This document shows positions 1-64,000 of a stretch of 64,000 nt of DNA, one piece after another. The stretch comes from Elusimicrobia bacterium GWB2_63_16. Lineage in GTDB: Bacteria; Elusimicrobiota; Elusimicrobia; Elusimicrobiales; UBA9959. Made by a program: the position numbers and the translations under genes. The stretch lies in contig MGTZ01000002.1 in NCBI GenBank assembly GCA_001799715.1, positions 39,784 to 103,783 of the forward strand, in the 5' to 3' direction. The notes beneath the pieces were generated by a model. It searched no databases. It was not told where the DNA came from and saw only the letters and a program-made list of their open reading frames with translations. Position 1 is the first letter of the stretch. Each line of letters begins with the position of its first letter.

Positions 1-100
1 TGGCGGCAACGCTGGACCGCCTGCTGCCGCCGGCGCACTGAAGCACGCTTAAGCGGCGCCCGCCTCCGTAAATTTCCACTAAGAACGCATAATTACCGTC

Positions 101-134
101 AAGCCGGTTCCTTGGCTATGGAACCGGCTTTTTC
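101..134 (+). terminator. Rho-independent terminator-like hairpin
   Basis: AAGCCGGTTC-cttggctatg-GAACCGGCTT followed by TTTC. Confidence 0.75.
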
Positions 135-226
135 ACTGCGCCTTCCCCATATGCAGGCATCAGTTGCTAAACCACCATACCTACCGCTATAATCTACACG
201 GTGGGCCAAGTACCAGGGGAAATATC

Positions 227-1471
227 TTGAAAAAAATCTTTATACTGCTGTGTTTTGGTCTTTCTTTATCGGGCTGCGTCGCAAACAGGCCGCCGGCCCT
301 AAAGCAGGCCGGGGCTCTGTTCCAGGACCCATATGACCGTATAGTAAAAGACTTCCTGGCAAATAAAGGAAATATCCCCGGCAAAAAGATAGTCGTTTAC
401 GAATTCCAGGACCTTTCCGGGCGGGTGACTCCCGAGGGCAGACTGGTGGCGGAGAGACTTACCACCCGGCTGGTGCAGACCGGGGAATTTGAGGTAATAG
501 AGCGTAACCGTCTCGAAACTGTATTAAAAGAGCTGAAGCTTTCGGCTTCCGGCGCAGTGGATGAAAATACGGCCATGCGCGCCGGCAAGATACTTGGAGC
601 TGCGGCCGTCGTGACAGGCACCCTTGCTCAGATGTCGAGCGGCTTTGAGATCAACGCCAGGGTTATCGACGCGGAAAACGGAAAAATACTGGCTGGCGCC
701 ACGGCGGCGATTTTGGAAAATTCCCTGAACGTTAAAAAAACAGGAAGCCAGCCGCACATCTATGCCCTACAGGCAAGCGTAAGCCAGAGCGCTAACAGGC
801 CAACCCCGGTTTCGACCTCTCAACTGCCTAGATCACCCAAAGGATGGGAAATCTGGGAAGGCTGGAATAATTCCTACGGCAGTTTCAGCTTGGCCGGCGG
901 GAGACTCCTGTACAGTCTCGACACCAGGCAGCATGACCACGCCTGGGCGGACGCCCCTAAGGACGGCTATTATCCCGGGCTGCTTCTGGCCAGGCCGATA
1001 AGGGGTGATAAATGGACCATCGAATTAAAGGCGAACTACACCATGCCGGATGCCGGCGGGCGCTGGTTTTCGACGTGCGTATGGATAGGGAAGAAAGGGA
1101 TAAGGCCCAGCCTGATCAACGCGGAAGAGAACCTGGGCGTATGCTTTTTCAGGCGCGCCGACCAGGCCGGCTATGGTAAAAATTCCGAATGTGTTCAGGT
1201 TAATTACCAGAGCGGCGGAAAGCTGTTGAAAACAGCTACCGTGCCGGGGGACCACAAATACTTGCGCTTCAAGCGGGATTGGACGCGCTTCAGGCTGGCC
1301 TACAGCGACGACGGAAAGAACTACAAAGATCTGCTGGACCTGCAAGCCCCGGAATCGCTGCAAGGCGAAGCTCAAAAGCTTGTATTCGGAGGCCAGTCAT
1401 TCGGGCACCCGGCGGGTTCTTACGCGGAATACGAGGACATCAGGATAAACGGCAAGAAAGAATTGTTTTAG
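227..1471 (+). CDS. Lipoprotein with CsgG/FlgO-like N-terminal domain and a C-terminal beta-rich/LamG-like region
   Basis: ORF; signal peptide with lipobox LSGC; KIVVYEFQDLSGR...GRLVAERLTTRLVQTGEFEVIERNRLETVLKELKL...GAAAVVTGTL is CsgG/FlgO-like. TTG start at 227 preceded by AGGGGA preferred to 164. Confidence 0.65.
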   Translation: MKKIFILLCFGLSLSGCVANRPPALKQAGALFQDPYDRIVKDFLANKGNIPGKKIVVYEFQDLSGRVTPEGRLVAERLTTRLVQTGEFEVIERNRLETVLKELKLSASGAVDENTAMRAGKILGAAAVVTGTLAQMSSGFEINARVIDAENGKILAGATAAILENSLNVKKTGSQPHIYALQASVSQSANRPTPVSTSQLPRSPKGWEIWEGWNNSYGSFSLAGGRLLYSLDTRQHDHAWADAPKDGYYPGLLLARPIRGDKWTIELKANYTMPDAGGRWFSTCVWIGKKGIRPSLINAEENLGVCFFRRADQAGYGKNSECVQVNYQSGGKLLKTATVPGDHKYLRFKRDWTRFRLAYSDDGKNYKDLLDLQAPESLQGEAQKLVFGGQSFGHPAGSYAEYEDIRINGKKELF

Positions 1472-1491
1472 CGTTTGGCGCCCCGTTCAAA

Positions 1492-1529
1492 TCAAACAGC
1501 CGGCCTTCTTTCGAAGACCGGCTGTTTGA
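1492..1529. terminator. Perfect 12-bp inverted repeat between convergently spaced ORFs (terminator-like, weak U tract)
   Basis: TCAAACAGCCGG ... CCGGCTGTTTGA with inner CTTC/GAAG pairing. Confidence 0.5.
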
Positions 1530-1621
1530 ATTATGGAGGTGCCGGGATAACATTCCTGTGGTTTCCCTTCGATCAGCCGGCTAAATTTTCCGTGTTCGGG
1601 CCGATTATCTATAATATACGG

Positions 1622-2902
1622 ATGAATCCCGGTAAAACCCTGCTCCTCGCGCTGGCGGCGCTGGCCGCCCAGCCCGGTGCGTTCGCCGGCGCTGACCTGC
1701 AGCGCCTGACCGCCGCCGAACTGCGCGGCGGGGCGGCCGCACCCCCCGTTCCGCGCCCCTCCGCCCCGGCCGTGAAAGAATGGACCGTCATGGTCTTCGT
1801 CAACGCCAAGAATAATTTGGAGGAATTCGGCCTGCGCGACCTCAACGAGATGGAATCGGCCGGCTCCTCGGACCAGGTCAATATCGTCGCCGAACTGGGG
1901 CGCGCCCGGGGCTATTACTCCGGCGACGGCGACTGGACCGGCGTAAGGCGCTATTTGATCCGTAAGGACGCGGACCCGGCCAGGCTGGCCTCTCCGGCGC
2001 TGGCCGACCTGGGGCCCGCCGACATGGGCGACTACCGGAGCGTCGTAGGTTTTGTCCGCTGGGCCAAGGCCGCGTACCCGGCAAAAAAATACCTGCTGGT
2101 GGTCTGGAACCACGGCTCCGGCTGGACCAAGGCGGCGGGTCAGGCGGCCAGAGGCATCTCCTACGACGATGAGACCGGCAGCCACATCACAGTCCCCCAA
2201 CTGGCCGAGGCGTTGGCGCAGGCCGGCGGTACCGATGTCTACGCCTCGGACGCCTGTCTGATGCAGATGGCTGAAGTGGCCTGGGAGCTGAAAGACCAGG
2301 CGCCGTACGTGGTGGGCTCAGAGGAGACAGAACCCGCCGACGGCTATCCCTACGGCGCTTTGCTGGGCGGACTGACGGCCGACCCCGCCATGTCCCCGCG
2401 CGCGCTGGCCGCGCTGGCGGTCTCTTCTTACGCCGCTTATTATTCCGCGCAGGGCACCGGCGCCACGATGAGCGCGCTCAAAACCTCGGCCCTCCCGGAA
2501 TTTCTCAGGCTGACCGGCGCTTTCACCGCGGCCGCGATGGCGGCCGGGGACAAGGGCGTTGTAAAGCGCGGGCTGTATTACGCCCAGCACTACGCCTACG
2601 AGGACAATAAGGACCTCGACAGTTTTGTGAGCTATGTGGTGCTGAGGTCGCAGGACCGGGCGGTCCGGGAAACCGGGACGGCGCTGCTGGCCTGGCTGCG
2701 CGGAGAACTGGTGGCGCATAAGGCCGCCGCCAACTACGAGCAGACTCCGGAAGGGCTTGAGCCGACAGACTACTCAAAGGCCGGCGGGCTGGCGGTTTAC
2801 CTGCCTGGCACCCCGGCCCCGGCCGCTTACGACGAACTGCGCTGGGCGAAAGACTCCTCCTGGGACGACTTCCTCGACTGGATAGCTCCGCCGAAACCGT
2901 AG
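1622..2902 (+). CDS. Clostripain-like (peptidase family C11) secreted protease
   Basis: WTVMVFVNAKNNLEEFGLRDLNEME; WNHGSGW (His) and DACLMQMAEVA (Cys) C11 motifs; signal peptide from Met at 1622. Confidence 0.85.
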   Translation: MNPGKTLLLALAALAAQPGAFAGADLQRLTAAELRGGAAAPPVPRPSAPAVKEWTVMVFVNAKNNLEEFGLRDLNEMESAGSSDQVNIVAELGRARGYYSGDGDWTGVRRYLIRKDADPARLASPALADLGPADMGDYRSVVGFVRWAKAAYPAKKYLLVVWNHGSGWTKAAGQAARGISYDDETGSHITVPQLAEALAQAGGTDVYASDACLMQMAEVAWELKDQAPYVVGSEETEPADGYPYGALLGGLTADPAMSPRALAALAVSSYAAYYSAQGTGATMSALKTSALPEFLRLTGAFTAAAMAAGDKGVVKRGLYYAQHYAYEDNKDLDSFVSYVVLRSQDRAVRETGTALLAWLRGELVAHKAAANYEQTPEGLEPTDYSKAGGLAVYLPGTPAPAAYDELRWAKDSSWDDFLDWIAPPKP

Positions 2903-3160
2903 CCGCCTTTCATTCCCCTATATATCCCTAACCTGGAGCCGCCGCAAGCCCACAGGGGGGAGGCCGAAGCCCTGGGAAAAGTTTCTCCCGGACAAAAAGC
3001 CTGTTCGGAGCGGCGGCAAAAACCGCCTCCCCGCTCCTGTTCGGGGATATGATCGTTTTTGCCGGCAAAGTGGAACGTTGCGAGGGCGGCATGTCCGGGG
3101 GAAGGAGGAAAAGGCGGGGGGAGCTGACGATAACTGCGCTTATGTTTCCTGCAGGTCAGC

Positions 3161-4000
3161 CTAAAGGTTGAACGAGGCGTCGTCGGCGCCGAGGACGGTG
3201 ACGCCCGTCTCCTTGGCGGCGGCCAGGAACTCTTCCATGCCGAGTATCAGCGTCTTGCCGGCCTCCAGCACCAGGGTGGAGGCGCCGGCTTCCTTCATCA
3301 CGTGCAGGGTGCGCGCGCCGGCCACCGGCAGGTCGAAGCGCATGTCCTGGCCGGGGCGGGCCACTTTCACCACGGTCAGGGATGAGCCGCCGCGGCCTTT
3401 GGTGAGCTGCCCGGCGCGGCGGATGCACTCGTCGGTGCCCTCCATGCCCTCGGCGGCTATCACGGTCTGGTCGCGCAGCACCACGGTGAGGCCTATGTCC
3501 AGGTCGGCGATGGCCTTGGCGGCGCGCCAGCCGTAGGCGGCGGTTTTAAGAGTGTCGGCGTCGGGTTTTTTGCCGGTCAGCAGGCCGGGCTTGATCAGCA
3601 AATGGCCCAGCAGCGTGGCGGAGCTGACTATCTCGATGCCGTCCTTGCCGAGCTCCTCGGCCACGGCCGTGAAGATGGCCCCGGCCTTCTTGTCGCGCAG
3701 CTTGAACAGCAGCTTGGCCGCGCGCAGGTCGGGCACTATGCCGCCGAAGATGTTGACGTGCGGGATCTGCCCCACCATCAGGGCCTTATGCACGCCGCCG
3801 TCGCGCAGGAAGTCGATGGGGCCGCCCACGTTGCCGAGGCGGAACCAGCGGGTCTGCGCGGCGTACTGCTCTATCTCTTTGGGGGTGATATCGTGCAGGC
3901 CCACGACGTAAACGTCGAGGCCGGCCTTTTTGGCCTCGGCCGCGAACAGCAGCGGGAAGCTGCCGCCGCCGGCGATGAGCCCGATTTTCTCGGCCATCAA
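3161..4000 (-). CDS. lpxI: UDP-2,3-diacylglucosamine pyrophosphatase LpxI (DUF1009)
   Basis: IGLIAGGGSFPLLFAAEAKKAGLDVYVVGL...; position in lpx operon. Confidence 0.9.
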   Translation of the reverse strand: MMAEKIGLIAGGGSFPLLFAAEAKKAGLDVYVVGLHDITPKEIEQYAAQTRWFRLGNVGGPIDFLRDGGVHKALMVGQIPHVNIFGGIVPDLRAAKLLFKLRDKKAGAIFTAVAEELGKDGIEIVSSATLLGHLLIKPGLLTGKKPDADTLKTAAYGWRAAKAIADLDIGLTVVLRDQTVIAAEGMEGTDECIRRAGQLTKGRGGSSLTVVKVARPGQDMRFDLPVAGARTLHVMKEAGASTLVLEAGKTLILGMEEFLAAAKETGVTVLGADDASFNL

Positions 4001-4809
4001 TCGTTGGCCGCGGTTTCCAGGTCGCGGGCGGTGCGGCGCGGGCGGGCTATGCCGCGCTTGGAGGACTCGACGAAATCCAGGATCAGCGAGGCTTCCGGCG
4101 GCAGGTTCTCCGAGCGCAGCTGCGCCACGGCGTCCTTGAGCAGCAGGCCGCGGAAGAACAGGGTCTTGAAGACGTGCTTGATGGCTTTTATCTGTTCGGG
4201 GGTGAAGCCGTTGCGGCGCAGCCCGACGATGTTGAGCGTTACCGGCCGGGCCCTGTCGCCCTGCGCTATCACGTAGGGGATGATGTCCTGGTTGACCATG
4301 CCGCCGCCGGAGACCATGGCGAATTTACCGATGCGGGTGAACTGGTGTATGCCGGCGAGGCCGGAGATGGTGGCCCGGTCGCCTATCTGCACGTGGCCGG
4401 CGGGCGCGGAGGAGTTCACGAGGATGACGTTATTGCCCACGCGGCAGTCATGGCCGAGGTGCGAGTTGGCCATCAGCATGCAGCCCGAACCCATGGAGGT
4501 GAGGTTGGTGGCGTGGGAGCCGCGGTGCAGCGTCACGTTCTCGCGGATGACGTTATTGTCCCCCATTGTAAAACGGGTGTGCTCGCCCTTGTAGGACCAG
4601 TCCTGCGGCGGCATGCCGACGTAGGCGGCCCCGGTGAACAGATTGTTCTTGCCGACGGTGCAGAACTCGAAGATGCAGTGCGGGCCTATCTTGGTGCCGT
4701 CGCCTATCTGCACGTCCTCGCCTATCACTACGAACGGGCCTATCTCCACGTTCTCGCCTATCTGGGCCTTGGGGTCTATTACCGCGGTGGGGTGTATCTT
4801 CGTGGGCAT
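3997..4809 (-). CDS. lpxA: Acyl-ACP--UDP-N-acetylglucosamine O-acyltransferase
   Basis: Left-handed beta-helix hexapeptide repeats, IHPTAVIDPKAQIGENVEIGPFVVIG; C-terminal LpxA helical part. Confidence 0.95.
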   Translation of the reverse strand: MPTKIHPTAVIDPKAQIGENVEIGPFVVIGEDVQIGDGTKIGPHCIFEFCTVGKNNLFTGAAYVGMPPQDWSYKGEHTRFTMGDNNVIRENVTLHRGSHATNLTSMGSGCMLMANSHLGHDCRVGNNVILVNSSAPAGHVQIGDRATISGLAGIHQFTRIGKFAMVSGGGMVNQDIIPYVIAQGDRARPVTLNIVGLRRNGFTPEQIKAIKHVFKTLFFRGLLLKDAVAQLRSENLPPEASLILDFVESSKRGIARPRRTARDLETAAND

Positions 4810-4833
4810 AATTTTCCTCCGGAAATTAAACGC

Positions 4834-5292
4834 TTAACCTAGGGCGAAAGTCAGTTCGGCTTCGGCGGCGGACTCGTCGCCCACCCAGGCCTCGGCCCTG
4901 ACCTTGCCGAGGTGGCTCTTCATGCGCAGGATCTCCACGTGCATCTTCAGCACGTCGCCGGGCACTACCTGGCGGCGGAACTTGGCCTTGCTGATGCCGG
5001 CGAAGAAGCCCAGGCGGCCCTTGGTTTCGGGCAGGGCCATCATCATCGCGGCCGCGGTCTGGGCCATGCCCTCCAGCATCAGGACGCCGGGCATGATGGG
5101 CTTCTCGGGGAAGTGGCCGTGGAAATAGAGTTCGTTGGCGCTGACGCATTTGACGCCGACGCAGTACTTGCCTTCCTCGACGACCTCGACGCGGTCCACC
5201 ATCATGAAGGGATAGCGGTGGGGAATGATCTTGAGTATTTCTTCGCAGGGGATGACGCGTACGGGCTTGTAGGGGCGCGGGGTTTCGGTCAT
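4834..5292 (-). CDS. fabZ: 3-hydroxyacyl-ACP dehydratase FabZ
   Basis: ILKIIPHRYPFMMVDRV...FHGHFPEKPIMPGVLMLEGMAQ. Confidence 0.95.
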   Translation of the reverse strand: MTETPRPYKPVRVIPCEEILKIIPHRYPFMMVDRVEVVEEGKYCVGVKCVSANELYFHGHFPEKPIMPGVLMLEGMAQTAAAMMMALPETKGRLGFFAGISKAKFRRQVVPGDVLKMHVEILRMKSHLGKVRAEAWVGDESAAEAELTFALG

Positions 5293-5295
5293 GGT

Positions 5296-6126
5296 TTAGA
5301 GGGCCTTTTCCAGTAATAGTTTAGCAAAATTGACGTTGGCGGCGTGGCCGGGGCGCTCGGCCTCGATATAGATATCCCTGAGCGGCCGGCCGGCCAGGGC
5401 GAGGTCGCCTATGAGGTCCAGCAGTTTGTGGCGGGCGAATTCGTCGGGGTAGCGCAGGCCGCCCTTGGCGAGGATCTCGTTCTCGGCTATGACCACGGCG
5501 TTATCCAGCGAGCCGCCCAGGCCCAGGCCGGCCTTCTTGAGCGCCTCGAGTTCGTGCGAGAAGCCGAAGGTGCGGGCCGGCGCCACGCGGACCAGGTATT
5601 CTTCCGGCGACAGCATGAATTCCACGGTCTGCCTGCCCACCAGCTTGTGCGGGTAGTCGTAGGTGAGCTTGATGAGGACGCAGCCCTTCATGGGCCTGGC
5701 GAGGAAACGGATGTCGCCCTTGGCCATCTCGAGCTGGCCGCCTATCGAAAGGGTTTTGCGTTCCTGCTCCGGCTTTTCGGCGAGGCCGGCCTTATGCAGG
5801 GCCGTGGCGAAAGGCAGGGCCGAGCCGTCGGCGGCCGGCGGCTCCTCTCCGGAGATCTCTATATCCAGGTCGTCTATGCCCAGGCCGGCGGCGGCGGACA
5901 GCAAATGCTCCACGGTGTAAATATTGTTCTTGCCGTCGGTGATATTGGTGCCGCGCGCGGTGCCGGCTATGCGGTCCAGCGTGGCGGGTATCGGCTCCGC
6001 GAACAGCGGGCTGAGAAAGCGGTACCCGGTCGGCCCCTCCGCAGGCAGGAAAGTCACTCTGGCGGGTTTCCCCTTATGCAGGCCGATGCCCTCTATCGTC
6101 GCAGCAGTCTTAATCGTTGTTCTCAT
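5296..6126 (-). CDS. lpxC: UDP-3-O-acyl-N-acetylglucosamine deacetylase
   Basis: TIEGIGLHKGKPARVTFLPA; YTVEHLLSA; HKLLDLIGDLAL. Confidence 0.95.
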   Translation of the reverse strand: MRTTIKTAATIEGIGLHKGKPARVTFLPAEGPTGYRFLSPLFAEPIPATLDRIAGTARGTNITDGKNNIYTVEHLLSAAAGLGIDDLDIEISGEEPPAADGSALPFATALHKAGLAEKPEQERKTLSIGGQLEMAKGDIRFLARPMKGCVLIKLTYDYPHKLVGRQTVEFMLSPEEYLVRVAPARTFGFSHELEALKKAGLGLGGSLDNAVVIAENEILAKGGLRYPDEFARHKLLDLIGDLALAGRPLRDIYIEAERPGHAANVNFAKLLLEKAL

Positions 6127-6166
6127 CAGGTAAATGTGTCGCTGAAAGTTTTACTGAGGCCCGCCA

Positions 6167-6498
6167 AGGGGACGCCTTCTGCGGGTACGCTCGGCCACAC
6201 CGTGGCCTCGCTCTTTCGCTCCGGTTCGGCGCTACGCAAGCCTCACCTCCGCGAGGCCCCTCCGAAGGCATCCCCTCGTCGGGCCATTGCTCGTAAAGTA
6301 AGCCGGAGGAACCATGCCGGCCGGGAGCGATTTTAGGGCGCAGGGCCAAGGGCCGCAGCGGACGGCCTATCATTAAGGCCGCGGCGAAGAATGTCTGAGC
6401 GAGGCACTGTGTGCCGAGCGAGTTCTTCGCCGGCGGAGGCCTGCCGGCCCTCTTCCGCCGCGCCCGCTCTATGAGCGAGCGGTCGGCATGGTTCCTCC
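6167..6498. repeat. Nested imperfect inverted repeats in the lpxC-lpxD intergenic gap
   Basis: AGGGGACGCCTTC(6167-6179)/GAAGGCATCCCCT(6264-6276); GGCCTCGC/GCGAGGCC; GGAGGAACCATGCCG(6305-6319)/CGGCATGGTTCCTCC(6484-6498); GGCGAAGAA(6383-6391)/TTCTTCGCC(6423-6431). Confidence 0.7.
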
Positions 6499-6505
6499 TG
6501 CCCGT

Positions 6506-7534
6506 CTATATCCCGAGATGCTTCTTTATTTTAGAGAGCGTGCGGTGCATTTCGGGGAGGCGGCCGAGCAAAGCTTCTATCTTCATGGCCTGCAGGCGCG
6601 GGCGGGCGGTGTGGCCGAAGACTATCTGGTTGGGGCCCAGGCTCGACATCACGCCCGTCTTGCCCATCACCACGGTGTTCTCGCCGATGGTGAGGTGGTC
6701 GGAGACGCCGGCCTGGCCGGCGAGGATGACGCCGTCGCCCACCGCGGTGGAGCCGGCCACGGCTACCTGCGCCAGGATCAGGCAGTTCTTGCCGAGCTTG
6801 ACGTTGTGCGCGATGTGCACTAAATTGTCCATCTTGGTGCCCGCGCCGATGACCGTGGTCTCCAGCGCCGCGCGGTCTATGACGGCGTTGGCGCCGATCT
6901 CCACCTTGTCCTCTATGACCACGCGGCCGAGCTGCGGGATCTTCTCGTGCGTGCCGCGGGGGGAGGTGTAGCCGAAGCCGTCGGAGCCGATCACCGTGCC
7001 GGCGTGTATGATCACCTCTATGCCCACCTCGCAGCCGTCCAGGAGCTTGACGCCGGGGTAAAGGCGGGAGCGGGCCCCGATCCTGGCGTTGCGGCCCACG
7101 TAGCATTGCGCGCCGATCACGGCGCCGGTGCCTACGACGGCCCCGTCCTCCACTACGGCGCAGGCGCCGATGTGGACGTTCTCGCCGATCCTGGCCGAGG
7201 CGGAAACTACGGCGGAGGGGTGCGCGCCGGGCGGGGGCAGCGGGCGCATCTCTTTCTCCACGACGCGCAGCGCCAGCATGAAAGCGTACCTGGGGTTCTT
7301 GGTGTAGACCACGACGCCGGGGAAGGCCTTGAGCGCCTCCTCGCAGCCGCGCGGAGCCAGCAGGCAGCCGGCCCGCGAGGCCAGCGCGGCGGGCGCCAGC
7401 GCGGCGTCGGCCAGGAAAGCCAGGTCGGCGGGGCCGGCCTGCTCCAGCGGAGCGGCGGCGAAGAGCGGGGTGGCCCCGTCGCCCTGCAGGTCGCCTTCGG
7501 CGAGGCGGGCTATATCGGCGGCGGTCAAATTCAT
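6506..7534 (-). CDS. lpxD: UDP-3-O-(3-hydroxyacyl)glucosamine N-acyltransferase
   Basis: LpxD N-terminal domain plus hexapeptide repeats; IGSDGFGYT. Confidence 0.95.
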   Translation of the reverse strand: MNLTAADIARLAEGDLQGDGATPLFAAAPLEQAGPADLAFLADAALAPAALASRAGCLLAPRGCEEALKAFPGVVVYTKNPRYAFMLALRVVEKEMRPLPPPGAHPSAVVSASARIGENVHIGACAVVEDGAVVGTGAVIGAQCYVGRNARIGARSRLYPGVKLLDGCEVGIEVIIHAGTVIGSDGFGYTSPRGTHEKIPQLGRVVIEDKVEIGANAVIDRAALETTVIGAGTKMDNLVHIAHNVKLGKNCLILAQVAVAGSTAVGDGVILAGQAGVSDHLTIGENTVVMGKTGVMSSLGPNQIVFGHTARPRLQAMKIEALLGRLPEMHRTLSKIKKHLGI

Positions 7535-8349
7535 AGGCCGTTCTCCTCGAGTTTCTTGAGCAGCTTGCCGGTCAGGTCCACCGCGTTCTGGCCGTAAAGG
7601 ATGTTGCGCTTGTCCACCACCACGCTGACCTCTTCCTTGATGGCCAGCTCGCGCAGGGCCACGTAGATGCGGCCCAGCAGCAGCTCGCCCTTGCGGCTCT
7701 CGTATTCCAGCAGCTCACGCTCGGCCTGGCGCTGCGCCTGGCGCAGCTCGGCTTCTCGGGTCACCACTTCGGCCTCTTTCTTCTGCAGCGCGGCGTCGAT
7801 CTCCGGCACGGAGGTGGAGACGGAAAATTTAAAATGGGTCACCGGCACTTTGGCCACGCCCGGCATGTCTATGCCGCCCATGCCCGGCAGGGCCTCGGGC
7901 AGCGCGGCGGGGGCTGCGGTAGATAGCGTCAGCTCCGCCCCGGCGGGGGCGGAGGTGGAACCGGTCACCGGCTGGGTCGAGACCGCGGCCGCGGCCAGCG
8001 CCGCGGCGGCCGCCCTGGCGTCGGCGGCTGCCTGCTCCACGCTGCGCTGCGTCTCGAGGAGCGAGGGCAGCGTCAGCGCGAACTCGCGCTCCTGGCGCAG
8101 CTTGGCCATCTCGGCCTTCAGCGTGAAAATGGCGGTCTTCCTGGCGTTCAGCGCGTCTTCCTTCTTCTTGATCTCGGAGAGGAAGTCCTCGCGGGCGCCG
8201 GCGGTGCCGGAGTAGTCCTTGAAGACGCGGTCTATGTCCACGTAGCCTATGGTGCCGGACTCTCCGCGGTTCTCCTGCAGCAGCAGTTCCAGCGCCCCGG
8301 CGCCGGCGGGAACCAGCGCGAGGATAGCCGTGATGATCAGTTTTTTCAT
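7531..8349 (-). CDS. OmpH/Skp-family periplasmic chaperone
   Basis: Signal peptide, IGYVDIDRVFKDY..., coiled coil, VVVDKRNILYG..VDLTGKLLKKL; next to bamA and lpxD. Confidence 0.85.
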   Translation of the reverse strand: MKKLIITAILALVPAGAGALELLLQENRGESGTIGYVDIDRVFKDYSGTAGAREDFLSEIKKKEDALNARKTAIFTLKAEMAKLRQEREFALTLPSLLETQRSVEQAAADARAAAAALAAAAVSTQPVTGSTSAPAGAELTLSTAAPAALPEALPGMGGIDMPGVAKVPVTHFKFSVSTSVPEIDAALQKKEAEVVTREAELRQAQRQAERELLEYESRKGELLLGRIYVALRELAIKEEVSVVVDKRNILYGQNAVDLTGKLLKKLEENGL

Positions 8350-8391
8350 GATAACCTTCCGTTGTCTCCGGCGGCCCCGGGCCGCCGTTCT

Positions 8392-10791
8392 TTAGAACAG
8401 GTTGCCGAGCGTGAAGTAAATGTCCGAGCGCTGCTCGCCGGTCTTGTGGTTGAAACCGTGGCCCCAGTCCAGCCGGATCGGGAAGGCCGGCGTGGTGAAG
8501 CGGATGCCGAAACCCGCGCCGGTCTTGAGGTTCGTGGTGCCGGTGCCGACGCGCGTGCTGATGTCGTCGAAACCGTCCCACGAGTTGCCGATGTCGAAGA
8601 AGAACGCCCACTGCACTATGGTGCGGCGCCGCTCGCGCGCGAGCGGGAACTTGAACTCCACGTTGGCCACGTCGTAGACGCGGCCGCCGTTGAGCGGGCC
8701 GATCTGGCCGTTGTTGGAGTAGCCGCGCACCGTCTCGGCGCCGCCGAGGAAGTAGCGCTCGTACACCGGGACCGACTTGGTGTCGCCGAAGCGGCCCACG
8801 AAGCCGAAGCGGTTGGCGAAGGACAGCACGAAGGGGTAGTCTTCGATGGAGAACAGCTTGAGGTTGTAGCTGTAGGAGAGGGTGGGCTTGTAGTAGTTCA
8901 CGTCGCCCTGCAGCGGGCCGCCGGCGTATTCCACGCCGATGGAGGCCTTGCTGCCGCGCGTGGCGTCCCAGATATTGTCGCGGGTGTCGCGGGAGATCTC
9001 CACGAAGACGGACGAGGTGACGCTGGTGCCCTCCTGCAGCTCGCCGAGGTAGAGGGCGTCCACCTCGCTGATGCGCACCTTCTCGTAGGTGTAGGAGGTG
9101 CTGAGGCGGTACTTGTCCTCCTCGAACCGCGGCCCGAGCGAGATCTTGCCGCCGGTGCGGCGCTCGGTGTAGGCCGAGATGGTGTCGCGGTAGGGCTTGT
9201 AGTGGCGCGTGTTGAAGATGTCGGCGCCCAGCGAGGTCGGGTGGTCCCCGATCCACGGCGTGGTCCAGCTCAGGTAGTAGTCCTGCACGCGCTTGCCGAA
9301 GTTCCACGACAGCGAGGTGCGGTGGGCGCGGCCGAACAGGTTCATGTGGGACAGCGACAGCGTGCCCACGAGACCGTCGGTGGAGGAGATGCCGGCGCCG
9401 GCGGTCAGCATGCCCGGCTTGCCCTCGGCCACGTCGAAGACGAGGTCCACCTTGTCCGGGTCGGCGGTGGGGTTGATGACGGGGCTGACGTCGTCGATAA
9501 AGCCCAGGTTGAAGATCTTTTCCTGGCTGCGGCGGATCTTGGAGGCGCTGAACACGTCGCCTTCCTTCTGCGTTATCTCGCGGCGCAGCACGTAGGACTT
9601 GGTGGCCTTGTTGCCCTCCACGTCGATGTGGTCCACGAAGATCTGGTTGTTCTCGACGATCACGTAGGTGATGTCCGTCTCGCCGGTCTTCTCGTTGAGG
9701 ACCCGCTCGGGGGCGAGCGCGGCTTTCAGGTAGCCCTTGTCGGCGTACTTCTCCTGGATGCCGCGCACGGTCTCCTCGAAGCGCTCCTGATTGAACAGCT
9801 TACCGCGGCGGTAGGCCACGGCGGGCAGCAGCTCGCTGGGCAGGTAGACGGTGTTGCCGGAGAAATAGGTGGCGCCGAATTTCTGCTTTACGCCCTCGGA
9901 GACCGCGATGCGCAGCGTCACGCTGGAGCGGTCCTCGTTGAAGGTGACGGACGACTCGGTGACGCTGAACTCGCCGTAGCCGTTGTTCTTGTAAAAAGCC
10001 TCCAGGGCTTTCAGGTCGGCGTCGAGGTCCTGCGGGGAGTAGATCTTCTTGGGGCGGTTCTTGAGCTTCTTGACGAGCTTCTTGTGCGGGAAGCCGTTAG
10101 CGCCTTCCAGCACCACGGCGGCCATGCGGGCTTTGCGGCCCTCGGTCACGGTTATCGTGACGCGGCAGGAGGACGCCGCGGTGTCGAACTTCACGTCGTA
10201 GTCGGCCCGCGCGTCTATGAAGCCCTTCTCGCGGTACTTGTCGGCGATCTTGATGACGTCCTCGCGCAGCTTCAGGTCGTCGAAGAAATCCTTCTCCTTG
10301 AGGGTCATCTCGTCCTTGACGGCCGTCTTGGACAGGCCCTTGGCGCCGACGACCGTGACCGTCTTGACCACCGGCTTCTCGGAGATGATATAGGTGACGC
10401 GCACCGGCACGGAGGAGCCGGCGGCTTCCGCCAGCTTGGCCGAGACGGCGAGGCCGTGCAGCGGCTCGATATCCACCGAGACCTTTTCCACGCTGCCCAG
10501 CGCCAGGATGGACTCTATGTCCTGCGCCACGAAATCCCTGCGGTAGAGTTTGCCTTTCCTGGCCTTGCCGGCCCGCAGGATCACCTTGGGCTTCAGGTTG
10601 ATAGTGCCTTTCACGGCGGCTTCCGCGGCTTCCCACGGGCCGAGGCCGGAGTCGTCAGAAACTGACGGGGCCGGGGCGGGGGCCGCGTTGTCCGCCGGGC
10701 CGCTCATGCCGGGCAGGTCCTGCGGGGTCTGGGCCGAAAGGGACGAGAAAGGGAGCGCGGTCAAAAGGAGCAGTAACTGGAGTTTTTTCAT
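8392..10791 (-). CDS. bamA: Outer membrane protein assembly factor BamA
   Basis: POTRA repeats and C-terminal barrel with GAETVRGYSNNGQIGPLNGG; ends in F. Confidence 0.95.
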   Translation of the reverse strand: MKKLQLLLLLTALPFSSLSAQTPQDLPGMSGPADNAAPAPAPSVSDDSGLGPWEAAEAAVKGTINLKPKVILRAGKARKGKLYRRDFVAQDIESILALGSVEKVSVDIEPLHGLAVSAKLAEAAGSSVPVRVTYIISEKPVVKTVTVVGAKGLSKTAVKDEMTLKEKDFFDDLKLREDVIKIADKYREKGFIDARADYDVKFDTAASSCRVTITVTEGRKARMAAVVLEGANGFPHKKLVKKLKNRPKKIYSPQDLDADLKALEAFYKNNGYGEFSVTESSVTFNEDRSSVTLRIAVSEGVKQKFGATYFSGNTVYLPSELLPAVAYRRGKLFNQERFEETVRGIQEKYADKGYLKAALAPERVLNEKTGETDITYVIVENNQIFVDHIDVEGNKATKSYVLRREITQKEGDVFSASKIRRSQEKIFNLGFIDDVSPVINPTADPDKVDLVFDVAEGKPGMLTAGAGISSTDGLVGTLSLSHMNLFGRAHRTSLSWNFGKRVQDYYLSWTTPWIGDHPTSLGADIFNTRHYKPYRDTISAYTERRTGGKISLGPRFEEDKYRLSTSYTYEKVRISEVDALYLGELQEGTSVTSSVFVEISRDTRDNIWDATRGSKASIGVEYAGGPLQGDVNYYKPTLSYSYNLKLFSIEDYPFVLSFANRFGFVGRFGDTKSVPVYERYFLGGAETVRGYSNNGQIGPLNGGRVYDVANVEFKFPLARERRRTIVQWAFFFDIGNSWDGFDDISTRVGTGTTNLKTGAGFGIRFTTPAFPIRLDWGHGFNHKTGEQRSDIYFTLGNLF

Positions 10792-10996
10792 ATATAAATA
10801 AAAATACGCTGCGCGGGCGGGGCGTTGCGGCCGGCGTACGCGCGTTATCCTGTATCTTACTATTTTTACCCGCGCTTATAAATCCGCCTTTTCCGTTTTT
10901 TATGCTAGAATTAGCGGAGTTTAACGAGGGCAGCCGTAATAATACGGCGCAGGGGCGCCGGCGGTTGCGTCCCGACCCCGGGCCAACGGAGAAAAA

Positions 10997-12295
10997 ATGA
11001 AAAAAGTATACATCCTCGACACCAACGTGCTGATACACGATCCTCTTTCCTTCACCAAGTTCGAAGACAATACCGTGGTGGTCCCGATCTCCGTCATAGA
11101 GGAGCTGGATAACTTCAAGCATACCGCGGACGAGCGCGGCAAGAGCGCCCGTATCGTTTCGCGCAAACTCGACGAGTTCCGCATGAAAGGCAAACTGAAC
11201 GCCGGCGTGAAGACCGAGGCCGGCGGCACCCTGATCGTGGACCTGGACCACGTGCAGGTGCTCCCCAAGGAGTTCAAGCTCCTCGAGATGGACAACCGCA
11301 TTCTCAACACCGCCTACTGGTACGAGCAGAAGAAGCACAGCGCCATCCTGGTGACCAAGGACATCAACCTCCGCCTGAAGGCCGAGGCCGTGGGTCTGAC
11401 CACCGAGGATTACGAGGCCGGCAAGGTTAACGTGGACGAGCTGTACCCCGGCCTGGTGGCGCTCGACTTCCCCTCCGCCTCCGTGGACAAGTTCTACAAG
11501 GACCACGAGCTGAAGAGCCCCGAGGAGCTTTCCCCCAACGAGTTCGTAGTGATCCATTCCAAAGAGGACCCCAAGAAGTCCGCGCTGGGCCGCGTGGACC
11601 CGAACGACCCTACCAAGATCCGCGCCCTCAACCCCGAGCCTTCCCCGTGGGGCATCCGCCCGCTCAACAAGGAGCAGCGCTGCGCCATGGAGCTGCTGCT
11701 GGACGATTCCGTCAAGCTCGTCACGCTGCTCGGCGCCGCCGGTACCGGCAAGACGCTGATGACGCTGGTCTGCGGCCTGCAGAAGGCCGTCGAGGAAAGC
11801 GTCTACCGCAAGCTGATCATCTGCCGCCCGATCGTGCCCGTCGGCAAGGACATCGGCTTCATCCCCGGCACCAAGGAAGAGAAGCTTTCCACCTGGATGG
11901 GGGCCATCTACGACAATCTGGAATACGTGATGGACAAGCGCCACCAGGAGAGCGCGATAGAGAAGTTCGAGTACCTGCTGCAGAACGAGAAGATAGAGAT
12001 CGCCTCGGTGACGCATATCCGCGGCCGCTCGCTGCCCAAGCAGTACATGATCGTCGACGACGCGCAGAACCTGACGCCGCACGAGATCAAGACCATCCTG
12101 TCGCGAGCCGGCGAGGGCACCAAGGTGGTCGTGACCGGCGACCCGTACCAGATAGACAACCCCTACCTGGACATCGCCTCCAACGGCCTCACGTACATCG
12201 TCGACCGCATGCGCGGCCAGAAGATCTACGGGCACCTGACGTTCACCAAGACCGAGCGCAGCCCGCTGGCGGCGCTGGTGGCTGAGCTGCTGTAG
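10997..12295 (+). CDS. PIN domain-PhoH family ATPase/ribonuclease
   Basis: YILDTNVLIHDPLSFTKFEDNTVVVPISVIEELDNFK (PIN) and LLGAAGTGKT...FIPGTKEEKLSTWM...DDAQNLTPHEIKTILSRAGEGTKVVVTGDPYQID (PhoH). Confidence 0.93.
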   Translation: MKKVYILDTNVLIHDPLSFTKFEDNTVVVPISVIEELDNFKHTADERGKSARIVSRKLDEFRMKGKLNAGVKTEAGGTLIVDLDHVQVLPKEFKLLEMDNRILNTAYWYEQKKHSAILVTKDINLRLKAEAVGLTTEDYEAGKVNVDELYPGLVALDFPSASVDKFYKDHELKSPEELSPNEFVVIHSKEDPKKSALGRVDPNDPTKIRALNPEPSPWGIRPLNKEQRCAMELLLDDSVKLVTLLGAAGTGKTLMTLVCGLQKAVEESVYRKLIICRPIVPVGKDIGFIPGTKEEKLSTWMGAIYDNLEYVMDKRHQESAIEKFEYLLQNEKIEIASVTHIRGRSLPKQYMIVDDAQNLTPHEIKTILSRAGEGTKVVVTGDPYQIDNPYLDIASNGLTYIVDRMRGQKIYGHLTFTKTERSPLAALVAELL

Positions 12296-12305
12296 GCGGG
12301 AGACC

Positions 12306-12349
12306 GCAAAAGAAAGGGCCGGCGGCGTCGCCGGCCTTTTTCTTTTTTG
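12306..12349 (+). terminator. Rho-independent terminator after phoH
   Basis: GGCCGGCG..CGCCGGCC stem followed by TTTTTCTTTTTT. Confidence 0.85.
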
Positions 12350-12501
12350 CGCCGCGGCGGGCCGGCCGCGGCGGTTTTGCGGTCTGGGCCGTAAGGCCCA
12401 GCCGCGTCTGGGCCTTTAGACCCTCGGCAGCCCGCGCGAATATATTACACTATAACTGTGCGACTGTCGGTAAATCCAAAGAACAGATAAGGAACCGCAA
12501 C

Positions 12502-13077
12502 ATGATGAAAAAAATGTTCAGATTAGCGGCCATGCTGGCCCTGCTGGTGAATTCCGCCCCTATTTTCGCCGCCGAGACCGCGGTTAAAACCGCCCCCGCG
12601 CCCGTCGCGCTCGGCGAACTGCTCAGCGGCTCGCTCTCCGGCCTGGCCGTCCTGCCCGCCCCCGAGGAGATAAAGATCCCCGAGGCCCTGCCCGTCAGGC
12701 AAGACAAGGCCGCCGGCATGGCGCCCAAGCCCGGCAAGGATTTCACCCCGGTGGTGCAGGACAAGGCCCGCATCAAGGCCATCATGCAGCTGGTCTCCGA
12801 CATCTATAACGGCAAGCCGCTGCCCTATTCCCAGGACGGCACCACCTTCAAAAACAAGGAAGGCAAACTGCCCGCCCAGCCCGCCGGCTTCTACAAAGAG
12901 TACACGCTGCTCACCGGCAGCGCCCCGCACACCGTCACGATAGGCGGGACCACCTACCAGGTAGCCCCTGACCTGAGCGCGCGCGGTTCCGAGCGCGTGA
13001 TCATCGGCGGCGGCGAGAAGATCTATTATACGCCCGACCATTACGCCAACTTCATACTGCTGACGGTAGTGTACTGA
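12502..13077 (+). CDS. Secreted guanyl-specific ribonuclease (barnase/RNase Sa-like, RNase N1/T1 family)
   Basis: Signal peptide; FKNKEGKLPAQPAGFYKEYTL ... RGSERVIIGGGEKIYYTPDHYANF contains the Glu/Arg/His active-site motifs. Confidence 0.85.
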   Translation: MMKKMFRLAAMLALLVNSAPIFAAETAVKTAPAPVALGELLSGSLSGLAVLPAPEEIKIPEALPVRQDKAAGMAPKPGKDFTPVVQDKARIKAIMQLVSDIYNGKPLPYSQDGTTFKNKEGKLPAQPAGFYKEYTLLTGSAPHTVTIGGTTYQVAPDLSARGSERVIIGGGEKIYYTPDHYANFILLTVVY

Positions 13078-13079
13078 CG

Positions 13080-13469
13080 GTGGCCCAGCCCGGGGAAGAA
13101 GGACTTTTCCTGGACCTGAGGGCTTCAGGCGCGGCGGAGGGGATCGCAACACGGTTCCCTCCGCCGGCTTATTTCACAGCCTTCATAGACGGCGAAAAAG
13201 CCCGCGACAAGGCCGGGCTGATGGAGCAGATCGGGCCGGCTTTCAGATTTCCCTCCTATTTCGGCAAGAACTGGGACGCGCTGCTGGACTGCCTGCGCTC
13301 CCTGCCCGACTCCGTGCCGGCCCGCGGTTACGTGCTGGCGGTGCGCAATTCTTCTTCTTTCCTCCTCCTGTCCGCCAAGGACAAGGAGGACTTCGCCGAT
13401 ATCGCCGGCGAGGCGCGGGCCTTCCTCAGGGAAAAATACAGCGCGAACCTCGTTGTCGCCCTTCTTTGA
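13080..13469 (+). CDS. Barstar-family ribonuclease inhibitor
   Basis: FRFPSYFGKNWDALLDCLRSLPDSVPARGYVLAVRNSSSFLL is barstar-like; GTG start 3 bp after the RNase stop. Confidence 0.85.
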   Translation: MAQPGEEGLFLDLRASGAAEGIATRFPPPAYFTAFIDGEKARDKAGLMEQIGPAFRFPSYFGKNWDALLDCLRSLPDSVPARGYVLAVRNSSSFLLLSAKDKEDFADIAGEARAFLREKYSANLVVALL

Positions 13470-13506
13470 CCCCTTAAGGGTGCCGCCAGGACCTCCCCGG
13501 CACCCC

Positions 13507-13549
13507 TTGAAATCCTTAATATTATCTGTTAGACTATAAACGCTATAAT
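13507..13549 (+). promoter_or_regulatory. Candidate sigma70-type promoter(s) upstream of the 13.6-kb ORF
   Basis: TTGAAA(13507)-17 bp-TAGACT(13530); also TATAAT at 13544. Confidence 0.4.
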
Positions 13550-13623
13550 AGTCACTATATAGCGAGTGCCCGGGCTGCGTTTCTGACGGCACCTTTTCCG
13601 GCGTTTCAGCGGGCGGAGTACCT

Positions 13624-14322
13624 ATGAAAACCAAGGAAATAACTTTAAAACTCAAGTTCAACCGGCATCAGGCGACGGCCCTGCTGGCGGTTTTTTTTCT
13701 GGCCTGGCATCCGGCTTTCCTGGGCTCTGAAACCCTTACCCTTACCACCTATTACCCCGCCCCGTACGGCGGTTACGTCAGCCTGCTGACCACTCAGCAG
13801 ACCCTGCTGGCCCGGGACAGCGGCAATGTCGGCATACGAACAGGAGCGGTTCTGCCCAGGCGGCCGTTGGATGTCGGTGGCGAAATTGTGGCGACAAACA
13901 GGATCACCATGGCCCAAGATATGGGTACCGCCAGCCGGACCTGGCATTTAGATAATTCCGCCGGCACGTTCAGGATATTCGATCAGCCTAACATTAGCAC
14001 CGTGGGGACCGAACGCTTTACCATAAACAGCCTGGGTAATGCGAATCACGGCGGCAACCTCAACATGTCCAGAAACGGCGCCGCGATAACCGGCACGAAC
14101 ATGTCAATATCCGGCCTCTGCTACTGGCGGGCCATGAGCGGTTCCGGCTGGTCCTATTGCGCGGCGGGAGAGAACCTGGTCAGTACCAATTTCTCCACCT
14201 GGACCTCGGAATGGACCTGCATAGGTCGCGGTTTGGCGAACTCTCCCACCGCCACGATGTGCGCCCAGGGTGTCAAGACTACCGGGGTCAGCGGCAGCAT
14301 GCTGTGCTGCCGCATCCAGTGA
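13624..14322 (+). CDS. Secreted protein with LTLTTYYPAPYGGY motif, C-terminal Cys-rich region
   Basis: N-terminal signal/TM segment, ETLTLTTYYPAPYGGYVSLLTTQQTLLARDSGNVGI, C-terminal MLCCRIQ. Confidence 0.6.
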   Translation: MKTKEITLKLKFNRHQATALLAVFFLAWHPAFLGSETLTLTTYYPAPYGGYVSLLTTQQTLLARDSGNVGIRTGAVLPRRPLDVGGEIVATNRITMAQDMGTASRTWHLDNSAGTFRIFDQPNISTVGTERFTINSLGNANHGGNLNMSRNGAAITGTNMSISGLCYWRAMSGSGWSYCAAGENLVSTNFSTWTSEWTCIGRGLANSPTATMCAQGVKTTGVSGSMLCCRIQ

Positions 14323-14381
14323 CGGGGCGGAGCGCCGCCGGGAAAAGGGCCGAAGTTCTTCAGAAGGGGATGCGGCGAGTG

Positions 14382-14813
14382 ATGATAATTCCAATAGACC
14401 CTAAAAAATATTCTTTACCAACGATAAGGTACGCGGCTTACGCGCTGAGCGGCGGAAATCATGTCCTGCTGGCGTTAAAAAAAGGCAAGGTAGAGGCGGC
14501 TTTCTCCCCGAAAGCCGGCGGCTCGGCTGCCGGCCTGAAGAAGCTTTTCCTGAGGGAGCTGGAGGACGAAAAGTTCCGGGAACGGCTCTTCGCGGAGAAT
14601 AGCGAACTCCATTATTGGATGATCAAGCGGGCCATCAATTACGTGCCCGCGGAGAACAAGCCCAGGGAAGAGTTCGGGCTCACCCCGGACCAGGAGAAGG
14701 AACTGGAGCAGCTAATCGCCCAGGTGGAAAGCGAAATCAAGCTGGGCAAGGACGATCCCAAAGGGATAACCAAGACCTGGGAACAGAAATATGGCAAGAA
14801 AGCCCGCCGTTAA
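14382..14813 (+). CDS. HxsD-like small accessory protein (first copy)
   Basis: PKKYSLPTIRYAAYALSGGNHVLLALKKGKVEAAFSPKAGG resembles the HxsD-like protein at 16242 (YSEEALGLAANVAGNARVALKKGRGGLAVEVEAG); overlaps the HxsB-like gene. Confidence 0.5.
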   Translation: MIIPIDPKKYSLPTIRYAAYALSGGNHVLLALKKGKVEAAFSPKAGGSAAGLKKLFLRELEDEKFRERLFAENSELHYWMIKRAINYVPAENKPREEFGLTPDQEKELEQLIAQVESEIKLGKDDPKGITKTWEQKYGKKARR

Positions 14814-16245
14814 AACAGCAGAGGCCCCGGATTTCCGGTTCAGACGGCTCGACGGCGGGTTCCTGGTCACCAACGATTTCGGCGGCCACGCCTTCCTGTC
14901 AAATTCCGATTTTTCGCGGTATTCCACCGGCCGGCTGGCCCCTGGGAGCAAGGTCTATGACGGCCTGGCCGCCGGAGGTTTCGTCAAGGACCGGCTGAAC
15001 TTCGAAAGCCTGTTCGGCAACTGGCGGTCGCGCAATGAATCCGTTTTTTACGGCACCGGCCTGCACATCTTCGTGCTCACCCTGAGGTGCAACCACAAGT
15101 GCGCTTACTGCCAGTCCTCTGTCGCCGGCGAAAAGGCCGAGAATCTGGACATGTCCCTGCCGATAGCCAAAAAGTCCGTGGACCTGGCTTTCCAGAGCCC
15201 AAGGAGCGCTATCACCATAGAGTTCCAGGGCGGCGAACCCCTGGCCAACTGGGACGTGCTGAGCGGGACGATAAAATACGCCAGGCTCAAGGAGAAGCGG
15301 ACCGGCAAGAAGCTGACGCTGGCGCTGGTCTCCAATTTCAGCCTGATGGACGAGGCTAAGGCCGCCTTCCTGCTCGAGAACGAGGTTTCCATCTGCACCT
15401 CCCTCGACGGCCCGGAAGCCCTTCACAACGCCAACAGGACTTACGCCGGCGGCAATTCCCACAAGCAGACCGTCAAATGGCTGAAGCACTTCAATGCCAG
15501 CCACGATTCGCAGTACGGCCTGAAATACCGGGTCTTCAAACCCAGCGCGCTGCTGACGGTCTCGAAACGGACCCTCGGCCGTGGCAGGGAAGTGGTGGAC
15601 GAGTATATCGGGCGCGGGCTGGAAGAGATCTTCCTCCGGCCGCTGGCCCCGATAGGCTACGCCAAGAAGCACTGGGGCGCGATAGGCTACACGCCCGAGG
15701 AATTTCTGAAGTTCTACAAAGAGGCGCTGCGCTACATCCTGCGCAAGAACCACGCGGGGGTGAAGATCAGGGAGAAGTTCGCCGTCCTGCTCCTCTCCAA
15801 AATTTTGAAGTCCAGGGATTCCGGCTATCTGGACATGCGCTGCCCCTGCGGGGCCTCCACCGGGCAGCTGGCCTACAACTATAACGGCGACGTCTACACC
15901 TGCGACGAAGCGCGCATGGTAGGCTGGGGCGGGGACGACATCTTCAAGGCGGGAACGGTCAGGGATAAATACGAGGACATAATTTCCTCCCCCACTACAA
16001 AGACAGTTTGCGCCGCCTCCAATCTCGAATCGCAGCCGCTCTGTCACAGGTGCGCCTACCGGCCCTACTGTGGGGTCTGCCCTGTAGTGAATTACGAGGC
16101 GCAGAACAGCATCTGGGGCCAGATGCCCGCCAATTACAGGTGCCGGCTGCTGACGGGGCTCTTCGACTTTCTGTTCGGTCTGCTGCGGGACGCGAAGAGC
16201 CGGTCCGTACTTGAAACGTGGGTGAACGCTGGAGCGAGCCGATGA
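14791..16245 (+). CDS. hxsB: His-Xaa-Ser system radical SAM/SPASM maturase HxsB-like
   Basis: FRFRRLDGGFLVTNDFGGHAFLS N-terminal region, CNHKCAYC rSAM motif, EFQGGEPLANW, C-terminal SPASM cysteines; adjacent to HxsD-like and HXS repeat ORFs. Confidence 0.8.
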   Translation: MARKPAVKTAEAPDFRFRRLDGGFLVTNDFGGHAFLSNSDFSRYSTGRLAPGSKVYDGLAAGGFVKDRLNFESLFGNWRSRNESVFYGTGLHIFVLTLRCNHKCAYCQSSVAGEKAENLDMSLPIAKKSVDLAFQSPRSAITIEFQGGEPLANWDVLSGTIKYARLKEKRTGKKLTLALVSNFSLMDEAKAAFLLENEVSICTSLDGPEALHNANRTYAGGNSHKQTVKWLKHFNASHDSQYGLKYRVFKPSALLTVSKRTLGRGREVVDEYIGRGLEEIFLRPLAPIGYAKKHWGAIGYTPEEFLKFYKEALRYILRKNHAGVKIREKFAVLLLSKILKSRDSGYLDMRCPCGASTGQLAYNYNGDVYTCDEARMVGWGGDDIFKAGTVRDKYEDIISSPTTKTVCAASNLESQPLCHRCAYRPYCGVCPVVNYEAQNSIWGQMPANYRCRLLTGLFDFLFGLLRDAKSRSVLETWVNAGASR

Positions 16246-16529
16246 AAAAAGAATTTAAAGTCGATCTGGCGCTGTATTCCGAGGAAGCCCTCGGCCTGGC
16301 CGCCAACGTGGCCGGGAACGCGCGCGTGGCGCTGAAGAAAGGCCGCGGGGGGCTGGCGGTAGAAGTCGAGGCGGGGGAGCCCGAGGCCGCCTTCCGGGAC
16401 TTCATGAACGAGGCGCTGAACCAGCAGTGCAGAATAGACCTGGTGAAGAAGAACTTTAAAACGTCCCAGCTTATACTCGCCAATGCTCTGGTCTCGGCTC
16501 TGGGACAGAAGAACTCTAGGGAGGGGTGA
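16242..16529 (+). CDS. hxsD: His-Xaa-Ser system protein HxsD-like
   Basis: Small protein ending FRDFMNEALNQQCRIDLVKKNFKTSQLILANAL; ATGA overlap with hxsB. Confidence 0.7.
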   Translation: MKKEFKVDLALYSEEALGLAANVAGNARVALKKGRGGLAVEVEAGEPEAAFRDFMNEALNQQCRIDLVKKNFKTSQLILANALVSALGQKNSREG

Positions 16530-17548
16530 TGAGAAAGTACCTTATTCTGTTCGTTATCGGCAGCCTCGCGCTGGTCCTGTACCTGCGCAACAGGGATACC
16601 GCCGTCAAGACCGATCTTCTGCCCGTCCCCGTCCAGGAAACGGGCCTGCCTGCCGGCGTGGCGCTGCCGCCCGATGCCGGCAAGATCCAGCCTGTAGAGG
16701 CCTCCCTGTCAACTGACTCGCAGCTCCCGCCAACGCCGCCTGCGCCCATGCCGCCGGCCCCGAATCTGCTTATAAATTCCCCCGCGGACACCTGCGCGAG
16801 GGAGACCAAGGTGAAGGACGTTCTAGCCGGCCACGAAAAGACCTGGGGCTACCTGAGCAAGGACAAACTTAAGAGTTACGCCGTGCTGCAGTCGGTGGGG
16901 GAGCAGGGGATAAAGGACCTCTCCGCCCTGGTGGGCAAGTACCAGGCCTGCGTGTCTCTGGCGCGCGACAAGGACCTGTGCGGCAGCCTGCCCAAGGTGG
17001 ACGGCAAGGTGGACTACGAGATGAACAGGTCCTGCCTTGAAACCCTCTACCCCGTGGGCTTCTCCGGCTACACGATGAACAAGTCCGCCTACCTGTATTG
17101 CTCCGGCTATTTCAAGAATAACCTCAAGGGCGCCAGCGAGTTCACGTCGGAAGGAAACTTCTGCGGCATAGCCAGGGAGGGCCTGCCCACCCTGTCCGCC
17201 AAGTTCTGCGGCAGCGTGCCCGCCGGGGTCAGGGCGACCTGCCTTGGTTCCTTCCCCAAGGACCCCGCGGGCTGCAAGAACGAGGTCTGTTCTTTGATCT
17301 GGAGCGTGCGTGTTGCCGTCGAGAACAACGCCCCCGGTATGCTGGGCCCGGACATGGGTTCGCTCGCCGCGGTCCTGCTGGACAAGAAAGAGGACTCCTG
17401 CCGGCAGCTTGGCGATATGGTGGTTCAGCAATACTGTTCGGTGAAGTACCGGATCGAAACGAAGGTCCAGGAGCTGGAGATAAACAAGAATCAGGAGCAG
17501 CTTAACAAGCAGATGCGGTCCGGCCGGGAAATCAAGTCCGAGGATTGA
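16529..17548 (+). CDS. Membrane-anchored Cys-rich protein, unknown family (paralog A)
   Basis: N-terminal TM, KTWGYLSKDKLKSYAVLQSVGEQGIKDLSALVGKYQACVSLARDKDLCG; paralogous to ORF 17884. Confidence 0.75.
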   Translation: MRKYLILFVIGSLALVLYLRNRDTAVKTDLLPVPVQETGLPAGVALPPDAGKIQPVEASLSTDSQLPPTPPAPMPPAPNLLINSPADTCARETKVKDVLAGHEKTWGYLSKDKLKSYAVLQSVGEQGIKDLSALVGKYQACVSLARDKDLCGSLPKVDGKVDYEMNRSCLETLYPVGFSGYTMNKSAYLYCSGYFKNNLKGASEFTSEGNFCGIAREGLPTLSAKFCGSVPAGVRATCLGSFPKDPAGCKNEVCSLIWSVRVAVENNAPGMLGPDMGSLAAVLLDKKEDSCRQLGDMVVQQYCSVKYRIETKVQELEINKNQEQLNKQMRSGREIKSED

Positions 17549-17557
17549 AGAGGTCTT

Positions 17558-17839
17558 ATGCCTAAAAAAACTAACGGGAAGATCAAAAGATTTCTTAGCA
17601 GCGAAGAAGGGAAGATGGTCGATTCCGATGTCCTGAAAACCGCCATCGCGCTCGGGATCATCGGCGCTACGGCGCCCGAGGACCTCTCCGCCCAGCAACC
17701 CATCGTTCATTCCAACTTCACGGCCAATACGGGGCATTACAGTCACGGCAGCCACGGCTCCCACGCTTCGCACGGTTCCCACGGCTCCCATGGCTCGCAC
17801 GGTTCCCACGGCTCCCACTCGAGGGGCGGCTGGTGCTGA
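17558..17839 (+). CDS. hxsA: His-Xaa-Ser repeat peptide HxsA-like (candidate radical-SAM-modified precursor)
   Basis: 93 aa: leader MPKKTNGKIKRFLSSEEGKMVDSDVLKTAIALGIIGATAPEDLSAQQPIVHSNFTANTG then HYS-HGS-HGS-HAS-HGSx5-HSRGGWC. Confidence 0.85.
   Translation: MPKKTNGKIKRFLSSEEGKMVDSDVLKTAIALGIIGATAPEDLSAQQPIVHSNFTANTGHYSHGSHGSHASHGSHGSHGSHGSHGSHSRGGWC
17735..17815 (+). repeat. Nine in-frame His-Xaa-Ser triads (9-bp units)
   Basis: CACGGCTCC-type 9-mers encoding HYS HGS HGS HAS HGS HGS HGS HGS HGS. Confidence 0.95.
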
Positions 17840-17883
17840 CCCCGGTTCGGCGCTGAGGTTTCAGCCAGCCCGCCCACAATCCG

Positions 17884-18894
17884 GTGAACAAAAAGATATA
17901 CCTGGCCGGCGTCATAGCCTTTGCTGTCGCCGTCTTTTCGTATTGCTATGGGGGCCGCGGCCCGCTTTCGGAGGGCGGCCAAAAGCCGACAGCCGGTCAG
18001 CCGGCCGGGGACGGCTACGGCATCCCGGAAGATTGCCCGGCGGACAGGGGCTATATAGAGGCCCTGATACAGCCGGAGGCGGAGTGCGCGAAAAGCGCCG
18101 ACGTCGCGGGGGTGGCGGCCGCCTACGAGAAGACCTGGGGCTATTTTCGCGGCGATCCGGAACTCTCCTATTTAGCTGCCAGGGCGGCCGCCCCGGCGGA
18201 AGTGGAGGAGCTCAAGGCCCTGATAGGCTACTACCACGCCTGCCTCTCGCTGGCCGAAGGGCGGGACCTCTGCGGCCGACTGGTAAAGAAGCGGGAGGGC
18301 GAAACGGGCCTCTACGACATGATGTATCTTCGCTGCCGCAAGACCTCGCTGCAGGTCGGTTTCGCGGCTTTCGCCGCCGGCTACTCTGACGATGAGGCCT
18401 ACTGCGCTGAAAGTTACAGAAGCTTCCTGTTCCGGGACATAGCCGGGACCGTCGATGAAAAGCAGTTCTGCTCGACCGCCAGGAAGGGGGTGGACGGGCT
18501 CGGCGCCATCTGCAGCGGCGGCGCGGGGTTGTTCTGCTCCGGCGTATTCCCGGCCAATGGCCGGGAATGCAGTCTGAGACCGTACGACAGGACGGATCCG
18601 GGAGACGCCAACGAGGCCTTAGAGGATATGCGGGACTGTGGCGCCTACCGGGATTTCTCCCGCGCTTTCCGGACCGGCAGCCCGGCTGGACTGTCTCCGG
18701 AATACGGGGCGCTTTACGCGGCTTTCGTTTCCCGGGATGCGCGCTCCTGCGAGGCGCTGGGGCGCGCGGCAGCGAAGAGCTACTGTTCTATCAGGCACCG
18801 CATGACGTTTCAGCAAAAGGCCGAAATGATCCGGCTATCTTTTCTTGAGCGGGACGGCAGGCTGAAGCGCCGGAGCGCGGAGGCCGGCCGGTGA
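17884..18894 (+). CDS. Membrane-anchored Cys-rich protein, unknown family (paralog B)
   Basis: KTWGYFRGDPELSYLAARAAAPAEVEELKALIGYYHACLSLAEGRDLCGRLV matches paralog A. Confidence 0.75.
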   Translation: MNKKIYLAGVIAFAVAVFSYCYGGRGPLSEGGQKPTAGQPAGDGYGIPEDCPADRGYIEALIQPEAECAKSADVAGVAAAYEKTWGYFRGDPELSYLAARAAAPAEVEELKALIGYYHACLSLAEGRDLCGRLVKKREGETGLYDMMYLRCRKTSLQVGFAAFAAGYSDDEAYCAESYRSFLFRDIAGTVDEKQFCSTARKGVDGLGAICSGGAGLFCSGVFPANGRECSLRPYDRTDPGDANEALEDMRDCGAYRDFSRAFRTGSPAGLSPEYGALYAAFVSRDARSCEALGRAAAKSYCSIRHRMTFQQKAEMIRLSFLERDGRLKRRSAEAGR

Positions 18895-18907
18895 GCCCGC
18901 GGTCGAG

Positions 18908-20296
18908 ATGATAAACAAACCGTTCAACCTGTATTTCGAGAACGCCGCGCGGGGCCTCTTCCTCGCCAATGCGTCGGGTCAGGCCGCCTACCTGGAGGGG
19001 GCCTCCTCGCGCCTGCTGCGGCCCTTGCGGCTGGGCCGCCGGACGGCCGCCTGGCTGCGCGACAACGATTTTTTCTCCGGCCGGCTGGACTTCGGCCGGC
19101 TGGAGGAGCGCTTCAGGGAACATTACTTCGCCTCTTACGCCGGTCCCTCCATCCACATAGTTACCCTCACCAACAGGTGCGACCTGGCCTGCTCCTACTG
19201 TTCGGCCAGCTCCAACTCCTCCTCGGCGGATATGTCGAAGGCCACCGCCGACAGGCTGCTGGACTTCGTCTTCGCCATTAAGAACGAGCGGCTGGTGCTG
19301 GAGTTCCAGGGCGGCGAGCCGCTGCTGAACTTCGGGGTGCTGAAGCACATCGTCGTGAAAGCGAAGCGGCTGAACCGCCGGGCCGGCAAGAAACTGCATT
19401 TTTCCGTGGTGACCAACCTGCAGGGCATGGACGCCGCCAAGCTGGACTTCCTGGCCGGCAACGGGGTCTCGATCTGCGCCTCGTTCGACGGGGTGCGCGG
19501 CGTGCACGACAAGAACCGGGTCTCGCGCAACGGCTCCAATTATGACAGGGTGACGCGCTGGCTGAAGGAAATACAGGGGCGCATCGAGCGGGGCGAAAAA
19601 CTGGAAACCCCCAACGCCATCTGCACCGTTACGCGCGACCTGCTGCCTTTCCCCGTGGAAACGGTGGACGCCTTCGTGAAGAACGGGCTGCGCCGGATAC
19701 AGCTGGGGCCGCTGGATCCGGTGGGCCGCGGCGCCCGGCTGGAGCCCTATCCGCAGGCGGAGTATTTCGACTTCTACCGCAAGGCCCTCGAGCGCATGGG
19801 CGAACTGACCCTGAAAACGGGCCGGGCCGTCTACGAAAAAGGCGCCTTCAATATACTCAAATCCACCGAGACCGCCGAGAGGAGCCCCCGGCGCAACCTC
19901 GAACTGCTGCTCAGGCTCGCCTATGACCACAACGGCGATATCTACCCGAGCGACGAGGCCCGGATGCTGGCCGGCGCCGGGGACGACCTCTTCAAGCTCG
20001 GGAACGTACGGCGGGAGCGGCTGCCCGACGTGCTGGAGAACCCCATGGCCAGGGCCCTGATCTCCTCCTGCTTCGGGGAATTCTCGCAGCCCTACTGCGC
20101 CCGCTGCCCGTACAGCTATTACTGCCGTCTCTCGCCTGTCTACAATTACATCTTCCAGGGTTCGTTCTGGGGGAACCTGCCGGCGAGTCCCCGCTGCGCC
20201 TTCTACAAGTTTATGTTCGGCCTGGTGCTGCGGCTCAAGCGCGAGCGGCGCTGGCGCGGCATCTTCGATATCTGGCTCAGGGAGGGCGTGAACTGA
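18908..20296 (+). CDS. HxsB-like radical SAM/SPASM protein (second copy)
   Basis: CDLACSYC, EFQGGEPLLNFGVLK, VSICASFDGVRGVHDKNR, C-terminal CARCPYSYYCRLSPVYNYIFQG. Confidence 0.8.
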   Translation: MINKPFNLYFENAARGLFLANASGQAAYLEGASSRLLRPLRLGRRTAAWLRDNDFFSGRLDFGRLEERFREHYFASYAGPSIHIVTLTNRCDLACSYCSASSNSSSADMSKATADRLLDFVFAIKNERLVLEFQGGEPLLNFGVLKHIVVKAKRLNRRAGKKLHFSVVTNLQGMDAAKLDFLAGNGVSICASFDGVRGVHDKNRVSRNGSNYDRVTRWLKEIQGRIERGEKLETPNAICTVTRDLLPFPVETVDAFVKNGLRRIQLGPLDPVGRGARLEPYPQAEYFDFYRKALERMGELTLKTGRAVYEKGAFNILKSTETAERSPRRNLELLLRLAYDHNGDIYPSDEARMLAGAGDDLFKLGNVRRERLPDVLENPMARALISSCFGEFSQPYCARCPYSYYCRLSPVYNYIFQGSFWGNLPASPRCAFYKFMFGLVLRLKRERRWRGIFDIWLREGVN

Positions 20297-21306
20297 TGCT
20301 CATCAAAGAGGCGGCGAAAAAATTCGGCTGGCCGAGGGCGCGCATGAAGGTCTGCGAGCTGACCCTCAATTACGCCTGCAACGCCCGCTGCATCTTCTGC
20401 TACAGCTCGCCTGACCTGGAGCAGTGGAAGGGCAAGGACGACCTGCGCGCGCGCCGCGCGGCCGACTACCTGCTGCTCTCCTACAAGAGCGGGTCGCGCA
20501 TGGTGCAGTTCATCGGCGGCGAGCCGACCATCTACCCCGAGCTGCCGAAGCTGCTGCGCCTGGCGAAGAAGATAGGTTACCCCGCTATCCAGGTCATTTC
20601 CAACGGCATCAACCTGGGCGACCCGGCTTACGCGGCCGAGCTCGCCGCCTGCGGCATGAACACCGCCAGCATTTCCCTGCACGGCGACAACGCCGCCACC
20701 CACGACGCCATCACGGGCGTCCGGGGCTCCTTCGACAAGGCGGTCAGGGCCTGCGCCAACCTGCGCTCCCACGGTGTTTACATCAACATCAACACGGCTG
20801 TGACCGCGATAAATTACAAGAACCTGCCGGCCTTCACGGGCTTCGCCCTCGACAGCTTCGGCACCGATTCGGTGCACCTGATCGCCACGCATTTTACGGG
20901 CGCCGCGGCCAAGGCGCCGGAGAAACTCATCGTCCGCTACTCGCTGCAGGCCCCGTACATCAGGGCGGCCGTGGACGCCTTCAGGGCGCGCGGCGTGCGG
21001 CCCGCGTTCAGGCTCCTGAGCAACTACGTGCCCTGCCTGCTGCCCGAACACGCCAACCTGATGAAGGACTGGGAACTGCCGAAGCGCGACGACGACCTCT
21101 TCCTGCCGGACGAGACCCACGTCGGGCGCATGTACACCATGGTCACCGACAAACTGCGGGCCAAGGCCGAGAGCTGCCGGGACTGCGCGTACAACCGCGT
21201 CTGCGCCGGCTTCGAGCGGGACTACGCCGACCATTTCGGCCTCGACGAGTTCAAGCCGGTGCGCAGGAAAAGGACGGTTTTCGGGGTGAAGGCGGTCTAT
21301 GGCTGA
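20296..21306 (+). CDS. Radical SAM protein with C-terminal auxiliary-cluster motif
   Basis: CNARCIFC; IGGEPTIYPELPKLL; YVPCLLPEH; CRDCAYNRVCAGFERDYADHFGLDEFKPV. Confidence 0.9.
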   Translation: MLIKEAAKKFGWPRARMKVCELTLNYACNARCIFCYSSPDLEQWKGKDDLRARRAADYLLLSYKSGSRMVQFIGGEPTIYPELPKLLRLAKKIGYPAIQVISNGINLGDPAYAAELAACGMNTASISLHGDNAATHDAITGVRGSFDKAVRACANLRSHGVYININTAVTAINYKNLPAFTGFALDSFGTDSVHLIATHFTGAAAKAPEKLIVRYSLQAPYIRAAVDAFRARGVRPAFRLLSNYVPCLLPEHANLMKDWELPKRDDDLFLPDETHVGRMYTMVTDKLRAKAESCRDCAYNRVCAGFERDYADHFGLDEFKPVRRKRTVFGVKAVYG

Positions 21307-22384
21307 GTTCAACAAGGAGATACAGAAGCTCAAACTGGCGCTCACTTCCGACTGCGTGCTGCGCTGCGCCCATTGCTTTATCGACAAGTCCGCCGGGCTC
21401 ACGCTGCGCTTCGCGGACGCCGCCCGCGCCGTGGACCTGTTCCTCGGCAGCCCCGGCGATTACAAGCGGCTGGAGCTTTACGGCGGGGAGCCCTTCCTGC
21501 GCTACGACCTGCTCAAGCGCATAGTTGCCTATGCCCGGCGCGTCAATAAAAAAGCCGGCAAGCGGCTATTCATCACGGCCGCCACCAGCGCCGTGCCGCT
21601 CGACGAGGCCAAGCTGGCCTGGCTGCGCGCCAACGGCGTCGGCCTGGCCATCAGCTTCTCCGGCGGCCGCGCCACGCACGACCATACCCGCGTCTTTCCC
21701 GGCGGGGCCGGCTCCTACGCCGTGGTCAGCAAGAAGTGCGCCCTCGCGGTCCGGGCGCTGGAGGGGAGCAGCCTGGTGGCCCTTCTCTGCGTGCACCCGG
21801 CCCGGGCCGCCGGCGTCTACGAGGATTTCAGGAAGGTGCTGGCGGCCGGTTTCAGGACCGTGGATATCGAATGCGTCCACGGCCACGGCTGGGACGAGAA
21901 AAGTTTCCGCCTCTTTAAAACCGGCTTCGACAAGGTGCTGCGCCGCGTGGACGCAGGGATCCGCTCCGGCGACCCCGTCTTCCTCGAAAATTTCATCGAG
22001 CTGCTGGTCTGCACCGCGCGCGGCAAATTCGCCTGTCCCGTCTACAGGGACCTCGAGATGTACCCCGACGGGAGCTACTCGCTTTATCCGTTCGGTTTCG
22101 TGGACGGCGCGGCGGACGCGGCCAGGGTGCGCATAGGCAGCGGGGCGAAGGGGCTGAAGAAGAAGTTCCTCGCCTGCTCCTACCCGTCCCGGGCCTGCCG
22201 CGGCTGCGCCGGCGACTACTATGTTCTGGACCGGCTCCGCGACGGCCACGCCCCTTACACCTACCGGACCGCCAGCTCCGAGCTCTTCTTCAAGGGCGTG
22301 CTGGAAAAAACCGCGTCTGACCGGCGCTATCTCGGCTACGTGCGCGAGATCCGGACCATGAGGGAGGCCGCCTACCTGCGCTGA
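21299..22384 (+). CDS. Radical SAM protein
   Basis: CVLRCAHCFIDKS; LYGGEPFLRYDLL; CSYPSRACRGCAG. Confidence 0.88.
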   Translation: MAEFNKEIQKLKLALTSDCVLRCAHCFIDKSAGLTLRFADAARAVDLFLGSPGDYKRLELYGGEPFLRYDLLKRIVAYARRVNKKAGKRLFITAATSAVPLDEAKLAWLRANGVGLAISFSGGRATHDHTRVFPGGAGSYAVVSKKCALAVRALEGSSLVALLCVHPARAAGVYEDFRKVLAAGFRTVDIECVHGHGWDEKSFRLFKTGFDKVLRRVDAGIRSGDPVFLENFIELLVCTARGKFACPVYRDLEMYPDGSYSLYPFGFVDGAADAARVRIGSGAKGLKKKFLACSYPSRACRGCAGDYYVLDRLRDGHAPYTYRTASSELFFKGVLEKTASDRRYLGYVREIRTMREAAYLR

Positions 22385-22403
22385 CGCGCCGGTTCCGGCT
22401 ATC

Positions 22404-23318
22404 ATGAGGAAATACAGGCGATTCGAGCTCTACCTCAATCTGAACTGCAACCAAAAATGCCTGCATTGTTTCAACGGCAGGGCCCTGCGGGCGGCCGGGA
22501 AAGAGCTTGGCTTTTCGCGGCTCTGCGCCGAAATGCTGCGGATGAGGGCGAAAGGCTTCGACTGGCTGTCGCTCCTCGGGGGAGAGCCCACGATCCACCC
22601 GGAGATACAGAAGCTGGTCGCTTTGGGCAGGAAGATGGGCTACAGGCGTGTGATGACCTACAGCAACGGCCTGAAATACGCCGACCGGGAATTCACGGCG
22701 GGGATGAAAAAAGCCGGGCTTACCGACACCTGCCTCAGCGTCCATGGCCACGACAAGCGGCTGCACGAGGCGGTGACCGGGGTGCCCGGCTCTTTTGAGA
22801 AGGTCCTTCAGGCCATAGAGAACCTGAAGCGCCGCAAGGTGGAGATCACCCTGATACTCGTGCTGAACGCCTTGAACAAAGACAAGCTCAAAGAGATGCT
22901 GCGCTTCTACGCCTCGAAGAAGATAAAGCGGTACATGATCTTTTTCCTCAAATATCAGGGCAGGCTTATCGAGAGCGGCAGCGCGGCGAAAAAATTAATG
23001 TTCCGGGTGTCGGAGCTCGGGGAGACGCTGGCGGAGATCCCGGCCCTGGCGGCGGCCGAGAAGATAAAAATACAGAATATCGAGCACGTTCCGCATTGCG
23101 TTGTTCCGGAGAATTGCCGCGGGCTGATAGCCGGGAACGACTACGGGGGAGCGGAAATGGTGATACAGAGCGGGGAGCTGCTGGAAGTTTCCCGCTCTCA
23201 CAAGGGCTTTCTTTTCAAGAGCGCGTGCCGGGCCTGCCGGTACTACCGCGCCTGCGCGGGGATAGACCCGGAATACGCCAGGGTTTTCGGACTCGGGGAA
23301 TTCTCCCCGGTTAAATAA
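22404..23318 (+). CDS. Radical SAM protein
   Basis: CNQKCLHC; LGGEPTIHPEIQ; HVPHCVVPE; CRACRYYRACAGIDPEYARVFGLGEFSPV. Confidence 0.9.
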   Translation: MRKYRRFELYLNLNCNQKCLHCFNGRALRAAGKELGFSRLCAEMLRMRAKGFDWLSLLGGEPTIHPEIQKLVALGRKMGYRRVMTYSNGLKYADREFTAGMKKAGLTDTCLSVHGHDKRLHEAVTGVPGSFEKVLQAIENLKRRKVEITLILVLNALNKDKLKEMLRFYASKKIKRYMIFFLKYQGRLIESGSAAKKLMFRVSELGETLAEIPALAAAEKIKIQNIEHVPHCVVPENCRGLIAGNDYGGAEMVIQSGELLEVSRSHKGFLFKSACRACRYYRACAGIDPEYARVFGLGEFSPVK

Positions 23319-23330
23319 TTATTCTTGCGC

Positions 23331-24380
23331 CTACCAGTAAACCGGCTGAAAAAGCTGCGGCGCCTCTTTTTTCAGCGGCCGGAACTCGCCGTCCCCGTAG
23401 CGCTCCAGGTACAGCCTGTCCACGCCGTAACAGCGGTCGGCGTACACGCAGGTGCGGCAGGCGGGGACCTGTGTTTTGCGGTCGTCGTAAATATTGGACA
23501 CTTTTTTACTGGCTTCGCGCGTAAGCACCGCGTTGTTGCGGTTCTTGTGGTCCGCGCCCCAGTCTATCATCACGTTGGCGCAGGAAGGCAGCAGGCAGGG
23601 CACGAAATTCCCTAGGAAGCGCCAATCTATCCGCAGGCGGTGCTTCCGGATCAGCCCCAGGGCCACCTGGAGGTAGGGCATCAGTTCCGTGTAGGAGAGC
23701 TGCAGCGAAACGGCTTCGGAGAATTTGCCGGAGTAGAAGCCGAAGAAAAAACAGAAACCGGTCAGGCCCAATTCGCGGACGAAGAAATCCGTGTAGGCGG
23801 GGAGCTGGCGGTAATTCCGCCTGTTCACCGCCATGTTGGTGGACGTATAGACACCGAGGGCGTTGAGGTTGTTTATGCCTTTGAGGGCCGCCGCGAAAGA
23901 CCCTTTGACCCCGGTCAGGGCGTCGTGGGTTTCCGGGTAGGCGGCGTGCACCGCCACCTTGGCCATAGTGAGGCCCGCGGCGGCCATGTCGCGGCTGAAA
24001 GCGGCGTCGGCGAAGCGGATGCCGTTGGTCATCACCTCTATTATCCTGAAGCCGGTCTCCCTGGCCCGCGCGGTAAGCGGCAGTATGTACGGGCAGATCG
24101 TCGGCTCACCGCCGGAGAACACGATCATCGACATCCTGCCGGCCCGGGCGCGGGCCATCATCTCGAAAGCCCTTGCCCGCGGCAGCCAGTCGCCCATTTT
24201 CTCGTGGGCGCAGCAGAATACGCAGCGCGCGTTGCAGGTGTCCCCGAGAATGATCTCGCTGGTGCGCACCATGGGCGGCTTCGGCCAGCGGTCCCGCTTC
24301 GTAATGTCGAAGAGGTCCAGGCGGCGGTTGTAGCCGCCCAGGTAGGCGGCCCTGTCGAACGATGGCTGTGACTTGACCAT
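23331..24380 (-). CDS. Radical SAM protein (only minus-strand rSAM in the cluster)
   Basis: CNARCVFC; FSGGEPTICPYILP; FVPCLLPSCANVMIDW; CRTCVYADRCYGVDRLYLERYGDGEFRPL. Confidence 0.9.
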   Translation of the reverse strand: MVKSQPSFDRAAYLGGYNRRLDLFDITKRDRWPKPPMVRTSEIILGDTCNARCVFCCAHEKMGDWLPRARAFEMMARARAGRMSMIVFSGGEPTICPYILPLTARARETGFRIIEVMTNGIRFADAAFSRDMAAAGLTMAKVAVHAAYPETHDALTGVKGSFAAALKGINNLNALGVYTSTNMAVNRRNYRQLPAYTDFFVRELGLTGFCFFFGFYSGKFSEAVSLQLSYTELMPYLQVALGLIRKHRLRIDWRFLGNFVPCLLPSCANVMIDWGADHKNRNNAVLTREASKKVSNIYDDRKTQVPACRTCVYADRCYGVDRLYLERYGDGEFRPLKKEAPQLFQPVYW

Positions 24381-24658
24381 ACAATCATTTTAACATATGG
24401 CCTGAAAATTCCGGACCGGGCACCGGCCCGCGCGCGGCCGGGCGGCGCGGCCAATTTTGATATTATCTATCTATATGATGACGCTGCCCGGAGCAGCCGG
24501 GCCGGGCGGGAAAGGCCGCCAACCTGGCGCTGCCGGACAGGCTGGGCATAAGCAGGGGCAGGATCTGCCGGAACTGAGGTCGCGTCTGTTGCCGCCAGGC
24601 CCGCCCTACCGGGCGTCGGGCCTTGTTGTATAATATTTATCTGCGAGCGGACCAAGAA

Positions 24659-25336
24659 ATGAAACCTATAAAAGCCGTGGTAATGTACAGCGGGGGCAAG
24701 GACGGACACCTGGCCCTGCTTCGCGCTTTGGACGACGGCGCGGAGATCGCCGGACTCCTGTACCTGGACGGCGGCCGGAAACATTTCGAACTGTTCCACG
24801 ACAGCCGGAAGGCGGACCTCGTCAGGGAGCTCGCGCGCGCTAACGGCTACAAATTCTACCGAGTCAAAGTCCGGGAAGAGATCAAGAGCGACGCCTTTCT
24901 CGAGTTCCTGCGCGATTTCGTGGTTGAGAAGGTCGGCGGCGCAGAGGCTCTTTATATGGGCATAACGGACGAGCTGCCGGAAGAGAACTCGATGCATGAG
25001 CGGATGGAGAAGATCTTCCGGAAGCGGGGCCTGCGCTGCGTTTTCCCTCTGTTAAACCTGACGTTCAGCCAGGTCCTGGCCGAGCTGCCGCAAAAAAAGG
25101 TGAAAGCCGTCATCATGGGGGCCGTCGGCCCGGATTCCTACGGCTTCCTTGGCAAGACCCCGGATAAGGCGTTCCTCAGGCATGCCGCCAAACTCAAGTG
25201 CGACGGCAATCAATTTCAAACGCTGGTCGTGGCTAGTCCCGCCTTCAAGGCCGGGGTCAGGATAAAGAAGACCAGGCCCGTGGACACCCCCGAAGAGGGC
25301 CGCTATCTGGAACTGCTCGACTGGGAGGTCGGGTGA
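24659..25336 (+). CDS. Dph6-like (diphthine--ammonia ligase family) PP-loop ATP-binding protein
   Basis: VVMYSGGKDGHLALLRALDDG PP-loop; MGAVGPDSYGFLGKT. Confidence 0.75.
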   Translation: MKPIKAVVMYSGGKDGHLALLRALDDGAEIAGLLYLDGGRKHFELFHDSRKADLVRELARANGYKFYRVKVREEIKSDAFLEFLRDFVVEKVGGAEALYMGITDELPEENSMHERMEKIFRKRGLRCVFPLLNLTFSQVLAELPQKKVKAVIMGAVGPDSYGFLGKTPDKAFLRHAAKLKCDGNQFQTLVVASPAFKAGVRIKKTRPVDTPEEGRYLELLDWEVG

Positions 25337-27687
25337 GACCCGCGCGGCCGCCGGCGGAAAAGAAGCCGGACGACGGGTCCCTGAAGGCCCTGTTCGCGGA
25401 AGTGGACAAGCTGATGCTGCCGGAAATGCCGCCGAACTATCCCCCGATGATGCTTTACGACGGGAGGGTGAACTCCGGGAAGACGGCGAAGCTGCTCGAC
25501 GGGTGGCGAAGCTCCCTGAAGGAGTTCCCGGCGGCCCCGGTCGTCTACGTGCACGTGCCCTTCTGTCAGCAGGTCTGCGATTTCTGCGGTTTCTACAGGA
25601 AGAAGCTTGGTTCCCCCGGGGAGGCCGACGCCTTCCTGGACCGGCTCTCCGATGAGGCCTCGCTTTTCGCGGACATTTTCAGGAAGACGCCGCTGAGGTT
25701 CCTCTGCATCGGCGGCGGCACGCCCAGTATGCTGTCCCCGGACCAGCTCTCGCGGCTGTTCCGGATCCTCAGGACTAATTTCATCGTAGAGAAAAACGCC
25801 AGGATCGCCTTCGAGGCCAGCCCGATGACCCTGAACCGGGACAAGCTGAAACTGCTCAAGGCGGAGGGCGTGAACTTCCTGGCGATAGGCGTGCAGAGCC
25901 TCAACGACCGGCTCATGGCCTCGTTTTCGAGGCGCCAGAGCAGGGAGAAGGTGCTGGAGGTGCTCCGGCAGGCCAAGGAGATCGGCGTGGAGAACGTCGA
26001 GGTGGACCTTATGGTGGGCCTGCCCGGAGAGGACCCCCGGGATTTTCTCGCCGACGTCAGGACCATCGGCGCCCTCGACGTGGAACGGATATATCTCTTC
26101 GACTACCAGCCCAAGTACAAAACGCTGGACCCCAGCCAGCGGTCCTCGCTGCCGGCCGGGGAGATGGCCCAGGCCAGGAAGTACAGGCGGCAGGCCATGG
26201 ACCACCTCCTCGCCAACGGCTATAACATGCGCTGCGGGCACTGGGTCTACAAGCGCGACGGCGACAAGTGGCCGTACAGCTACGACCAGCAGGAGGACGG
26301 CGGGTATTCCATCCTGGGCCTGGGCCCCAGCTCCGTCAGCTACGCGATGGGCCGGCTCCGCTACGAGAACGTCAGCGACACGGGCGCGTACTCGCGGTTT
26401 ACGGCGGCGGGGCGGCTGCCGGTCCTCAGGGGGAGATTCCTGACGGAGCGGGAGGAGCTTATAAACAAGGTGCTGCTGGACCTCCTCCACAGGGGCGAGG
26501 TCGCGCGGGCGGAACTCAAGGGGCGGTTCTCCGCCGCGGAGGTCGGGTTCGCCGAGGGCAGGTTCAAAAGTCTGAAAGCGGCCGGGGTCCTGGTGGAGAA
26601 TGCCGGCGCGCTGGCGCTGGTGAACAGGGAACGGGGCGTTTTTGAACTGAGGAAAGAATTCTTCGAGGTCAAAGCGATGGCGGAGCTTTCCGGGCTGACG
26701 GGGATAACTCAGAGCTCGGCCGCGCCAGCGGCGGCGCATGAAGCGCCCGCCCGCGACCTCATTCTTTCGAGGGGAGACAAATCGGTCAAGGAACTTTTGC
26801 TGACGGAAGACTGCGCCCTGAACTGCTCTTTCTGCCGGCACGCCGGCCGGCGCGGGGGCGCGAGGGAGTTCGGCGAGCTGACCAGGGAGCTGCTCCTGCT
26901 CTCGAAACAGGAAGTCAGGGAACTGATCCTCACCGGCGGCGAACCGCTGCTCCACCCGCGGTTCCGCGAACTGCTGCGCCTGGCGGGCAAACTGGGTTTC
27001 GAAAAACTTTCCCTCTTCACCGGCGGGAGCGCCGGCACCGAGGCCCCCGGCTTCTGCGAAGAACTGCGGCGCGAGGGGCTGGACGCCGCCTACCTCAGCC
27101 TGCATAGCCACCTGGAGAAGGTCCACGACGGCCTCACCGGCGGGAAAAATTACGCGAAAGCCCTGAGAAGCGCCGAAAACCTGGCCGCCGCCGGGATAGA
27201 ACTGAACCTGGTCACGCTCCTGCGCGGGGAGAACCTGGCCGGGGTCCGGGATCAGCTCCGCTTTTTCCGGCGGAAGTTCGGGGATATACATTTTCATTTC
27301 GTCTTTCCCAGGCGGCAAAAACGCGGAGCCGGCGCCGTCAGGTACCTGGACGCCGACCGGCTGTATTCGGAGATAGCCGCGGAGGAAAAAGGCCTGCGCG
27401 GGGTGAAGTTCTACAACGTCCCGCCTTGCAGGACCGGCAAGGACGCCTCCGTGACCGGCGATCTGATAAAGGGCTACAAGGGCGACGGCAGGGAATCGGC
27501 GCTCAACGAGGACATGGTCAAGCTCACCGAGTGCAACCTCTGCAAATACCTGCTGGTCTGCCCCGGCCCCGGGCCGGACTACCTGGCGGTCTTCGGCGGC
27601 GGCGAAATAGCCGCGATAAAGAACCTCGATACTCCGGCGGTTCCCCGCCCGCCGGCCGTCCCGCGCCCGCGGGGAAAAATGCGATAA
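25333..27687 (+). CDS. Tandem radical SAM fusion: HemW/HemN-like domain plus second rSAM domain
   Basis: First domain YVHVPFCQQVCDFCGFY, CIGGGTPSML, AIGVQSLND; second domain CALNCSFCRHAG, LTGGEPLLHPRF, C-terminal CNLCKYLLVCPGPGPDYLAVFGGGE; GTG start overlapping the upstream stop. Confidence 0.85.
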   Translation: MRPARPPAEKKPDDGSLKALFAEVDKLMLPEMPPNYPPMMLYDGRVNSGKTAKLLDGWRSSLKEFPAAPVVYVHVPFCQQVCDFCGFYRKKLGSPGEADAFLDRLSDEASLFADIFRKTPLRFLCIGGGTPSMLSPDQLSRLFRILRTNFIVEKNARIAFEASPMTLNRDKLKLLKAEGVNFLAIGVQSLNDRLMASFSRRQSREKVLEVLRQAKEIGVENVEVDLMVGLPGEDPRDFLADVRTIGALDVERIYLFDYQPKYKTLDPSQRSSLPAGEMAQARKYRRQAMDHLLANGYNMRCGHWVYKRDGDKWPYSYDQQEDGGYSILGLGPSSVSYAMGRLRYENVSDTGAYSRFTAAGRLPVLRGRFLTEREELINKVLLDLLHRGEVARAELKGRFSAAEVGFAEGRFKSLKAAGVLVENAGALALVNRERGVFELRKEFFEVKAMAELSGLTGITQSSAAPAAAHEAPARDLILSRGDKSVKELLLTEDCALNCSFCRHAGRRGGAREFGELTRELLLLSKQEVRELILTGGEPLLHPRFRELLRLAGKLGFEKLSLFTGGSAGTEAPGFCEELRREGLDAAYLSLHSHLEKVHDGLTGGKNYAKALRSAENLAAAGIELNLVTLLRGENLAGVRDQLRFFRRKFGDIHFHFVFPRRQKRGAGAVRYLDADRLYSEIAAEEKGLRGVKFYNVPPCRTGKDASVTGDLIKGYKGDGRESALNEDMVKLTECNLCKYLLVCPGPGPDYLAVFGGGEIAAIKNLDTPAVPRPPAVPRPRGKMR

Positions 27688-27727
27688 TTAAGCTTGCGTC
27701 CTAAGCCGCCCGGAACCGGAACAAGAA

Positions 27728-28948
27728 ATGCCCTTAACTGACATCCTCGCCGACCGCCTGCTGGTCTACCGCTTTTTCCTGGCAGCGTTCTTCCTCTGGT
27801 GGGGCTGGACGGTCGCGGCGGGGGACCTGAAGATAAAGAAGATCCCGAACCGCAAGATACTGGCCGGCCTCGCGGCCGCCTTTACGGCCCTGCTGCTTTA
27901 CGCCCTCGAGACCGTTCTCGGGGGGGCGGGCGTCTCGACCGATTATCTGCGCTGGAGTTTCTTCGGTTACTACTTTGCCAGCCTGGCCATCTCCTCGGCG
28001 GTCGGGATCTTCCTCTGGTACGGCGAAGTCTGGCCCGCCGGCGACGCCAAATTCTTCATGGCCAGCCTGGCGCTCCTGCCGCTGATCAATTACCAGATCA
28101 GGAGTTTCCCCAGGACCCTGTGGCTCTCCATCCTGATCAATTCTTTCGTCCTGGGCGCGGTGTACTATATCTACAGTTTCCTGGTCCAGACGTACCGCGG
28201 CTGGAAGAGCGGGGACCAGGACAGGCTGCGCAAATGGGAGGGGATCAGGCGGGACTTGGCCGCCGGGCTGGATTCCCTGCGCGGCGGGAATTCCGGCAAG
28301 GCCGCCGTCTTCGGCGTCTCGCTTTTTCTGATCTTCTTCCTGTACAAAACCGTCGGTTTCGCGCTCACGGGGCGCCTGCAGCACCTGGTCCCGGACATCA
28401 ACCTGGTCTTTTTCCTGCTGTTCATCGGCTGGGACAAGCTCTCCAGGTTCATCGCGGGGGTGAAATTCAAAAGCCTCGTGGGCCTGCTGGTCCTGGGCTA
28501 CTTCGGTTACGGCCTGCTCAATTTCAGGAGCGAGCTGCTCCTCAGCGTCCAGTATTCCGCCTGGAACGTGCTCAAGTTCAGCGTCATACTGGGGGCGGGG
28601 CGCTTCGTCCTGGTCTACCTGATGGAGAAATTCAGCACCGTCGAGGTATCGGCCGCCGAGGTGGCGCCCGGGATGATCCTTTCGCAGCGCTATTTCAACA
28701 TAATCCGGCGGGATTCGTTCTTCAAGGGCAGCTTCGAGGATTCCTTCCGGGACGGCATCACCGAGGAGGAAGCGGCGCAGCTGAAGGAGTGGGTCGCCAG
28801 GATACCGCACGAGAGCCCGAAGATAGAGGTGATGACCGGCACGCCCTTCGCGGTCTGGATCTTCGCGGGCAGCCTTTTTCAGCTGGTCTTCAACGGGAAC
28901 GTTTTCACTTCGCTCGGCCGGCTGGCGGGACGGGTCGCTGGTCTATGA
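27728..28948 (+). CDS. Type IV prepilin peptidase (A24)-like membrane protein with C-terminal extension
   Basis: AAGDLKIKKIPNRKILAGL and VWPAGDAKFFMA resemble the two A24 Asp motifs; multiple TM segments. Confidence 0.6.
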   Translation: MPLTDILADRLLVYRFFLAAFFLWWGWTVAAGDLKIKKIPNRKILAGLAAAFTALLLYALETVLGGAGVSTDYLRWSFFGYYFASLAISSAVGIFLWYGEVWPAGDAKFFMASLALLPLINYQIRSFPRTLWLSILINSFVLGAVYYIYSFLVQTYRGWKSGDQDRLRKWEGIRRDLAAGLDSLRGGNSGKAAVFGVSLFLIFFLYKTVGFALTGRLQHLVPDINLVFFLLFIGWDKLSRFIAGVKFKSLVGLLVLGYFGYGLLNFRSELLLSVQYSAWNVLKFSVILGAGRFVLVYLMEKFSTVEVSAAEVAPGMILSQRYFNIIRRDSFFKGSFEDSFRDGITEEEAAQLKEWVARIPHESPKIEVMTGTPFAVWIFAGSLFQLVFNGNVFTSLGRLAGRVAGL

Positions 28949-29874
28949 ACGCAAAAAAAAGCGCGGCCCCCGGGAAATGGATAAGCAGGCAGGAATGCCT
29001 GGCCGACGCCTCGTATACCTGCAATCTGTTCTGCAAATACTGCCATAATCCGCCCTCCGGCGGCAGGACGGAGATAGAGAACGTTATCGCCAGGGTGCGG
29101 CGCGGCAAGGTGAAGGCGGTCAGCCTCGAGGGGCGCGGCGAGCCCACTACGAACCCGCGGCTGCCGGAGCTGATCTCCGGGCTGCGGGCGGCCGGGGTTA
29201 AGAACGTCATGCTTTCCACCAACGCCGTGGCCCTGGCCGATAAAAAACTTTGCGCCAGGATAGCCCGGGGCGTGGACTTCTTCACGGTCAATTTCCCGTC
29301 CCACGTAGAGGAAGTCTACAACGGAGCGACCAGGAGCGTGAAGTACCGGCAGGCCGTGAAGGGGCTGCGCAACCTCGCCGCGCTCGGGCTGGAGGGGAAG
29401 GTCCGCTTCTTCCATATAATCTTCAGGGATAATTATAAGCTGCTGCCGGGGTTCGTCGAGTGGGTGCGGTCCGCGCATCCCGGCTGCTCGCTGGTGAACT
29501 TCACGTTCGTCAGGAACAAGGGCCGCGTCAACGACGAGAGGGCCATAGTGCCGAACTACGCCGAGTCGGCGCCCTATATCAAGATCGCCCTGGCGAAGGC
29601 CAAGCTGGCCGGACTCCGGGCCGTCATCCAGAATATGCCGCTCTGCGCGCTTAAGAGTTTCGAGGGATTCTCGTTCGAGTACCAGCGCTGGCGCCGCGGC
29701 GACGAGCCGCTGGAAGAGGGGATAGAGCGGCCCGCGCCGTCGGCCGCTTGCCGGAAATGCGCGCTGTCGCCGGCCTGTTGCGGCGCGCGGCCGGATTACC
29801 TGAGAATTTACGGCGACAAGGAATTGAAGCCCTCGTCCGCGGCCCCGGCTTCGATAAAGCCGGAGAGGTTCTGA
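28945..29874 (+). CDS. Radical SAM protein
   Basis: CNLFCKYCHNP; SLEGRGEPTTNPRLPEL; CRKCALSPACCGARPDYLRIYGDKELKP; ATGA overlap with the upstream ORF. Confidence 0.85.
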   Translation: MNAKKSAAPGKWISRQECLADASYTCNLFCKYCHNPPSGGRTEIENVIARVRRGKVKAVSLEGRGEPTTNPRLPELISGLRAAGVKNVMLSTNAVALADKKLCARIARGVDFFTVNFPSHVEEVYNGATRSVKYRQAVKGLRNLAALGLEGKVRFFHIIFRDNYKLLPGFVEWVRSAHPGCSLVNFTFVRNKGRVNDERAIVPNYAESAPYIKIALAKAKLAGLRAVIQNMPLCALKSFEGFSFEYQRWRRGDEPLEEGIERPAPSAACRKCALSPACCGARPDYLRIYGDKELKPSSAAPASIKPERF

Positions 29875-30806
29875 TGCGCCTGCTGTCCTGCATAACCGAC
29901 AAGCGGGAACTGCCCGTCTTCCGCAAGCTCGGAGTGGACGAGGTCTACTTCGCCGTGAACGATATCCCTAATTACGCCAGCGCGGGGGCCATCGGGACGG
30001 CCGCCGGCGCCCGCGAGATCGTACGCGCCGCCCACGCGCTCCGGCTCAAGGTCTTCCTCGCGGCCAACGGGCGCGAGACCAAGCCGGAGGGCTTTGAGAA
30101 AGAGGCGCTGGTCAGGAAGATAAAACTTGTCGCCTCCGCCGGCGTGGATGCCCTCATAGTCTCCAGCCCCGGCCTTTTTTTTACGCTCAGGGAGGAAAAG
30201 CTGGGGGTTCCTCTGCACCTCAGCTCGGTGCAGCCCTGCTTCAATACCGGAACGGCCAAATTCTTCGTGGAGAACTTCGGCGTCTCGCGGATCATCCTGC
30301 CCAACCAGCTGGCGGCCAGGGAGGCGGATGGCATACTGAAGTACTGCAAGAGCGCCGGCGTGGAGACCGAGATCTTCTTCTACAAGTTCTTCGGCTGTCC
30401 TTACATCAACGGCGCCTGCTATCTGCACCGGCCAAGGTACTATACCGCGGTCGGCGCTCAGCCGGAGGGCGGCATGTGCCGCATGGGCTCCTGCGGTTCT
30501 CTGGCCAGGGTGTCTCCGGAGCTGGTCTTCAGGCGGGAGGCCGCGGCGATAGCCCGGACCGCGGCCAGGCTGAGCGTCAGGCTATCGCGCGGCGGCGCTC
30601 CGCGGCTGCTGAACGCCGCGGCCTTCTTCGATTATTGTCTGGCGGGAGTAGATTGCGTCAAGTACGGCACCAGGACCGACGATACCCCGACTAAAGCGGC
30701 CAACCTTAAAAGAATAAGGACGGCGATGGATGTTTTCGGGAAACTGGCCGGCCGCTTCTCGCCCGCCGAGGCCAGGCGCAGGTTCGTGGAGGCCGCGGAG
30801 GGCTGA
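29874..30806 (+). CDS. U32 peptidase-like (UbiU/YhbU-like) protein
   Basis: GVDEVYFAVNDIPNYA, VFLAANGRE, GVDALIVSSPGLFFTLRE, Cys cluster FGCPYINGACYL...MCRMGSC. Confidence 0.75.
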   Translation: MRLLSCITDKRELPVFRKLGVDEVYFAVNDIPNYASAGAIGTAAGAREIVRAAHALRLKVFLAANGRETKPEGFEKEALVRKIKLVASAGVDALIVSSPGLFFTLREEKLGVPLHLSSVQPCFNTGTAKFFVENFGVSRIILPNQLAAREADGILKYCKSAGVETEIFFYKFFGCPYINGACYLHRPRYYTAVGAQPEGGMCRMGSCGSLARVSPELVFRREAAAIARTAARLSVRLSRGGAPRLLNAAAFFDYCLAGVDCVKYGTRTDDTPTKAANLKRIRTAMDVFGKLAGRFSPAEARRRFVEAAEG

Positions 30807-31576
30807 TGGAAAAGGGACTCAAGCTGGGCCCGGGGGCTTTCCGGGACAAGACCGCCCTGCGGCGCTCGCTGAAGGCTTTCGACTGGGCCTATTTCGGCCC
30901 GGAATTCTGCGAGAATCTGCTGGAGCCCGGGCTGCTCGAAGGCCTGCGCGTCCTGAGCGGCGAGCGGAAGAACGTCTGCCTGCTGACGCCTATGGTCACC
31001 GATAAGGGGCTGGCGGCGCTCGAGGGCCTTTTCTCCGCGGTCCGCAAGCTGCGGTTTAAAGGCCGCTTCGAGGTCAGTGTCAACGACTTCGGGGTCCTGG
31101 ACCTTATCAGGCGCAAGCGCTGGGACGTGCGGGTGAACTTCGGCCGCCAGCTCGCCAGAAACTTCATGCTGGTCGGCCGAGACTCCGTCAATATCCTCAA
31201 CCAGAGCGGCCTGGCCCTGCTGGAGGAGTTGAAGGTCGGCCGCCTGGAGACCGCCCTTTTCTCCCGGCCGCCGGGTCCGCGGCTGTCCGGGCCGGCCGGC
31301 GCTCTGCGGTTCACGGCTTTCTATCCCTACCTGGACGTCACCGTAACCAGGACCTGCCTGGCCGGAATGCCGGAAGTGTCCCCTTATGACTCCCCCGAAG
31401 GGGTGCGCTGCGCCAGGGAATGCCTGAATGCCGCCTACCGCGTCGGCAGCGACAGGATAAAAGAGGACATGATCGTCGGCGGCAACACGATCTTCGTCGA
31501 CTCCGGCGGTCCCGTGACCGCGGCCATGGGGAAATCCCTGGGCGTAGACCGCCTGGTCTTCTGTCCGGACACCTGA
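30806..31576 (+). CDS. U32-like (UbiV/YhbV-like) protein
   Basis: AYFGPEFCENL, VCLLTPMVTDKGL, VNDFGVLDLI, Cys motif TRTCLAG...GVRCAREC. Confidence 0.65.
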   Translation: MEKGLKLGPGAFRDKTALRRSLKAFDWAYFGPEFCENLLEPGLLEGLRVLSGERKNVCLLTPMVTDKGLAALEGLFSAVRKLRFKGRFEVSVNDFGVLDLIRRKRWDVRVNFGRQLARNFMLVGRDSVNILNQSGLALLEELKVGRLETALFSRPPGPRLSGPAGALRFTAFYPYLDVTVTRTCLAGMPEVSPYDSPEGVRCARECLNAAYRVGSDRIKEDMIVGGNTIFVDSGGPVTAAMGKSLGVDRLVFCPDT

Positions 31577-31580
31577 GCGC

Positions 31581-32513
31581 ATGAAAAACGAATCGCCTGA
31601 ACCCAACGTTTTCATCTGCGGCGCCTGCAACCAGCGCTGCGTCTTCTGTTCCGCGGAAGGAGAGGACCGGCGGATGTCCGAGCGGGAAAAACTGGCCGTC
31701 CTGCGGATCCCTTTCGAGACCGTCTCGCTGGAGGGCGGGGAACCCCTGCTGGACCCGCGCCTGGAACTGATGGCCGCCGCGGCCAGGCGGGCGGGATCCG
31801 GGAACGTAATGCTTTTCACCAACGGCCTGCTGCTGAGCAAGGAGCGGCTGGGCTCGCTGCTGGCCGCCGGCGTTAACGGCTTCAATTTCAACCTGCCCTC
31901 CCATCGCGCCGCCACCCATGACGCGCTGACCGGGGTGAAGGGCCGATTGCCCCGTAAACTGGCGTTGATAAAAAAGACGATAGAGCTCGCGCCGCCGGGC
32001 AGCGTGGTGCTGACTTTCGTCGTGACGGCGAAGAATTTCCGCGAAATGCCGGCCTATGTCCGTTTCGTCGCGAGGGAACTGAAGGGCGTATTCTATGTCT
32101 CCTTCAATTTCATCAAGATCAAGGGCAGGGTTAAGAAGGACTTGAGCCTGGTCCCCCGGATCGCCGCCGCCGCGGCCAGTCTGCGCGCCGCCCTGCGCGC
32201 CGCCCGGGAAGCGGGCCTGCGGGTCATAACCGACGGCTTCCCGTTATGCCTGCTGAAAGGCTTCGAACTTAGCAGCATAGACCTGCAGAAAGCCCTGCGC
32301 GCCAGCAGCCTCTATTCCGGTGAAAAGGCCAAGGGCAAGCCCTGCGGGTCCTGCTCTCTCTCCTCGTTGTGCTGGGGGCCCCGGGAGGATTACCTGCGCC
32401 TGCGCGGCCCGGGCGAGTTCCGGCCTCTTAAGAAAGATCCCGCCGCTTTCCTCAAATCCCTCGCCGGGCCCGGCCCCGCCGCCCGCGGGCGTTCCGGCCG
32501 GGGGAGGCGCTGA
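31581..32513 (+). CDS. Radical SAM protein
   Basis: CNQRCVFCSAEGE; LEGGEPLLDPRLE; FPLCLLKGFE; CGSCSLSSLCWGPREDYLRLRGPGEFRPL. Confidence 0.88.
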   Translation: MKNESPEPNVFICGACNQRCVFCSAEGEDRRMSEREKLAVLRIPFETVSLEGGEPLLDPRLELMAAAARRAGSGNVMLFTNGLLLSKERLGSLLAAGVNGFNFNLPSHRAATHDALTGVKGRLPRKLALIKKTIELAPPGSVVLTFVVTAKNFREMPAYVRFVARELKGVFYVSFNFIKIKGRVKKDLSLVPRIAAAAASLRAALRAAREAGLRVITDGFPLCLLKGFELSSIDLQKALRASSLYSGEKAKGKPCGSCSLSSLCWGPREDYLRLRGPGEFRPLKKDPAAFLKSLAGPGPAARGRSGRGRR

Positions 32514-33364
32514 TGCGCGGCATGAAGCTGCAGGTGGGGATCGGCTCCCTCGAGGAGCTGGACTACTACCTGGGAGAGGGGGCCGACGAGCTCTACTGCG
32601 GGCTGTATTCCATCCCCAACCACGTGGAAGGCGCCAGGAACTTTTCCGCCCCCGCCGAGGTCATCGCCGCCGGGGAAAGAGCGCGCCGGGCGGGCCGTAA
32701 ACTTTTTTTTGCCGCCAACGAGGTGCACAAGGAGCTGCTCGGGCGTACCGCGGAAACGATAAAGGAACTGGTAGAGGGCGGCATAGACGGCGTTATCATA
32801 AAGGACCTCGCGCTCCTGGACGCCCTGAGGGAAAAAAAGGTCAGGACGCATTACATCCTCAGCACGCTCTCCTACTGCATGAACGCCGAGACGCTGGCTT
32901 TTTACTCCGGCTACGGCATAAAGCGCGTGGCCCTCCCGGAACAGCTCGCGCCCGCCGAGGCCAGGGAGCTGCTGCGCAATCCTTACGGCGTCCAGGCCGA
33001 AGTGTTCCTCAAGCACAGGGAATGCTGCATCAATTACAACGGGCTCTGCTTCCTGGACTGCCACGGCGGGCTGACCACTTTCTGCAAGCGGCCCTTCCGG
33101 ACCGGGAAGGACGAATACCGCATGGCCGGCCCGGGCGCGGCCGAGCGCCTGGCCGAGCTTTACGACTACCACCGCCTGGGCGTAGAGGTGCTGAAGGTCG
33201 GCAGGAGCCCGGTCAAGGAAGCCTCGAGGCTTATTTTCCGGGAGGCCAGGCAGATAGCGGCGCTGCTCGGCCTCGGGCTGCCTAAAGAGAGGTTCGTGGC
33301 GCGCGCCCTGCGGATAAAGGCGGGGTTCGACGCGCTGTACCGCTACCTCGGAAAAACCATATGA
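32513..33364 (+). CDS. U32 peptidase-like (UbiU-like) protein
   Basis: GADELYCGLYSIPNHVEGARNF, LFFAANEVHKE, GVIIKDLALLDAL, CCINYNGLCFLDCHGG. Confidence 0.8.
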   Translation: MRGMKLQVGIGSLEELDYYLGEGADELYCGLYSIPNHVEGARNFSAPAEVIAAGERARRAGRKLFFAANEVHKELLGRTAETIKELVEGGIDGVIIKDLALLDALREKKVRTHYILSTLSYCMNAETLAFYSGYGIKRVALPEQLAPAEARELLRNPYGVQAEVFLKHRECCINYNGLCFLDCHGGLTTFCKRPFRTGKDEYRMAGPGAAERLAELYDYHRLGVEVLKVGRSPVKEASRLIFREARQIAALLGLGLPKERFVARALRIKAGFDALYRYLGKTI

Positions 33365-34101
33365 CGGAAAGAGCCGTATCCATAACACCCCTGGAACTCG
33401 GGGCCCTGACCAGGAAAGTCCTTCAGGGCTATGAACGGGTCTACCTCGGCAGCGAGTTCTGCCAGCACCTACTTCCCTCCCTCGATGAGGTGCGCGAACT
33501 GAAGGACAAAGGCGTGAAAGAACTCACCGTCCTTACCCCGCTGCTGCCCACCGCGCAGCTCAGGTCTTTTCTGAAACTTTTCGACCGCATTCTCGGGCTC
33601 TTCCCCGGCGCCGAGCTGAGCCTCGGCGACCTGGGCCTGATGCGCGCCGTTAACCGGGCCTACGGCGGGTCCGTGCCGCTGCTGCTCGCCAGGCCGGTGT
33701 CGGCGGATTTCATCCGGATGGACGAGCGCTTTCTGGCGCGCTTCTTCTCGGAGAACAACCTGCGCCTGCTGGAGACCGACGAGCCGGACAGGATCGCGGC
33801 GTTCCGGGGCCGGGGCGTAAAGTTCTCTTTCCATTATCCGTTCAAATACCTCTCCATGACCCGGCTCTGTCCTTTCATGAAGGGCGGCGTCTGCTCCAGG
33901 GCCTGCGCCGGCAGGACGCTGAAAATACAACAGACCGCCCCGTACCGCGGCTCCTTCTTCCTGAAGAACAATTTTTACTTCGCCGAGAACCGCGGGCTGC
34001 CGCCAGAGGGGGTGGCCCGGACGGTCTTCACCCTGGCCGCCGGGCCCCGCAGGGAAAAACTGCTATCATTAAATGCCGCGGCACGGAAAAAAAAGGCCTG
34101 A
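33361..34101 (+). CDS. U32-like (UbiV-like) protein
   Basis: VYLGSEFCQHL, LTVLTPLLPTAQL, SLGDLGLMRAV, MTRLCPFMKGGVCSRACAG; ATGA overlap. Confidence 0.65.
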   Translation: MTERAVSITPLELGALTRKVLQGYERVYLGSEFCQHLLPSLDEVRELKDKGVKELTVLTPLLPTAQLRSFLKLFDRILGLFPGAELSLGDLGLMRAVNRAYGGSVPLLLARPVSADFIRMDERFLARFFSENNLRLLETDEPDRIAAFRGRGVKFSFHYPFKYLSMTRLCPFMKGGVCSRACAGRTLKIQQTAPYRGSFFLKNNFYFAENRGLPPEGVARTVFTLAAGPRREKLLSLNAAARKKKA

Positions 34102-34112
34102 GCCGCCCGACG

Positions 34113-35060
34113 ATGAAACGAATAGACCTCAAGATAGGTTTCGCCTGCAATAACTTCTGCGACTTCTGCGCGCAGGGTTCGAAGCGCGCTCTCTCCGGCG
34201 TGAAGAGCCTGGCCGGGATAAAAGCCGCGCTGGAACGGGCGAAGAAGGACGGCGCTACCGGCGTGGTCTTCACCGGCGGCGAGCCCACGCTGCACCCGCG
34301 TCTGCCGGCGGCGGTGCGGCTGGCCCGCAAGCTGGGCTACACTTCCGTGCAGGTGCAGACCAACGGCCGGCGCTTCGCCTATTACGATTACTGCCTGGAG
34401 CTCAAAGAGGCCGGCGTCACCGAGGTCAGCCCTTCGCTGCACGGCTCCACGCCTGAGATCCACGAGGGGCTTACGCACGCCGCGGGCGGTTTCGCCGAGG
34501 TGGCGCGGGGGATACTGAACTGCAGGAAAGCCGGCTTTTACGTGCTGACCAACTCGGTGGTGACCGCGAAGAACTACAAAGACCTGCCGGCGCTGGCCAG
34601 GCTGCTCGTCCACCTGAAGGTGGACCAGTTCCAGTTCGCTTTCGTGCACCTGGTCGGTACGGCGTGGGAGAACCGCGCCTGGCTGACCCCCAGGAAAACG
34701 GACGCCCTGCCCTACATCAGGAAAGCGCTGGACGTGGGCCGGGCGGCCGGCCTGCCCTGCTACACCGAGGCCATCCCTTTCTGCCTGATGAAAGGCTACG
34801 AGGACTGCGTGGCCGAGCGGGTGATCCCCGAAGGACCGGTCTCCGACGCGGACCTTTACATCGAAAGCTACGGTGACTACCGGCGCGGCGAGGGAAAAGC
34901 CAAGCGCGCGGAATGCCGGGCCTGCGCGTGGTTCAGGATCTGCGAGGGGCCGTGGCGCGAGTACACGGACCTTTACGGCTGGGACGAGTTCAAGCCGGTC
35001 GCGCCGAAGACCAGAAAGGCGAAGGGGAAGCCGCGCGGACGGCTGTCCGGAGAAGAATGA
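34113..35060 (+). CDS. Radical SAM protein
   Basis: CNNFCDFC; FTGGEPTLHPRLP; AIPFCLMKGYE; CRACAWFRICEGPWREYTDLYGWDEFKPV. Confidence 0.9.
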   Translation: MKRIDLKIGFACNNFCDFCAQGSKRALSGVKSLAGIKAALERAKKDGATGVVFTGGEPTLHPRLPAAVRLARKLGYTSVQVQTNGRRFAYYDYCLELKEAGVTEVSPSLHGSTPEIHEGLTHAAGGFAEVARGILNCRKAGFYVLTNSVVTAKNYKDLPALARLLVHLKVDQFQFAFVHLVGTAWENRAWLTPRKTDALPYIRKALDVGRAAGLPCYTEAIPFCLMKGYEDCVAERVIPEGPVSDADLYIESYGDYRRGEGKAKRAECRACAWFRICEGPWREYTDLYGWDEFKPVAPKTRKAKGKPRGRLSGEE

Positions 35061-36490
35061 AAAAGCCGAACACAGGCGAACCTTTGGAGCTCCGTTTTGA
35101 AAGGGACGGCGGCAGCTATCTGGTGTCGGGCCCGGCCGGCCGGCTGCTGCGGCTGACCGCGGCGGAGTTCGCCGCTTTCAGGGCGGGCAAGGTTAAAGAA
35201 GGGACGGCCCTGTTCGGCCGGCTGGCCGGGGCCGGGCTGCTGCGCCAGAGGCTGGACTTCGACGATATCGCCGCCAGGCAGGCCGGGCTTTCCGCCGGCG
35301 CCTCCAGCGGCCCCGGGCTGCACATCCTCGTGCTGACGCTGCGCTGCAACCATTCCTGCGTCTACTGCCGGGCCACGGCCGCCGGCAACGGGGCCAGCGG
35401 CCTGATGACGGCCGCCACGGCGCGCCGCGCGGTGGACACCGCCTTCAGTTCCGCCAACCCCGAGATAACGGTAGAGTTCCAGGGCGGCGAGGCCCTGCTC
35501 AACTGGGCCGTCCTGAAGGAGGCCGCCCTCTACGCTAAAAAACTCAACCGCCGCGCCGGCAAGGACCTCAAGCTGACCGTGGTGACCAACCTGTCCGTGA
35601 TGGACGAGGAAAAGTTCGCTTTCCTGGTGAAGGAGGGGATCTCCGTCTGCACCTCGCTCGACGGGCCGGCCGGCCTGCACAACGCCAACCGGCGCTGGTC
35701 CGGCGGCTCCTCCCACGCCACGGCCGTGCGCTGGCTCGGCCGGTTCAAAGCCGCCGCCGCGCGCGACGGCAGCGCCGACTCGCTGCCTTCGGCGCTGATG
35801 ACCACCACTCGGCAGTCCCTGCCCCTGGCCGCCGAAATAGTGGAAGAGTACCGGGCCCTGGGCCTGGGCGGTATCTTTCTGCGGCCGCTCTCGCCGATAG
35901 GCTACGCCGCCGGGGTCTGGCCCGAGATCGGCTACGGCCCGCAGGAGTTCCTCGCTTTCTACCGCGCCGCGCTGGACCGCGTGATGCGCATCAATTACGC
36001 CGGTGAGCGGTTCGTGGAGCGCAACGCCGCGCTGCTGGCCCGCAAGCTGCTGCGCGGGGAAGACCCCAACTACCTCGACCTGCGCTCGCCCTGCGGCGCC
36101 GCCATAGGCCAGCTGGCCTATAACTGGGACGGCGGCGTTTACACCTGCGACGAGGGCCGCATGGTGGCCGCCTGCGGCGACGAGACCTTCAGGCTCGGGC
36201 GAGCGGGGGAAACCTGCGCCGCGCTGCTGGCCAGGCCCGCCGCGCGCGTCTGCGCCATGGCCTCCTGCCTGGAGGCCCAGCATTACTGCGCGCGCTGCGC
36301 TTTCAAGCCGTTCTGCGGCGTCTGCCCGGTGCACAATTACTGCGTCCAGGGCTCGCCGGCCGGCGACATAGCCGCCGGCGGCTGGTGCGCCCTGCAGAAG
36401 GGCCTGTTCAAGACCGTTTTCAAGCTGCTGGAGAACAAGCGCGCCCGCGCCGTAGTGGAAGGCTGGCTGGGCGGGGGGAGCGCCGCTTAG
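35057..36490 (+). CDS. HxsB-like radical SAM/SPASM protein (third copy)
   Basis: CNHSCVYC; EFQGGEALLNWAVLK; VCTSLDGPAGLHNANR; close to ORF 14791; ATGA overlap at 35057. Confidence 0.8.
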   Translation: MKKPNTGEPLELRFERDGGSYLVSGPAGRLLRLTAAEFAAFRAGKVKEGTALFGRLAGAGLLRQRLDFDDIAARQAGLSAGASSGPGLHILVLTLRCNHSCVYCRATAAGNGASGLMTAATARRAVDTAFSSANPEITVEFQGGEALLNWAVLKEAALYAKKLNRRAGKDLKLTVVTNLSVMDEEKFAFLVKEGISVCTSLDGPAGLHNANRRWSGGSSHATAVRWLGRFKAAAARDGSADSLPSALMTTTRQSLPLAAEIVEEYRALGLGGIFLRPLSPIGYAAGVWPEIGYGPQEFLAFYRAALDRVMRINYAGERFVERNAALLARKLLRGEDPNYLDLRSPCGAAIGQLAYNWDGGVYTCDEGRMVAACGDETFRLGRAGETCAALLARPAARVCAMASCLEAQHYCARCAFKPFCGVCPVHNYCVQGSPAGDIAAGGWCALQKGLFKTVFKLLENKRARAVVEGWLGGGSAA

Positions 36491-36498
36491 CGCCCGCC

Positions 36499-37392
36499 AT
36501 GCCCGACATAGCCCTCTGGAACAAGTGCAATAACAAGTGCGTCATGTGCACCAACATGGACGAATTCGCCCGCCAGGACGGGGAGCAGTACGGCCTGAAA
36601 TGCCAGATCGAGAAGCTCGAGCGTTACCTCAAGGGGCTCTCCCCCGTCTACCTGAAGAACGCCGATAAAGCCGACTTCATCAGCCTCACCGGCGGGGAAC
36701 CGACGCTTCACCCCGAGTTCTTCAAGGCCGTGGCCTATTTCCGCCGCCGCCTGCCGGCCGTGCCGATCACCCTGCTCTCCAACGGCCGCACTTTCGCCAA
36801 CACCGCTTTCACTGAAAAATTCGCCGCCGTGGCGGCCCCGCCCTTCTCGGTGGCGATAGCGCTGCACGGCCCCACCGCCGCCGCCCACGACCCGGTGGCC
36901 GGCGTGCGCGGCAGTTTCGCCCAGACCGTAAAGGGGCTGCGCAACCTCTTCGCGCTGCGCCGCGGCCAGCAGGTGGAGATACGCCTGGTGCTGCATAAAA
37001 AAAGCATAGCCCGCCTGCGCGACACCCTGCGCTTCCTGCTCGAAACCTTCCCTGACACCTCCGCCTACCGCGTGGTGGCCATCCATTACGAGATAGAGGG
37101 CATGTCGGAGCTCAACCATAAGTCGGTGGGCCTGAAGTACTCCGTCTCCGCGCGCAAGGTGGGCGCGGCGCTGCCGCTGATCCGCCGCTTCGCCGACTTC
37201 CGGCTCTACCATTTCCCGCGCTGCCAGGTGCGGCCCGAGCTGCGCCCGCTGTGCCGCGTCACGCTGCCGGCCGAGGACCGGGTGTACCCGGCGGCCTGCC
37301 GCGGCTGCCGCCTGCGCCGGGGCTGCCTGGGGCTGATGCTCGAATATTACAGGAAGTTCGGCGACGCCGAGCTGAAGCCGGTGCGCGCATGA
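36499..37392 (+). CDS. Radical SAM protein, HxsC-like
   Basis: CNNKCVMC; LTGGEPTLHPEFFKAVAYFRRRLPAVPITLLSNGRTFA; GSFAQTVKGLRNLFALRRGQQVEIRLVLHKKSIARL resembles HxsC from memory. Confidence 0.6.
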   Translation: MPDIALWNKCNNKCVMCTNMDEFARQDGEQYGLKCQIEKLERYLKGLSPVYLKNADKADFISLTGGEPTLHPEFFKAVAYFRRRLPAVPITLLSNGRTFANTAFTEKFAAVAAPPFSVAIALHGPTAAAHDPVAGVRGSFAQTVKGLRNLFALRRGQQVEIRLVLHKKSIARLRDTLRFLLETFPDTSAYRVVAIHYEIEGMSELNHKSVGLKYSVSARKVGAALPLIRRFADFRLYHFPRCQVRPELRPLCRVTLPAEDRVYPAACRGCRLRRGCLGLMLEYYRKFGDAELKPVRA

Positions 37393-38327
37393 AGCCCGGC
37401 GGCAAGAAGCTCAAGATCGTGCTGTTCACCGGCTACGCCTGCAACAACAACTGCGCCTTCTGCATAGACGCCGACAAGCGGGACCTGCCGCAGAAGAGCA
37501 CCCCGCAGCTGCTGCGCGAGGCGGCCCGGGCGGCCGCCGCCGGGGCCGACATCCTGGAGATCATAGGCGGCGAGGCCACCATCAGGCCGGACTTCGCCCG
37601 CGTCGTCGGCGCCGCCAAGCGCCTCGGCATCCCCGAAGTGATCTGCGCCACCAACGGCCGCATCTTCTCCGACAAGGAGGCCGCTCGCCGCATTCTGGCC
37701 TCCGGCATAGACTCGCTGGTCTTCTCGGTGCACGGCCCCGACCCCCGCGTGCACGACGCGCTCACCCGCGCGCCGGGCAGTTTCGCCCAGCTGCGGCGCG
37801 GCCTGCGCAACCTGCGCGAGCTCGGCTTTAAAAGCGTGAACGGCAACACTACCGTAGTGAAGCGCAACATGGCCTCGCTGCCGCGCATAGCGGAGTTTTA
37901 CATCGCCCACGGCGTGCCCAACGTGGAGTACATTTTCGTGGACCCGAATTACGGCGGGGCGAAGAACGATTTCGACGCGCTGGTGCCGCGCATCTCCCGG
38001 GCCGCGCCCTACATGCGCCGCGCCCTGGCCGCCGGCCGCCGGGCCGGCTTCGATCAGTGGAAGGCGCGCTACGTGCCTCTCTGCCATTTCAAGGACTGCC
38101 TGAAGCAGATCAGCGAGACCAACGAGCGGGGCCTCTTCCTGACCGAGCACTGGGCCCCCGATTTCACCAATAAGGACGCCATCGGCTCCCGCGCCGCCGT
38201 GGGCCGCCGCAAGACGGCGCGCTGCCGCGGCTGCGCGCTGTACGGCGACTGCGAGGGCATCTGGACCGAATATCTGGCGCGCTACGGCGACGCCGAGCTG
38301 AAGCCGGTCAGGCGGAGGCCCGCGTGA
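37389..38327 (+). CDS. Radical SAM protein
   Basis: CNNNCAFC; IGGEATIRPDF; YVPLCHFKDCLKQ; CRGCALYGDCEGIWTEYLARYGDAELKPV. Confidence 0.88.
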   Translation: MKPGGKKLKIVLFTGYACNNNCAFCIDADKRDLPQKSTPQLLREAARAAAAGADILEIIGGEATIRPDFARVVGAAKRLGIPEVICATNGRIFSDKEAARRILASGIDSLVFSVHGPDPRVHDALTRAPGSFAQLRRGLRNLRELGFKSVNGNTTVVKRNMASLPRIAEFYIAHGVPNVEYIFVDPNYGGAKNDFDALVPRISRAAPYMRRALAAGRRAGFDQWKARYVPLCHFKDCLKQISETNERGLFLTEHWAPDFTNKDAIGSRAAVGRRKTARCRGCALYGDCEGIWTEYLARYGDAELKPVRRRPA

Positions 38328-39346
38328 GCCCCGAAACGCCGCAGGCGCCCAACCACCTGGTAGTCTACCTCAGCGGCCGCTGCAACCTGGCCTGCGGCTA
38401 CTGCTATTCCCGCGCGCCCGGCGGGCCGGTGATAAAACAGGACGCGCTGTTGGGGGCCGTGGGCGACTTCCTGCGCTCCGCCCCGCGCGGCGCCAAGATC
38501 TCCTTCCTCGGCGGCGAGCCGCTGCTGCACAAGCCGCTGCTGCGCGCCGCCGTGCGCCTGGTCCGGGCCGAGGCCGGCGCGTCCTTCCCGGTGGCGGTGT
38601 TCACCAACGGCCTGCTGCTGGACCGGGCCGAAGCCGCTTTCCTGAAAGAAAATTCCGTGAAGACCGTGGTCAGCCTCGACGGGGACCCCGCCGCGGCCGG
38701 CTACGCCCGGGGCCGCGCCCCCGACCTCTCCCGGCTGGACGTCTCCTCCCTGTCCGCCAGCGCCGTCGTCACCCCGGCTACCGCCGGCCGGCTGGCCGAG
38801 AACGTGGCCTGGCTTTACCGGGCTGGCTTCCGCTCCATAGGCTGGGCGCCCGACGTCAAGGCGGTCTGGGACCGCGCCGCGCTGGCCCGGCTGGCCGCTT
38901 CGGCCGCCGCGCTGCGCAAATTCTACCTGGGCCTGCTGCGCTCCGGCCTGCCGCCCTACGAGCTGGCCAACGCCTATGAGGCGCTGGACGCCGAGCGCGG
39001 CCGCCCGCCGGCCCGCGGCTGCCTCAGCCTGACGCTGGGCCCGGACGGCAGGATCTACCCCTGCGACAAGCTGGCCGGCCTGGGCGCCCCCGGTCCCGGC
39101 CTGCCGCAAGACCGCGCCGCTTTCTTCTCGGCCGCCGCCGCCGCCGGCTTCCGTCCCTACGGCCTGATGTGCCCGGTGGCGCCGTGGGCCGCCGCCGGCT
39201 GCCCTACGGGCAAGGCGCTGGCCGCCCGCCGGAGCTACTTCGCCGGCCAGGCCGCCGCGCGGCTGCTGGTGCGCCGCTGGCTGAAGGGTCTGGCCGCCGC
39301 GGGGCTGCGTTTCCCGGCTTTCCGGCGCGTTCACAATATAAGGTAA
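38324..39346 (+). CDS. Radical SAM/SPASM-like protein
   Basis: CNLACGYCYSRAPGG; LGGEPLLHKPLL; VVSLDGDP; LGPDGRIYPCDKLAGL. Confidence 0.88.
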   Translation: MSPETPQAPNHLVVYLSGRCNLACGYCYSRAPGGPVIKQDALLGAVGDFLRSAPRGAKISFLGGEPLLHKPLLRAAVRLVRAEAGASFPVAVFTNGLLLDRAEAAFLKENSVKTVVSLDGDPAAAGYARGRAPDLSRLDVSSLSASAVVTPATAGRLAENVAWLYRAGFRSIGWAPDVKAVWDRAALARLAASAAALRKFYLGLLRSGLPPYELANAYEALDAERGRPPARGCLSLTLGPDGRIYPCDKLAGLGAPGPGLPQDRAAFFSAAAAAGFRPYGLMCPVAPWAAAGCPTGKALAARRSYFAGQAAARLLVRRWLKGLAAAGLRFPAFRRVHNIR

Positions 39347-39355
39347 TATCTACCC

Positions 39356-40549
39356 ATGAAATCCCCGGGAACAGGCCGCTGCTACGAGCTGATACTCAAC
39401 TATAACTGCAACGCGCGCTGCCGTTTCTGCTCCCAGGGGGATTTCGACAAGTCGCTCAACGCGCCTTTCGAGGACATAGCCCGCAACCTCTACTCCGCCT
39501 ACCGCGCCGGCTACCGCCGGCTGGGGCTCACCGGCGGCGAACCGCTGATCAGGCCCGACATACTCAAGGTGATAGCCCTGGGCAAGTCGGTGGGGTTCCG
39601 CTTCATACGCGTGCAGACCAACGGCATAAAACTGGCGGATACTGCCTTCTGCCGGGCGCTGGCCAGGGCCGGCCTGACCTTCTGCAAGTTCTCGTTCACC
39701 ACCGACCGCGCCGCCGAGCACGACCGGCTGGTGGGAGTGCCGGGCGCGCTTAACAAGGCGCTGGCCGGCCTGGAGAACCTGCGCAAACTGAAGCTGCGCC
39801 TCGGCACCAATATCCTCGTCAACAGGCTTAATTATGCCCGCCTGCCGGAGATCGTTAAGTTCTACCTCGGCCGGGGCATCACCAATTTCGTCGTCATCTA
39901 CCCGGTCTATATCGGCGCCATGGCCGACAACTGCAAAAAACTGGGCGTGCGCCTCTCCGACTGCGAGCCGTACTTCGCCGAGACCGTTAAGGTCATGGAG
40001 ACTGCCGGCCTGCCGGGGGAGATACTCTTCCTGAACACGCCGCCGTGCTTCCTGCGGGGCCGCGAGTCGCTGGCCATAGGGCTGGACCTGTTCAACACCG
40101 TGGTGACCGATCCCTCCGGCGGCCGCACCGACCTTGACGCCAACGCCGCCGCCTCCAGGGTGAAGGGCCCGCCCTGCCGCCGCTGCGCGCTGGCTAAAAA
40201 ATGCCGCGGCGCGGACGCGCATTATATCGAGCGCTTCGGCTGGCGCGGCTTCGTGCCGGTGGTCCGGGCCGGGAGCGAAAAAAAAGCCGGCCCCGGGGGC
40301 CGGATCTATCTTTCCGATAACGAGCGCTGCCTCGTGGAGATACTGCGGCGCAAGCCGGGGGCCTCTACCCGGGAAGTGCTGGCCCTGTCGAAAGACATTG
40401 TGCTCTGCCGCGACTGTTCCGACGGGAACACTGTCCTCGCCTCGGCCTCCTCGCTGGCGGCCAAGGGGCTGGTGACCAGCAGTTTCGCGAGGGGCGTATA
40501 CCGCTGGTCGCTGGCCAAACCTTATTCCGAAATAAAAAAACTGCTTTAA
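39356..40549 (+). CDS. Radical SAM protein with C-terminal winged-helix-like extension
   Basis: CNARCRFC; LTGGEPLIRPDIL; CRRCALAKKCRGADAHYIERFGWRGFVPV; then ~85 aa LSDNERCLVEILRRKPGASTREVL...SSLAAKGLVTSSFARGVYRWSL. Confidence 0.85.
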   Translation: MKSPGTGRCYELILNYNCNARCRFCSQGDFDKSLNAPFEDIARNLYSAYRAGYRRLGLTGGEPLIRPDILKVIALGKSVGFRFIRVQTNGIKLADTAFCRALARAGLTFCKFSFTTDRAAEHDRLVGVPGALNKALAGLENLRKLKLRLGTNILVNRLNYARLPEIVKFYLGRGITNFVVIYPVYIGAMADNCKKLGVRLSDCEPYFAETVKVMETAGLPGEILFLNTPPCFLRGRESLAIGLDLFNTVVTDPSGGRTDLDANAAASRVKGPPCRRCALAKKCRGADAHYIERFGWRGFVPVVRAGSEKKAGPGGRIYLSDNERCLVEILRRKPGASTREVLALSKDIVLCRDCSDGNTVLASASSLAAKGLVTSSFARGVYRWSLAKPYSEIKKLL

Positions 40550-40554
40550 CCCCG

Positions 40555-41070
40555 CTAGAAGAAGCGGCGCACGAACCTGCCCGGCCGTTCCGGCGCCGGC
40601 AGGGGCGCGGCGGGCCGCTGCTGCTCAGGGGCTTCGGCGCGGACGGCCCCGCGCAGCAGGTCGCTGATCTCCTCCCTGTGCGCGTTCTCGCGCGCCAGCT
40701 GTTCCCGCAGGCTCTCGCGGCGGTTCTTTTCCTGCTCCAGCTCCCTCCGGAGCTCGAGCTTCTCTTCCTCCTGCTTGCGCAAATCTTCGCGGGCCCGCTC
40801 CAGGTCGCGGCCCACCTCGCGCAGGGCCGACAGCGAGGACGCGGCCAGCACGTTCTGCTCGGTAAGCAGCGTCCTGGCGGCCTCCAGTTCGTCCTTGAGG
40901 TCCGCGCATTTCCGGTGCAGGTCCAGCACCTCGCGGTTCAGCTGCCAGCTGTCCCGCCCGGCCGCCGGCCGCGGCTCGGCCGTGCTCCCGGGCGCGCGCT
41001 CGAAAAGTTCCGCCTCGATATTGCGCAGCGCGCGGAAGCTGTCATCGGAAGGGTTTTGCGCGTTATTCAT
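40555..41070 (-). CDS. Coiled-coil protein, unknown function
   Basis: ORF with heptad-rich LREVGRDLERAREDLRKQEEEKLELRRELEQEKNRRESLREQLARENAHREE. Confidence 0.6.
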   Translation of the reverse strand: MNNAQNPSDDSFRALRNIEAELFERAPGSTAEPRPAAGRDSWQLNREVLDLHRKCADLKDELEAARTLLTEQNVLAASSLSALREVGRDLERAREDLRKQEEEKLELRRELEQEKNRRESLREQLARENAHREEISDLLRGAVRAEAPEQQRPAAPLPAPERPGRFVRRFF

Positions 41071-41186
41071 AATATCCTCTCTGTCGCGAAGGTATATTAG
41101 ATTTTTGCCCGCCGACCTCCCGTAACATTCAGGAAAAGCTCAGATTTTCCTCAAATCCCGGGCGGTTCCTTTATACAATATGTATC

Positions 41187-42029
41187 ATGCCGCTGATACA
41201 TTTGTTCAGGCGCTGCGATCAGCGCTGCGTGTTCTGCTCCTACCCGGCCGACGCCGGGGAGGACGCCCCCGCGGTCTTGAAGGACTGGCTGCGCGAGATA
41301 GCGGCCATGCCGCCGGGCCCCGTGCAGATCTCCGGCGGGGAACCGCTGCTGGCCGGGACGGACAACCTCTGCCTGCTGCTGGCCGCGGTGAAGAAACTGG
41401 GCCGCAAGGCGGAACTGCAGACCAACGCGATAGCCGCCGCAGCCCTGCCCGCCGCGGAATTGGCGCGCCTGGCGAAAGCCCTTAACGCTGCCGGGGGCTA
41501 TTTCAACGTCAATTTCCCCGCCGCCTCCCCGGCCGCGGACTACAGGATCACCAAAACCCGCGGCGCTTTCGCCAAAAGGCTGGCCGGGGTGCGGCGGCTC
41601 CTGAAGGCCGGCGCCGCCGTGCGGCTCACCTGCGTGATCAGTTCCTTGAATTTCAAGCGCCTGCCCGCCTTCGCGGCTTTCGCCGCTAAAAAACTGAAAG
41701 GCGTCGCCTGGCTGCAGTTCAGCTATATCAAGGGCGTCGGCCGCGCCGAGGCCCGCTATTTGCCGGCTTACGGAGAGGTGAAGCCGTACCTGCTGGAGGC
41801 GCTGGAGCTGTGCCGGACCGTCGGCCTGCGCTGCGACGTGGACCATATCCCGCCCTGCTATCTCGGCGGCTTCTACCGGCTCAACGTCGATATTGTTAAA
41901 ATGAAGGAAGGCCGTCCCGGCCCGCACCTGCGGGAGAAGGCCCGGGTGCCCGCCTGCCGCGGCTGCCGTTTCCTGGCCCTGTGCCCGGGCCCGCGCAAGG
42001 ATTATATGGCCGCGCATAAAAAACTATGA
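41187..42029 (+). CDS. Radical SAM protein
   Basis: CDQRCVFC; ISGGEPLLAGTDN; HIPPCYLGGFYRL; CRGCRFLALCPGPRKDYM. Confidence 0.85.
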   Translation: MPLIHLFRRCDQRCVFCSYPADAGEDAPAVLKDWLREIAAMPPGPVQISGGEPLLAGTDNLCLLLAAVKKLGRKAELQTNAIAAAALPAAELARLAKALNAAGGYFNVNFPAASPAADYRITKTRGAFAKRLAGVRRLLKAGAAVRLTCVISSLNFKRLPAFAAFAAKKLKGVAWLQFSYIKGVGRAEARYLPAYGEVKPYLLEALELCRTVGLRCDVDHIPPCYLGGFYRLNVDIVKMKEGRPGPHLREKARVPACRGCRFLALCPGPRKDYMAAHKKL

Positions 42030-43276
42030 ACCCGAAAATAGCCGCCCTCAGGAAGGAATTTCCCGCGCTGGACGAGGATTTCGGCGGGCGCAGGCTGGTC
42101 TACCTCGACAGCGCCTGCACCGTGCTCAAGCTGCGCTGCGCGGCCGACGCCCAGCGCCGGCACATGCTGCTGCTGGGCGGCTGCGGCGGCAGGCGCTCCA
42201 TGCACTCGCTGGCTTCGGCGATGGAGGAGGATTTCCTCGCCGCCCGCGCCCGGGTGGCCGGCTTCATGGGCGCCGCCTCGCCCGAAGAGGTCATCTTCTG
42301 CTCCGGCGTCACCGACGCGGCCAACCTGCTGGCCAACTCCTTCCCGTTCACGCCGCGCCGCAACGAAGTGGTGCTGTCCCCGCTGGAACACAACGCCGTC
42401 TTCCTGCCCTTCGAGCGCCTGGCCGCCGCCGGCCGGATAAAGCTCCGCGTGGCCCCGCTGGACGGTTTCCGCGTAGACCTGCGCGGCCTGGCCCGGCTGA
42501 TAGGGCCGCGCACCGCGCTGGTCTGCGTGAACCACGCCTCCAACATCTTCGGCGGCGTGTCGGACGTGGCCGCCGCGGCCCGCCTGGCGCATGACGCCGG
42601 CGCCTATCTTTTCTGCGACGACGCGCAGTACGCCCCCACGCACGGCGGGGGAGGGGCGGCGCTGGGCGCCGACGCGGCGGCCTTCTCCGGCCACAAGCTG
42701 GGCGCGCCGTTCTTCACCGGCGGGCTCTACGTGCGCCGGGCGCTGCTGGAGCGGCTGCGCCCGTGGCGCGTGGGCGGCGGCACGGTGGAGAAAGTGACCG
42801 GCGCCGGCGGCCGCTACTCCGCCACCTACCTCGGCGGCTACCAGGGCTTCGAGGCCGGCGTGCAGAACTATTCCGGCGCGGCCGGCCTGAGCTCGGCCAT
42901 AGCGCGCCTGGAGCGGGCGGGTTTCGCCGCCATCAGGGAACATGTCTCTGGCCTGGTGGCCGGGGCCCTCGACGAGCTGGAAGGCGTGAAGGCCGTGAAG
43001 GTGCTGGGCAGCCGCGAGGACCTGCTGCGGGGTTCGCTGATCACGCTGGCTCCGCTGAAGAAGAGTTTTTCGGTGCCGGACTTCGCGCTGTACCTGAACT
43101 CCGCGGTTAAGGGGCGCATGGTCGCCGTGCGCACCGGCCGCCACTGCGCCGACCTGGCCTGCCTCAACTCCGGCTACAGCGAGACGGTGCGCATTTCGTT
43201 CTTCGCCTACAATACCCCGGCCGACGCCGCCTGCTTTACCGCGGCCCTGCGCAAATACCTGCACCTGGCCGGCTAA
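42026..43276 (+). CDS. Class V aminotransferase / cysteine desulfurase-like PLP enzyme
   Basis: LVYLDSACT, VNHASNIFGGVSDVAAAARLAHDAGAYLFCDDAQYAPTH, FSGHKLGAPFFTGGLYVR (PLP Lys); ATGA overlap with rSAM. Confidence 0.88.
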   Translation: MNPKIAALRKEFPALDEDFGGRRLVYLDSACTVLKLRCAADAQRRHMLLLGGCGGRRSMHSLASAMEEDFLAARARVAGFMGAASPEEVIFCSGVTDAANLLANSFPFTPRRNEVVLSPLEHNAVFLPFERLAAAGRIKLRVAPLDGFRVDLRGLARLIGPRTALVCVNHASNIFGGVSDVAAAARLAHDAGAYLFCDDAQYAPTHGGGGAALGADAAAFSGHKLGAPFFTGGLYVRRALLERLRPWRVGGGTVEKVTGAGGRYSATYLGGYQGFEAGVQNYSGAAGLSSAIARLERAGFAAIREHVSGLVAGALDELEGVKAVKVLGSREDLLRGSLITLAPLKKSFSVPDFALYLNSAVKGRMVAVRTGRHCADLACLNSGYSETVRISFFAYNTPADAACFTAALRKYLHLAG

Positions 43277-43363
43277 CGCCCCGAAGCGAGGGCCTGCCCG
43301 CGGGCGATTTACAAAGCCGAGGGCTATTGGATAGAATATGAACAGCAGAACGGAGGAAAAACA

Positions 43364-44554
43364 ATGAACAACGCCGAACTTATCCGCAAAGCAGCCGACA
43401 AATACAAGAAGGACATAGTCGCTTTCGCCCGCAACATCATCCGCACCCCCAGCTTCTCAACCCAGGAAGGCAAGCTCGTGGAACTGATCAAGAAGGAAAT
43501 GGTAAAGGTCGGTTTCGACAAGGTCAAGATCGACGCGATGGGCAATATCATCGGTTTCATCGGTCACGGCAAGAAGAAGATCATGATGGACGCCCACATC
43601 GACACCGTCGGTATCGGCGACCCCAAGGCCTGGAAGATCGACCCGTTCGCGGGCATCTACAAGAACGACACCATTTACGGCCGCGGCGCCACCGACCAGA
43701 AGCTGTCGATGGCCTCGATGGTCTACGCCGGCAAGATCATAAAGGACCTCAAGCTCGAAGGCGACTACACCCTGATGGTGGTCGGCTCCGTGATGGAAGA
43801 GGACTGCGACGGCCTGCCGCTGCTGCACATCATTAACAAAGAGAAGATCCGCCCCGACTTCGTGGTGATCACCGAGCCCACCGACCTGAAGGTCTACCGC
43901 GGCCATCGCGGCCGCATGGAGATGAAGGTCGTCACCAAGGGCCGCTCCTGCCACGCCTCCGCTCCCGAGCGCGGCGACAACGCCGTCGTGAAGATGGCCG
44001 ACATCACCAAGGAAATTACCGCCCTCAATAAGAAGCTGAAGAACGACAAGTTCATCGGCAAGGGCACCGTGGCCGTGACCTCGATAGAGTGCAAGACCCC
44101 CTCGCTCAACGCCGTGCCCGACGAATGCACGATCTACCTTGACCGCCGCCTGACCATTGGCGAGACGCTCAAGAGCTCGGTGGCCGAGATACAGCGCCTG
44201 CCCTCCGTGAAGAAGGCCAAAGCGAAGGTGGAAGTGCTGCATTACGACGCCGTGGCCTGGACCGGCCTGAAGGTGGGCCAGGAAAAATATTTCCCGACCT
44301 GGGTGCTGCCCCGCGCTCACAAGCTGGTGAACGCCGGCGTGGAAGCCGGCAAGGTGGCCCTGAACAAGATGCCGGTGGTAGACAAGTGGGTGTTCTCCAC
44401 CAACGGCGTGGCTTCGGCCGGCCGTCTGGGCATCCCCACCATCGGTTTCGGCCCCGGCAACGAGGTGCACGCGCACACCGTCAACGAGTTCATGCCCGCG
44501 GAGGACCTGGTGAAGGCCGCCGCGTTCTACGCCGCGCTGCCGCAGTATCTGTAG
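43364..44554 (+). CDS. YgeY-family M20 metallohydrolase (selenium-metabolism-linked hydrolase)
   Basis: MMDAHIDTVGIGDPKAWKIDPFAG..YGRGATDQKLSMASMVYAGK; HRGRMEM; GFGPGNEVHAHTVNE. Confidence 0.85.
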   Translation: MNNAELIRKAADKYKKDIVAFARNIIRTPSFSTQEGKLVELIKKEMVKVGFDKVKIDAMGNIIGFIGHGKKKIMMDAHIDTVGIGDPKAWKIDPFAGIYKNDTIYGRGATDQKLSMASMVYAGKIIKDLKLEGDYTLMVVGSVMEEDCDGLPLLHIINKEKIRPDFVVITEPTDLKVYRGHRGRMEMKVVTKGRSCHASAPERGDNAVVKMADITKEITALNKKLKNDKFIGKGTVAVTSIECKTPSLNAVPDECTIYLDRRLTIGETLKSSVAEIQRLPSVKKAKAKVEVLHYDAVAWTGLKVGQEKYFPTWVLPRAHKLVNAGVEAGKVALNKMPVVDKWVFSTNGVASAGRLGIPTIGFGPGNEVHAHTVNEFMPAEDLVKAAAFYAALPQYL

Positions 44555-44620
44555 GCTCAGCTCCGCGCCGCTGGAGGAAAAGCCGCCGTCCAAAACCTGA
44601 TGGACGGCGGCGCACCGGGC

Positions 44621-46021
44621 ATGAAATCAAGAAAGCTCGACGTCTTATTTATTCATGTAGGACGGCGGTCCGCGGACCATTGCGATACGCTGATAATGCC
44701 GGTGGGGCTGGTCATGCTGGCCGACCACCTCGAGCGCCACGGTTTGGCCGCCGGAGTTCTGAATCTTTCCGTGGAGCTGCTGGAAAACCCTCGGTTCAAT
44801 GTGGAGAGATTCATAGAGCGCTGCGGACCGGGGGTGCTGGCTTTCCCGCTGCACTGGCATTCACAGCTGAAAGACGCCCTCGCCTGCCTGGCGCGCCTGA
44901 AACGCCGCTTCCCACAAAAAACGACAGTTGCCGGGGGGTTCTCCGCCTCTCTTTTCTTCCGCGATATTCTGGCCCTGCCCGGCGCCCCCGACTTCATCAT
45001 CCGCGGGGATGCCGAAAAGCCGCTGCTGGCGCTTTGCCGTTCGCTGCTGCGGGGAGTTCCCGGGCTGGCGCGCGTGCCCAACCTGGCCTGGCGGCGCCAG
45101 GACGGGACCGTAGAGGCCACCCCGCAGAGCTACGTCGCGACTGGACGGGACCTCTCCGGGCTTTCTTACGCCAATCTCGACCTGATCCTGAACAAAGAAA
45201 ACGTAATGAAATATTCGGATGAGCAGGAGGCGCCGCTGCGCCGCCGCCCTGGGGAGCGGCCGCCGGACTGCGGCAAAGTCTTTTACGTGGCGGGCCGCGG
45301 TTGCGCCAACGAATGTTCTTTCTGCGGCGGCGCCAGCGGGACTCAGGCGCTGGCCAACGGAAGGCGGGGCGCTATTTATAAGCCAGCCGGCACGGTGGTG
45401 AAGGACTTGCGTCTGTTGTTGGCCGCCGGCGTCAGGAAGGTGCATTTCGCTTTCGATCCTCTGCCCCGCGCCGGCTATTATCCGGACCTGTTTTCCCGGC
45501 TGCGGCGGGCCGGGCTGCGGTTTAAAGCCACTTTCGAGGCTTTCGGGCTGCCGACGGAGCGTTTTCTGCGCGCCTACGCCGAAGCGCTGCCGGGGTCACG
45601 GGTGATCGTCTCCCCCGAGTCCGGCAGCGAGCGCGTGCGGCGGCTCAACCGGTGTGACTTCTACAAAAATCCGGACTTGTTGTCCCGGCTGGCGCTGATG
45701 AAGTCGCTGGGGCTGGAGCATACTGTCTGCTTCAGCGTCGGACTGCCGTTCGAGACGCGCCGGGATTTTTTGGCGACCCTGCGGCTGGCCGGCAAGGTCA
45801 AAAAACTCTGTCCGAAAGGGGAGGTCTTTATGAGCCCCATACAGCTCGAGCCCTTCTCTCCGCTTTACCGGACGCCGCAGAAATACGGCGCCTCGCTTGA
45901 TTGGACCTCGCTGAAGGATTTCCTTGAGCAGAAGCCGCGGACGCTGGGCTATTCCGCCGGTCTGATGGGGGAGCGGGAAGTATGGGAGAAGGCGGCGCTG
46001 TTCAACCGCGCTATGCGTTGA
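44621..46021 (+). CDS. B12-binding-type radical SAM protein
   Basis: N-terminal cobalamin-binding-like region (PVGLVMLADHLERHG..., GGFSASLFFRDIL), rSAM CANECSFC, SPESGSERVRRLNR; start 44600 or 44621. Confidence 0.8.
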   Translation: MKSRKLDVLFIHVGRRSADHCDTLIMPVGLVMLADHLERHGLAAGVLNLSVELLENPRFNVERFIERCGPGVLAFPLHWHSQLKDALACLARLKRRFPQKTTVAGGFSASLFFRDILALPGAPDFIIRGDAEKPLLALCRSLLRGVPGLARVPNLAWRRQDGTVEATPQSYVATGRDLSGLSYANLDLILNKENVMKYSDEQEAPLRRRPGERPPDCGKVFYVAGRGCANECSFCGGASGTQALANGRRGAIYKPAGTVVKDLRLLLAAGVRKVHFAFDPLPRAGYYPDLFSRLRRAGLRFKATFEAFGLPTERFLRAYAEALPGSRVIVSPESGSERVRRLNRCDFYKNPDLLSRLALMKSLGLEHTVCFSVGLPFETRRDFLATLRLAGKVKKLCPKGEVFMSPIQLEPFSPLYRTPQKYGASLDWTSLKDFLEQKPRTLGYSAGLMGEREVWEKAALFNRAMR

Positions 46022-46703
46022 CGACCAGGCGGGTGACGCGCCGGGGGCCGGCCGCCAGGCTGGCGCGGGCGGTCTCTTCCGGGCAAACCCGCAGATAAGA
46101 GTTGCCGCGAACGAACATCCTCTTCACCACGGCTGATTCCAGCGGCTGCGCCCGGCCCGCGCACGCGGCGCGGCATTCCGAGCAGAAGCCGCCGGCCAGG
46201 CGGCAGTAACGGCTATGCGCGAGGTAAATGTAGGGCGCGTACAGGTGGCAGCGGTAGTCCGGTCCCGGCGGCAGATAGCCGCAGCTTTCGGCCGAGTCCG
46301 CTTCGAACGCGTTCACCGCGGTCCGTTTCAGGAAAGCCAGGAAAAAAGGTGAGCGCAGTGAGTGCTGCAGAGACTGCACCAGCACCCGTCCCAGCGTCAG
46401 CCGCGGCCGCCGTCCGCTGACCGCGGCCAGGCGGCGCAGCAATCCGATATCGTTAACTATCACCTCTTCGCAGAGGCGCTCGGAAAGGGCGGCTTCCGCC
46501 GCGCCCAGGCCGGCCTGCGTCAGCAGCGGGGTCAGCAGGGCCAGACGCTTGCCCGGATGCCTGCGCGCCGCCTGCCTCAACCGGGCCGCCGTGGGCAGCC
46601 GCGCCTCGCAGAACTCGTCGCCTATGTAGAGCAGGTCCGCTTTCGCGAGGGCCGCCTTCTCCGGCTCGGGACCGGCAGGGTTGAGCACCAGCGCGAACTC
46701 CAT
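46011..46703 (-). CDS. U32-like (UbiV-like) protein
   Basis: LYIGDEFCEARLP, LALLTPLLTQAGL, VNDIGLLRRL, HSRYCRLAGGFCSECRAACAG. Confidence 0.65.
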   Translation of the reverse strand: MEFALVLNPAGPEPEKAALAKADLLYIGDEFCEARLPTAARLRQAARRHPGKRLALLTPLLTQAGLGAAEAALSERLCEEVIVNDIGLLRRLAAVSGRRPRLTLGRVLVQSLQHSLRSPFFLAFLKRTAVNAFEADSAESCGYLPPGPDYRCHLYAPYIYLAHSRYCRLAGGFCSECRAACAGRAQPLESAVVKRMFVRGNSYLRVCPEETARASLAAGPRRVTRLVVNA

Positions 46704-46705
46704 GC

Positions 46706-47518
46706 TCAGGCCTCCTCCGAAGCGCGCCGCAGGAACTCCTTGCGGGAGACGCCGGCCCGCAGCGCTTCTGAAATCCGCAAGACGGAGCGCAGCACGCTGC
46801 GCTTCTCTTCAAAAGTGCCGTCCCGGGGCATCTTTATGTGGCGCACGCCCAGGCGGTAGTAGTCCCGGATCATCTCCAGGCGCGCGGCCCAGGGGGGTTT
46901 AGGCATCCGCCAGGAGCGGCCCGCCAACGCGTGGGGCGCGGTGCAGTTTCTGGGGCTCTCGGTCTTGTTGATATCGTGCAGCGGGCAGACGCCGTCCACG
47001 TTGGGACAGAAGCAGTCCGGAAAATAAAAGATCTCGTAGGCCGGTCCGCGCACCTGACGCAGCACCGGGGAGAATTCCGCGGGCAGTACGTGTTGCGGTA
47101 CCACTATTCGCGCGAGGCGGAACCTCGCGTAAAAACGCGCCGCCTCCGCGTTGAAGCAGCCCGCGGTGGAACTGAGCACCAGCTTGGGGCCTGGCTCGCG
47201 GCTGGTGAAGTGGTCCAAAAGGAAGAGGTCCCTGACGATCAGGCCGTCCACTCCCAGGTCCAGCAGGCGCCGGATACTTGCAAGCACGCCCGCGTAGGCG
47301 GCTGGGCGGTAGATCTCGTTGGCGGCCAACAAGATCCTGCGGCCCATCGCGTGCGCGGCCCGGACGGCCGTTTTTACTTCGGCGGTCGAGGCGAATTGCT
47401 GGTTCGCGTACCATTTGCGGTGGTTTTCCACCTGTGGTACGCCGAAATACAGCTCTTCGGCGAATTCCGAAAAGTATTCCGCCTCGCGCGGGCTGACCAC
47501 GCCTGCCACGATCTTCAT
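46706..47518 (-). CDS. U32 peptidase-like (UbiU-like) protein
   Basis: AEELYFGVPQVENHRKWYANQQF, ILLAANEIYRP, GVDGLIVRDLFLLD, CFCPNVDGVCPLHDINKTE. Confidence 0.75.
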   Translation of the reverse strand: MKIVAGVVSPREAEYFSEFAEELYFGVPQVENHRKWYANQQFASTAEVKTAVRAAHAMGRRILLAANEIYRPAAYAGVLASIRRLLDLGVDGLIVRDLFLLDHFTSREPGPKLVLSSTAGCFNAEAARFYARFRLARIVVPQHVLPAEFSPVLRQVRGPAYEIFYFPDCFCPNVDGVCPLHDINKTESPRNCTAPHALAGRSWRMPKPPWAARLEMIRDYYRLGVRHIKMPRDGTFEEKRSVLRSVLRISEALRAGVSRKEFLRRASEEA

Positions 47519-47633
47519 GCTGGAATTATACAATAAGAGCGGAAACGGAGGGGGCGGCCGGCCGGTTCAGGGGGGGCGCGCCGATGCGCATGCGGCCGGG
47601 CCGGCACCCGCGGGCGAAAGGGCCGTTGCCGGC

Positions 47634-47996
47634 CTACTTGGCGAAGCCGGGGTAGAGGCGCAACGCGCAGTCCGGACAGAGCCCGTGCGGGAATTGCGCG
47701 TCGGTGCGCTCCTTGATGTGCTTTTCCACCGGCTGCCAGACGCCCTTGTCGTCGAGTATCTTCTTGCGGGAGGCGCAGATGGGCGGCATGCCTCCCAGGG
47801 TCCTGACCTTGGCCAGCGCGGCTTCCAGGGCCGCCTTGTTCTTCTGCGGTTCGCGGGTGGCGTTGACCGGTTCGTCGTTGATGGCCGACATGGAGGTCAC
47901 TGCCCCGCTCCGCAGCAGCATGCTGCGTTCGCCGACGAGCAGCGCGGCGCCGGCGGCGCCGAGCGGCAGGCAGTCCGGGGACTGGGGGCCGCCCAT
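47634..47996 (-). CDS. Small protein with degenerate LPICASCKKI-type C-terminal zinc-ribbon-like motif
   Basis: MPPICASRKKILDDKGVWQPVEKHIKERTDAQFPHGLCPDCALRLYP; first CxxC altered to CASR. Confidence 0.5.
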   Translation of the reverse strand: MGGPQSPDCLPLGAAGAALLVGERSMLLRSGAVTSMSAINDEPVNATREPQKNKAALEAALAKVRTLGGMPPICASRKKILDDKGVWQPVEKHIKERTDAQFPHGLCPDCALRLYPGFAK

Positions 47997-48152
47997 ACCG
48001 TCGGAGAAATTAAGTCTGCCCCGGTCCGGCGGGGTTTTCAGCCGCCAAAAGTACTACTCCCCGGTAGGTCCAAAGACGATTGCGCCGGCCGCGCGGCCGC
48101 GCTACACTACATTCGTGGTTAATTTTAAGGAGGTTTATAAAAAACGCGGAAA

Positions 48153-48563
48153 ATGGAAAATACCCCCAACGAACGCCCCTTCCTCCTCTCTAAAGATATA
48201 CTCGATACGTCTAATTCCTTTGCCTGGTTCTTTATGGACGCCTTCTGGATGCTCGGCCTCAACGTCGCCGGGCTCGCCTTCATCGTTCCCACCGTGCTGA
48301 CCGGCCTCGGCCTGCTCTACATAGAGAAGCGCCCGGCGGTCTTCAGGATAAACCTGGCCATCAACTGCTGGATCTGGATGAACACCGCGTGGATGCTCTC
48401 CGACGCGCTGGGCAGGCCCGGCCTGCTGGTCTGGGCGAAGGCGATGTTCGCCGCGGGCGTGTTCTTCATCCTGGCGGCGCTGTTGTGCGCCGGCGGGTTG
48501 CGCGAGACCTTCTCCCACTTCCGCCGCTTCAGGACGCCGCGCTGGCTAAACGATAACGCCTGA
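48153..48563 (+). CDS. Small multi-spanning membrane protein, unknown
   Basis: 136-aa ORF with several hydrophobic segments, upstream AAGGAGG. Confidence 0.55.
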   Translation: MENTPNERPFLLSKDILDTSNSFAWFFMDAFWMLGLNVAGLAFIVPTVLTGLGLLYIEKRPAVFRINLAINCWIWMNTAWMLSDALGRPGLLVWAKAMFAAGVFFILAALLCAGGLRETFSHFRRFRTPRWLNDNA

Positions 48564-48579
48564 ACCCCGCCGCGGCGCA

Positions 48580-48616
48580 AAAAAACCGGGCTCCCCGCGG
48601 AGCCCGGTTTTCTTTT
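48580..48616. terminator. Bidirectional terminator between convergent genes
   Basis: AAAACCGGGCTccccgcggAGCCCGGTTTTCTTTT. Confidence 0.85.
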
Positions 48617-48628
48617 GCGGCGCGCCTT

Positions 48629-49813
48629 TTACAGCACGCGCTTGCCCTTGGCTTTGAGCAGTTCGGCGAGGACCTTGGCCGGCTTCTTCTTCGAGCAGGC
48701 GGCGATCATCGCGGCGATGACGAAGGGCTTGTAGCCGGCTTCCTTGTAGGTGCCGATGCGGGCCTTCTCGAAAACGCTCGCGCTCACTTCGCCGGCTTTG
48801 CAGCTGACGTCGGTGATGTCGGCGGGCAGGCAGTGCATGTACACGGCCTTGCCGCCCTTGGTGAGCTTCATCTTCGCCTCGTCGCACTCCCAGCTCTTGA
48901 ACTTGGCGTTGTTGGCCAGGCACTCCTGCTCGAGGCCCTTGAGGCCCGCGTGGTCGTTACCTTCGAGCAGCGCGGTGCGGCGCTCCATAACCTTGAACGG
49001 CGCCCAGCTCTTGGGATAGACGATGTCGGCGTTCTTGAAGGCGCTCTCCATGCTGTTGGAGACCTTGAACGAGCCGCCGGACTTCTTGGCGTGCTTCTTC
49101 GCCACTTCGAGGGTCTCGGGCAGCAGGTCGTACCCCTCGGGGTAGGCCAGCTCCACGTCCATGCCGAAGCGGCTCATCAGGGTGATGACGCCCTGCGGCA
49201 CGCTGAGCGGTTTGCCGTAGCTGGGAGAGTAGGCCCAGGTCATGGCGATCTTCTTGCCCTTGAGGTTCTTGAAGCCGCCGAAGTGGTTCTTGATGAACAG
49301 CAGGTCGGACATGCTCTGCGTGGGGTGGTCGAGGTCGCACTGCAGGTTGACCACCGGCGGGCGCTGGTTCAGGACGCCCTGCTTGTAGCCGTCGTCGAGG
49401 GCCTCGGCGACTTCCTTCATATAGGTGTGGCCCTTGCCGATGAACATGTCGTCGCGGATGCCGATGGCCTCGGTCAGGAACGAGATCATGTTGGCCGTCT
49501 CGCGCACGGTCTCGCCGTGGGCTATCTGGCTCTTGCCCTCGTCGAGGTCCTGCACCGCCAGGCCTAGCAGATTGCAGGCGGAGGAGAAGGAGAAGCGGGT
49601 GCGGGTGGAGTTGTCGCGGAAGTTGGACACGGCCAGGCCGGTCTTGAACATCGCGGCGGGGATATTCTGCGCGTGCATTTCCTTGAGGATCTCCGCGATC
49701 TTGAGGACCGCGTGGATCTCCGCGTCGGATTTCTCCCAGGTCAGCAGGAAGTCCTTGCCGTAGAGGTCGGCGCCGAGTTTTTCCAGTTCTTGTATAGATT
49801 TCTTAATATCCAT
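48629..49813 (-). CDS. ygeW: YgeW-type knotted carbamoyltransferase
   Basis: FRDNSTRTRFSFSSACNLLGL, VVNLQCDLDHPTQSMSDL, YMHCLPADI; length and motif pattern of YgeW. Confidence 0.88.
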   Translation of the reverse strand: MDIKKSIQELEKLGADLYGKDFLLTWEKSDAEIHAVLKIAEILKEMHAQNIPAAMFKTGLAVSNFRDNSTRTRFSFSSACNLLGLAVQDLDEGKSQIAHGETVRETANMISFLTEAIGIRDDMFIGKGHTYMKEVAEALDDGYKQGVLNQRPPVVNLQCDLDHPTQSMSDLLFIKNHFGGFKNLKGKKIAMTWAYSPSYGKPLSVPQGVITLMSRFGMDVELAYPEGYDLLPETLEVAKKHAKKSGGSFKVSNSMESAFKNADIVYPKSWAPFKVMERRTALLEGNDHAGLKGLEQECLANNAKFKSWECDEAKMKLTKGGKAVYMHCLPADITDVSCKAGEVSASVFEKARIGTYKEAGYKPFVIAAMIAACSKKKPAKVLAELLKAKGKRVL

Positions 49814-50006
49814 GTTATTTAATATCTCCAGAAGTATCGCTGTCGTTGGGCGCTTTGCGCCGATGACTATCAATTAAAGGTATTTCCCCGCGGTATTGTC
49901 AAGGCGGCGGGGTGTGGCGGTTGCCGGCGCGGCCGGGCCCGGTTTCTTGCGGCGGCCCCATTTTTTATATGATATTCAGACCCGGGGATACCCGGGCGTT
50001 TTCATC

Positions 50007-50693
50007 ATGAGAAACCTCCTGCTCCTGCCCTGCGCGGCTTTACTCCTGGCGGCCTGCGCCCCCGGCGCCTCCGTGCGGCGCGGCGGTGACGTCTACCCGG
50101 ATTTCAACGCCATGCTGGCAGCCCATACCGAGGGCCTCGATTATTCCCGCGAGGTCTACTACCGCGGCTCGCCGGTCACGGTATTCGCCGTGCACGGGGG
50201 AGACATAGAGCTGGCCACCTCGCGCCTGGCGCGGCGTACGGCCGGCCGGGACTTTAACCTTTATCTCTTCAACGGCTGGCTGGGGGGCGACAGCGGCCGC
50301 CTGCACGTCACTTCCACGCGCTTCGCCGACCCCGCGGCCGTGGCCCTCTCCACTTCCAGCCTCCTGGGCCTGGCTTTCCACGCCCAGGCCGACCGCGGCG
50401 CCTGGGTCTGCGTGGGGGGCTCCAATACGCGCGCGGCGCAGCTTGTGGCCCGCCGCCTGCTGGACGCCGGCTTCGAGGCCGAGACCCCCTGCCGGCGCCT
50501 GCCGGGCACCTCCCCGAAGAACATCGTCAACCGGCCCGCGCTGGGCGGCGTGCAGCTGGAGATCACCCTGCGCCTGCTGGCCCGGCTTGAAAAGGACGGG
50601 GAGTATTTATCAAAATTTACGGAGGCGGTGCGCCAGGCGGCCCTCGAATTTGTCAGTTCCGTACCAAGCACAGCACAGGAGAAGCAAAAATGA
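50007..50693 (+). CDS. Lipoprotein, poly-gamma-glutamate hydrolase/YjqB-like family
   Basis: Lipobox LAAC; YPDFNAMLAAHTEGLDYSREVYYRGSPVTVFAVHGGDIELATSRLARRTAGRDFNLYLFNG...LHVTSTRFADP...NIVNRPALGGVQLEI. Confidence 0.8.
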   Translation: MRNLLLLPCAALLLAACAPGASVRRGGDVYPDFNAMLAAHTEGLDYSREVYYRGSPVTVFAVHGGDIELATSRLARRTAGRDFNLYLFNGWLGGDSGRLHVTSTRFADPAAVALSTSSLLGLAFHAQADRGAWVCVGGSNTRAAQLVARRLLDAGFEAETPCRRLPGTSPKNIVNRPALGGVQLEITLRLLARLEKDGEYLSKFTEAVRQAALEFVSSVPSTAQEKQK

Positions 50694-51790
50694 AAAAGAT
50701 CAGGATATTCGCTTTCGGCGGCAACGAGGTGGCCCCGGTCGGCCTCAAGGACAAGGACGGCAAGACCATCAACCCCGACATCGCCATGCAGTGGCAGCGC
50801 ACCGCCGAGACCGGCAAGCTGGTGGCCGATATCTTCGAGAAGCACCCCAACGACAAGTACGTGATCACCCACGGCAACGGCCCGCAGGTGGGCAATATCC
50901 TGATGCGCGCCGAGATGTGCCGCCCGTCCATGTTCCCGCTGCCGCTCGACGTCTGCGTGGCCGACACCCAGGGCGCGATGTCCTTTATGATGGCGCAGCT
51001 CAACAACGAGCTCAACATCCGCGGCATCGACAATATCCTGGCCGGCATCGTGACGCAGGTGGTGGTGGACAAGGATGACCCCGATTTCAAGACCCCCTCC
51101 AAGTACGTGGGCCAGTCCTATACCGCCGACGAGGCCAAACAGCGCATGGCCGACGGCTGGACGATGAAGATGTATAAGAAGGACGCCAGCGGCAACGAGA
51201 TCTGGCGCCGCGTGGTGCCCTCCCCCGTGCCGGTGGACATCGTGGAGATAGATGCCATAGAGGCCCTGCTCGACAAGGGCATAGTGCCGATCACCGTCGG
51301 CGGCGGCGGCATCCCGGTGCGCGAGGTGCCGGCCGAGGTAAAAGACGGAGTTGAGACCTACACCACCAATTTCGGCGTGAAGTTCAGCAAGCCCCACAAG
51401 GGCGAAAAGGCGCTGAAGATGTATACCGGCGTGGAGGCCGTCATCGACAAGGACCTCGCCAGCGCCCTGCTGGGCTGCATGCTGATGAAGCGCGCCAAGG
51501 CCCGCGGCGAGGAAGTGGAGGTCAGCCTGACCATCTTCACCGGCGAGGACGGCGCCAAGCTGAACTACCAGAAGCCCGACGAGAAGAGCCTGCGCGTGAT
51601 AAAGGTCTCGGAACTGGAGGCCATCTATAACCAGGTGCCCCCGCCTTTCCCGGCCGGCTCGATGGGCCCCAAGATCAAGGCCGTCATAGAGTTCATAAAG
51701 AACGGCGGCAGCGTGGCCTATATCTCCAAGACCGAACTGTTCGAAGAAACCCTGGCTGGCAAGGCCGGCACCACGGTCATCCCCGGATAA
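50690..51790 (+). CDS. Carbamate kinase
   Basis: FAFGGNEVAP, THGNGPQVGNILMR, ITVGGGGIPV, ASALLGCMLMKRAKA, GSMGPKIKAVIEF; ATGA overlap with the upstream gene. Confidence 0.9.
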   Translation: MKKIRIFAFGGNEVAPVGLKDKDGKTINPDIAMQWQRTAETGKLVADIFEKHPNDKYVITHGNGPQVGNILMRAEMCRPSMFPLPLDVCVADTQGAMSFMMAQLNNELNIRGIDNILAGIVTQVVVDKDDPDFKTPSKYVGQSYTADEAKQRMADGWTMKMYKKDASGNEIWRRVVPSPVPVDIVEIDAIEALLDKGIVPITVGGGGIPVREVPAEVKDGVETYTTNFGVKFSKPHKGEKALKMYTGVEAVIDKDLASALLGCMLMKRAKARGEEVEVSLTIFTGEDGAKLNYQKPDEKSLRVIKVSELEAIYNQVPPPFPAGSMGPKIKAVIEFIKNGGSVAYISKTELFEETLAGKAGTTVIPG

Positions 51791-51794
51791 GCGA

Positions 51795-51889
51795 GGGGAC
51801 GCTGCTTCCTATCTTCCTAACCGGGGAGGAAGGGGCGGCGTCCATGGCGGCTCATTTTTACAGTTAGGAAGATAGGAAGCAACGTCCCC
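51795..51889. repeat. 27-bp near-perfect inverted repeat filling the intergenic gap (MITE/REP-like)
   Basis: GGGGACGCTGCTTCCTATCTTCCTAAC (51795-51821) / GTTAGGAAGATAGGAAGCAACGTCCCC (51863-51889), one mismatch. Confidence 0.9.
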
Positions 51890-53128
51890 ATGAAAAAAAT
51901 TAAGACTTTGCAGTGCATACGGTGCGGGAAAGACCATAAACTGGCCGAGACCAATTATAACTGCACGGCCTGCGGCGGCAACCTGCAGGTGCTCTACGAC
52001 TACAACCTCATCAAGAAGCGCCTTAACTACGAGGTGCTCCAGGACAACCCCGAGCGCAGCATCTGGCGCTACCTCGATATCCTGCCGGTCTCCAGCATCA
52101 AGCACGTGCCGCCGGTGCAGGTGGGCTGGACGCCGCTGTACCGGGCCGAGAAACTGGGCGACGAGGCGGGCGTGAACCATCTCTACATCAAGGACGAAGG
52201 GCGCAATCCGAGCGCTTCGTTCAAGGACCGGGCCAGCGCCGTCGTGACGGCCCGCGCGCTGGAGCTGGAGGAAAAGGTCATAACCTGCGCTTCCACCGGC
52301 AACGCGGCCTCGTCGCTGGCCTGCATGACCGGCAGCCTGGACATGCGGACCATGATTTTCGTGCCCGAGACCGCGCCGCAGGCCAAGGTGGCCCAGCTGC
52401 TGGTCTACGGGGCCACCGTCATCATGGTGAAGGGCACCTACGACGACGCTTTCGACCTGTGCCTGAAGGCCTCGCAGGAGTACGGCTGGTACAACCGCAG
52501 CACCGGCGTGAACCCGTTCACCCGCGAGGGCAAGAAGACCTGCGCCTTCGAGATCTGCGAGCAGCTCAAGTGGGAGACGCCGGACAAGGTCTTCGTCCCC
52601 GTGGGCGACGGCAATATCATCAGCGGCATCTGGAAGGGTTTCGTGGAGTTCCACCGCCTGGGCATCATCGAGCGCCTGCCGCAGCTGGTGGCCGTGCAGG
52701 CCGAGCATTCCGATTCCATCAAGCGGGCCTTCGAGAGCGGCACGGACGTGCAGCCGGTGTCCGGCAAGACCGTGGCCGACAGCATCTCGGTGAGCCTGCC
52801 GCGCGACGGCATGGCCGCCGTGATGGCCATCAAGGACTCCGGCGGCTTCGCCGTCAGCGTGACCGACGCGGAGATACTCGCCGCGATACCGCGCATAGCC
52901 CGCGGCTCCAACGTGTTCGCGGAGCCCGCCGCCGCCGCCACCTACGCCGGCCTGCTCAAAGCCGTCAAGGAGGGCAAGGTGAAGGAGAACGAGTCCGTGG
53001 TGCTGCTCATCACCGGCAACGGCCTCAAGGACATACAGAGCGCGATGAAGTCGGTGGGCAAGCCCCACCTCATCACTCCCACCTTGGACGACCTGAAGAA
53101 GCTGGTGGCGGACAACAAGCTGGCTTAA
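51890..53128 (+). CDS. Threonine-synthase-like PLP-dependent enzyme
   Basis: N-terminal zinc-ribbon-like CIRCGK...CTACGG, NPSASFKDRASAVV, STGNAASSLA, VPVGDGNIISG. Confidence 0.88.
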   Translation: MKKIKTLQCIRCGKDHKLAETNYNCTACGGNLQVLYDYNLIKKRLNYEVLQDNPERSIWRYLDILPVSSIKHVPPVQVGWTPLYRAEKLGDEAGVNHLYIKDEGRNPSASFKDRASAVVTARALELEEKVITCASTGNAASSLACMTGSLDMRTMIFVPETAPQAKVAQLLVYGATVIMVKGTYDDAFDLCLKASQEYGWYNRSTGVNPFTREGKKTCAFEICEQLKWETPDKVFVPVGDGNIISGIWKGFVEFHRLGIIERLPQLVAVQAEHSDSIKRAFESGTDVQPVSGKTVADSISVSLPRDGMAAVMAIKDSGGFAVSVTDAEILAAIPRIARGSNVFAEPAAAATYAGLLKAVKEGKVKENESVVLLITGNGLKDIQSAMKSVGKPHLITPTLDDLKKLVADNKLA

Positions 53129-53143
53129 GCCGGCGCGCCAGAG

Positions 53144-53178
53144 AGAGCCCCGGGCCCGCGCCCGGGGTTCTTTTTTTG
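53144..53178 (+). terminator. Rho-independent terminator
   Basis: GCCCCGGGCCCGCGCCCGGGGTTCTTTTTTT. Confidence 0.8.
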
Positions 53179-53307
53179 CCCGGAGTGCCCAGGCGGGCGT
53201 AGGCCCTAATACGGGCCGGAGCCGGGCCTTCGGCCCTTATATAAGGAGGGGGTTTGTATTAAACTTTAACTGTGAAGTCATGTTCCAAAACAATGGAGGC
53301 ACAAAGA

Positions 53308-54381
53308 ATGACAAATAAACTTGTCGTAGCGCTCGCATGCCTGGGCCTTGCCGCCAGCGCCGGCGCGGAAGTGAAATTCGACCAGGGCGTGGATATTAAA
53401 AGCGCCATAGAGCAGGCCGTCAACTCCGACGTCAAATCCCCTTATCCGCAGTACGGTCCCCACCGCGTGCGCTTCAGTAAAGAATGCAAGGGTTTCTCCT
53501 TCGGCGCCGGCGGTTTCGCGCAGTCCTCCGAGCGCGCTTACCTGAGCAGCACCGAATATATCGAAGAGTGCCGTTTCGTGCCTAACCCGCCCCCGCCTCC
53601 TCCGCCGCCCCAGGTTAATCCCAACGGGCCCAAACCGCCCAACCCGAACGGCCCCAAGCCGCCCAAGCCGGGCAATCCCAAGGCCGCGGACGTGAAGGAT
53701 TATTATCCCGGCCAGCCCGGCTATGACGACAACGGCCCGCACGGCAACTACTCCTACTCCGGGCATTACGGCAACCAGCAGGGCACTTGGTACTGCCACG
53801 AGCGCCGCGGCCGCGAGTATCGCGCCACCGCGCAGGTGAATGTCGCCGCCCGCCAGATGTATCCCTGGGAGAGCGAGCGCTTCGAGGTTTGCATGCAGGC
53901 CGACCGCGTGGAGCTGGAAACCAGGCACTCCCCGTACCGCTATTACGTGGACCGGCAGGGCCTCTACGACGTCACCTTCAACCTGACGCCCAACTACCGC
54001 ACCCCTACCGCCCCGGATGAAGCCGGCCTGTACAGCGCCGCGTTCGCTTTCCGCGACGGCAAGTTCGTGCTGAGCGTCAACGACCGCTGGGCCAGCGAGT
54101 ACGCCGGCGAGAAGGTGGCGATAAAAGTTGAGCTGATGAAGGACGGCTTCCTGTTCTTCAACAGCAGCCAGGGCGAGAAGGAATTCACCTTCGACGCCGC
54201 CGGCAATTACGAGCTCGCCTTCGCCGAGGGCGACCTGCAGAAGACCGCGGCTTACGTGGACACCTCGAGCGACATGCGCGGCCCCAAGAAGTTCTACGTG
54301 AAGTGGGGCTTCCGCCGCCTGGGCAGCGTCTCCACTAACGAGTACGTCAGCAAGGGCAGCACCGACAAGATCACGAAGTAA
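53308..54381 (+). CDS. Secreted protein with Pro-rich linker, unknown
   Basis: Signal peptide KLVVALACLGLAASAGA; PPPPPPPPQVNPNGPKPPNPNGPKPPKPG linker; GGAGG RBS upstream. Confidence 0.7.
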   Translation: MTNKLVVALACLGLAASAGAEVKFDQGVDIKSAIEQAVNSDVKSPYPQYGPHRVRFSKECKGFSFGAGGFAQSSERAYLSSTEYIEECRFVPNPPPPPPPPQVNPNGPKPPNPNGPKPPKPGNPKAADVKDYYPGQPGYDDNGPHGNYSYSGHYGNQQGTWYCHERRGREYRATAQVNVAARQMYPWESERFEVCMQADRVELETRHSPYRYYVDRQGLYDVTFNLTPNYRTPTAPDEAGLYSAAFAFRDGKFVLSVNDRWASEYAGEKVAIKVELMKDGFLFFNSSQGEKEFTFDAAGNYELAFAEGDLQKTAAYVDTSSDMRGPKKFYVKWGFRRLGSVSTNEYVSKGSTDKITK

Positions 54382-54392
54382 GCGTCCTCAGT

Positions 54393-54428
54393 ATAAAAAA
54401 ATACCCGCCGCTCGGCGGGTATTTTTTT
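54393..54428. terminator. Bidirectional terminator
   Basis: AAAAAAATACCCGCCGctCGGCGGGTATTTTTTT. Confidence 0.9.
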
Positions 54429-54441
54429 GCGTCCGGACGGG

Positions 54442-56007
54442 CTAGCCGGGCAGCGCTATAGTGATGGCGGAGCCCTTCTGCAGCTGGGACTTGGCGAAGA
54501 CGCGGCCGCCGTGGGCTTCCGCTATCTTCTTTACCAGCGCCAGGCCCAGGCCCCAGCCTTCCACCTGGCCGGTGAAAGCGGCTTCCACCTGGTAGAACTT
54601 CTGGAAAATGTTCTCGAGCTCTTCGCCGGGTATGCCGGGCCCGTTGTCGCCCACGGAGAGCAGCGCGAAACCGTCCCTGGCCTGGGCGGAAAGGATGACC
54701 AGCTTGTCCTTGGCCGGGTTGAACTTCACCGCGTTGTCGAGCATGCTCTTCATCGCCGATGCCAGCAGCTTGCGGTCGGCCGTAAGGCGCACCGGTTCCG
54801 GGGCCACCACCTTGATGCTGACGCCGGGGGTGTCCTTCAGCCAGATCTTGGCCGCCTCGGCCACCTCGGACAGGAACTCGCCGCCGTCGAACTCTATCTT
54901 TTCCAGCGAGGACTGGTCCAGGCTGTCCACCGTGACGAAATTAAGCAGGCTCTCCACCAGCTTATTGAGCTTCTGTCCCTGGTTGTGGATGGTGGCGGAA
55001 GCCTTGCCCACCACTTCGGGCAGGTCCGAGCCCTTGTCCGCCTCGTCCTTGAGGATCTGGGCGAAGCCGTTGATGGACGCCAGCGGCGTCTTGAACTTGT
55101 GCGAGATCAGCGACAGGAAGTTGCGGGCCATGTACTCTTCCAGCTTGCGGTCTGTGACGTCGGAGAGTATCCAGAGGCGCCCTTCCGGGGTCTGGTTGCC
55201 GTCGGCGTCATCCTTGAAGAGCAGAATAGCCGTGCCGTCCATGAAGAATTTCTTGGGCTTGGCGCGGAACAGTTCGAAATTGCAGACCGGCGCGCCGCAC
55301 TTGATGAAGGTGTCCAGCGCCGGCTTGATCTCGAAGTCCTGGAACGCCCCGCCGATGTTGGTGAATTTGTATTTCTCGTGGCCCAGGTAGGTCATGGCCG
55401 ACTGGTTGATGAGCAGGATCTCGCCGTCGAGGCTGGTCAGGATCGCGCCTTCCTTGATGCGCTTGAAAACGATCTCCATTTTGCGCTTCTCTTCCTTGAC
55501 GGTGGAGAAGAGCCGGGAATTCTCTATGGCGATGGCGGCCTGGCTGGCGAAGGCCTCGAAATTGTTCTTGTCGGATTCGGCGAAGGTGCCCTCGATGCGG
55601 TTGACCGCCTGCACCACGCCTATCACCTTGCCCTTGATGATCATGGGGCAGGTCAGCAGCGAGCGCGTGACGAAGCCGCTCTTGGCGTCGGCCTTCTTGG
55701 AGTGGCGGGGGTCGGTGGCCGCGTCGGTAATGATGATGGAGCGGCCTTCCTTGGCGCAGGTGCCGGCTATGCCCTCTCCAAGCTTGAAGCGCATCTTCTG
55801 CACTTCCTCGGGCAGGCCCAGGGCCACGTCGAAATATAGCTCCTGCGCCTTCTCGTCGAGCAGGTACAGCGAGGCGCGCTCGGCCCCTACCACGCGCGAA
55901 GCCAGGCGCATGATGGTGGTGAGCAGTTCTGAAATATCGAGTTTGGAGGAAAGCAGCCGGCTTACCATCACCAGCATTTCCAGGCTTTCCTGCGATTGGG
56001 TAATCAT
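54442..56007 (-). CDS. Sensor histidine kinase, GAF-PAS-HisKA-HATPase
   Basis: GAF region, SLISHKFKTPLASINGF H-box, GDNGPGIPGEELENIFQKFYQ, GWGLGLALVKKIAEAHGG. Confidence 0.92.
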   Translation of the reverse strand: MITQSQESLEMLVMVSRLLSSKLDISELLTTIMRLASRVVGAERASLYLLDEKAQELYFDVALGLPEEVQKMRFKLGEGIAGTCAKEGRSIIITDAATDPRHSKKADAKSGFVTRSLLTCPMIIKGKVIGVVQAVNRIEGTFAESDKNNFEAFASQAAIAIENSRLFSTVKEEKRKMEIVFKRIKEGAILTSLDGEILLINQSAMTYLGHEKYKFTNIGGAFQDFEIKPALDTFIKCGAPVCNFELFRAKPKKFFMDGTAILLFKDDADGNQTPEGRLWILSDVTDRKLEEYMARNFLSLISHKFKTPLASINGFAQILKDEADKGSDLPEVVGKASATIHNQGQKLNKLVESLLNFVTVDSLDQSSLEKIEFDGGEFLSEVAEAAKIWLKDTPGVSIKVVAPEPVRLTADRKLLASAMKSMLDNAVKFNPAKDKLVILSAQARDGFALLSVGDNGPGIPGEELENIFQKFYQVEAAFTGQVEGWGLGLALVKKIAEAHGGRVFAKSQLQKGSAITIALPG

Positions 56008-56016
56008 CCGTTCGTC

Positions 56017-56880
56017 CTAAAAAAACAGCTGCAACAGCAGTTTGTAGTAGCTCTTCCAGTCCGTCCCCTGGGCCTTATAGGCGTTGTAGGCCAGGTCCAG
56101 GGTGCTTTTTTCGTTGAGGTTCAGCTTGAGGCCCCCGACCAGGGAATTGGCGTGCCCCGCGTCCCTGAAAGATATTTTACTATATCCCGCGTAAAGATGG
56201 CTGTCGTATTCCGGCCGCATGTTGCGGGCTATCTGCGCGGCCAGCACCCATTCCGGGATGGCCGTGATGTGGCGGAAAGTTCCCAGGTGCGCGAGTTCGG
56301 CCTGGTCCAGCACCGGGGTGACCAAATTAGCGTTGGACGCCCCGTTGCCGGGGGCGGTGAAGCCGGCGGCGGAGGCCAGAAAGAAGAACTGGCCGTAAAA
56401 GGCTTTCTCTGCCTGCAGTTCGAAAGCGTACTGGGAAAACTCCTTCCGCTCCGGAGCCGCTGCATCGCCGAAGAAGGCTTTCTGCCTGGCCCAGGCGCCC
56501 GAGAATACCAGATGCGTGAAGCTCTCGTCGCCGCCCTCGTCCAGCGAGACCAGCGCGTACAGCTTGCCGCCGTAGGCCCCGGAGCGCGTGCTGGGGGCTA
56601 CCGGGTAGAGGAAGGGCTTGAGCGAGACGAAATAAGTGGGGCCGGAGTACATCAGCGGCAGGCGGGCGGAATAGATCCGCTCATCGTAGGCGGCGTTGTC
56701 CTTGTAGAAAGAGACGTTCAGGCCGGAGGTGAAGGCGCGGGAGGTTTTGCGGAAGACGGTGAGCGAGTTCTTCTTCAGGCCGTTGGAGCCGAAAGCGTAG
56801 TCGTTCTCGAGCCACCAGACCGCGCCGGCCTGCGGGATGGAGACGGCGAGGAGGGCGGCGGCGAGCAATAGGCGTTTCAT
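56017..56880 (-). CDS. Predicted outer-membrane beta-barrel protein
   Basis: Signal peptide, alternating aromatic beta-strand pattern, C-terminal F. Confidence 0.6.
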   Translation of the reverse strand: MKRLLLAAALLAVSIPQAGAVWWLENDYAFGSNGLKKNSLTVFRKTSRAFTSGLNVSFYKDNAAYDERIYSARLPLMYSGPTYFVSLKPFLYPVAPSTRSGAYGGKLYALVSLDEGGDESFTHLVFSGAWARQKAFFGDAAAPERKEFSQYAFELQAEKAFYGQFFFLASAAGFTAPGNGASNANLVTPVLDQAELAHLGTFRHITAIPEWVLAAQIARNMRPEYDSHLYAGYSKISFRDAGHANSLVGGLKLNLNEKSTLDLAYNAYKAQGTDWKSYYKLLLQLFF

Positions 56881-56925
56881 CGTTTATATTATATATTAAA
56901 ACACCCGAATGAACGCGCGAAAATA

Positions 56926-56957
56926 AAAACCCTCCCCTGACAGCGGGGAGGGCTTTT
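56926..56957 (-). terminator. Terminator of the minus-strand repeat protein
   Basis: Minus strand GCCCTCCCC-gctgtca-GGGGAGGG-TTTTTATTTT. Confidence 0.8.
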
Positions 56958-56971
56958 TTGGGGTCCCGGGA

Positions 56972-57925
56972 TCAGAGCGCCGGGTTCTTCAGGAACAGGA
57001 AGAAGTACTGCAGGAAGTCGTAGATGTCGCAGTTGACCAGGTTCACGTCCACGGGGCTGTGGTTCATGGCGCCGCCGAGGTGCCCGTTGACGCCGTTGAA
57101 GGTCAGGTCGACCGGGGCGTGCCCGGCATAGCCCTTTATGGAAGTGATGGGGCCGGCGAAGCCGTCCTGCCTGCCGAATTCCAGCCTGACCGGGGAGTTG
57201 TTGGCGTAGCCTTCCAGCAGGCCCTTGTCCCAGTTCACGGTATAGTTCACGGGGCTGTGGTTGGCGCCGCCGTAAACCTTGACTTCCCTGGTGCTCCAGT
57301 CGAACTTCAGGTCCACCGGGGAAAGGTTGGCGCCGCCGGTGATGGTCTTTTCGTCGTGGTCGATCTTGACGTCCACAGGGGAGTGGTTCAGACCGCCGGT
57401 GATCGTCCAGTCCAGCTTGTTGATCTTGACGTCCACAGGGCTGTGGTTCATGCCGCCCTTGATGGTGCCCATCTTGACGGCGTAGGTGGACTTGTTGTTG
57501 AGGCCGAAGAGCTGGTCGTGCGTCCGCTGGCCGACCTTCACTTCGGTCACGTAGTAGTAGCGCGCCAGGCCCACGGCCAGGTCGGCGGCGTTCTGGCCTT
57601 TCACGTCCACGATGACCATGTAGCCGCCGGTATTGTCCTGGTAGGCGGCGGCTTTAAAGCCGTTCTCGCTGAGTTCTTTGACCGCCTTGTCTATGTCCAT
57701 GCCGCGCACGATGCCGATCAGGGCGTCGTCGTTTTCGGGCTGGGCGGTATTGACGGTTATTTTGCGGAGGGTCATCCACTGGTTGGCCTTGGGGGCCTCG
57801 GGCGACGGCAGCTCTACGGCGGGGAGGGAGAAACCGGCTTCTTTCAGTACCGCGCTGTCGGCGGCGGCGGCCGGGAGCAGGGAAGCGGAAAGCAGGACTG
57901 CGGCTATGAAAGGCGTTTTTATCAT
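56972..57925 (-). CDS. Secreted repeat protein with ~20-aa G-G-x-N-H-S-P-V-D repeats
   Basis: Signal peptide; seven repeats such as IKGGMNHSPVDVKINKLDWT / ITGGLNHSPVDVKIDHDEKT. Confidence 0.8.
   Translation of the reverse strand: MIKTPFIAAVLLSASLLPAAAADSAVLKEAGFSLPAVELPSPEAPKANQWMTLRKITVNTAQPENDDALIGIVRGMDIDKAVKELSENGFKAAAYQDNTGGYMVIVDVKGQNAADLAVGLARYYYVTEVKVGQRTHDQLFGLNNKSTYAVKMGTIKGGMNHSPVDVKINKLDWTITGGLNHSPVDVKIDHDEKTITGGANLSPVDLKFDWSTREVKVYGGANHSPVNYTVNWDKGLLEGYANNSPVRLEFGRQDGFAGPITSIKGYAGHAPVDLTFNGVNGHLGGAMNHSPVDVNLVNCDIYDFLQYFFLFLKNPAL
57035..57463 (-). repeat. Seven-copy ~20-aa NHSPVD repeat array
   Basis: Seen in translation; residues ~155-297 of the protein. Confidence 0.85.
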
Positions 57926-58054
57926 TGGACAATGACCTCCTGTATCTTTATATATTATGCCCGAAACGGCGCGGCGGCGCATCGGGCGCAGGGCCTAGCC
58001 GGCCCGGGTTTTTTGGCCCTGCCCGGCCTGGGTCTTGCGCCCGCCCGGCCGCAC

Positions 58055-58082
58055 TTGACAGGTCAAAGCCGTCTGCTATACT
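58055..58082 (+). promoter_or_regulatory. Sigma70-type promoter
   Basis: TTGACA (58055-58060), 16 bp, TATACT (58077-58082), 33 bp before the start codon. Confidence 0.75.
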
Positions 58083-58114
58083 ATTAGCGTAAGTTACCGG
58101 CAGGGAGAGGGAAT

Positions 58115-59488
58115 ATGAAAAAAATATTTATAGCGGCGTTAGTGGCGGTGCTGACCGCCTCCGCGGCATTCGCGCAGGAAGCGCGCACGGACCTGGAGGG
58201 CAGGGGCCAGCGCGGCCGCGCCCCGGGCTCCGACATCCCGGCGGTTTCCGCCCCCACGGCGGTGGAAGCCCGCGCCGCGGCCAGGGCCGAGGACAGGGCC
58301 CCCAAGGAATGGACGGTCATGGTCTTCATCAACGGCAAGAACGACCTCGAGATGGCCGGCCTCTACAACGTCAACCAGATGGAGAAGGTGGGCTCCTCCA
58401 AAAAAATGAATATCGTGGTGGAGCAGGGCCGCATAGCCGGCCATACCGACCTGGACGGCGACTGGACCGGCAGCCGGCGCATGCTGGTCAAGAAGGACAG
58501 GAACGAGGAGAAGATCACCTCGCCGGTCCTGATGGAGACCAAGACGGTGGACATGGGCGACTACAAACGCGCCGTGGACTTCGTGAAATGGTCCAAGGAG
58601 AACTTCCCCGCCAAGCGCTATATGCTGATCATCTGGAACCACGGCAGCGGCTGGATGGACCCGCGCAGCGCGCAGAAGGGCATCTCCTTCGACGACGAGA
58701 CCGGCAACTACATCCGCACGCCGCAGATCGGCCAGATCCTCAAGGAGGCCGGCAAGGTGGACATCCTCGCCTTCGACGCCTGCCTGATGCAGATGGCCGA
58801 GGTGGCCTACGAGGTTAAGGACTACGCCGAGGTGATCGTGGGCGCCGAGGAGACCGTGCCGGGACTGGGCTTTCCCTACGACATGTTCCTGGGCGCCATG
58901 GCCAAGAAGCCCGACATGAGCACCGAGGGTACCTCCGCCGTGATGGTGGAAGCCTTCAAGATGTTCTACGACGCGGTCAAGAAGGGAGCCAACCTCTCGG
59001 CCATCAGGACCTCCAAGGTGGCGGGCCTGGGCGAGCATATGGCGGGCTTCGCCTCGCTGGCCAGGGAGATAGGGGACCTGGAGGCGCTGAAAACCGCGCG
59101 CAACGGCGTTATACGCTATGACGCGGTGGGCGCCGGCTCGGACCCGCAGATGACGGTCTCTTTCTACGGCGACGTCGCGCAGTTCGCCAAGCTCACCGCC
59201 GACAGCCTGAAGGAGCACCCCAAGGCCGCGGAACTCAAGACCAGGGCCGCCGCGCTGGGCGAGTACATAGATAAGGAGCTGGTCATACACAAGGGCGCCT
59301 CCGGCAAGAACCGCGTGGGCCGCGACCTGTCCGAGAGCCGCGGCATCTCGGTGTACCTCCCGCCGGTGGAGACCCGCATTACGCAGGAGCGGCTGGAGGG
59401 GATCTTCGAGGCCCCTTACTCCGGCTTCGCGTTCGACAAGGCCACCAAGTGGCACGACTTCGCCACTTTCGTTTACGGCGCAAAGTAG
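58115..59488 (+). CDS. Clostripain-like (C11) secreted protease, paralog of 1622..2902
   Basis: WTVMVFINGKNDLEMAGLYNVNQME, IIWNHGSGW, FDACLMQMAEVAYEVKDYAEVIVGAEET. Confidence 0.88.
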   Translation: MKKIFIAALVAVLTASAAFAQEARTDLEGRGQRGRAPGSDIPAVSAPTAVEARAAARAEDRAPKEWTVMVFINGKNDLEMAGLYNVNQMEKVGSSKKMNIVVEQGRIAGHTDLDGDWTGSRRMLVKKDRNEEKITSPVLMETKTVDMGDYKRAVDFVKWSKENFPAKRYMLIIWNHGSGWMDPRSAQKGISFDDETGNYIRTPQIGQILKEAGKVDILAFDACLMQMAEVAYEVKDYAEVIVGAEETVPGLGFPYDMFLGAMAKKPDMSTEGTSAVMVEAFKMFYDAVKKGANLSAIRTSKVAGLGEHMAGFASLAREIGDLEALKTARNGVIRYDAVGAGSDPQMTVSFYGDVAQFAKLTADSLKEHPKAAELKTRAAALGEYIDKELVIHKGASGKNRVGRDLSESRGISVYLPPVETRITQERLEGIFEAPYSGFAFDKATKWHDFATFVYGAK

Positions 59489-59503
59489 AGAGTGAGGGAG
59501 GCT

Positions 59504-59541
59504 GAAAAAAGTACCCCGGCATAACGCCGGGGTATTTTTTT
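59504..59541 (+). terminator. Rho-independent terminator
   Basis: GTACCCCGGCataacGCCGGGGTATTTTTTT. Confidence 0.9.
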
Positions 59542-59631
59542 GCCGCTGACGCTCCTCAGGGCCGCGGAGCCTATTAATTTGTTAGAATTCTAAAGTAATC
59601 CCACATTCCATACGGGTCTTGAGGTAAACAC

Positions 59632-61164
59632 TTGGATCAGATCCTTATCTTGGACTTTGGCAGCCAGTATACCCAGCTCATCGCCCGCAGGCTCCGCAGC
59701 TTGCGGGTTTATTGCGAAATACTTCCCTATAGCGCGCCGGTGGAGGATATCCTCGCCCGGTCCCCGAGGGGAATCATCCTTTCCGGCGGGCCGTCCAGCG
59801 TTTACGACGCGGACGCGCCGAAGCCGGACCCGGCGGTCTTCAACCTGGGCGTGCCGGTGCTGGGCGTCTGCTACGGCATGCAGCTGCTGGCGCACGAGTA
59901 CGGCGGCAAGGTTTCCAAGGCGGCCTCCCGCGAGTACGGTTTCAGCAAGCTGAAGATCCTGAAAGGCTCGCGGCTGTTCAAGGGCATCAAGAGCCCGGTC
60001 AGCGTCTGGATGAGCCACGGCGACGAGGTGAAGCGGGTCCCGCCCGGCTTCCACGTTACCGCCCGCGCCGACGGTTCGGATATCTCCGCCATGGAGAACC
60101 CGGCGCTGAACCTCTACGCGCTGCAGTTCCACCCCGAGGTGCACCACACCGAACAGGGCGCGCGGATGATAGAGAATTTCGCCCGCGGCGTCTGCGGCTA
60201 TAAGGAACGCTGGACCCCCGCCTCCTTCCTTGCCGGCAGCGTCGCTGAAATTAAAAAACAGGCGGCGGGAGGCGCGGTCATCTGCGGCCTTTCCGGCGGC
60301 GTGGACTCTTCGGTGGCGGCCGTGCTGGCCCACCGGGCCATCGGCAGCAAGCTCAAGTGCATCTTCGTCGACACCGGCGTGCTGCGCCATGGCGACCGCG
60401 AGCGCATGACCGAAGTGTTCAAGAAGAAATTCGGCTACAGCCTCAAGATCGTGGACGCCTCGGCGCTGTTCCTGGGCCGGCTGAAGGGCGTCACCTCGCC
60501 CGAGAAGAAGCGCAAGATCATCGGCCACACCTTCATAGAGGTTTTCGACAGGGAAGCCAAAAAGATAAAAGGCGCGGCGCATCTGCTGCAGGGCACGCTC
60601 TATCCCGACGTGATAGAGTCCGTTTCCGTGAAAGGTCCTTCCGCCGTCATCAAGAGCCACCACAACGTGGGCGGCCTGCCGGCGCGGATGAAGCTGGGCC
60701 TCATCGAGCCGCTGCGCTATTTCTTCAAGGACGAGGTGCGCGAGCTCGGCCGCAGCCTGAAGATCCCCGAGAGCGTGCTGATGCTGCACCCCTTCCCCGG
60801 CCCCGGCCTGGCCATACGCGTACTGGGCGAGGTCACGCCCGACAGGCTGAAGATCCTGCGCGAGGCAGACCGGGTGATGCGCGAGGAGATACAAACGGCC
60901 GGCTGGTATTCGAAGATCTGGCAGGCCTTCTGCGTGCTGCTGCCGGTGCGCTCCGTGGGCGTGATGGGCGACGAGCGCTCCTACGAATACACGATAGCCG
61001 TGCGCTGCGTCAGCTCGGTGGACGGTATGACGGCCGACTGGAGCCGCCTGCCGCACGACCTGCTGCAGAAGATCTCTTCGCGCATAGTCAGCGAGGTGCG
61101 CGGCGTCAACCGCGTGGTCTACGACGTCACCTCCAAGCCGCCCGCCACCATCGAGTGGGAATGA
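59632..61164 (+). CDS. guaA: GMP synthase (glutamine-hydrolysing)
   Basis: ILDFGSQYTQLIARRLR, GVCYGMQLLAHEYGG, CGLSGGVDSSVAAVLAH, C-terminal TSKPPATIEWE; TTG start. Confidence 0.97.
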   Translation: MDQILILDFGSQYTQLIARRLRSLRVYCEILPYSAPVEDILARSPRGIILSGGPSSVYDADAPKPDPAVFNLGVPVLGVCYGMQLLAHEYGGKVSKAASREYGFSKLKILKGSRLFKGIKSPVSVWMSHGDEVKRVPPGFHVTARADGSDISAMENPALNLYALQFHPEVHHTEQGARMIENFARGVCGYKERWTPASFLAGSVAEIKKQAAGGAVICGLSGGVDSSVAAVLAHRAIGSKLKCIFVDTGVLRHGDRERMTEVFKKKFGYSLKIVDASALFLGRLKGVTSPEKKRKIIGHTFIEVFDREAKKIKGAAHLLQGTLYPDVIESVSVKGPSAVIKSHHNVGGLPARMKLGLIEPLRYFFKDEVRELGRSLKIPESVLMLHPFPGPGLAIRVLGEVTPDRLKILREADRVMREEIQTAGWYSKIWQAFCVLLPVRSVGVMGDERSYEYTIAVRCVSSVDGMTADWSRLPHDLLQKISSRIVSEVRGVNRVVYDVTSKPPATIEWE

Positions 61165-61646
61165 TGAAAAGAACCCTGCCGCTCCTGCTGTCCGCCGTCT
61201 TCTTGGCCGCCTGCGCCGGACAGCCCCGTGCCGCCGCGAAGCCGCAGCGGGAGCGCCCGCCCTGCGAGCGCAGCGCGGCCCTGCTGCCCGGGGACGGCTT
61301 GGAGCCGGCTCTGGACCCGGCGCGCACGGCCGCCGCCAACGAGCTGCTGGCGAAGATAGCGGCCTGCGCCGCGCTGCCTTTCGCGGAGGACCACACGGTC
61401 TTCGGCAACCGTGAAGGGCGCCTGCCGCCCCGCCCGCGCGGCTACTATCTCGAGTATAGTTTCCCCGTGCCCGGGCGCGATATCGGGGATGTGCCGGCGG
61501 AGGTGATGGTCGGTACGGTGACGCTGGTGAGCGGCATCATCAGCAGCCCGAGGGGGCCGGAACGCCTGGTCATAGGCGGAGGGCGGGAAATATACTATAC
61601 GCCGGACCACTACCTGCATTTCGTGGAGCTGAAGATAAAGAGATAG
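61161..61646 (+). CDS. Guanyl-specific ribonuclease-like lipoprotein without a neighbouring barstar
   Basis: Lipobox LAAC; FGNREGRLPPRPRGYYLEYSFPVPG...RGPERLVIGGGREIYYTPDHYLHF; starts inside the guaA stop codon overlap. Confidence 0.82.
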   Translation: MMKRTLPLLLSAVFLAACAGQPRAAAKPQRERPPCERSAALLPGDGLEPALDPARTAAANELLAKIAACAALPFAEDHTVFGNREGRLPPRPRGYYLEYSFPVPGRDIGDVPAEVMVGTVTLVSGIISSPRGPERLVIGGGREIYYTPDHYLHFVELKIKR

Positions 61647-61662
61647 GGGATAAGGAGACCGC

Positions 61663-63120
61663 ATGCTTCAGGACAAGATAGAGTTCGGCCTTACTTTCGA
61701 CGATGTGCTGCTGCTGCCGGCGAAGTCCTCGGTGATGCCGCGCGAGACCGATATCGGCACCATGCTCACCCGCAAGATAGCGCTGAACCTGCCGCTGGTC
61801 TCGGCCGCCATGGACACCGTGACCGAGGCCGGCCTCGCCATGGCCATGGCCCGCGAGGGCGGCATCGGCATCATCCACCGGGCCATGCCCGCCCGCGAGC
61901 AGGCCGAGGAGGTGCGCAAGGTCAAGCGCCACGAGAGCGGCGTGATCTCCGCCCCGCTTACCGTCTCTCCCGACGAAAAATTGAGCGACGCCGTGGCCCT
62001 GATGGCCAAGCACGAAGTGTCCAGCGTGGCCGTAGTCTCCCGCGGCCGGCTCGTGGGTTTGCTCACCAACCGCGACCTGCGTTTTCTGAAGGACCTGGAC
62101 CGCAAGGTCTCCACCGCCATGACCACCGACCTGGTCACCGCCCGGCCCGGCACCACGCCCGAGCAGGCCGAGAAGATACTGCAGGAGCACCGCATAGAGA
62201 AGCTGCCGCTCGTGGACCGCAACGGCGTATTGAAAGGCCTGATCACCGTGCGCGACATCCTCAATAAAAAGCAGTACCCGAACGCCTGCAAGGATCGTGC
62301 CGGCCGGCTGCGCGTGGGCGCCGCCATAGGCGCCGGCCCCGACGCCGTGGAGCGCGCCGGCGAGCTGGTGAAGGCGGGGGCGGACGTGATCTCGCTGGAC
62401 TCCGCGCACGGTCATTCGGCCAACGTGCTGCGGACCCTGCGGGAGGTGAAGCGCCGCTACGGCTGCGAGGTGATAGCCGGCAACGTGGCCACCTACCAGG
62501 GCGCGCTGGACCTCATCAAGGCCGGCGCCGACGCCATCAAGGTGGGCATCGGCCCCGGCTCCATCTGCACCACGCGCGTGATCTCCGGCGTGGGCGTGCC
62601 GCAGCTGACCGCCGTGAAGGACTGCTGCCGCGCCGCCGCCCGCAGCAAGACCCCCGTCATCGCCGACGGCGGCATCAAGTTCTCCGGCGACATCACCAAG
62701 GCCATGGCCGCCGGCGCCAGCGCCGTGATGCTGGGCACGCTGCTCGCCGGCACCCAGGAAGCCCCCGGCGACATCATTCTTTTCCAGGGCCGCAGCTACA
62801 AGGCCTACCGCGGCATGGGCTCGGTGGGCGCCATGGAGGCCGGCTCCAAGGACCGCTACGGCCAGAGCGGCGTGCAGAAGGATAAGCTGGTGCCGGAGGG
62901 CATAGAGGGCCAGGTGCCCTACAAGGGCCCGGTAGCCGACATCGTGCACCAGCTCACCGGCGGCCTGCGCGCCGGCCTGGGCTACTGCGGCTGCAAGGAC
63001 CTCGCCGAACTGAGGCGCAAGGCGCGCTTCGTGCGGCTGACCAACGCCGGGCTTAAGGAAAGCCATGTGCATGACGTGAAGGTGACCAAGGAAACCCCCA
63101 ACTACGCCAGCAACGATTAA
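61663..63120 (+). CDS. guaB: IMP dehydrogenase with CBS domains
   Basis: [24 protein letters not shown], two CBS repeats, [23 protein letters not shown]. Confidence 0.97.
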
Positions 63121-63142
63121 GCAGGACTAAAAAGGAGACAGC

Positions 63143-64000
63143 ATGAACCCCTTACTCTCAGGCGCGGAACTGCCCAGGTACGACGAGATACAGCCCGGCC
63201 ACGTGGCCGAGGCCGTGGAGCGGATGATAGAAGAGGTGGAGAAGGGGCTCGCCCGCATCGAGGCCGACACCAGGCCCCCGTCCTGGAGCACCGTGGTGGA
63301 AGAACTCAATACCCTCGAGGAATGGTTTACCCGCGTCTGGTCCCCGGTGGGCCACCTCAACACCGTCAAGAACAGCCCCGAGCTGCGCGAGGTCTACCAG
63401 GCCGCCCAGCCGAAGGTAGTGGCGCTGGGGCTGAAGATGAGCCAGTCAGCCGCCGTCTACGCCCGGCTGCTCGCCATCAAGGACGGCCCCGGCTGGAACG
63501 CGCTGGACAAGGGTCAGCGGCGGGCCATAGAGAAGAGCCTGCTCTCCGCCAAGCTCTCCGGCATAGCGCTGGAGGGGGCGAAGCGCGAACGCTTCAACAA
63601 GATAGCCGAGGAGCTCTCGCAGCTCTCCACCAGGTTCAGCAACAACGTGCTGGACGCCACCAAGGAGTTCAAGCTCACGCTCACCTCGCCCGCCGAGGTG
63701 GACGGCCTGACCGACTCCGCGAAAGAAATGCTGGCCCACTCCTACGCCCGGCAGAACCCGCCCGCCAAGCCCGACCCGGCCAACGGCCCCTGGCTGCTGA
63801 CGCTCGACGCTCCGGTGTACGTGGCCTTCATGCAGTTCGGCAAGAACCGCGCCCTGCGCGAAAAATTGTACCGCGCCTTCGTCTCCCGCGCCTCCGCGGG
63901 CGAGAAGGACAATACCCCGCTGATGGCCGACATCCTGCGCCTGCGCCGCGAGGAAGCGGAGCTGCTCGGTTACGCCAATTACGCCGAGGTGTCGCTGGCC
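63143..64000 (+). CDS. M3-family oligopeptidase (oligopeptidase A-like), truncated at the window end
   Basis: Open frame from ATG 63143 (RBS AAAGGAG) to the window edge: MNPLLSGAELPRYDEIQPGHVAEAVERMIEEVE...; absent from the ORF track because no stop is reached. Confidence 0.8.
   Translation, partial: MNPLLSGAELPRYDEIQPGHVAEAVERMIEEVEKGLARIEADTRPPSWSTVVEELNTLEEWFTRVWSPVGHLNTVKNSPELREVYQAAQPKVVALGLKMSQSAAVYARLLAIKDGPGWNALDKGQRRAIEKSLLSAKLSGIALEGAKRERFNKIAEELSQLSTRFSNNVLDATKEFKLTLTSPAEVDGLTDSAKEMLAHSYARQNPPAKPDPANGPWLLTLDAPVYVAFMQFGKNRALREKLYRAFVSRASAGEKDNTPLMADILRLRREEAELLGYANYAEVSLA

Follow-up and report, generated by a model that had tools for sequence, protein, structure and literature searches.

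The window, a stretch of 64,000 nucleotides from contig MGTZ01000002.1 of Elusimicrobia bacterium GWB2_63_16, holds an island of radical SAM (rSAM) genes around one HXS-repeat precursor gene. The features are as follows, with positions in the window, bit scores against the model named and occurrence among 18 islands:

13624..14322, + strand: 'pil', first gene of the locus, conserved; encodes a secreted LTLTTYYPAPYGGY/VGIGT protein; no Pfam match; single copy in this genome
14319..14813, + strand: HxsD-like protein 1, upstream of and overlapping HxsB1; TIGR03976 21.3 (cut-off 50); 18/18 islands
14791..16245, + strand: HxsB1, rSAM/SPASM maturase; TIGR03978 479 (cut-off 370)
16242..16529, + strand: HxsD-like protein 2; TIGR03976 18 (cut-off 50)
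16529..17548, + strand: S1, Cys-rich, N-terminally anchored protein; no Pfam match
17558..17839, + strand: HxsA4 precursor with leader FLSSEEGKMVDSDVLK, (HGS)n core and RGGWC tail; NF038313 64.1 (cut-off 55)
17884..18894, + strand: S2, second Cys-rich anchored protein; no Pfam match
18908..20296, + strand: HxsB2, divergent HxsB clade; TIGR03978 297, below the cut-off of 370
20296..21306, + strand: C1, HxsC-like rSAM; TIGR03977 102, NF038332 118, both sub-cut-off
21299..22384, + strand: P1, PapB/HxsB-like rSAM; NF047865 103, sub-cut-off
22404..23318, + strand: C2, HxsC-like rSAM; NF038332 99, sub-cut-off
23331..24380, - strand: C3, HxsC-like rSAM; NF038332 91, sub-cut-off
24659..25336, + strand: Dph6-like ATP pyrophosphatase/amide ligase, variable; PF01902 56 (cut-off 23.2)
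25333..27687, + strand: H, two-rSAM fusion of a HemN/HutW-like and an HxsC/MoaA-like domain; two PF04055 domains; PRK08208 157, HutW 147
27728..28948, + strand: T, A24-type membrane aspartic peptidase; PF01478 20.7 (Pfam cut-off 26.5); 18/18 islands
28945..29874, + strand: C4, HxsC-like rSAM, often beside U1/V1
29874..30806, + strand: U1, UbiU-like U32 protein; PF01136 62.6, NF047963 57
30806..31576, + strand: V1, UbiV-like partner; four Cys are invariant in the alignment
31581..32513, + strand: C5, HxsC-like rSAM; NF038332 74.7, TIGR03977 72.7, both sub-cut-off
32513..33364, + strand: U2, UbiU-like; PF01136 65
33361..34101, + strand: V2, UbiV-like
34113..35060, + strand: C6, HxsC-like rSAM, core; NF038332 138.8; own clade (support 0.998); 17/18 islands
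35057..36490, + strand: HxsB3; TIGR03978 425 (cut-off 370)
36499..37392, + strand: C7, HxsC-like rSAM, core, nearest to HxsC; TIGR03977 157.3 (cut-off 267.9); 18/18 islands
37389..38327, + strand: C8, HxsC-like rSAM, core; 18/18 islands
38324..39346, + strand: P2, PapB-like rSAM; NF047865 79.8, sub-cut-off
39356..40549, + strand: C9, HxsC-like rSAM, core; clade support 0.905; 18/18 islands
40555..41070, - strand: minus-strand gene
41187..42029, + strand: C10, HxsC-like rSAM, core, adjoining the SufS-like gene; clade support 0.999; 17/18 islands
42026..43276, + strand: SufS-family cysteine desulfurase homologue; TIGR01979 254 (cut-off 475), PF00266 232.8
44600..46021, + strand: R, B12-binding rSAM, doubtful accessory; TIGR04190 181, sub-cut-off; 1/18 islands, namely this window
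46011..46703, - strand: V3, UbiV-like, accessory
46706..47518, - strand: U3, UbiU-like, accessory; PF01136 42

The CxxxCxxC motifs recorded in the first-pass annotation are present in 17/17 rSAM ORFs, twice in the ORF at 25333, and its count of 17 rSAM ORFs with 18 domains at 14791-46021 was reproduced. The last of these is doubtful: an ortholog of the B12-type rSAM at 44600 occurs in 1/18 islands, which leaves 16 rSAM proteins with 17 domains over ~29 kb as firm. The whole 2.87-Mb assembly contains 50 PF04055 domains, 18 of which lie at 15073-45790 of the window against 0.54 expected (binomial P=4.5e-23), which rules out chance clustering of rSAM genes. The coding share of 14319-46021 is 97.8%, and the stop-start overlaps noted earlier are real, 15 of 30 junctions being overlapping. 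With minus-strand genes at 23331-24380 and 40555-41070, however, the island is not a single unbroken operon. Absent from the first-pass list were the HxsD-like gene at 14319-14813, which overlaps the start of 14791, and, beyond its coordinates, further U32-type genes on the minus strand (46011-47518). Conserved synteny stops at 43276 with the SufS-like gene and is followed by an M20 hydrolase that belongs to the conserved flank. A recent mobile island was ruled out, as there is no tRNA in the window, no sharp GC break, and relatives have the same flanks. The product of the 'pil' gene, which adjoins the cluster in several f7 contigs and in the majority of family-f1 contigs, is a candidate partner or substrate. 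The S1 family has 24 members, with 11 alignment columns containing at least 80% Cys.

HxsA4 is the sole HxsA copy in the genome, and a search of the same genome for an extra HxsA found none. It scores 17.2 bits against TIGR03979, under the cut-off of 121.65. Given that intergenic gaps in the island never exceed 278 bp, there is no room for a further precursor. Nine HxsA leaders, which come from DPANN archaea, Elusimicrobiota and Patescibacteria, have an identical FL..EEG, and, judging from this conservation, the invariant motif FLxxEEG is the likely cleavage site. Type IV prepilins typically have an acidic residue at +5; among the HxsA leaders, only some have one. T, which is additional to the other A24 peptidase of this genome, misses the Pfam cut-off, and its catalytic Asp residues (D33 and AGD106) do not vary among 22 bacterial and archaeal sequences. 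Like type IV prepilin peptidases (Peptidase A24), T is a membrane protein and has the two catalytic Asp motifs; unlike them, it scores below the Pfam cut-off, has an extra C-terminal region and is encoded beside HxsA rather than pilus genes. T is a putative leader peptidase of HxsA.

HXS repeats are numerous and variable, from about 5 to over 100 units, whereas cofactor precursors are single-site; this argues against HxsA being consumed as a scaffold for a small redox cofactor or metallophore, like PqqA or mycofactocin precursors, instead of becoming a secreted polymer. The hydrophobic segment predicted in the leader and the secreted or anchored neighbours would likewise point to export. Dph6- and M20-type enzymes nearby would suit a scaffold, and a physiological rather than antibiotic role is suggested by the core being vertically inherited and almost universal within one family, and by its occurrence in reduced genomes; yet overall we consider such a fate improbable.

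Most of the rSAM ORFs were not assigned to housekeeping families, which are ruled out here: the best NCBIfam matches are of HxsB, HxsC or PapB type, and of HemN type at 25333. The 18 HxsB2 orthologs are monophyletic and all 18 lack the same several auxiliary-cluster Cys. Both HxsD-like proteins miss the TIGR03976 cut-off, but at a relaxed E-value this model is matched by 30/30 members of the HxsD-like 1 family and 24/24 of the HxsD-like 2 family, and profile-profile comparison related HxsD-like 1 to HxsD-like 2 with 99.3% probability. A fold search with the HxsD-like proteins returned nothing at E<=0.001 and ferredoxin-like matches at E>=0.03 only, and thus no confident match to a known RRE fold. 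No island protein reaches the cut-off for HxsC (267.9; C7 scores best) or for HxsC4 (500; best 141.7 bits). Eleven island domains are HxsC-like and share a C-terminal Cys signature found in 184 of 206 HxsC-like proteins. The presence of so many HxsC-like paralogs in one place could be read as a lineage-specific expansion of recent tandem duplicates with little functional meaning. The tree of the 206 proteins largely refutes this reading, which we regard as highly improbable: they form separate, mostly single-copy clades common to several families, C6-C10 being orthologous across families, and HxsB2 and HxsB3 are each monophyletic with fixed Cys patterns. Recent duplication of the HxsC-like paralogs is thereby ruled out.

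The core consists of HxsA, HxsB, HxsD, C6, C7, C8 and the A24-type peptidase; it lies at the same chromosomal place in family relatives, with conserved synteny, recurs around HxsA in other families, and is also found in Patescibacteria and DPANN archaea. Across 248 genomes, C6/C8 occur in 53/55 HxsB-positive Elusimicrobiota genomes versus 5/193 others (Fisher P~1e-45, uncorrected for phylogeny), so the genes do co-segregate. C8 was found at 71 loci in GTDB genomes, Patescibacteria and DPANN among them. In the seven genomes taken from the C8 scan (Patescibacteria, DPANN, Omnitrophota), HxsB exceeds its cut-off in 7/7, and 6/7 encode HXS peptides next to the cluster or together with it. Neighbour counts in relatives' contigs were taken from all ORFs, as a simple gene caller undercounts AT-rich contigs.

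Beyond this core, the tailoring genes differ between species and include UbiU/UbiV-like U32 pairs, HemN-type and B12-type rSAM, Dph6-like and SufS-like genes; H is present in 8/18 islands, U1 in 7/18, N in 6/18 and R in 1/18. U1-U3 exceed the PF01136 cut-off of 22.4, the V proteins gave no PF01136 match, and a fold search with V produced TIM-barrel-like matches, all above E=0.001. Four Cys are invariant in V (19 sequences) and three in U (14 sequences), and three of the four U32 matches of the genome lie inside the island locus. The known chemistry of the UbiU/UbiV U32 oxidases is O2-independent hydroxylation (PMC10470549, PMC11574389). The island U/V proteins resemble them in the paired genes, in the U32 domain of U1-U3 and possibly in conserved Cys for [4Fe-4S], but they are far under the UbiU/UbiV equivalog cut-offs and form three pairs coupled to rSAM genes at a peptide locus. 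The SufS-like sequence carries the catalytic-type motif RTGRHCA.

Given that the accessory modules are patchy, some could serve another product. Taken further, the locus would be a hotspot of several independent pathways, in which a small HXS core (HxsA/B/D, C7, T) sits among unrelated rSAM, U32, HemN and B12 pathways that would make lipids, cofactors or further natural products. The widely variable accessory content fits this. It also fits that several relatives have C4-U1-V1 on the opposite strand, away from the main run, and that relatives' islands contain or adjoin inserted genes, among them B12-rSAM arrays and NifH/NifDK-like genes. However, the eleven HxsC-like domains are of one kind, with the Cys signature in most homologues, C6-C10 accompany HxsA in other families, C6, C7 and C8 do so also in Patescibacteria and archaea, and the genes overlap tightly, so that we consider a hotspot unlikely. 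Of the earlier suggestion of several merged pathways, what stands is that U/V, H, N and the B12-rSAM are variable modules; these are added onto a fixed core. Meheust et al. are said to have described, in 2020, a NifH paralog with a radical-SAM suite in Elusimicrobia. Relatives have NifH-NifD-like genes adjoining the island, whereas the search of the present genome gave a best score of 25.6 bits and no clear NifH paralog. We know of no described HXS link for this suite.

The HXS system HxsA/B/C/D (TIGR03976-TIGR03979) was described by Haft and Basu, according to its citation in PMC9062424. The island resembles it in having an HxsB maturase, an HXS-repeat peptide, an HxsC-like second rSAM and an HxsD-like small protein, and differs in its roughly 16 rSAM proteins versus two, in scores under the HxsC and HxsD equivalog cut-offs, and in the added A24-type peptidase, U32 pairs, SufS-like and Dph6-like proteins. 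It is also like the HxsA4/HxsC4 variant (NF038313, NF038332), as the precursor passes the HxsA4 model and several rSAMs match HxsC4 best, but those NCBIfam models cover single proteins, and the multi-enzyme cluster belongs to the island. HxsB and HxsA4 scores over curated cut-offs, the single precursor, synteny and co-segregation all support the earlier description, a greatly elaborated HXS-type modification system. With a probability of about two-thirds, we interpret the island as the genes for making a single RiPP-type product from HxsA4, an exported, iteratively modified HGS-repeat peptide, with HxsA as the probable substrate of most island enzymes. Speaking against this interpretation are the HxsC, HxsD and T scores under their cut-offs, the acidic +5 residue confined to some leaders, the patchy accessory modules and the fold searches with the HxsD-like and V proteins.

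In such a pathway, HxsA4 would be translated with the conserved leader FLSSEEGKM..DV.K....LGI.GA, and the HxsD-like proteins and the HxsB- and HxsC-family rSAM enzymes would work on it in the cytoplasm, each enzyme clade making its own bond type or acting on its own section of the HGS-repeat core and the tail. Modules that differ between species may add O2-independent hydroxylation (U32 pairs with rSAM), methylation (HemN/B12-type rSAM), amide formation (the Dph6-like ligase) and sulfur insertion (C10 with the SufS-like protein). After modification, T would cleave in the membrane behind the Gly that is invariant in the leader, and the repeat region, now modified, may be exported or kept membrane-anchored. 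More tentatively, this could be a new maturation machine of Elusimicrobiota, Patescibacteria, DPANN archaea and partly Omnitrophota, in which an HXS-repeat protein is processed in pilin fashion by its own A24-type peptidase into a membrane-anchored or surface polymer of His/Ser repeats with several rSAM-made modifications.

To our knowledge, HXS peptides have been annotated for more than a decade without a known product, and the literature searched contained no characterised one; nor do we know of another pathway with one precursor and this many rSAM enzymes. The locus separates a conserved core (HxsD, HxsB, C6, C7, C8 and the A24-type peptidase) from optional genes and allows the cleavage site to be predicted, and the species, differing in their tailoring genes, form a natural series. 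Co-expression can therefore put the HXS question to the test. These data point to an unusually elaborate peptide-modifying system without a described function. Reduced genomes of the episymbiont type also have its core, which suggests that this function is worth its cost.

All 17 radical SAM (rSAM) proteins listed in the first-pass annotation carry the CxxxCxxC motif in their translated ORFs, and the protein at 25333 carries it twice. Across the assembly, which comprises 62 contigs totalling 2.87 Mb and is 91% complete, PF04055 returned 50 rSAM domains, 18 of which fall within window positions 15073-45790 against 0.54 expected (P=4.5e-23). The genes are tightly packed: the coding share of 14319-46021 is 97.8%, gaps of more than 100 bp occur only at 24381-24658 and 41071-41186, and the overlapping junctions reported earlier were borne out, with 15 in this interval.

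Family assignment of genes in the His-Xaa-Ser (HXS) island (window starts)
14319 and 16242, HxsD-like proteins
14791 and 35057, HxsB (TIGR03978), above cut-off
17558, precursor HxsA4 (NF038313), above cut-off
18908, HxsB (TIGR03978), below cut-off
21299 and 38324, PapB/HxsB-like rSAM
24659, Dph6-like
25333, fusion of a HemN/HutW-like and an HxsC/MoaA-like domain
27728, A24-like peptidase
42026, SufS-like
44600, B12-type rSAM

The two HxsD-like proteins are akin to one another, and HxsC or HxsC4 was the best or near-best model for 11 rSAM domains, all with sub-cut-off scores. Three U32 UbiU-like proteins are each accompanied by a small partner carrying four invariant cysteines. UbiU and UbiV perform O2-independent hydroxylation (PMC10470549, PMC11574389), and by likeness to them the U32 pairs may do the same; family membership likewise suggests putative roles for the SufS-like, Dph6-like, HemN-like and B12-type proteins. 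HxsB and HxsC have been named in passing as putative maturases (PMC9062424), and in the literature searched, where they received such mentions only, no HXS product is described.

Of 36 genomes sampled from the window organism's family, its own among them, 35 had HxsB above cut-off, as did 55 of 248 across the phylum. The expected co-segregation of the block was upheld: C6 or C8 (HxsC-like rSAMs; E<=1e-40) occurred in 53 of the 55 genomes with HxsB versus 5 of the 193 others, the Fisher value for this association disregarding common ancestry. We compared the region across 25 further members of the family and 14 additional genomes from the phylum. In most family members, the locus occupies the same chromosomal place, flanked 5' by LpxD/BamA-type genes and PhoH and 3' by an M20 hydrolase and an ornithine-carbamoyltransferase-like gene. 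Among 18 contigs that include the greater part of the locus, with counts bounded by contig ends and a 60-bit/half-length threshold, all encoded the HxsD-like protein of 14319, HxsB1 (14791), the A24-like peptidase and the HxsC-like C7, C8 and C9; C6 and C10 were present in 17, C1 in 14, and HxsB2 (18908) and HxsB3 (35057) in 13. The accessory genes varied (two-rSAM fusion, 8; UbiU-like U1 and U2, 7 and 9; accessory gene N, 6; B12-type rSAM, 1), and fetched stretches contained 7 to 29 rSAM genes, subject to the same bounds. A single HxsA was present per island where found (that of G087 being recognised by pattern), and none in the fetched part of G222.

Just 5' of the island, a secreted ribonuclease (PF00545) gene is followed by one for a barstar-like inhibitor (PF01337; 12502-13469), a pair retained there in many relatives. 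The gene at 13624-14322, single copy in the genome, is the first of the HXS locus in two families; its secreted product contains the motifs TYYPAPYGGY and VGIGT and has a C-terminus rich in Cys. Two Cys-rich anchored proteins (16529-18894) lie on either side of HxsA4, with 11 columns of at least 80% Cys across 24 homologues. In relatives (L062:9600-13474 and its equivalents in G111, G087, G045, G028 and G151), NifH fused to a nitrogenase-component-1 domain and a second component-1 protein adjoin the island; no clear NifH was seen in the window's own genome. A 2020 study by Meheust et al. reportedly described Elusimicrobia NifH paralogs near radical-SAM genes. Extra rSAM arrays, many of the B12-binding type (cluster k1), accompany the locus in G221, G109 and G030 (L045-L047, L059-L060, L051-L054), the last with 29 rSAM genes in 68 kb.

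Scanning GTDB with C8 returned 71 loci, mostly titled Elusimicrobia, Elusimicrobiales or Elusimicrobiota, the top match reaching 94% identity (UBA11697), which settles the phylum. Relatives at 36-51% identity came from records titled Patescibacteria, Falkowbacteria, Nealsonbacteria, Parcubacteria, Woesearchaeota, Aenigmatarchaeota and Omnitrophota, the Omnitrophota match being nearer to C6. These records are mostly metagenome-assembled and single ones may be misbinned, yet six independent assemblies concur. All seven non-Elusimicrobiota genomes tested encoded one HxsB above cut-off, and in them HxsD-like genes, A24-like peptidases and HXS peptides adjoin HxsB or the C6/C7/C8 cluster. The Patescibacteria record encodes a 258-aa HXS peptide immediately 3' of HxsB; such peptides also occur in the Parcubacteria, Falkowbacteria, Nealsonbacteria, Aenigmatarchaeota and Woesearchaeota loci, with none seen in the Omnitrophota stretch. 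The Woesearchaeota locus also retains homologues of C10, SufS-like and C9, arranged in this order. In one Falkowbacteria genome (L190:16608-17240), two tandem HxsA genes of unequal repeat length lie behind one HxsB, and a Nealsonbacteria fragment cut by the contig start (L180:1-1299) encodes a very long HXS protein with 432 aa of SHxSH-type repeats.

HxsA4 is single copy in the genome. Nine leaders from Elusimicrobiota, Patescibacteria and archaea share FL..EEG, followed mostly by K at +1, I or M at +2 and a hydrophobic stretch. Because the search patterns already demanded part of the EEG motif, independent leader conservation is that of the later positions and of HXS peptides found by their repeats; K+9, L14, G15 and G18 are kept in 34-35 of 36 Elusimicrobiota leaders. 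The invariant glycine with the hydrophobic segment after it would resemble a class III signal peptide. The A24-like peptidase is additional to the genome's single A24 peptidase above cut-off, and both its catalytic Asp motifs are kept in 22 of 22 aligned sequences.

A tree built from 206 HxsC-like proteins, 184 of them with a C-terminal Cx2Cx4-7Cx[GP]x4Y signature, resolves C4 to C10 as distinct clades that mostly have a single member per genome; those of C6-C10 take in members from other families. HxsB2 forms a clade of 18 genomes (support 1.0) that retains the rSAM cysteines together with Cys 418, 421, 427 and 451 (HxsB1 numbering), while Cys 353, 371, 406 and 430, retained by HxsB3, are gone from all 18. 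Given these separate orthologous clades and fixed cysteine patterns, C4 to C10, HxsB2 and HxsB3 are old and distinct enzymes.
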